IMG/VR virus record: IMGVR_UViG_3300005747_000209
Span: 1-23,250 of that record
Strand: one strand, 5' to 3'
Length of the DNA: 23,250 nucleotides
From: a virus
Numbering within the stretch: the stretch's first letter is position 1; every line of letters begins with the position of its first letter. Below are positions 1-23,250 of the stretch, piece after piece. Position numbers and translations under genes: made by a program. The notes beneath the pieces were generated by a model. It was not told the DNA's origin and searched no databases. It worked only from the letters and a program-made list of their open reading frames with translations.

Positions 1-2440
1 ATGTTGAACCTGAGATTGCTGTTGCATCTGTAAAATCAACTACTGATCCTGATACTGTTAGTGAACCTGTAGATACAATTCCTCCTGTATTTCTAAATTC
101 AAATTTACCAATACCTGTCATAAATGAAGTACCATCATGTTCAATCTGAAAATCTGGTGTTGTAGCATCAGTCATATAAACTGCAAACGAATCATCAACA
201 CCATGAGTTACTACTTGAGATGTTGCATTTAATACAATTGAATCATCTTGATTGTTAGTAGTATTAGTACCAATTGTTATACTACCTTGTTTATTTGAAT
301 CCGCATTTCTTCCTATAGAAACACCGCTACCGGCTGCTGTTGATAAAGCACCTATTACAGTACCATTATTTCCTGTAATCGATGATTGGTCTCCAACAAC
401 TACAGAAGCATCATATCCTGCTGCAGTAGCTTGACCACCTATTGCTATAGAATTATCTCCACCAATTGATAATCTACCAATTGCTATAGATTGATCATAA
501 TCAGTTCCAGAAGAAGGACCATCTTTAGCAGTATGTCCTATTGCAATATTATATTGGGGGGCACCTGTTTCATATATTTGAGCATTATATCCTATTCTAA
601 TACCATCTGTTGCAGCTGAGGGTTGTTGAATATTAATACCACCATCAAATGTAATAGTAGGAGTAGATCCTGATATTAATAATGATCCTGTTAATTGAGC
701 ATCTCCTGTAAATGGAAAAGCAGATCCAACTGCGCTTGAGGCTGTGAATTTTGTTCTTCCAGAAGTATCTTTAGCTACTAAAACATCACCCACTGATGGG
801 GTAACTCCATTAAAATCTAATTTAATGTCATCTGCATTTAAATCAATTTCTATAGTATTTCCAAGTGTTCCTAAAGTTATTAATTGAGAATTATAAACAT
901 TAAATCCATTGGCTGAGTTAAAAGTAGTGACATCATTTAATACTGCTAATGAACCTGTTACATCTAATGATCCTGATATGATAGCAGATCCAGTATATGG
1001 AAATGGGTCTGTTTCTATTCCTGTTAATTGTGAACCATCGCCTAAATATGTTCCAAATGATGCTGTTGATACTCCACTACCTGATACATCTCCACTTAAA
1101 ATACTTCCATCTGCTTTTATACCAAATGTATTATTATCTGGTGATGTTAATTTTAAAGCATAAGCATTTGAGGCACTAATGGAACCTGAAAGATTAACAT
1201 TCACTGCTGCGCTACCTGTATCATCAAAATTTGCAGATGGTGGAGATAATATCATTAAAAGATCTTCAACATCAGGACCATCAGATGTTATCAATTGTTT
1301 TGAAGATGATATTTCTCCATTACCTTTTATATCAACAGAACTTAAACCAAAATGGGCATCGCCTGTGGTATGGTCAATAGAAGCTAAAGTAGTACCACTA
1401 GTATTTTTAAAGTTGGTTTGTGTTGCTTTAGCATCAATAACTCCGGTTGATTGTACTGTCACAGTAGAACCATCTAATTTTAATGGTTTTAAAGGATTTC
1501 CTATTACGTTTCCTCCACCTGATGAAGATATTTCAAAAGGGGTGTAAAAAACTTGACCTGAAGATGTATCAACTGTTAAAACATGAGCTGCTGGGTCTAG
1601 AAGAGATGAGGAGATGAATACTGTACTACTTGCACTTATAATAGAGGCTGTAATTGCAGTTGTTGTAGATGAACCTTGATCTGTAACTTGTTGTAATGTT
1701 GGTGGGGTCACAGATATGGAGGATGTAGGTACAGCAGTTGCAACTGAATCTGAATTTCCTACCCAAAAATATCCTGGTGATATATTGGGTATATCATTTG
1801 ATCTACCAATAGAAAATACTACTATTTGACCATTATTTGTATTTCTTCTACCTACTTTACCTACATTTTGAATTAAGGCAGAACCTGTTGGTTTAACATT
1901 TGTTAAACCTCCTCCGGCTTTTACATACAAAACGTCACCTTCTTGAAAATCATTTGGTGCTGTTTGTGTATTAACATCATCTAGAGATCCAACTGTGGCT
2001 ACTTGTGTATTTGTATTTATTCCTACATTCTCCCATACTAAACCTATAGCAGGCATTTTATTAGAATCAGCAGCATCAGCTTTAGCTACTGTAATTCTAT
2101 TTTGACCATTATTGAATCCTGTAATATAGATTGGGTCACCTTTGGTTAATGCTTCATCTGATCTAACTTCTAAATATACTCTATCAGCATAATCAAAAAT
2201 TGTGTTACCTGCTCCATCTGTTCTTAGTACTGTAAATTGGGTACCATCTGATGTTGGGTATGTTATATCATTTAAGGTAACAGAACCTGATAGTTTTGAA
2301 GAACCTGTTACTTCTAGTGAACCTGATAGGTTAATATTATAAGCATCAGCTCCTGTAAATGCGTCAATTGATTGAGTCACATGCCATGCCTCAATGGTTT
2401 GGGTTGTAGAGATTCCCGATTTAGATAAATTCTTTGCCAT
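1..2440 (-). CDS. Tail fibre / host-contact protein, partial (C-terminus beyond the window)
   Basis: An open frame starts at the ATG at 2438-2440 (MAKNLSKSG) and continues without a stop to the left edge, giving at least 813 residues. I checked both ends of the frame codon by codon. The protein is rich in Gly, Ser and Thr. It carries repeated short blocks of the type SGSLxVTGS near residues 35-45, 475-490, 580-590 and 795-805. From about residue 630 to 720 there are six consecutive 13-15-residue repeats built around SIAIG / SVVVG / TVIG / VSIG / SITIG, which resembles the left-handed beta-roll of YadA-type trimeric adhesin heads. This suggests a trimeric fibre that contacts the host surface. 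It is the last structural gene in the series and has its own promoter-like box 3 nt upstream of the start. A C-terminal chaperone domain may lie outside the window; I cannot see it. Confidence 0.85.
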   Translation of the reverse strand, partial: MAKNLSKSGISTTQTIEAWHVTQSIDAFTGADAYNINLSGSLEVTGSSKLSGSVTLNDITYPTSDGTQFTVLRTDGAGNTIFDYADRVYLEVRSDEALTKGDPIYITGFNNGQNRITVAKADAADSNKMPAIGLVWENVGINTNTQVATVGSLDDVNTQTAPNDFQEGDVLYVKAGGGLTNVKPTGSALIQNVGKVGRRNTNNGQIVVFSIGRSNDIPNISPGYFWVGNSDSVATAVPTSSISVTPPTLQQVTDQGSSTTTAITASIISASSTVFISSSLLDPAAHVLTVDTSSGQVFYTPFEISSSGGGNVIGNPLKPLKLDGSTVTVQSTGVIDAKATQTNFKNTSGTTLASIDHTTGDAHFGLSSVDIKGNGEISSSKQLITSDGPDVEDLLMILSPPSANFDDTGSAAVNVNLSGSISASNAYALKLTSPDNNTFGIKADGSILSGDVSGSGVSTASFGTYLGDGSQLTGIETDPFPYTGSAIISGSLDVTGSLAVLNDVTTFNSANGFNVYNSQLITLGTLGNTIEIDLNADDIKLDFNGVTPSVGDVLVAKDTSGRTKFTASSAVGSAFPFTGDAQLTGSLLISGSTPTITFDGGINIQQPSAATDGIRIGYNAQIYETGAPQYNIAIGHTAKDGPSSGTDYDQSIAIGRLSIGGDNSIAIGGQATAAGYDASVVVGDQSSITGNNGTVIGALSTAAGSGVSIGRNADSNKQGSITIGTNTTNNQDDSIVLNATSQVVTHGVDDSFAVYMTDATTPDFQIEHDGTSFMTGIGKFEFRNTGGIVSTGSLTVSGSVVDFTDATAISGST

Positions 2441-2443
2441 ATC

Positions 2444-2453
2444 TATAAATATT
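2444..2453 (-). promoter_or_regulatory. Candidate promoter box AATATTTATA before the fibre gene
   Basis: The 11-base gap between the 324-aa gene and the fibre gene holds AATATTTATA in the gene direction, ending 3 nt before the ATG and overlapping the upstream stop codon. The same element recurs in other gaps. No TTTG lies 20 bases upstream. If this is a -7/-10 box, the transcript would start at or very near the start codon. Confidence 0.5.
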
Positions 2454-3426
2454 ATAAGTCTAGGTTAACTAATACAGTTGTGTCAGTAGTATTAGAACTT
2501 TGTAAGGGTTGTGATAACTTTCCTACAGCTACTAATTGGTTAGCATTATTATACAAACCTACTGTGGTAATATAAGGTTCAAAATAAGAACCTGTTAAAA
2601 AATCATACACTATACCACTATTTAAACTACTAGATATAGCTGATGGGTTTTGTGTATAATTGTATTCATTTGGATTGAAAGTACATTTATATTGTGATTC
2701 ATATATTGTAGTAGTACTTTGAAAAGAGCATGTTATATTAGCAGTTGTTATAACAGTATCTAATTCATTAGCTCCAGCACTAGAATATACCCCAGTCCCA
2801 TATATAGCTGAACCATAAGTACTTCCAGTAATAGAAGTACCAAAAGAAGTTAATACTATAATACCATGTTGGTATATTATATCTCCTACTTTAGACCCAT
2901 CTTTAAATAAGTTTCCATTTTCATCATCTGTGAATGTTCCTGAAATAGAACCATCATCATAAGAATATGAAAATGTTCCTGGTTTTATATATTCTCCAAA
3001 TAAATTTGAAGGTATGGATATAACTCCTATCCTATCATTTGATGCTGTTGGAAATAACCTATTAGCATCTAAAGTATCTGGTAAGTAATTATCATACATT
3101 GGTTGGTAAGAACCACTACCTCCTTCTATTGTTATAGTTCCATCTGGGTTTGTCTGAGGTAAATTAGCTGGTGAACCATCCATTCCAAATAAGTAATTGG
3201 AATAATATAATTGTTTAGCTGATTCGTATATTAAAGCTTGAGATTGGGATACTATCTCTCCTGTTAGTTCTGACCCAGAAATATAAGGTGTATTTTTACC
3301 AAAAAATCTATCTATGCCTACATTTGAGGAAGTAAGTTCACTTGCCCCTTTGAAAGAAAAACTCTTGTTTACTTTAAATGGAGTTACAACAACATCCGAT
3401 GTGATAAAAGGCTTGTAAACACTCAT
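2452..3426 (-). CDS. Virion structural protein, paralogue of the 337-aa upstream gene
   Basis: A 324-aa protein of unknown function in the tail/baseplate block. Its last ~75 residues align by eye with those of the gene just upstream: YITTVGLYNNANQLVAVGKL here against YITTVGMYNDANELIAVAKM there. Both are preceded by a Y/FNYxxNPS motif and followed by a short tail ending in a charged beta-strand (VNLDL / VKLDF). A segment near residue 190 (GDIIYQHGIIVLT) is matched less well by GLFLPDIGTILLN in the partner. The sequence is rich in Ser, Thr, Tyr and Asn and looks mainly beta, with no signal peptide. The start at 3426 follows the upstream stop by 5 nt (TAGGATGAATG), so the two are probably co-translated. 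A role as an accessory baseplate or fibre-attachment protein is an inference from position. Confidence 0.85.
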   Translation of the reverse strand: MSVYKPFITSDVVVTPFKVNKSFSFKGASELTSSNVGIDRFFGKNTPYISGSELTGEIVSQSQALIYESAKQLYYSNYLFGMDGSPANLPQTNPDGTITIEGGSGSYQPMYDNYLPDTLDANRLFPTASNDRIGVISIPSNLFGEYIKPGTFSYSYDDGSISGTFTDDENGNLFKDGSKVGDIIYQHGIIVLTSFGTSITGSTYGSAIYGTGVYSSAGANELDTVITTANITCSFQSTTTIYESQYKCTFNPNEYNYTQNPSAISSSLNSGIVYDFLTGSYFEPYITTVGLYNNANQLVAVGKLSQPLQSSNTTDTTVLVNLDL

Positions 3427-3431
3427 TCATC

Positions 3432-4445
3432 CTAAAAATCTAATTTAACTCTTACTAATGATTCTTTTGTAAAATCTTTAAGTAATGGTTTTGACATTTT
3501 AGCTACTGCTATTAATTCATTAGCATCATTATACATTCCTACAGTTGTAATATAAACTTGAGGATTGTTAATAAATTGTTCGTAAATTATCTCACCTGTT
3601 GAACCTGATATAAATGATGGATTTTCTGAGTAGTTAAATTCACTATTTCTTGATCTAACAAATACATAATCTGATGTTATTGTTTCTTGAGCATTTAATT
3701 GAAATGAACTACCTAAAACTAATGAATCATATAAAGTAGCCTGATTAGTACCGTTTGTTAAATCTGCTGCTCTATTTGGTACTAAATTAATTGATTCTGA
3801 AATTGCATCTGGATTTAATAATATTGTTCCTATGTCTGGTAAAAATAAACCATATGATCCTGATCCTGGAGCATATCCTGAATTTGCTGCTATAGCACTA
3901 CCATTAGAACCTGATACTATCTGGAATACTCTATTTGAACCTATAAAAGTTTGAACATTAACATCATTTGAGTTATCTGTTAATTCTAATAAACCTCCTG
4001 AACCTGATAATTTTATATTAAAAGTTCCTGGGAATAATTTTTCTTTATATCTAGCTCTCTCAACTGATAATGCCCAAAAATCATTTGGTGTGAATACATT
4101 ATTGTCTGTACCATATGAGAAATTTGTATTTTCATCTTCTAAAACTAAAGTTCTATATTGGCCATAAACTGTTCTTGATGGTGTAAGTGAAGGAACAGCA
4201 CCATTATAATATTCACTTCCTAAACCATTAACATTACCATAAGTAATATCGAATTGAACAGTTGTATCAGAACCTGTAGCGTTTGCTTGATATACACTTA
4301 AGTAAAAATTTCCTGATGTACTTCCAGCTTGAACTGAAGAAGTATAAAATGATGTTAGTGTAGGTAAACCTGTTGACCAGGCTGTAGATTGTACTGAGTC
4401 AGCACTTACTACAAAATCTTCTGCGTCTAATCTTTTGAATCCCAT
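3432..4445 (-). CDS. Virion structural protein, upstream member of the tandem paralogue pair
   Basis: A 337-aa protein of unknown function. It shares its C-terminal region with the following 324-aa gene: the FNYSENPS motif, YITTVGMYNDANELIAVAKM, and a final strand ending VKLDF. The N-terminal halves have diverged, so the C-terminal part is probably the shared assembly or attachment region and the N-terminal part the variable one. The composition is Ser/Gly/Asn-rich and typical of phage virion beta-structure. The start codon follows an A-rich gap (TAAAAAATAAAAAATGG) with no Shine-Dalgarno sequence, 10 nt after the stop of the 221-aa gene. It probably belongs to a three-gene unit starting at 5121. 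Confidence 0.85.
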   Translation of the reverse strand: MGFKRLDAEDFVVSADSVQSTAWSTGLPTLTSFYTSSVQAGSTSGNFYLSVYQANATGSDTTVQFDITYGNVNGLGSEYYNGAVPSLTPSRTVYGQYRTLVLEDENTNFSYGTDNNVFTPNDFWALSVERARYKEKLFPGTFNIKLSGSGGLLELTDNSNDVNVQTFIGSNRVFQIVSGSNGSAIAANSGYAPGSGSYGLFLPDIGTILLNPDAISESINLVPNRAADLTNGTNQATLYDSLVLGSSFQLNAQETITSDYVFVRSRNSEFNYSENPSFISGSTGEIIYEQFINNPQVYITTVGMYNDANELIAVAKMSKPLLKDFTKESLVRVKLDF

Positions 4446-4455
4446 TTTTTATTTT

Positions 4456-5121
4456 TTATTTAGTAGTTTGATTAATGGTAATTGGAATTGTTAATCTAGC
4501 ACCACTGTCTAGTCCCACTACTGTTAAGGTTGTATTAATTGAAGTATTAGACCCAAATAAAGTATTAACTGTAGTTGCTCTTAAATTAATCTGAGTGCCT
4601 ATTACAGTTGAAGATACATTAGTACCTAATGTTGTTGTTGAAGTAGCATTTTGGTTTGTTGCTGCTGTACTTTGAATTCCTACTCCATTAAATGTAGACA
4701 TTAATCTAACATCTGCTATTGTAGCTGTGTAACCAGAAGTTTCTACAGCTGAGGCATTACCTAAATAATTTAATGTTTCTGGTGATAATGTAAAAGTACC
4801 TCCTTGTGGCATTGTGAGTGCGGAGACATTTAAGTTTAATACTGGTAGAACTGCTGTACCTCTTGGTAAAGTAGTTAATTTATACTTCATTATTTGGCTT
4901 TCATCTGGAAATGCTTCTAATAAAGGCATTCCATCTATGGCTTGTCCATAATATGCTGATCCTGATGGATTGTCAGGGTTGTAAAGTGTGTAATCTATTT
5001 CATCATCTGCTAATGCAAATTGTGTAATTCTAAAAGAACCATCATTTTTAGCTAATAACTCTCTGCCCTTTTTTGTTAAGATGGCATCTACTGTTATAAC
5101 TTGATTATTTAAATATCCCAT
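4456..5121 (-). CDS. Conserved-looking virion-associated protein of unknown function
   Basis: A 221-aa protein beginning MGYLNNQVITVDAILTKKGR, followed by a segment containing FRITQFALADDEIDYTLYNP. The highly structured N-terminal ~95 residues (GRELLAK, ADDEIDYTLYN, AYYGQAI, MPLLEAFPDES, IMKYKLTTLPRGT) look like a compact conserved domain. The remainder is a Thr/Ser/Asn-rich beta region. From memory, similar N-termini occur in structural proteins of environmental T4-like phages, but I cannot verify that here. Its position before the paralogue pair and after the 890-aa protein places it in the baseplate/fibre block. It is probably the first gene of a unit, because the 38-bp gap before it holds two copies of the ATATTTAT-like element. 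Confidence 0.85.
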   Translation of the reverse strand: MGYLNNQVITVDAILTKKGRELLAKNDGSFRITQFALADDEIDYTLYNPDNPSGSAYYGQAIDGMPLLEAFPDESQIMKYKLTTLPRGTAVLPVLNLNVSALTMPQGGTFTLSPETLNYLGNASAVETSGYTATIADVRLMSTFNGVGIQSTAATNQNATSTTTLGTNVSSTVIGTQINLRATTVNTLFGSNTSINTTLTVVGLDSGARLTIPITINQTTK

Positions 5122-5134
5122 GTTTTTTATTTGT

Positions 5135-5162
5135 TATAAATACAATATACTAATAAATATTA
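5135..5162 (-). promoter_or_regulatory. Candidate promoter with two box copies before the 221-aa gene
   Basis: In the gene direction the gap reads AATATTTATTAG, a short spacer, then GTATTTATAAC ending 15 nt before the ATG at 5121. The distal copy overlaps the stop codon of the 890-aa gene; the proximal copy is at 5135-5142. Either could be a -7/-10 box. A TTTC, not TTTG, lies about 19 nt upstream of the proximal copy. Confidence 0.45.
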
Positions 5163-7832
5163 TGAAATCAAACCTTTTTCAGTAAGGTCTAATATAATTT
5201 CATTTACTCCTTTATCTAATTCATCTACTACATATTGAGGTTTAATGATTGCTGTACCACTTGCACCAGCTGGTTTGACTGCTTGAAATATCACATAATC
5301 ACTATTATCAGTATATCTTCTAACATTAAACCAATCCCATTGTAATGTAGCTTGAGATCCTGATGCTTGGTATGAACTTGCAATTGGTAAAGGTTCTGTA
5401 AAAGTTACTTTAATTGAGCCTTGACCTAAATTTCCAGTTGGATCAACTTCTACACTTTCAACAGTAAAAGTTTGTGTTTCTACACCCATAAATCTGAATT
5501 CATCAGCAGGTTGGAATTCAATTGGAGAAGTTATAGTATCAAATCCCCAACCATCCACAGTTTCTTGCTTATAAGCACCTCCATATGCTTCAAATAATTC
5601 AGCTGATGAAGTTAAAGTAAATGTATTATCTCCGTTAGTATCAGTTGCGTAGGAAGAAGTTAGACTCCATATATAATTCCGTTCATTAGAATTAGGTGAG
5701 GCTGTAATGTTTATATCTGGGGATGGGAATTGGTATGATCTGACTGATGCGTCTTCTTCTATTACTAGGTATCCTGTTTCATCTCCTTGAGGTGGTCCAT
5801 CTTTTTGTGATGTTGCAAATTCTTTATATGATACTACCAGTGATGGTTCTATAGCAGTATTTTGATTAATTCCAGGAACATCAAATTCTATTTCAATATT
5901 AGATTTAGCTCTCCATTCATTATCCCAATTATTTTGATTAGCTTGACCTTCAGCCCATAATACTACACCAAATCTACTAAGAGTAGGATCATACAAATCA
6001 ACTATATTTAGTGGACTAGCAGAAATGCTTGAACCCCCATCATATCCTACTGTTTCAGTTCTAGTTCCTTTTGTTTTTAATTTATAAGGAGGTATCATTT
6101 GACCAGTTGTATTATCATACAAATCAAAATAAACTGCTATTCTTCTTCTCCATTTTAATGATGATTGAGGATTTGTATTTTTAACTGTTAATTTATATTT
6201 TATTGTAGAAACTATACCTTTTTGATTACTATCTGGGGTAGTATGATAATGATTACCTTGCCATAAACTAGCAGCATCTGTTATATCAACAGGTGCATCA
6301 TTAGCAAAGTTAAAAGTTTTATTAGGGAATGAAAGAGTATAATTTTGTAGAGGATCTCCATCAACTCCTAATGTAGTGCTTGAACTACTTATATAATTAA
6401 ATTCAAATCTATTTGTAGATTGATTTGATGTATCAAGAGGATTTGCATTTGTTATAATAATATCATTTGGGAAATTATTTTCAGGTGCTGCTGTTACTGA
6501 TCCGTATTGTGTTGTAAGAATATTTTCAATTTTTGCCCCACCTCTGATTATTTTTCTTAGTCCTGATAGTGAGTTTTGAAGTGTTGGATCATCTGCTGTT
6601 AAGGTGGCTTCTAAATTTTCTCCATTTCTAAAAGCATTTTGGAGATTATATAATGAAAATTCATTTAAGTTTGGTTTTTCAACAGTTCCATCTTGATATA
6701 TAAGATATTTAATTTTAGCTGTCACAGCATCCATTCTTTCAGGAGCATTTCCTCCTATCCATTCACAAAATAATATCACATTGTTTAATGAATTTACATT
6801 AGGTAGTTTACCAAAATTTCCTTCATCTACAAGGATGATACTTGCACTTGGGTATTGTACTACTGTTGGTGGTGTCCATGTATTTATTTTTTGTGATGTA
6901 GATTTAGCCCCTAAATATCTTGGTATTATAGATGAAAGTTGAGTATAATGGGATTGTGGTATAGTTGATTTAACAGCGCTTCCACTTACTACAGCATCAA
7001 AATTTATTGGAACTGTGGTTGTAGTTGAATAATCTAAATCATTAACAAATGGATTTGGTATTCCTTGACTAACATTATTAATTAAAACATCACATCCTTG
7101 ATTAAAAAATAGTTGTGATAAGTAAGGTTCTAGTATTAATGATCTATCTACTGATGAATTAGTTGCTGTTGTGATTTGAAATTGGCTTGAACGTGAGATG
7201 GTGAAAGATATTGGTGTTAATGATGAATCTATATTAACCCTTAAGAAAAATGAGTCATTAGGTGCTACTTCAGCTGATGATGAAAATTCAAAATTGTAAC
7301 TTTGAGTTGCTCCATCAACACTAGGTTGCCAATTTAATTGATCAATAGTTTCAGCATTTCTATTTAAAGCTATAGTCCAATTAGAAGATAATTCATTTGT
7401 TGCTGTTATGGATCCTCCTGCTACTATTTTAGTTCCTACACTAGGGTATGTATTTTGAAATTTGTACACCTCTCCGGTTGTTGTTCCTACCCCAGTATTG
7501 ATAGTTTCAGTAGTAGCAAATGATTGACTATCATATAATATGTTATTAAAATCTACAATTACAGGGGTTCTTGCTGAGAAGGAACCATCCATTGATGAAG
7601 AAAAATCAAAATTTAAATTTGAATGATCAGCTAATGGTATATCATTATTTCCTGGTGGGTTAACATAATAAAGATAAAAATCATTTTGTCTAGTTCTATT
7701 TACTATAGGATACGTTCTATTACCAGCGCTTAAAGGAATTGTGATTTCAGTTAAATTTTCTAGAGTGTTAGTAATATCATTACCATCTCCATCTATTCTT
7801 GCTATTTTTATATATCTTACTTTTCCTGACAT
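5160..7832 (-). CDS. Large virion structural protein, 890 aa, function unknown
   Basis: A Ser/Thr/Asn-rich, mostly beta protein beginning MSGKVRYIKIARIDGDGNDI and ending with a conserved-looking segment (about residues 835-890) that contains WFNVRRYTDNSDYVIF, IKPQYVVDEL and LDLTEKGLIS. This C-terminal segment, with Trp, Arg-Arg-Tyr and a helical KPQY end, looks like an attachment domain. The central region is long and repetitive in character, without a recognisable enzymatic motif, signal peptide or membrane segment. It lies directly after the 1188-aa tail protein, with a 15-bp gap carrying a promoter-like box. A baseplate-peripheral or fibre-network role fits the position, but this is inference. 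The start at 7832 is supported by the box and by the upstream stop. Confidence 0.85.
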   Translation of the reverse strand: MSGKVRYIKIARIDGDGNDITNTLENLTEITIPLSAGNRTYPIVNRTRQNDFYLYYVNPPGNNDIPLADHSNLNFDFSSSMDGSFSARTPVIVDFNNILYDSQSFATTETINTGVGTTTGEVYKFQNTYPSVGTKIVAGGSITATNELSSNWTIALNRNAETIDQLNWQPSVDGATQSYNFEFSSSAEVAPNDSFFLRVNIDSSLTPISFTISRSSQFQITTATNSSVDRSLILEPYLSQLFFNQGCDVLINNVSQGIPNPFVNDLDYSTTTTVPINFDAVVSGSAVKSTIPQSHYTQLSSIIPRYLGAKSTSQKINTWTPPTVVQYPSASIILVDEGNFGKLPNVNSLNNVILFCEWIGGNAPERMDAVTAKIKYLIYQDGTVEKPNLNEFSLYNLQNAFRNGENLEATLTADDPTLQNSLSGLRKIIRGGAKIENILTTQYGSVTAAPENNFPNDIIITNANPLDTSNQSTNRFEFNYISSSSTTLGVDGDPLQNYTLSFPNKTFNFANDAPVDITDAASLWQGNHYHTTPDSNQKGIVSTIKYKLTVKNTNPQSSLKWRRRIAVYFDLYDNTTGQMIPPYKLKTKGTRTETVGYDGGSSISASPLNIVDLYDPTLSRFGVVLWAEGQANQNNWDNEWRAKSNIEIEFDVPGINQNTAIEPSLVVSYKEFATSQKDGPPQGDETGYLVIEEDASVRSYQFPSPDINITASPNSNERNYIWSLTSSYATDTNGDNTFTLTSSAELFEAYGGAYKQETVDGWGFDTITSPIEFQPADEFRFMGVETQTFTVESVEVDPTGNLGQGSIKVTFTEPLPIASSYQASGSQATLQWDWFNVRRYTDNSDYVIFQAVKPAGASGTAIIKPQYVVDELDKGVNEIILDLTEKGLIS

Positions 7833-7836
7833 TTTA

Positions 7837-7846
7837 CATAAATATT
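7837..7846 (-). promoter_or_regulatory. Candidate promoter box AATATTTATG before the 890-aa gene
   Basis: The gap reads TAAAAATATTTATGTAAAATG in pieces: stop, box, then a 4-nt spacer to the ATG. The box is AATATTTATG, one base different from the AATATTTATA form. There is no TTTG 20 bases upstream. The short spacer implies a start site at or beside the start codon. Confidence 0.45.
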
Positions 7847-7847
7847 T

Positions 7848-10800
7848 TTAACTACTTGGACTTGGTGGTGGTAATGGTGATGCTGAATCATCTTGGAACC
7901 ATATCTGTATATAACCATCAAATGGGTGATTACTAGGTGTTATAAAATTATCAAAAGTATCATCTGTTGAATTATATGATCTTATTTTATAAGTAGCTCC
8001 TTGAGGGTCAACATTTTTAACCCAATCACATTCTTCATTTAATTCTCCATTTGATATTATTAATGTAGACCCACTAAACTCTCCATTATAAAATTCATAT
8101 TGGGAATCATTTGTTTTTGAAACTGAGCCTGATAATATTTTAAATGTTTCTGACCAACTTTGAGTTATGTTATATTCGTTATTAGGTCCTGCTCCTAAAG
8201 ATCCAGATGGTGATGTAGTTAGACTGTTAAATTTATTAAACACACCTCCTGCTCCTCCTGATATAGCAACCATATCGATAGAACCTGTATAAATTTTATC
8301 TTCATATGATACTTGAGGTTGAGGGTATTTATTTCTTTCTAATAAATGTTGTTTTACTACTAAACCTGATGCTAAGCTTGTTCTCACAGGAATAAAATCC
8401 TTAATCATTTTAAATAATGAATTATCAAAGAATTTTATTAACCTAATAAAATCTACTAAATCATATTGTTTAATATATTTTTTAAAATAATCTTCACTTA
8501 AATTATTTAAGTCTGGATATATTTGGGCTGATGATGATCTTTGTCTTGGATCACCTATATAGTCTCCTATATTAAAATATCCAATCTGTGATATAATATC
8601 ATCATTAATTTGATTTTGAGGTGAAAATGCTACCTCTAAATAGTTTATACTATCTGTATATGAAGCACTTGCTTCTACATTTTGTGTTACTCTTCTAAAA
8701 GGTGATAATGTGTCTCCTGCTGGGACTGAATTATCCTCATATCTAATTTTATCAGTAATTCTATTTTTTATACCTGCTGGGAATTGGTCTAGAAATATAG
8801 TTTCAGTATTTGTAGAGTAGGTAGGTGTTGAGTTAAAATAATATTCATTATTATTGAAGAAAGATTGAGTAATAACCCAAGAACCTGTTATTTTAGGATG
8901 AATTGAACTCCCTGTTAATGATGATGATGTTATTAATTCACTTCCTAAACCTGCCCTAAAAGCTAATTGATTTGGTGATGAATTAATATTATTTCCTTCA
9001 GTTGATAAAGGATTCATTACATAATCTTTAAATACACTTTCACTAATTCTAGTGTTATAATATCTTATCTCTTGTAATGAACCTGAAAATGCTTGATGTG
9101 TAGATGATGTGGCAAAATAAGCATTTGTAGATGAATTCCATGAACCTGTAGCTATAGATGCGGATGATATAAATCCTATAGAAGTACCATCATTACCATT
9201 ATATATTTTATTTGCTGCTGTTAATTCATACCCATTTGAACTACCACTTGTTATCATTACTGACCACCAACCTTCATCAAAAAATGGTAAATATACACTA
9301 GCTGAACTACCTGCTGATACATCTGGAATCCATTTTAGGTTAGCATATTGATAATATGGGTCTTGTCTTGAACCACTATATGAACCACTTGTTAAACCTG
9401 AACCTGTATATTCTAATACTAAATCTGATTTTAATGTTGTAGATTGATATAAACTAAATAAAGATTGAGATAAATTAGTAGGTAAAATATCTTCTGCTTT
9501 AAATCTAAATTCAACAGTTGCTGGTCTATTCGATGGTGAATTCCAATCAGGAGCTAATCTCCAAGTTGTGGAAAGTGAGTTAGTACCTTCAGTATTAAAA
9601 TTATAATTAAATTTATTAAAATAATAATCCCAATCATTTTCATCTACTTGATCTTTACCACCGAATTCAGATATTTTAAGTATAGTATCAGGTATACCAT
9701 ATGATGTTATTAAAGCACGTAACCCTGCAATAGTTCCCTTTGATTTTAGTAAATATGGAATATTATGGTAAATTCTTTTATATAAAGATTTATTAACATC
9801 ATCCATAGGAATAATATCATTTGATGCTGATATTAAAGTATCAACATATTCAAATCCTGTAGGAGTGGGTAGAGAACCTGTAATATTAGGAAATGGGAAT
9901 GTTGCTCCTTCAGGTGTTAATCCTAGAAAGGCAGTATATAAATCTTTTGTTGAAAAGTTGTTTTGATATAATTTGACTCCAAAATCTTTTATAGCATCAG
10001 AAACTAATTCTTTTGAGACACCAAAATCTAATCTATTATCAGCATTATACTTTTGAGTAACATCTTTTGTATATAACCAAACATTATCATAATATTGGGC
10101 TACCATGTCTACAAAAAGATCATATTGTAAATTATCTGGGTCTTCTCTTAAATATTCAGGTATTGCTTTTTTAAGTTGATCTGGGTTTGCGTTATCAAAA
10201 TAAGATGCTGAGAGTATTCTTCCTCCATAATTTGAATTACCCTCATCAGCACTACCTAACCAAGTTAAAGCTTGAGAACTTGTAGTTGGATATAAAACAT
10301 AAGGAGGTTCAGTATTAGATTTAGGCCATGATGCACTAGAACCACTATCATAATACATAAAATATTCAAACTTATCAAAGTTTTTGATTATGTCTGATAT
10401 TTTTGATTGTAAAATTGTTACACTAGTTGTTGAACTTGTAACATTAGTTAATGTATTAGATTGGGAAGTATAACTTTCTATTAATCCTACTTTATAATCA
10501 AAATTTTCTAGTCTTGTTTGAGCTGAACTAAAGTGAATAAAATCTGAGAAGTTTGTATAATCAACACTTATATCTATAGATGATTCTTCTAATAGACTAT
10601 TTACTTGGTTCATTGAGCTTGTAGGGGCTCCATTTATAATATCTGAGTATGATAAATTTTGTGAGGAATTATTTATTTGACCTTTTATTGGTATATTATA
10701 ATTAGGTCCCTGTAGTGGGGTTGAGTCTATAATTGTAAAAGGTGTAACAGGATAAGTTACTTGGAATGCTTCAGGTTCATTTAAAGTAGTTACCACCCAT

Positions 10801-11414
10801 AATTCATCTTTTAAATTAATATTTGATGGTAGGGGTTCATATAGTTTAATTAAAATTGTAGGATCATTTGTAGTTTCATCCTCTAATTTAATATTATTAG
10901 CTATTGTTAGAATGTTATTACCAAAATTAAGATAAAAATCAACAAAATAATCTTGATTATCTCTAAATGAAATAAAATCATTTGTTTGTTCTAATATCTC
11001 TAAACTAGATAATGTTGTACTATCTAATCTAACCTCAGTTCGGTCTGGTGAAATTTCTGATATGAATAAATTTGTTGCAGAGTCACCTATTCTTTTTGTT
11101 AAGAAGTTATAATAAGCTACATATTCTCCTTCATCAAAACCTTCACCTATAATATCATCTTCAGGAGATATCATAAATTGGTTAAATATAGTATTAGAAC
11201 CTACTTGAGATATACTATTATTTGAGGTTGTATAATTATTATAATTAGTATTTGATACTAGTATATTTTGATTTAAATCATATATAAAAAATTCTATATA
11301 ACTAGAACTTGTTAAAGCAGTATTAATTTCAAATTGATTAATCAATGATAAATCCTGACCTTCATAGGATTGAAGTTCAAGGGAAGTGGGGTTTATTCTA
11401 ACTACTTCAGCCAT
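7848..11414 (-). CDS. Large tail/baseplate protein (phage tail protein I-like motif plus concanavalin-like module)
   Basis: A 1188-aa protein. Around residues 550-575 the segment IPYLLKSKGTIAGLRALITS followed by YGIP resembles the motif of P2 tail protein I-type baseplate proteins. The region before it (about residues 410-510: IPEYLREDPDN, LFVDMVAQYYDNVWLY, KDFGVKLYQNNFS) fits that family's helical core. Residues about 630-800 look like an inserted concanavalin/LamG-type beta-sandwich: VEFRFKAED at the front, a central WWSVMITSGS strand, and FSGSLQEIRYYNTRIS closing it. After this, LDQFPAGIKNRITDKIRYED and a helical KMIKDFIPVRTSL segment return to tail-protein character. The size and location after gp6 match the place of the gp7 wedge protein in T4 (about 1030 aa), but homology to gp7 is not demonstrated. 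The concanavalin-like part may bind glycans or help assembly. Confidence 0.85.
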   Translation of the reverse strand: MAEVVRINPTSLELQSYEGQDLSLINQFEINTALTSSSYIEFFIYDLNQNILVSNTNYNNYTTSNNSISQVGSNTIFNQFMISPEDDIIGEGFDEGEYVAYYNFLTKRIGDSATNLFISEISPDRTEVRLDSTTLSSLEILEQTNDFISFRDNQDYFVDFYLNFGNNILTIANNIKLEDETTNDPTILIKLYEPLPSNINLKDELWVVTTLNEPEAFQVTYPVTPFTIIDSTPLQGPNYNIPIKGQINNSSQNLSYSDIINGAPTSSMNQVNSLLEESSIDISVDYTNFSDFIHFSSAQTRLENFDYKVGLIESYTSQSNTLTNVTSSTTSVTILQSKISDIIKNFDKFEYFMYYDSGSSASWPKSNTEPPYVLYPTTSSQALTWLGSADEGNSNYGGRILSASYFDNANPDQLKKAIPEYLREDPDNLQYDLFVDMVAQYYDNVWLYTKDVTQKYNADNRLDFGVSKELVSDAIKDFGVKLYQNNFSTKDLYTAFLGLTPEGATFPFPNITGSLPTPTGFEYVDTLISASNDIIPMDDVNKSLYKRIYHNIPYLLKSKGTIAGLRALITSYGIPDTILKISEFGGKDQVDENDWDYYFNKFNYNFNTEGTNSLSTTWRLAPDWNSPSNRPATVEFRFKAEDILPTNLSQSLFSLYQSTTLKSDLVLEYTGSGLTSGSYSGSRQDPYYQYANLKWIPDVSAGSSASVYLPFFDEGWWSVMITSGSSNGYELTAANKIYNGNDGTSIGFISSASIATGSWNSSTNAYFATSSTHQAFSGSLQEIRYYNTRISESVFKDYVMNPLSTEGNNINSSPNQLAFRAGLGSELITSSSLTGSSIHPKITGSWVITQSFFNNNEYYFNSTPTYSTNTETIFLDQFPAGIKNRITDKIRYEDNSVPAGDTLSPFRRVTQNVEASASYTDSINYLEVAFSPQNQINDDIISQIGYFNIGDYIGDPRQRSSSAQIYPDLNNLSEDYFKKYIKQYDLVDFIRLIKFFDNSLFKMIKDFIPVRTSLASGLVVKQHLLERNKYPQPQVSYEDKIYTGSIDMVAISGGAGGVFNKFNSLTTSPSGSLGAGPNNEYNITQSWSETFKILSGSVSKTNDSQYEFYNGEFSGSTLIISNGELNEECDWVKNVDPQGATYKIRSYNSTDDTFDNFITPSNHPFDGYIQIWFQDDSASPLPPPSPSS

Positions 11415-11419
11415 TATTA

Positions 11420-11755
11420 TTATGTTTGTTCAATTGATTTTTGTTGAGCTTCCAAAAGATCTTCTCTTAATGCTGCTATTTCATCTTGTAATGCTTGAAT
11501 TAATTCATCATTATCATCAAATTTAATATATTCACTGCTAGTTTTAATTAAAAATTCATGGGAATTTGTTTCACCTAACTCATTTATTTGATAAAATAAA
11601 GTATTATACATATCAAAAAATTCTTGAACTGTTGGTTGTTCATCTAATTCTTCTTGTACTGTTTTCACACCCAATTGAGTGAATGAAGGATTTATAGTTT
11701 TAATATAATCCTTTTTATTAAAAACTTCTTTATTTAAATTTATATTTTCTGCCAT
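11420..11755 (-). CDS. Small coiled-coil virion-cluster protein, unknown function
   Basis: A 111-aa acidic protein. Residues about 40-75 form a compact segment (VQEFFDMYNTLFYQINELGE, then NSHEFLIKTSSEYI). The C-terminal ~30 residues (ELIQALQDEIAALREDLLEA) have heptad spacing typical of a short coiled coil. Its start codon shares one base with the stop of the 388-aa gene (TAATGGC junction), and the next gene starts after a 5-nt gap, so it is translationally coupled on both sides. A chaperone or linker role between its two large neighbours is plausible, since small coiled-coil proteins often serve that way, but no family is recognised. Confidence 0.85.
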   Translation of the reverse strand: MAENINLNKEVFNKKDYIKTINPSFTQLGVKTVQEELDEQPTVQEFFDMYNTLFYQINELGETNSHEFLIKTSSEYIKFDDNDELIQALQDEIAALREDLLEAQQKSIEQT

Positions 11756-12921
11756 TATCCATTTATAACCTTAAAGTAATAACTATCATCATATATTATT
11801 GTAGAACCATTTATATTAGTTTTAATTAAAATTTTATAATATCTTTCAGGTTCTAATCCATTCATGTAAATGTCAAAATAATTTCCTTCATTATCAGAAC
11901 TTAATTTAGTATATGTTGTGTCATAATCTATGACAAATTCGTTGGTATCCAAATCTTTTACTGCGTAATATGAAGCAGTTGGTAAATAATTAACTCCTGT
12001 AAATAAAGATGATGTTGTCCATACTGGGGTTGGGTATTTAGGAGCTAAATTAAATCTAAATCTGTTCACACTTGATGGAAAAAATTCACCTGGGTTTTCT
12101 GCTAATGCTGTAGCTAAGTTAGTTGTTGTTACTATACTTCCTGTTGCAGATCCCGTTAGAACACTTTGATAATCTTCCCATTTGAACTCTAATTGTGGTG
12201 GGTATATAGTATTTGTATCAACACTATAAAATTGCATTATAGGTTGGATTTGGGTACTATTATTAAATTCAACACTATTTTCCCATTTAGTAATAAAACC
12301 ATAATTAGGTAAAGAAGCAGAAGCAGGTACACCTAATGAACTACTGTACCATAATGATACTACTGTTTTAGCATTTATTTTTAAATCTTTTTCACTTCTA
12401 GTATCAAATGATTGTGTTACAGCATATAATGTACCATCTGATCCACTATGATACCAAGAACCACCCCCTGCTGCTACTGAAGCTGAGTTGTATGAACTAG
12501 TTACATAGTGATTTGTATTATCAGTTCCACTTGAAGACCAAGCTATTGAACCTTTAAAATTAGGGGAATACCATATGGCACCATCTGTTGTTTGAGGTAC
12601 ATCTAAAAATGTTCCTGTTCCATTATACCAAGGTTGTGCTATTGGATGAACTGATAAATCTGTTGATTCTACAATTCCTTGAGCAGTTGCTATAAATGAT
12701 CTAAAATCCACATCCCATTGAGAGCCCGAAATTTTATTATTAATAACATCTTCTATTTCTTCTTGAACAAATTCTGTTAAAAATCTAGACACTTGAGGAC
12801 TAGAATCTATAGCTATATTCAAATTAGTGATAGATGTTATAGGATCTATTCCTGTATTCATTTCAGGATATAATGAATATAAGGTTGTGTCTTTGTATGG
12901 AAATAATTTATAAACTGCCAT
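11755..12921 (-). CDS. Baseplate-associated beta protein with DNRLRE-like features
   Basis: A 388-aa protein. The N-terminal half shows the layout of a DNRLRE-type surface domain: an early DTTLYSLYPEMNTGIDP strand, SRFLTEF, then the pair QPWYNGTGTF and TTDGAIWYSP. That fold occurs in secreted and cell-surface proteins. The C-terminal part (about residues 310-388: NYLPTASYYAVKDLDTNEFV, GNYFDIYMNGLEPERYYKIL, YDDSYYFKVING) looks like a fibronectin-like beta-sandwich ending. No signal peptide is present, as expected for a virion component. It sits directly after gp6 with a 9-nt gap and overlaps the next gene by one base. The domain assignment is by eye and moderate; the structural role follows from context. 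Confidence 0.8.
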   Translation of the reverse strand: MAVYKLFPYKDTTLYSLYPEMNTGIDPITSITNLNIAIDSSPQVSRFLTEFVQEEIEDVINNKISGSQWDVDFRSFIATAQGIVESTDLSVHPIAQPWYNGTGTFLDVPQTTDGAIWYSPNFKGSIAWSSSGTDNTNHYVTSSYNSASVAAGGGSWYHSGSDGTLYAVTQSFDTRSEKDLKINAKTVVSLWYSSSLGVPASASLPNYGFITKWENSVEFNNSTQIQPIMQFYSVDTNTIYPPQLEFKWEDYQSVLTGSATGSIVTTTNLATALAENPGEFFPSSVNRFRFNLAPKYPTPVWTTSSLFTGVNYLPTASYYAVKDLDTNEFVIDYDTTYTKLSSDNEGNYFDIYMNGLEPERYYKILIKTNINGSTIIYDDSYYFKVING

Positions 12922-12930
12922 GTTTTAATT

Positions 12931-14787
12931 TTATAGTGGTACTACTCTACCTTTAATATCATTATTAGGATACTTTACTTCAAAAATACTAGGATCTAAT
13001 GAAGGGTAAATTACTTTATTTTGTGTTGCTGCTGATATATCATAAGCATATTGTGAGTATCCTGATGATGTTCCTGCTTTATTTGATATAATAATATCTT
13101 TTACAGTTTGTACACCTTCAATTTTATCTAATCTAACAAATAAATCTCTTACTAATATAGGTTGATTAATTTGCCAATTATCTCTTGCAAAATATTGTTG
13201 TAAAGATTGAATACAAGTTAATATAACATCACTGTTATTATAGTTAGGTAAAACTATTATTTCAAAATCTAAAGCTATATTAATAATAAAAGCATCTCTT
13301 ATTTCAATATTATCTCCAATCATTCTATATTGTGATAAGTAGGTTCTTAGATTTCTTTTTAATGTTTGTGTTGGTGTAGAAAATTGAGCTGATGAATTTT
13401 GAGATAAAACCCATAAATTTAATGTTTCTATAGTTGAAACTTGATCATCTGTTAATTTTGGTTTTTCAATAAAAGCTTTAGATACAGTTCCAAATTCAGA
13501 AGGCATACTTAAAGCTCTAACCATATAATCATCTAATGTAACTGATCTTTGTTGTGCTGCTATAGTTGATATAGTATTTTGTCTTAACTCTTCCTGTGTA
13601 TCACCTGCTTGACCTCCATCAGCAGCATCAGGATTTGTAGAAGCTATAGTTCCAAAAATATAATTAGAAGTAGTAGCATTTAAATTTGATGAATTGAATG
13701 TAGTATTTGAAGTATCTAATGTTGATAAATCTCCAGATGGAACATTAGATGCAACACCACCACCAGTTAAATATCTTACTGTTAAAGTAGTACTTGAGGG
13801 AGCAATACCATATGTTCCAGTATATAAGAAATTTGATGGAGAATATGCTGTTGTTAATTTATCTTTTTCAAATGGTAAACCAATACCAACATTGTCAGGA
13901 TTAGGTGTAATATTTTCATCCACATCATTCGGATTACCTGCTCCGAATTGGATTTGAAGATTTGTTTCTGAAGTTAAACGGGTTGCAAAACGTCTTTGTA
14001 CTTTTTTAAGTTGTAGTAAAAATGGAACTTCATCTTCATTTACTACATTAGGATCATTAATATTTGTATTTTTAATATTATCATAAATCATTTCTTGACC
14101 TAGATAATCTACCTCATACCAAGTATTTCCATCGCTATCCACTATATCTAAAATACCCATTATATTATTTCCTGTTATATCAATTGTTGGAAATTGTGTA
14201 GGAGAACCAAATGAAAAAGTTTGTGTATTAATGGTTGCTGATATTGAATTTCTTGTTTTCTTTAAAAGGTAAAACTGTGGTATATTACCTGCTATACTAT
14301 ATATCGATACTTCTGTTGGATCTAAAGAACTTGATGAAGAAAAATCACACTTATCTTCCATTAAAAAATTTACTGTTGTTGATAAAGATGATGCTATTGT
14401 GCTATTTTCTCCTATAGTTAAGGCATAATCATAATCAGGTACATAACTTGAACCATTTAATTTAGCTGGTACTTGTTGATATAGTTCTATTGTTGCTTGG
14501 GCTGCACCTGTGGCTTTTGGTTTGTAACCAAACATATAAGCAAGCTCATATAAATTATTAGTTTGTCGAGCAAATTGTGTGAAATTTTCTTGTAATTGGT
14601 TATCTAAGTAAAAAGACATTACATCACCTACATAAGCTGCCTGTTCCATAAACATCATTCCTGGTGATGTTGGTGAAAAGTCATTGTAAGTATTAGGGAA
14701 ATAAGTTTTAGAAAATTCTATTAACTTAGCTCTAATATCAGAAAAGTCTCTATTTATATATTTTACGTCTCTATCTACTGTTGCCAT
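12931..14787 (-). CDS. 6: Baseplate wedge protein gp6-like (baseplate J family)
   Basis: A 618-aa protein close to the size of T4 gp6 (about 660 aa). The N-terminus has the characteristic layout: KYINRDFSDIRAKLIEFSKT, then YFPNTYNDFSPTSPGMMFME and QAAYVGDVMSFYLDNQLQEN, followed by NLYELAYMFGYKPKATGAA. The C-terminal half holds the baseplate-J-like core: TLDDYMVRALSMPSEFGTVS with AFIEKP, LRTYLSQYRMIGDNIEI, and a final KIEGVQTVKDIIISN. In T4, gp6 dimers form the continuous ring that ties the wedges together and controls the baseplate change at infection. It overlaps the gp25-like gene by one base (TAATGGC), and gp25 is a direct structural partner of gp6 in contractile baseplates, so the neighbourhood supports the call. 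Confidence 0.93.
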   Translation of the reverse strand: MATVDRDVKYINRDFSDIRAKLIEFSKTYFPNTYNDFSPTSPGMMFMEQAAYVGDVMSFYLDNQLQENFTQFARQTNNLYELAYMFGYKPKATGAAQATIELYQQVPAKLNGSSYVPDYDYALTIGENSTIASSLSTTVNFLMEDKCDFSSSSSLDPTEVSIYSIAGNIPQFYLLKKTRNSISATINTQTFSFGSPTQFPTIDITGNNIMGILDIVDSDGNTWYEVDYLGQEMIYDNIKNTNINDPNVVNEDEVPFLLQLKKVQRRFATRLTSETNLQIQFGAGNPNDVDENITPNPDNVGIGLPFEKDKLTTAYSPSNFLYTGTYGIAPSSTTLTVRYLTGGGVASNVPSGDLSTLDTSNTTFNSSNLNATTSNYIFGTIASTNPDAADGGQAGDTQEELRQNTISTIAAQQRSVTLDDYMVRALSMPSEFGTVSKAFIEKPKLTDDQVSTIETLNLWVLSQNSSAQFSTPTQTLKRNLRTYLSQYRMIGDNIEIRDAFIINIALDFEIIVLPNYNNSDVILTCIQSLQQYFARDNWQINQPILVRDLFVRLDKIEGVQTVKDIIISNKAGTSSGYSQYAYDISAATQNKVIYPSLDPSIFEVKYPNNDIKGRVVPL

Positions 14788-15194
14788 TATGTAAAGGATA
14801 TTTGCAATGTATCATTAATGTTAGTATTTGAAACACTATATGTTAATTCTACTGTTATGGTATTATTATCTTCCTGTTTTAGGATTTCTAAATTACCTAT
14901 AATTATATTTGGAAAAAATAAACCTAGATCATTAGAAATTCTTTGTTCTAGAAAATCTAAATTATTTGTTGTAATTTGTTCAAAAATGAATGCTCTTAAT
15001 CCACCACCAAATGTTGGATTTAAAGGTCTTTCACCTGGGTTTGTTAAGAAATAATTAATTAAATTATTTTTAATAGCAGCTGCCGTTGTATAATTAGGTT
15101 TAAATACTCCAGGGGATGAAAATGGAATATCTACTCCTACAGCTGCACTTTTATTAAAGTCAATTGGTGATATTTGTTGAGCATTAAACGCCAT
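14787..15194 (-). CDS. 25: Baseplate wedge protein gp25-like (GPW/gp25 family)
   Basis: A 135-aa protein matching the usual length of T4 gp25 (132 aa). The family hallmark is present at about residues 36-66: AAIKNNLINYFLTNPGERPL followed by NPTFGGGLRAFIFEQ, with the conserved Gly-Glu-Arg before the Asn-Pro-x-Phe-Gly turn. The C-terminal half supplies the amphipathic helix (LDFLEQRISNDLGLFFPNI) and the last beta strands. In contractile tails, gp25 joins the inner baseplate to the sheath and helps trigger contraction. It overlaps both neighbours by one base (TAATGGC at each side) and is therefore translationally coupled to the 124-aa protein and to gp6. Confidence 0.92.
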   Translation of the reverse strand: MAFNAQQISPIDFNKSAAVGVDIPFSSPGVFKPNYTTAAAIKNNLINYFLTNPGERPLNPTFGGGLRAFIFEQITTNNLDFLEQRISNDLGLFFPNIIIGNLEILKQEDNNTITVELTYSVSNTNINDTLQISFT

Positions 15195-15568
15195 TATCTA
15201 TTTGTCATTAATCCCATTATTTGATCCATATTTACTTCTCCTCCTGGTAGTTGACCATTTGGTGAAGTAGTATCTACATTACCTTGTGGTTTAAAAGGTT
15301 GAGAATTAAAATTTTGAGCATGACTGCTATTTAAATTTATAGCAGTTTCTCCTAATACATCCATATATGCTTTTTTCTTATCCATTAAAGAATGAGCTGG
15401 TGGTGATTGTACAACTGGTACTTGTGTTGTTGATGTTATTGTTCTATTTTCTTGAATTGAAGTTGGTTTAGGTGCTCTTACAGCTTCTAATAAAACTTCT
15501 TTTAATTCTTCTTGGATAGCTTCTTTAACTGATTCCTTGATTAATTTTTTTAATAACGTGGTTTTCAT
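15194..15568 (-). CDS. Small protein of unknown function in the baseplate operon
   Basis: A 124-aa protein. Residues 1-30 (MKTTLLKKLIKESVKEAIQE and the following EELKEVLLEA) form a strongly amphipathic charged helix. The middle and C-terminal portion is Pro/Ser/Gln/Asn-rich and probably unstructured, ending with a short helix (MDQIMGLMTNR). No catalytic motif, signal peptide or membrane segment is visible. It is the first gene of the unit containing gp25 and gp6: a promoter-like box ends 11 nt upstream, and its stop overlaps the gp25 start. The helix-plus-disordered-tail layout suggests a scaffold, chaperone or minor virion component, without firm support for any of these. Confidence 0.8.
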   Translation of the reverse strand: MKTTLLKKLIKESVKEAIQEELKEVLLEAVRAPKPTSIQENRTITSTTQVPVVQSPPAHSLMDKKKAYMDVLGETAINLNSSHAQNFNSQPFKPQGNVDTTSPNGQLPGGEVNMDQIMGLMTNR

Positions 15569-15579
15569 GTTGTGTTTTT

Positions 15580-15589
15580 TATAAATATT
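15580..15589 (-). promoter_or_regulatory. Candidate promoter box AATATTTATA before the gp25/gp6 unit
   Basis: In the 24-bp gap between the 672-aa gene and the 124-aa gene the gene-strand sequence contains TATAATATTTATAA, with the core ending 11 nt before the ATG at 15568. No TTTG lies 20 bases upstream. It would start a unit of about six genes (124 aa, gp25, gp6, 388, 111 and 1188 aa). Confidence 0.5.
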
Positions 15590-15592
15590 ATA

Positions 15593-17611
15593 CTAGTCTG
15601 CTTTTAAATCATTTTGTTGAATATAAAATACTAATTCATCAATTAAAATTTGATCATTTGATGAAAATGATGGTTCCCCCTGTAGCATTATAACTCCTGA
15701 TTTATTTCTAGCTATTGCTCTTCTTCTTTTTAATCCATTAATTGTAACATTATCTACAGTTATAACAGCCATTTCAAAACCGTTTACATTAGTTACAACA
15801 GGTGATAATTGGTTTGATTGTTGTTGTGTTGAGTTTAATAATTCATTTGATACTTGAGTTTGTTGTTCAGCTGTTCCTCCTATTTCTTCAGCGCAACTTT
15901 GAATTAAAGCATCTAATATATTAAGTAAAGTTAATACTTTTTTTAATTCTTCTATTATAAGTCTTAATTGTATAGTTCCTGTTCCAATTTTTTTATTGAG
16001 AATACTAATTAAATCTTCTAATTTATCAATTAGATCTTTTACTAATAGAATTGGCCCTACAGGATTAGGTGTTGCAACAGTTGATGGAATAAAAGCTTGA
16101 ACATTATATCCTATTTTAGCTGCTACTACAGCTTTTTCTGATATTTCAATTGTCATTTCTGGTATATTGAGAAATTTATTAATTGAATTAATACTTTTAT
16201 ATAAATTATTTAATTGTTTTGTTAGTTTGTTTTTTTTAGCTATTACTATATTTAAAGCATCTATATTAGGAGGACAAGTCTTTGGTAAACTACTTATATT
16301 CTTAATAACCTCTTCATTAAACTTAGAAATACCAAAAGCTGCTATTTGTTGAAGTATTATAGGTATTAATCTATCTTGAATAGTTTGAAATACTTTCTTT
16401 AATACCGAAGATGTAAAATCTTTAGGTGTATCTTCATTTAGGATTTCCTTTTGAACCTCAGTTATTTGTTTATTTTTGATTATTTCTTCTTTTACATCTT
16501 GTTTTATTGGGACTAATTTTATTTTACCTAGGTCTTTTTTTAATGTACCATCACCATTTACTGCTGGGACTTCTACTTGGTTGTATCCTTCTTTTGCTAA
16601 TAAAATATTAAAGTTTTTATATGTTGTTATAACTTCTTTATTCTCTTCAGGTTTAGCAATAAATAAATCCTTATAAGTTTGGAAAAATTTTAAAGGCATT
16701 TGTTTATGTCTTGTACCCCATTTATTGGATACACCATTACGTTCCATAGATAATAAATTATTATATAAAAAACTTTTTGATGTTCCTTTATTACCAATCC
16801 AATTATTTGAATTAGAAACTAATTTAACGTTTGATGGTAGACCTGGAATTGATTTAATTACTTTAGGTGCTGATGGGTCTATTAAACCTATAAAATCAAA
16901 ATCTTTATTTACCTCAGGCCAAATTAAATTACCACCACCTGAAAAACCCATTATATTTCTAACTGAGGGTTGAGTTATTGTATCTTGGAATTTTTGTTTT
17001 TCATTATAATTTATAAACTCTACTCTATCTGTTGATAATCCTGCTAATTCCCACTGTTTTTGCATATATTGTGCTGTGGCCCAAGATACACCTCCTACAA
17101 CAACAGTATTAATACTAGTATCTTCTTTGATTTCTTTAGGTTTAGTAATTATATTAGAATCTTTAATGTTTAAAGATATAGTAAATTTACCATTTGTTTG
17201 GGATTTTGATTCTCCTTTTGGATCTGATGATAATATAGTAGCTCCTGATAGGAATGTGTTTGTGTTTTTATCTATAACACTACCTGATATTGATAAGTTT
17301 GGTGGTGCTACTGTTTCAAAAGTATCTAATAATGTATCAGATTCTTCTAATTCTGTTATGTTTAGGTTAATTTGTTTTGTTGTGGGTGTAATTTTTCTTG
17401 TTCTTGTTTTTGAAGTATAACCAATAAATGAAAATTCAAAAACATAAGTTCCAACTTCTAAATTTATATTAGAATTGATATTACCTTCTAAACCAGTAGC
17501 AAAACCTAAACCAGTATTACTGTTATTTTGTAAGATTTTAACATTAACACCTACTAAACCCTCCCTAGTAACAGTATCAATAACTTTCCCTATAATATTA
17601 ATAGATGCCAT
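15593..17611 (-). CDS. Multidomain baseplate protein: carboxypeptidase-regulatory-like domains with a hydrolase-like insert
   Basis: A 672-aa protein. Residues about 3-83 form a carboxypeptidase-regulatory-like beta-sandwich (GKVIDTVTREGLVGVNVKIL, then GTYVFEFSFIGYTSKTRTRK), a domain abundant in Bacteroidota surface proteins. A second such domain starts at about 107 (ISGSVIDKNTNTFLSGATIL) but seems to be completed only at about 331-368 (YKNFNILLAKEGYNQVEVPA, GDGTLKKDLGKIKLVP). In between, residues about 165-318 look like a small alpha/beta-hydrolase: strand VVVGG, strand VEFINY, a nucleophile-elbow-like GFSGG with Ser224, strand IGLIDPS with Asp245, and a late His302. The C-terminal half (about 375-600) is mostly helical, and the last ~60 residues form a separate beta domain. 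It sits between the gp5-like spike and gp25, sharing one base with the spike gene stop (TAATGGC). Catalytic activity is an inference; the module could be inactive. Confidence 0.82.
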   Translation of the reverse strand: MASINIIGKVIDTVTREGLVGVNVKILQNNSNTGLGFATGLEGNINSNINLEVGTYVFEFSFIGYTSKTRTRKITPTTKQINLNITELEESDTLLDTFETVAPPNLSISGSVIDKNTNTFLSGATILSSDPKGESKSQTNGKFTISLNIKDSNIITKPKEIKEDTSINTVVVGGVSWATAQYMQKQWELAGLSTDRVEFINYNEKQKFQDTITQPSVRNIMGFSGGGNLIWPEVNKDFDFIGLIDPSAPKVIKSIPGLPSNVKLVSNSNNWIGNKGTSKSFLYNNLLSMERNGVSNKWGTRHKQMPLKFFQTYKDLFIAKPEENKEVITTYKNFNILLAKEGYNQVEVPAVNGDGTLKKDLGKIKLVPIKQDVKEEIIKNKQITEVQKEILNEDTPKDFTSSVLKKVFQTIQDRLIPIILQQIAAFGISKFNEEVIKNISSLPKTCPPNIDALNIVIAKKNKLTKQLNNLYKSINSINKFLNIPEMTIEISEKAVVAAKIGYNVQAFIPSTVATPNPVGPILLVKDLIDKLEDLISILNKKIGTGTIQLRLIIEELKKVLTLLNILDALIQSCAEEIGGTAEQQTQVSNELLNSTQQQSNQLSPVVTNVNGFEMAVITVDNVTINGLKRRRAIARNKSGVIMLQGEPSFSSNDQILIDELVFYIQQNDLKAD

Positions 17612-18882
17612 TATTTAGTTTTTATGGTTTTTGATTTAAAGGATTCTATATTTTTAGAAACTCCTCCAGCTATACTTTGTAGAGCTAATGCTGTGGTGAT
17701 TACATTAGCTTTAGGGACAGCGACACCTGATGGCCAGTTTTGTTCTTTTGAAAGTTCACCACAAAGATTTTGTAGTGCTTCCATTACTTGATCAAGTTGT
17801 GCTAAAAAAGTATCTCCTAATATTAAAGATTCAGTAGCATCATAACTACCTAATTTTACATTTTGAGACTCTATCACCATTTTATTAGTATCAAAATTAA
17901 TATTGTCTGTTGATGATAAAGATATTGATTTTTGAGCATTTAATAATATACTATCTTGTCTAGCATTTAAAACTAATCTATCAGATCTTATTATAACTTG
18001 GGGACCACCAGCGTATAATTTAGGTTCTATAGGTTGATTATCTTCAGTGAATGATTCAATTTGATTTTTCCAAGGTTTACCATTAAATTCAATAGGTATC
18101 TGTTGATTAGAGGTCATATAAATTGAAGATAAATCCCAATTTATTTTTTCATTTATTGGAGTCCATGGGTTATTTGGTAATTCACTATTTAATATAGGTT
18201 GACCATTTCTTAAAATTAAAATAGGATCACCAGTTTGGGCTTGTGTTGGGGTATTGAATATTCTACTCTCACCTTTATATTTAGACCAATCATTTATTCC
18301 ATTATTATTATCTGGTCTTTGGTTGGTACTACCAAATCTTATACTATTGCCAAATCTTCCTTGTTGGATAACATCACCCATATAAGGTTGTAAGGGATGA
18401 ATATTATCTCTTTCTCTAAATGTACCCTGAATACTAGGAAGAGATTCATTAGCCTTAGATGATAAATTTACTGGGGATGAGTCAAAAATTTGATTATAGG
18501 ATTTATTTTCTGATGATGGTATATTACCGTTAGTTTTGTCAGGATTTGGATAAAAATTTACATGTGGGTTATTCCAAATATTAACAGTATTTATATAATA
18601 TAATTTTTCATTAGCTTGTTGTGAACCTATATATTGTGATGGTAAATTAAAGCATAAAACTATTTCATCTATTAAAGGATAAGAAGTATTATTTGGAAAA
18701 AAAGGGTAAGCTTTTTGTGTTGTGTTTGTTTTATTAGCAATAGATTCAATTTCAATACAACCTAAATCTTCATCATCAGTTCCAGTCAAGTAGATATTTT
18801 TAACCCTACCCGTTATAATATTACCTTTAAAATCTGATAGAGATGTATCTGTTTGATTATTAAATCCAAATTCTCTAATCAT
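17611..18882 (-). CDS. 5: Central spike / baseplate hub protein, gp5-like, without a lysozyme domain
   Basis: A 423-aa protein. The N-terminal part (about residues 22-90) looks like the OB-fold of gp5/VgrG/gpV spike proteins: GRVKNIYLTGTDDEDLGCIE, then AYPFFPNNTSYPLIDEIVLC. Residues about 165-235 carry QQGRFGNSIRFGST and GDPILILRNGQP. The stretch at about 295-350 has the short-strand repeat expected of a trimeric beta-helical needle: VIIRSDRLVLNARQDSILLN, AQKSISLSSTDNINF, and the following strands to VKLGS. A C-terminal helix (FLAQLDQVMEALQNLCGELS) follows. T4 gp5 carries a lysozyme between the OB-fold and the needle; nothing of that kind is visible here. The start ATG overlaps the stop of the 119-aa gene by 8 bases. 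Confidence in the family is good; the symbol denotes position and fold, not tested orthology. Confidence 0.82.
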   Translation of the reverse strand: MIREFGFNNQTDTSLSDFKGNIITGRVKNIYLTGTDDEDLGCIEIESIANKTNTTQKAYPFFPNNTSYPLIDEIVLCFNLPSQYIGSQQANEKLYYINTVNIWNNPHVNFYPNPDKTNGNIPSSENKSYNQIFDSSPVNLSSKANESLPSIQGTFRERDNIHPLQPYMGDVIQQGRFGNSIRFGSTNQRPDNNNGINDWSKYKGESRIFNTPTQAQTGDPILILRNGQPILNSELPNNPWTPINEKINWDLSSIYMTSNQQIPIEFNGKPWKNQIESFTEDNQPIEPKLYAGGPQVIIRSDRLVLNARQDSILLNAQKSISLSSTDNINFDTNKMVIESQNVKLGSYDATESLILGDTFLAQLDQVMEALQNLCGELSKEQNWPSGVAVPKANVITTALALQSIAGGVSKNIESFKSKTIKTK

Positions 18883-19234
18883 CTTTATTTTCTTTTTTGG
18901 GTGGTAATTGGAGTTTATTTATTTCGGAAAGTAATTGTTCTTTTTCTTCTTCAGAAATACCAAATCCATTTTCTTCTGTCCCTTCATTTGCAAATATACG
19001 TTGGAAGATAGTTGCAACTTTAATAAGTGCTTCATCATTTTTAATACCTAATTCCATATATTCTTTAATAAGTGGTACAATCATTGTAGCATCACCTATA
19101 TCACTGATTAATGGTTTTAATTCATTAATTAATGCACTAATTTGATTTTCTTTTTTCTTTTGGTTGTCATATATCTCTTTTAAGAGATCAGAGTAGGATT
19201 TTTTCCCGAATATTTTTTTATCTAAATGGCTCAT
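18875..19234 (-). CDS. Small helical protein of unknown function preceding the spike gene
   Basis: A 119-aa, highly charged protein. It starts MSHLDKKIFGKKSYSDLLKE and continues as predicted helices, with a middle segment MIVPLIKEYMELGIKNDEAL followed by IKVATIFQRIF, and an acidic, Lys-rich tail. No membrane segment or catalytic motif is seen. Its stop overlaps the spike start by 8 bases, so it is coupled to the spike gene, and a promoter-like box sits upstream, which makes it the first gene of that unit. It could be an assembly chaperone or a regulator of late genes; the sequence alone does not decide. Confidence 0.8.
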   Translation of the reverse strand: MSHLDKKIFGKKSYSDLLKEIYDNQKKKENQISALINELKPLISDIGDATMIVPLIKEYMELGIKNDEALIKVATIFQRIFANEGTEENGFGISEEEKEQLLSEINKLQLPPKKENKDD

Positions 19235-19254
19235 ATTTATTAGATTTTTATGGG

Positions 19255-19264
19255 TATAAATATG
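19255..19264 (-). promoter_or_regulatory. Candidate promoter box CATATTTATA before the spike unit
   Basis: The 35-bp gap between the sigma-factor gene and the 119-aa gene contains CATATTTATA in the gene direction, about 20 nt upstream of the ATG at 19234. No TTTG lies 20 bases upstream. This is the first structural-block promoter candidate after the sigma gene. Confidence 0.5.
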
Positions 19265-19269
19265 AAGAA

Positions 19270-20022
19270 TTACTCTTCTTGAAATTCTATATAGCCTGTA
19301 TTTAAGAAGAAAATATAATTGTCTTTAAATAAATTATATAATCTACCTGCTATTTTTGTAATTTTAGGAGTTTTTACTTCTAGACCATTAGTGGCCATTA
19401 TTTCCCTGATATAGATGTATAGGGCTTTTTTATTAAAAATTTCTATACTTTCTCTTTTTCTAAATAATTCTAATATAGCATCTGCTATTTGGGCATCATT
19501 TCCTTTTGGGAAGAATTTTTCAAAATTGTCTTCAACATATTTAATATATCTATCCATGAAATAAGATAATTTTTCTATACCTTTATCATCTTCTAGATTA
19601 TAAGAATACTTTTCATCCTTATATAAGTCTTCAACTGGTGCTTTGTCTATTCGTTTTTTGTAATTTTTAGTATTATATAGTATAAGCCAACGTTTTACTA
19701 TAGTACCAAAATAAGAATAAGCTTTAGCGCCCCTACTAGGATCAAATAAATGAATTTTCTTTAATAAAAATGTTATTATTTCATGTTGGAGATGCTCTAT
19801 TTTATCTACTTCTGTATAGTAAAATTTAAAAGTATGAATTATATTTTCTGTAAGTTTAAAAAATGGATAATGGATCTCATTACCATATATTTTACTTTTT
19901 AATTCTGGGTCATCACTATTATTATATCTAACTATAGCATCCTCAGTGGCCTGAGTGAAATAGTTTTTTGATTTAGGTCTTCTTTTCTTGACTACCTTTT
20001 TCTTTTCTTTTTTTTCACTCAC
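19270..20022 (-). CDS. 55: Phage late-transcription sigma factor, gp55-like
   Basis: A 250-aa protein with a GTG start at 20020-20022; no ATG gives a better start, and the upstream gene ends 2 nt before it. The N-terminus is a Lys-rich leader (MSEKKEKKKVVKKRRPKSKN). The core (about residues 40-115) resembles sigma region 2: NEIHYPFFKLTENIIHTFKF, IEHLQHEIITFLLKKIHLFD, then FDPSRGAKAYSYFGTIVKRW. The FDP-S-x-G-x-K-A-x-SYF motif is typical of T4-type late sigma factors in environmental phages. The C-terminal part (about 150-250) is helical with no obvious sigma region 4. T4 gp55 is about 185 aa, so this version is longer. It lies next to the structural block, whose gaps carry a shared box, and it probably directs host polymerase to those late genes. 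Confidence 0.85.
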   Translation of the reverse strand: MSEKKEKKKVVKKRRPKSKNYFTQATEDAIVRYNNSDDPELKSKIYGNEIHYPFFKLTENIIHTFKFYYTEVDKIEHLQHEIITFLLKKIHLFDPSRGAKAYSYFGTIVKRWLILYNTKNYKKRIDKAPVEDLYKDEKYSYNLEDDKGIEKLSYFMDRYIKYVEDNFEKFFPKGNDAQIADAILELFRKRESIEIFNKKALYIYIREIMATNGLEVKTPKITKIAGRLYNLFKDNYIFFLNTGYIEFQEE

Positions 20023-20024
20023 AA

Positions 20025-20309
20025 TTACTTGATTCTTTTTACTTTAAAATCATTAAGGATATTTTGAATTTGTTGTATAGCTTTGAAAAAATGTCCTACC
20101 TCATCATCAGATTTAAAGGTTCCTGCGTTATCAATTTCCTTAAGTTTTTTATCAGAAGCTTCAATAGTTTTAGAAATTTGATCTAGATATTGAATATAAC
20201 CCATAAGGATATCTTCTTGTTTTTCATTCTTTTTAAGGAGGTTAATAGTTGTAAATATTAAAATTACAGCTAAAACTGATAACACTGATATTATTACTAT
20301 TTCAATCAT
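20025..20309 (-). CDS. Small membrane-anchored coiled-coil protein
   Basis: A 94-aa protein whose first 25 residues (MIEIVIISVLSVLAVILIFT and onwards) form one hydrophobic transmembrane helix. A charged helical region follows (LLKKNEKQEDILMGYIQYLD, QISKTIEASDKKLKEID), suited to a coiled coil, with a basic end. There is no lipobox or signal-cleavage site, so it is probably a single-pass inner-membrane protein with its bulk in the cytoplasm. It overlaps the HD-domain gene by 4 bases (ATGA) and the sigma gene starts 2 nt after its stop, so the three are co-expressed. Its function is unknown. A spanin or holin role is possible in principle, but the gene context offers no lysis partner. Confidence 0.8.
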   Translation of the reverse strand: MIEIVIISVLSVLAVILIFTTINLLKKNEKQEDILMGYIQYLDQISKTIEASDKKLKEIDNAGTFKSDDEVGHFFKAIQQIQNILNDFKVKRIK

Positions 20310-21064
20310 AGACTATTTAACATATTCTTTAAACCTTCACTCTTAATAGAACCAAGAGCTTTTGATTTAATGTTTGTTTTTGTTTTTTCTTTCTTTACTT
20401 CCTTCTTTCCAAATTTAGGTAACCATTCTTTTTCAAATTCAATTCTAGCAGCCATTAAATCGGCTTGATGTACTATATAAATTAAAGATGTTCTTGGTTT
20501 TAATTCTGGCATAAAGGCTTTTAAATAAGGTTCATTAGCAGGATCATATAATCCATCATGTAATCTTATTGCTAACCATTCATTTTTAGTTAATTTAATG
20601 TCATTGTCTACTAGAAGTTTTATACTACGTTCTGGTACTGACATAAAAGGTAATGCATCATTAAATTGATACATCTCACCTAAATTCTTTTTTCTCCATT
20701 CATCCTGAGATGGTATGTGAGCATAATTATCTTCATCTCCTAGTTTTCCTAAGTCATGATTTAAAGCTGAGAATACAAGTTCCTCAACTGTGTAATTTTG
20801 TTCTGCTCCGAATTCAACCCATATTTTATTAGTTGCTAAAGCACCTTCAATTACACGATTAACATGATCTACATACCCACCTGGAAATGAATTATGGTAA
20901 GCTTTTTTATGAGAAGCAGGCATTAACATGATTTCTTCTTCATGTTTTTTATAAAACTCAATTAATTTTTCTCTTCTAGGATCTGAAATGTAGGCGTTAA
21001 TATAACCTAACATTTTTTCCCAATTTGATTGGATTTGTTCTGCTTTTAATTCCATATTAATCAT
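20306..21064 (-). CDS. HD-domain metal-dependent phosphohydrolase
   Basis: A 252-aa protein with an HD-superfamily metal site visible in order: His57 in AYHNSFPGGYVDHV with His67, the His103-Asp104 pair in SALNHDLGKLGD, His169-Asp170 in AIRLHDGLYDP, and a late His199/Asp202 in YIVHQADLMAARIEFE. HD enzymes hydrolyse phosphoesters, including nucleotides and signalling nucleotides; the substrate cannot be read from this sequence. The C-terminal ~40 residues are Lys-rich and probably flexible. The start may be at 21064 (MINME), overlapping the 57-aa gene by 8 bases, or at the in-frame ATG at 21055, which would follow that gene's stop directly; the second gives a tidier junction. It sits in a four-gene cluster with the sigma factor, so it may act on host nucleotide pools or alarmones during takeover. 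Confidence 0.85.
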   Translation of the reverse strand: MINMELKAEQIQSNWEKMLGYINAYISDPRREKLIEFYKKHEEEIMLMPASHKKAYHNSFPGGYVDHVNRVIEGALATNKIWVEFGAEQNYTVEELVFSALNHDLGKLGDEDNYAHIPSQDEWRKKNLGEMYQFNDALPFMSVPERSIKLLVDNDIKLTKNEWLAIRLHDGLYDPANEPYLKAFMPELKPRTSLIYIVHQADLMAARIEFEKEWLPKFGKKEVKKEKTKTNIKSKALGSIKSEGLKNMLNSL

Positions 21065-21230
21065 TTTCTCTATCTACAATATCTCTTAGATCTTGAATTA
21101 CTTCAACAATTTCTCTTTGAACAGCATTAATTGTTTCTCTAGTTCCACCTCTATGGATTTCCATATCCAATTTCTTAAATTTACCATCTAATGTCTGTAG
21201 GCGGCGTTGCATTAACTTTTTATTTCTCAT
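21057..21230 (-). CDS. Small helical protein, 57 aa, unknown function
   Basis: A short open frame starts at the ATG at 21228-21230 (MRNKKLMQRRLQTLDGKFKK) and ends with TAA at 21057-21059. It is predicted all-helical and highly charged, with a heptad-like C-terminal half (TINAVQREIVEVIQDLRDIV). Its end overlaps or abuts the start of the HD-domain gene, as tightly as other genes in this phage. The charge pattern, absence of rare-looking composition and tidy coupling argue that it is real although short. No family is recognised. A role as a small host-takeover protein is a guess from its position in the pre-sigma cluster. Confidence 0.7.
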   Translation of the reverse strand: MRNKKLMQRRLQTLDGKFKKLDMEIHRGGTRETINAVQREIVEVIQDLRDIVDREND

Positions 21231-21291
21231 ATCAAATTTTATTAATAAAAAACAGTGAGAGTATCCTACCCCCTTATATTCAACCGAGTCA

Positions 21292-21312
21292 CGTTTCTCG
21301 TTTCTCGTTTTT
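21292..21312 (-). repeat. Tandem 7-bp repeat (AGAAACG type) in the 144-bp gap
   Basis: On the plus strand three consecutive units read CGTTTCT, CGTTTCT, CGTTTTT, and a related CGTTTCG lies at 21324-21330. The first unit also closes a small hairpin: CGAG at 21285-21288 pairs with CTCG at 21297-21300 across an 8-nt loop. This is the only tandem repeat I noticed in the window. The surrounding gap (21231-21374) otherwise has no gene, no T-tract terminator and no clear promoter box. Confidence 0.6.
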
Positions 21313-21374
21313 GTTTTTATTATCGTTTCGAGTTTATTAGTTCTTCTTTAAACCCGTATCCATAATATAACATC

Positions 21375-21842
21375 TTAGTTCTTGGGGGCCAAATTATCTT
21401 CTAGAAAAGTTATAATTTTTTGAATAAAGGCGCACTTTTCGTATTCTTCTATGGATTCAAAGAAATTTAATGTTGAGGAAAGTGCCTCTCCTAGTTTTTC
21501 TGGGTCTTGTATTCTCACACAATCACGCCACATTTCTTTATCAAGATTAGTTAATTTTAAATAATCCCAACCTCTATAGAAAGCCATATGTTGACCTGCT
21601 TCTTCTAAATCTCCAAAATCACCTAATTCAGGATCTGATTCTTTAAATAATTTTATTAACTTTTTTTGGAAGGTCATATGGTTTAAAACCACTTTTTGAA
21701 ACATTTTTAAATGATAAGTAGGAGTAGTCCTGAATTCATCAAATCCAATTATTCCTTTGATTTCTTCTTTAGAAGGTTCAGGGTAATTTTCATTAGGATC
21801 ATCCTTACCAAACATACCAAATATTTTATCAATGTCTATCAT
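21375..21842 (-). CDS. Acidic soluble protein, 155 aa, unknown function
   Basis: An acidic, predicted helical protein. The middle part (THLKMFQKVV-like segment, TFQKKLIKLFKESDPELGD, GQHMAFYRGWDYLKL) is compact, and the C-terminal ~30 residues contain FFESIEEYEKCAFIQKIITF, which weakly resembles the paired-helix UVR motif found in UvrB/UvrC-type proteins; I would not assign it on that alone. No signal peptide or membrane segment is seen. It is preceded by a promoter candidate with both boxes, 6 nt before the ATG, and followed by the 144-bp repeat-bearing gap, so it is likely a single-gene unit in the early or middle region. Its function is unknown. Confidence 0.82.
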   Translation of the reverse strand: MIDIDKIFGMFGKDDPNENYPEPSKEEIKGIIGFDEFRTTPTYHLKMFQKVVLNHMTFQKKLIKLFKESDPELGDFGDLEEAGQHMAFYRGWDYLKLTNLDKEMWRDCVRIQDPEKLGEALSSTLNFFESIEEYEKCAFIQKIITFLEDNLAPKN

Positions 21843-21848
21843 TGGTTA

Positions 21849-21880
21849 TAAATATGTGAAAGGAAATTTGGGAAGGCAAA
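21849..21880 (-). promoter_or_regulatory. Candidate Bacteroidota-type promoter, TTTG-N20-CATATTTA
   Basis: In the gene direction TTTG (21877-21880) is followed by exactly 20 bases and then CATATTTA (21849-21856), continuing TAACCA before the ATG at 21842. The layout fits the Bacteroidota -33 TTTG / -7 TAnnTTTG pattern except for the first and last bases of the -7 box. The -33 box lies directly after the stop codon of the 68-aa gene. The predicted start site is within a few bases of the start codon. Confidence 0.55.
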
Positions 21881-21881
21881 T

Positions 21882-22088
21882 TTAGTTTAAATTGAATTTT
21901 CTTAAAGTATAAAATTTACTCCTATCTTCAAGATCGTTTTCTTCTAAATCAATTAAAACATCTTTAAGAGATTGTGTATAACCTCGCATATAAAATATTT
22001 CACTCATTGAATAATTTTCAGCATTCTCTTCAATTTCTTTAGTATTATATTTAATAGCTTGTTTTAAAATATCAATGTATGCGTCCAT
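21882..22088 (-). CDS. Small acidic helical protein, 68 aa, unknown function
   Basis: A short protein beginning MDAYIDILKQAIKYNTKEIE, with a middle segment MSEIFYMRGYTQSLKDVLID and an acidic, then basic, C-terminus. It is predicted helical and resembles the small early proteins common in phages, with no motif that names a function. Start and stop are clear, with a promoter-like box about 16 nt upstream of the ATG and a second promoter just after its stop for the next gene. The intrinsic terminator of the DUF932 gene lies upstream, so this gene needs its own promoter. Confidence 0.72.
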   Translation of the reverse strand: MDAYIDILKQAIKYNTKEIEENAENYSMSEIFYMRGYTQSLKDVLIDLEENDLEDRSKFYTLRKFNLN

Positions 22089-22104
22089 AGTTTATGTCTA
22101 TGGT

Positions 22105-22114
22105 TATAAATATT
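22105..22114 (-). promoter_or_regulatory. Candidate promoter box AATATTTATA before the 68-aa gene
   Basis: AATATTTATAACC in the gene direction lies about 16 nt upstream of the ATG at 22088. It is the first such box downstream of the DUF932 terminator, which supports a fresh start of transcription here. No TTTG lies 20 bases upstream. A 5-bp hairpin (22132-22144) lies just upstream of it. Confidence 0.5.
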
Positions 22115-22131
22115 AAATTGGCGTTTTAAAT

Positions 22132-22144
22132 CGTCTAATAGACG
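22132..22144. repeat. Short perfect inverted repeat CGTCTAATAGACG
   Basis: CGTCT and AGACG flank a 3-nt AAT centre. It lies between the DUF932 terminator and the box upstream of the 68-aa gene, in the -18 to -30 zone relative to that box. It could be a small operator or a secondary hairpin. It is too short for confident assignment. Confidence 0.4.
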
Positions 22145-22155
22145 TGTTTATACCA

Positions 22156-22180
22156 ATAAAAAAGCCCCATATTTGGGGCT
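22156..22180 (-). terminator. Intrinsic terminator of the DUF932 gene
   Basis: In the gene direction AGCCCC, a 6-nt loop (AAATAT) and GGGGCT form a perfect 6-bp GC-rich stem followed immediately by TTTTTTATT. It starts 22 nt after the stop codon at 22203. This is the only classical intrinsic terminator I found in the window and it separates the DUF932 gene from the genes to its left. Confidence 0.88.
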
Positions 22181-22202
22181 AATTTGTAATTTAATTTTAA
22201 TA

Positions 22203-23009
22203 TTAAACTGTATATTCTAAAGCTAATTCAAATAATTCTTTATTAACTTTTTGATCTTGTTTAAAGTTTTTAATTTGTCTTGCTTTTCTAACTTTTCCAC
22301 CTGCAATATAAGTGAAATCACCATCAATAACTTTTTCTTGAACTACATTAAATATTGACCATAAATCTTTTCCACTATCTTCAACTCTAACTGGTGTTAA
22401 AATATCTTTAATATCAATTTTAATCCTTTTCATTTCTTTTTCATTGAAACGAGTTGTTAAAGCTTTTTTAGCAAATTCAACTGCTTTTTCTTCTTCCAAT
22501 TCAATATTTTTCATTTTATTCATTGATTCAACAGTTAAAGGTAATTTTTCAACCATTCCTTTGATTTTACCTTGTAACTCTTCAAATGTATAACCCATAT
22601 GTCTCATTTTAACATCTTCAAATTGTGTAGTTGAAATAACTAATCCATTTTCACAAACCATTCTAAACAATCCAGCAGTAAAAGTAAATGCATTTTTACC
22701 ATCATGACTATTTGTTAATAATACTTGTGGAAAAACTGTATCTCCATCTTCACCATTAATTACAACATCATTATTTCTAAACACAACTAAATGTTTTTGA
22801 TAACCTTTAGTGCTATTTTTTCTAGCTTTAACAGATTTTGCATCAACAACTCCCCAACCTAATGTTGCCATATCATCAATAACTTTACTTGTTGGAATAT
22901 GTGTGTAATGTTTTGAAACCTCATTTGATGCCTTTTCAGCAAATATAACAGGGCAAACTTCTTTTAATTCTTTTTTACTTAAAAACTCACTTTTTTCTAA
23001 ATTTAACAT
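22203..23009 (-). CDS. DUF932 family protein
   Basis: A 268-aa protein matching the DUF932 pattern of phage and plasmid proteins, usually about 250-400 aa. The core at about residues 73-127 includes LVVFRNNDVVINGEDGDTVF, PQVLLTNSHDGKNAFTFTAG and LFRMVCENGLVIS, followed by MRHMGYTFEEL. The molecular function of the family is not established. The C-terminal third is basic and helical. It has its own transcription unit: a promoter candidate at 23061-23092, a 5' hairpin at 23034-23050, an A-rich leader without a Shine-Dalgarno sequence, and an intrinsic terminator at the end. The divergent arrangement with the secreted-protein gene and its stand-alone expression suggest an early, strongly expressed phage gene. 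Confidence 0.88.
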   Translation of the reverse strand: MLNLEKSEFLSKKELKEVCPVIFAEKASNEVSKHYTHIPTSKVIDDMATLGWGVVDAKSVKARKNSTKGYQKHLVVFRNNDVVINGEDGDTVFPQVLLTNSHDGKNAFTFTAGLFRMVCENGLVISTTQFEDVKMRHMGYTFEELQGKIKGMVEKLPLTVESMNKMKNIELEEEKAVEFAKKALTTRFNEKEMKRIKIDIKDILTPVRVEDSGKDLWSIFNVVQEKVIDGDFTYIAGGKVRKARQIKNFKQDQKVNKELFELALEYTV

Positions 23010-23033
23010 AACTTTTATTTTTTTTAATTATTT

Positions 23034-23050
23034 GTTAAGTATTTCTTAAC
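23034..23050 (-). promoter_or_regulatory. 5' leader hairpin of the DUF932 transcript
   Basis: GTTAAG, a 5-nt loop and CTTAAC form a perfect 6-bp stem. It lies 10-20 nt downstream of the predicted -7 box, so the leftward transcript would begin at or just before this stem. Such 5'-end hairpins can protect an mRNA from decay. An operator at this position is the alternative, because the sequence is also a DNA palindrome. Confidence 0.5.
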
Positions 23051-23060
23051 TCTTACCTCA

Positions 23061-23092
23061 TAAATATAACGTCTATTCTACCGGAAGCCAAG
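23061..23092 (-). promoter_or_regulatory. Candidate promoter of the DUF932 gene, CTTG-N20-TATATTTA
   Basis: In the leftward direction CTTG (23089-23092) is followed by 20 bases and TATATTTA (23061-23068), then TGAGG. Three of four -33 bases and most of the -7 bases agree with the Bacteroidota consensus. The predicted start site, about 23050-23055, gives a leader of some 40 nt before the ATG at 23009. The spacer contains a GC-rich patch unusual for this window. Confidence 0.55.
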
Positions 23093-23139
23093 CGCCTGTA
23101 CAGTAAGGGTTAAGGGAGGTTTAAAGAAGTAATACACAG

Positions 23140-23171
23140 TTTGCATATTACATTAATATTACTTATATTTA
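23140..23171 (+). promoter_or_regulatory. Candidate promoter of the rightward gene, TTTG-N20-TATATTTA
   Basis: TTTG (23140-23143), exactly 20 bases, then TATATTTA (23164-23171), followed by TTAAT and the ATG at 23177. This is the best match to the Bacteroidota -33/-7 consensus in the window. It is the only such element pointing right and belongs to the only rightward gene, which supports the orientation assigned to the other boxes. The start site would be at or beside the start codon. Confidence 0.62.
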
Positions 23172-23176
23172 TTAAT

Positions 23177-23250
23177 ATGAAACATTTAATTCCAATACTA
23201 GCTATATTTTTATCAACTTCTTTATATTCTCAAAACTTATTTTTTGATTA
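23177..23250 (+). CDS. Secreted protein, N-terminal fragment (continues beyond the window)
   Basis: An open frame from ATG at 23177 encodes MKHLIPILAIFLSTSLYSQN followed by LFFD at the window edge. The positive start, a hydrophobic stretch of about 12 residues and the LYSQ end form a Sec signal peptide of the type common in Flavobacteriia, with cleavage predicted after SQ or between S and Q. It is divergent from the DUF932 gene and has its own promoter candidate. Only 24 codons are visible, so the mature function cannot be told. It could be a phage-carried cell-envelope gene or the start of a different module. Confidence 0.65.
   Translation, partial: MKHLIPILAIFLSTSLYSQNLFFD

Follow-up and report, generated by a model that had tools for sequence, protein, structure and literature searches.

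A recurrent, gene-oriented A/T octamer as a probable T4-type late promoter with a changed core in viral DNA encoding a gp55-like sigma factor

The stretch of viral DNA analysed here (the window; 23,250 nt, about 30% G+C) carries 21 leftward genes, closely packed, and the first part of a single rightward gene, which begins at 23177. Several of the leftward genes belong to the baseplate or tail, with PHROG matches to baseplate wedge proteins for genes 12931-14787 and 14787-15194, and a gp55-like sigma factor is encoded on the same strand. The octamer ATATTTAT recurs in the gaps between these genes, and its copies are collected with the other features in Table 1. The original prediction had listed this box, exact or with one base changed, before nine genes; boxes do lie at all of these places once each coordinate, counted from 0, is raised by one, while before gene 4456-5121 the listed entry has the variant GTATTTAT; its exact neighbour and the antisense copy at 19233 had been missed.

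Table 1. Octamer boxes and associated features of the window
Feature	Position	Strand	Remarks
Late-type box ATATTTAT	2445..2452	-	4 nt before start of gene 2-2440; without -33 TTG
Late-type box ATATTTAT	5153..5160	-	first of two in the gap before 4456-5121; without -33 TTG
Variant box GTATTTAT(AA)	5136..5143	-	second box in the gap before 4456-5121; 14 nt before start codon region
Late-type box ATATTTAT	7838..7845	-	5 nt before gene 5160-7832
Late-type box ATATTTAT	15581..15588	-	12 nt before 15194-15568; upstream of baseplate genes
Late-type box ATATTTAT	19256..19263	-	before 18875-19234
Late-type box ATATTTAT	22106..22113	-	before 21882-22088; downstream of terminator
Early-type box ATATTTAT	21848..21855	-	before 21375-21842; TTG exactly 24 nt upstream
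-33-like TTG of 21848 box	21877..21879	-	20-nt spacer to position of T-12
Early-type box ATATTTAT	23060..23067	-	before DUF932 gene 22203-23009; TTG exactly 24 nt upstream
-33-like TTG of 23060 box	23089..23091	-	
Early-type box ATATTTAT	23165..23172	+	4 nt before rightward gene (start 23177); TTG exactly 24 nt upstream
-33-like TTG of 23165 box	23141..23143	+	
Antisense ATATTTAT	19233..19240	+	adjoins or overlaps start codon region of 18875-19234
gp55-like sigma factor, 250 aa	19270..20022	-	sigma region-2 domain about 20-142; conserved C-terminal helical domain about 148-242
TATATTAT, -7-like element of putative sigma-operon promoter	21362..21369	-	
TTTGG, -33-like element of putative sigma-operon promoter	21389..21393	-	
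Intrinsic terminator AGCCCCAAATATGGGGCTTTTTT	22158..22180	-	between DUF932 gene and 22106 box

The window holds ten exact copies of ATATTTAT against 9.4 expected by chance, a total without enrichment, and one-mismatch copies are fewer than chance. Since the total equals chance, the case for the box rests on location, as had been argued from the start: all ten copies lie in intergenic gaps, which make up 618 nt in total, and nine of them are in the sense of the downstream gene, including the copy before the rightward gene. When the gaps (76% A+T) were dinucleotide-shuffled, they held 0.35 copies on average and at most 4, so that none of 5000 shuffles reached the observed count. Octamers of A and T only, taken as a class, fall into gaps in 8.4% of cases, which gives P of about 2e-11 for ten of ten if independence is assumed, and ATATTTAT with its complement is the most gap-confined octamer of the window. 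The same counting applied to the late region of T4 returned TATAAATA as the top octamer. The antisense copy is probably a product of chance, and the start-codon contexts of relatives differ at this place.

Among cultured phages, Flavobacterium phage immuto, with 45% identity in its sigma and wedge proteins, and Microcystis phage Mel-JY01 come closest, and the host of the window's viral contig would be a member of the Bacteroidota. A scan of viral contigs with the window's sigma protein gave 80 loci of 72-98% identity, and a second scan with the immuto sigma as query added another 80, candidate stretches numbering at least 600; the Mel-JY01 sigma as query brought no relatives beyond these. Many of these loci are closely related, the contigs are fragmentary and gene calls in the relatives are mechanical, and the de-replicated counts are therefore the trustworthy ones. 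Motif counting in relatives, like the comparison with shuffled gaps, had been named in advance as a check of the promoter idea, and both checks bear it out. In de-replicated gaps, ATATTTAT occurs 32 times in sense in the window clade (3.5 expected, 2 antisense), CTATTTAT occurs 23 times in sense in the immuto clade (0.9 expected, 1 antisense), and Mel-JY01 has 14 sense copies of ATATTTAT (2.5 expected, 1 antisense). For TATAAATA in sense, the window clade, the immuto clade and Mel-JY01 show no enrichment, with 1, 10 (against 6.5 expected) and 2 copies, respectively. By the same counting, four Bacteroidota control phages (FCL-2, 6H, and 50 kb each of phi38:1 and crAss001) hold no sense ATATTTAT. 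The box is thus present in three clades that carry the sigma and absent from the four control phages, for which the one sigma search that touched them was a tblastn that listed only immuto isolates, LR756508 and Mel-JY01.

Conservation of the box can also be followed gene by gene. It is kept in all 51 orthologous regions of gene 15194-15568, in 78 of 79 of gene 18875-19234 and in 15 of 15 of gene 21882-22088, with TTG in none of the 51, at the right spacing in none of the 78 and in none of the 15. Before orthologues of gene 21375-21842 the box is found in 44 of 49 cases, 35 of these with TTG at 23-25 nt, and before those of the DUF932 gene in seven of nine, all seven with TTG at 24 nt; the rightward gene has it in three of three, the window's own copy counted. 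Of the genes in tight operons, most have no box, and window genes that lack one have essentially none in their 23-80 orthologues. Of the 124 de-replicated boxes, 13 have a terminator hairpin in the 75 nt upstream, and none has one downstream.

The original prediction had suggested that the box may be a single promoter signal; its gene orientation, its conservation, its position after terminators and the subset coupled to TTG uphold the promoter part of this claim, but the boxes are not one class. In the window, three of them (21848, 23060 and 23165) have TTG, a trinucleotide that makes up 2.2% of all trinucleotides there, at the same upstream spacing, and the other boxes lack it. The division is sharper in immuto, where TTG stands exactly 24 nt upstream of 16 of 16 ATATTTAG boxes (TTG-N20-TATATTTAG) and of none of the 15 CTATTTAT boxes. 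The virion-gene blocks of immuto hold 16 of 26 TTG-minus boxes compared with 3 of 21 TTG-plus boxes (Fisher p 0.001), the exceptions being ten TTG-minus boxes outside these blocks and three TTG-plus boxes inside them. In Mel-JY01, TTG-N20 precedes 11 of 14 gap TAHHTTTG elements and is missing from 12 of 13 ATATTTAT boxes, and the classes differ in sequence as well, with TTG-N20-TATATTTG or TAAATTTG, the Bacteroidota sigmaA consensus, set against TTG-less ATATTTAT. Both classes share one octamer in the window clade, so the division there rests on the -33 element. Still, the base before the box in this clade is T in 9 of 12 TTG-plus and 7 of 28 TTG-minus boxes, as expected if only the TTG-plus boxes follow the host consensus. 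G-5 is absent from both classes of the window, and T-12 is mostly present only in the TTG-plus class. Judged by sequence, the TTG-plus boxes look like host-type (Bacteroidota) -33/-7 early promoters, and the TTG-minus boxes, mostly before virion and neighbouring genes, resemble T4 late promoters in having no upstream element.

According to its structure model, the product of gene 19270-20022 is a sigma factor with a region-2 fold closest to that of T4 gp55. The link by sequence is weak: hhalign of the sigma against gp55 gave E 2.5e-4 to 4e-4 with a probability of 34-43%, and Pfam Sigma70_r2 was matched by 30 of 44 members of the family (best E 2.5e-4), the window's protein scoring below the Pfam gathering score. 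A gp55 profile run over the ORFs of these phages was headed by the proteins of immuto and LR756508, with that of the window in fourth place, all of them weak matches; PHROGs gave no match below 1e-3, the late sigma family phrog_234 appearing weakly at E 0.063, and a profile search of PDB sequences found nothing. The AlphaFold2 model, built on a 44-sequence alignment (pLDDT 74), has as its best VIA-align match T4 gp55 in a promoter complex (chain 7d7c_F; Z 10.5, rmsd 3.5, 116 residues), and all 50 structure matches listed are sigma factors or sigma-like chains of RNA polymerase; Foldseek of the model against the PDB gave no match below E 0.001. A first model from a shallow alignment was poor (pLDDT 63) and was discarded. 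Beyond the gp55-like part, about 100 further residues with a KKALYIYIRE motif are conserved; Pfam assigned no sigma region 4 to this C-terminal domain, nor anything else, and the alignments show no obvious C-terminal clamp motif like LDFLY. Upstream of the sigma operon there is no ATATTTAT box; a TTTGG-N20-TATATT arrangement is found instead, and in 42 of the 52 upstream regions of orthologues its spacer is exactly 20 nt long.

Taken together, we consider it likely that the late-type box is a T4-type late promoter with the changed core (A/C)TATTTATA, read by a gp55 homologue and standing beside an early class read by the host. The early class, TTG-N20-[T]ATATTTA(T/G), would be a variant of the Bacteroidota sigmaA -33/-7 promoter (TTTG / TAHHTTTG) used by host RNA polymerase. 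The late class would consist of the core alone without a -33 element, its sequence being ATATTTAT(A) in the window clade, while the immuto clade has either CTATTTAT or ATATTTAT; it would be read by the host's core polymerase with the phage sigma bound to it. Since a -33-containing promoter candidate (TTTGG-N20-TATATTAT) precedes the sigma operon itself, an early-to-late order can be proposed in which host sigmaA reads the early promoters, that of the sigma operon included, the phage sigma is then made, and the late boxes of virion genes open. Very probably, ATATTTAT is thus a switch by which the phage sigma turns on late genes. That this protein reads the box had been part of the original prediction; the modelled sigma-2 fold and the presence of the box in three sigma-carrying clades make recognition plausible, but LR756508, the most distant carrier of the sigma, has no box in 64 kb, and either sigma and box do not always co-occur or the box of LR756508 differs.

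T4 uses TTGACA/TATAAT for early and TATAAATA for late promoters, the latter served by gp55-gp33-gp45, in which gp55 and gp33 are separate proteins. The proposed system shares with T4 host-type early promoters with a -33/-35 element, a single 8-bp A/T box in the -10 region without an upstream element before virion genes, and a phage-encoded protein whose modelled sigma-2 fold best matches gp55. It differs from T4 in two central bases of the core (TATTTATA instead of TATAAATA), in the roughly 100 extra C-terminal residues of the sigma, and in some of its box-to-start distances, which at 4-5 nt leave too little room for the T4 register. In KVP40, 44RR, S-PM2 and Aeh1, a gp55 homologue likewise goes with late promoters of a single box, described as highly similar or closely related to the T4 consensus (PMC2988020), whereas the central bases are changed in the box described here. 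The early-type boxes agree with promoters of the Bacteroidota sigmaA (sigmaABfr) in having TTG exactly 20 nt before TATATTT(A/G), and those of Mel-JY01 match the consensus outright, whereas the late-type boxes lack TTG and G-5 and mostly T-12.

It is unlikely, in our judgement, that host sigmaA reads all of the boxes, the late-type ones as weak -7 elements without a -33, while the phage sigma reads something else. ATATTTA does resemble the TAHHTTT part of the -7 element, which in Flavobacterium lies at -12 to -5, 4-5 nt from the start site (PMC6847099; PMC9723704), and promoters of Flavobacterium johnsoniae show the -33 motif far less clearly than the -7 (PMC6847099). However, the window boxes, reading ATATTTAT, do not fit TAHHTTTG; of the six host positions that hardly vary, the late type lacks G-5 and mostly T-12, and at A-11 the immuto clade usually has C. 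Moreover, Mel-JY01 keeps TTTG with a -33 and TTTAT without one as separate sets. A mere host -7 element was set aside because of this late class without G-5 and T-12 and because the Bacteroidota control phages lack the box. An action of the box in RNA, as a signal for translation initiation or RNA processing, is much less probable: the boxes do lie near start codons, and the likely hosts use no Shine-Dalgarno sequences (PMC6847099), but the distance to the start codon varies from 4 to more than 50 nt, most genes in tight operons have no box, boxes follow terminators, and a subset has TTG at a fixed spacing upstream in the DNA; the known initiation determinants of Flavobacterium, A-3 and A-6, are another signal.

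Fainter still is the prospect of ordinary T4 late promoters, TATAAATA, that face the opposite way and give antisense transcripts. The complement strand does read ATAAATAT or TATAAATA, and the original prediction was correct that the box is the reverse complement of the T4 late box; this is misleading, however, as TATAAATA is nearly palindromic, and a same-direction comparison with TATTTATA shows six matching bases out of eight, which makes a reversal unnecessary. The reversed reading was rejected on orientation, since nearly all boxes lie between co-directional genes and would point into the upstream gene every time; in addition, sense TATAAATA is not enriched and the -33 TTG is on the sense side. 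Chance in A/T-rich gaps, for which the base composition and the unremarkable octamer total might speak, is practically negligible and is refuted by the gap shuffles and by conservation in relatives.

If the proposed reading of the late-type box holds, the box would form a changed branch of a promoter whose high similarity across phages of Escherichia, Vibrio, Aeromonas and cyanobacteria has been described, and we found no description of a Bacteroidetes-phage late promoter in open-licence PMC papers. The branch would be large and abundant, with hundreds of viral contigs carrying the sigma, in likely hosts with an unusual sigmaA and translation without Shine-Dalgarno sequences. Early and late genes of these phages could then be told apart by rule, and the reading of DNA by sigma region 2 could be studied in a naturally occurring sigma/promoter pair.

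In genes of the window, of immuto and of the immuto clade, 4-5 nt separate the end of several late-type boxes from the start codon. We infer that transcription starts a few nucleotides after the box, and in the host register (three to five nt) the mRNAs of these genes would be leaderless or nearly so; at this spacing, a start in the T4 register would land inside the start codon. Some late mRNAs are accordingly predicted to be leaderless, which is directly testable. More speculatively, and with a low probability, the gp55 homologue with its built-in second domain may be a joined late sigma acting on a TATTTATA box near start codons and producing several leaderless late mRNAs. Leaderless mRNAs make up a small share (5.5%) in host flavobacteria (PMC9723704).

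The gp55-like sigma factor encoded by the window carries an additional, conserved helical domain at its C-terminus (listed below), which is absent from T4 gp55 and for which no Pfam family was matched. The gap preceding the operon of this sigma factor contains a promoter-like pair, TTTGG-N20-TATATTAT, and, 3' of the putative start, the word TCCCATCACGGG together with GTGAC repeats, which are strongly conserved among relatives; the region downstream of this start is possibly a leader RNA.

Features of the sigma operon (window coordinates)
Feature	Location	Extent
Gap 5' of the sigma operon	21231-21374	144 nt
Extra C-terminal helical domain, conserved	gp55-like sigma, gene at 19270-20022	residues 148-242

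Among cultured relatives, the early promoters of Microcystis phage Mel-JY01 (PP395634.1; L093, L095-L097) take the form TTG-N20-TATATTTG, which is the Bacteroidota sigmaA consensus. The nearest relatives of this phage infect Flavobacterium, and its host on record is a cyanobacterium; this record may be wrong, or a Bacteroidota host may have been present in the culture. Mel-JY01 also encodes a ribosomal protein bS21 (L095:22183-22410), and several of its late genes have GGAG-like sequences 5' of the start codon, a combination that would be consistent with a published proposal in which bS21 of phage origin alters start selection on Bacteroidota ribosomes (PMC9723584).

In Flavobacterium phage immuto (L009-L010; 22-25 kb and 60-76 kb), similarity among the early promoters continues well past the promoter core, into a common downstream stretch, ATATTTAGGTATCAATAATTAAAAC. 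As well, Cellulophaga phage phi38:1 (L234), a Bacteroidota control, has a gene-oriented word, CACTATCAAAA, that recurs in roughly ten of its gaps (10 copies, against 0.2 expected) and could represent another expression signal.
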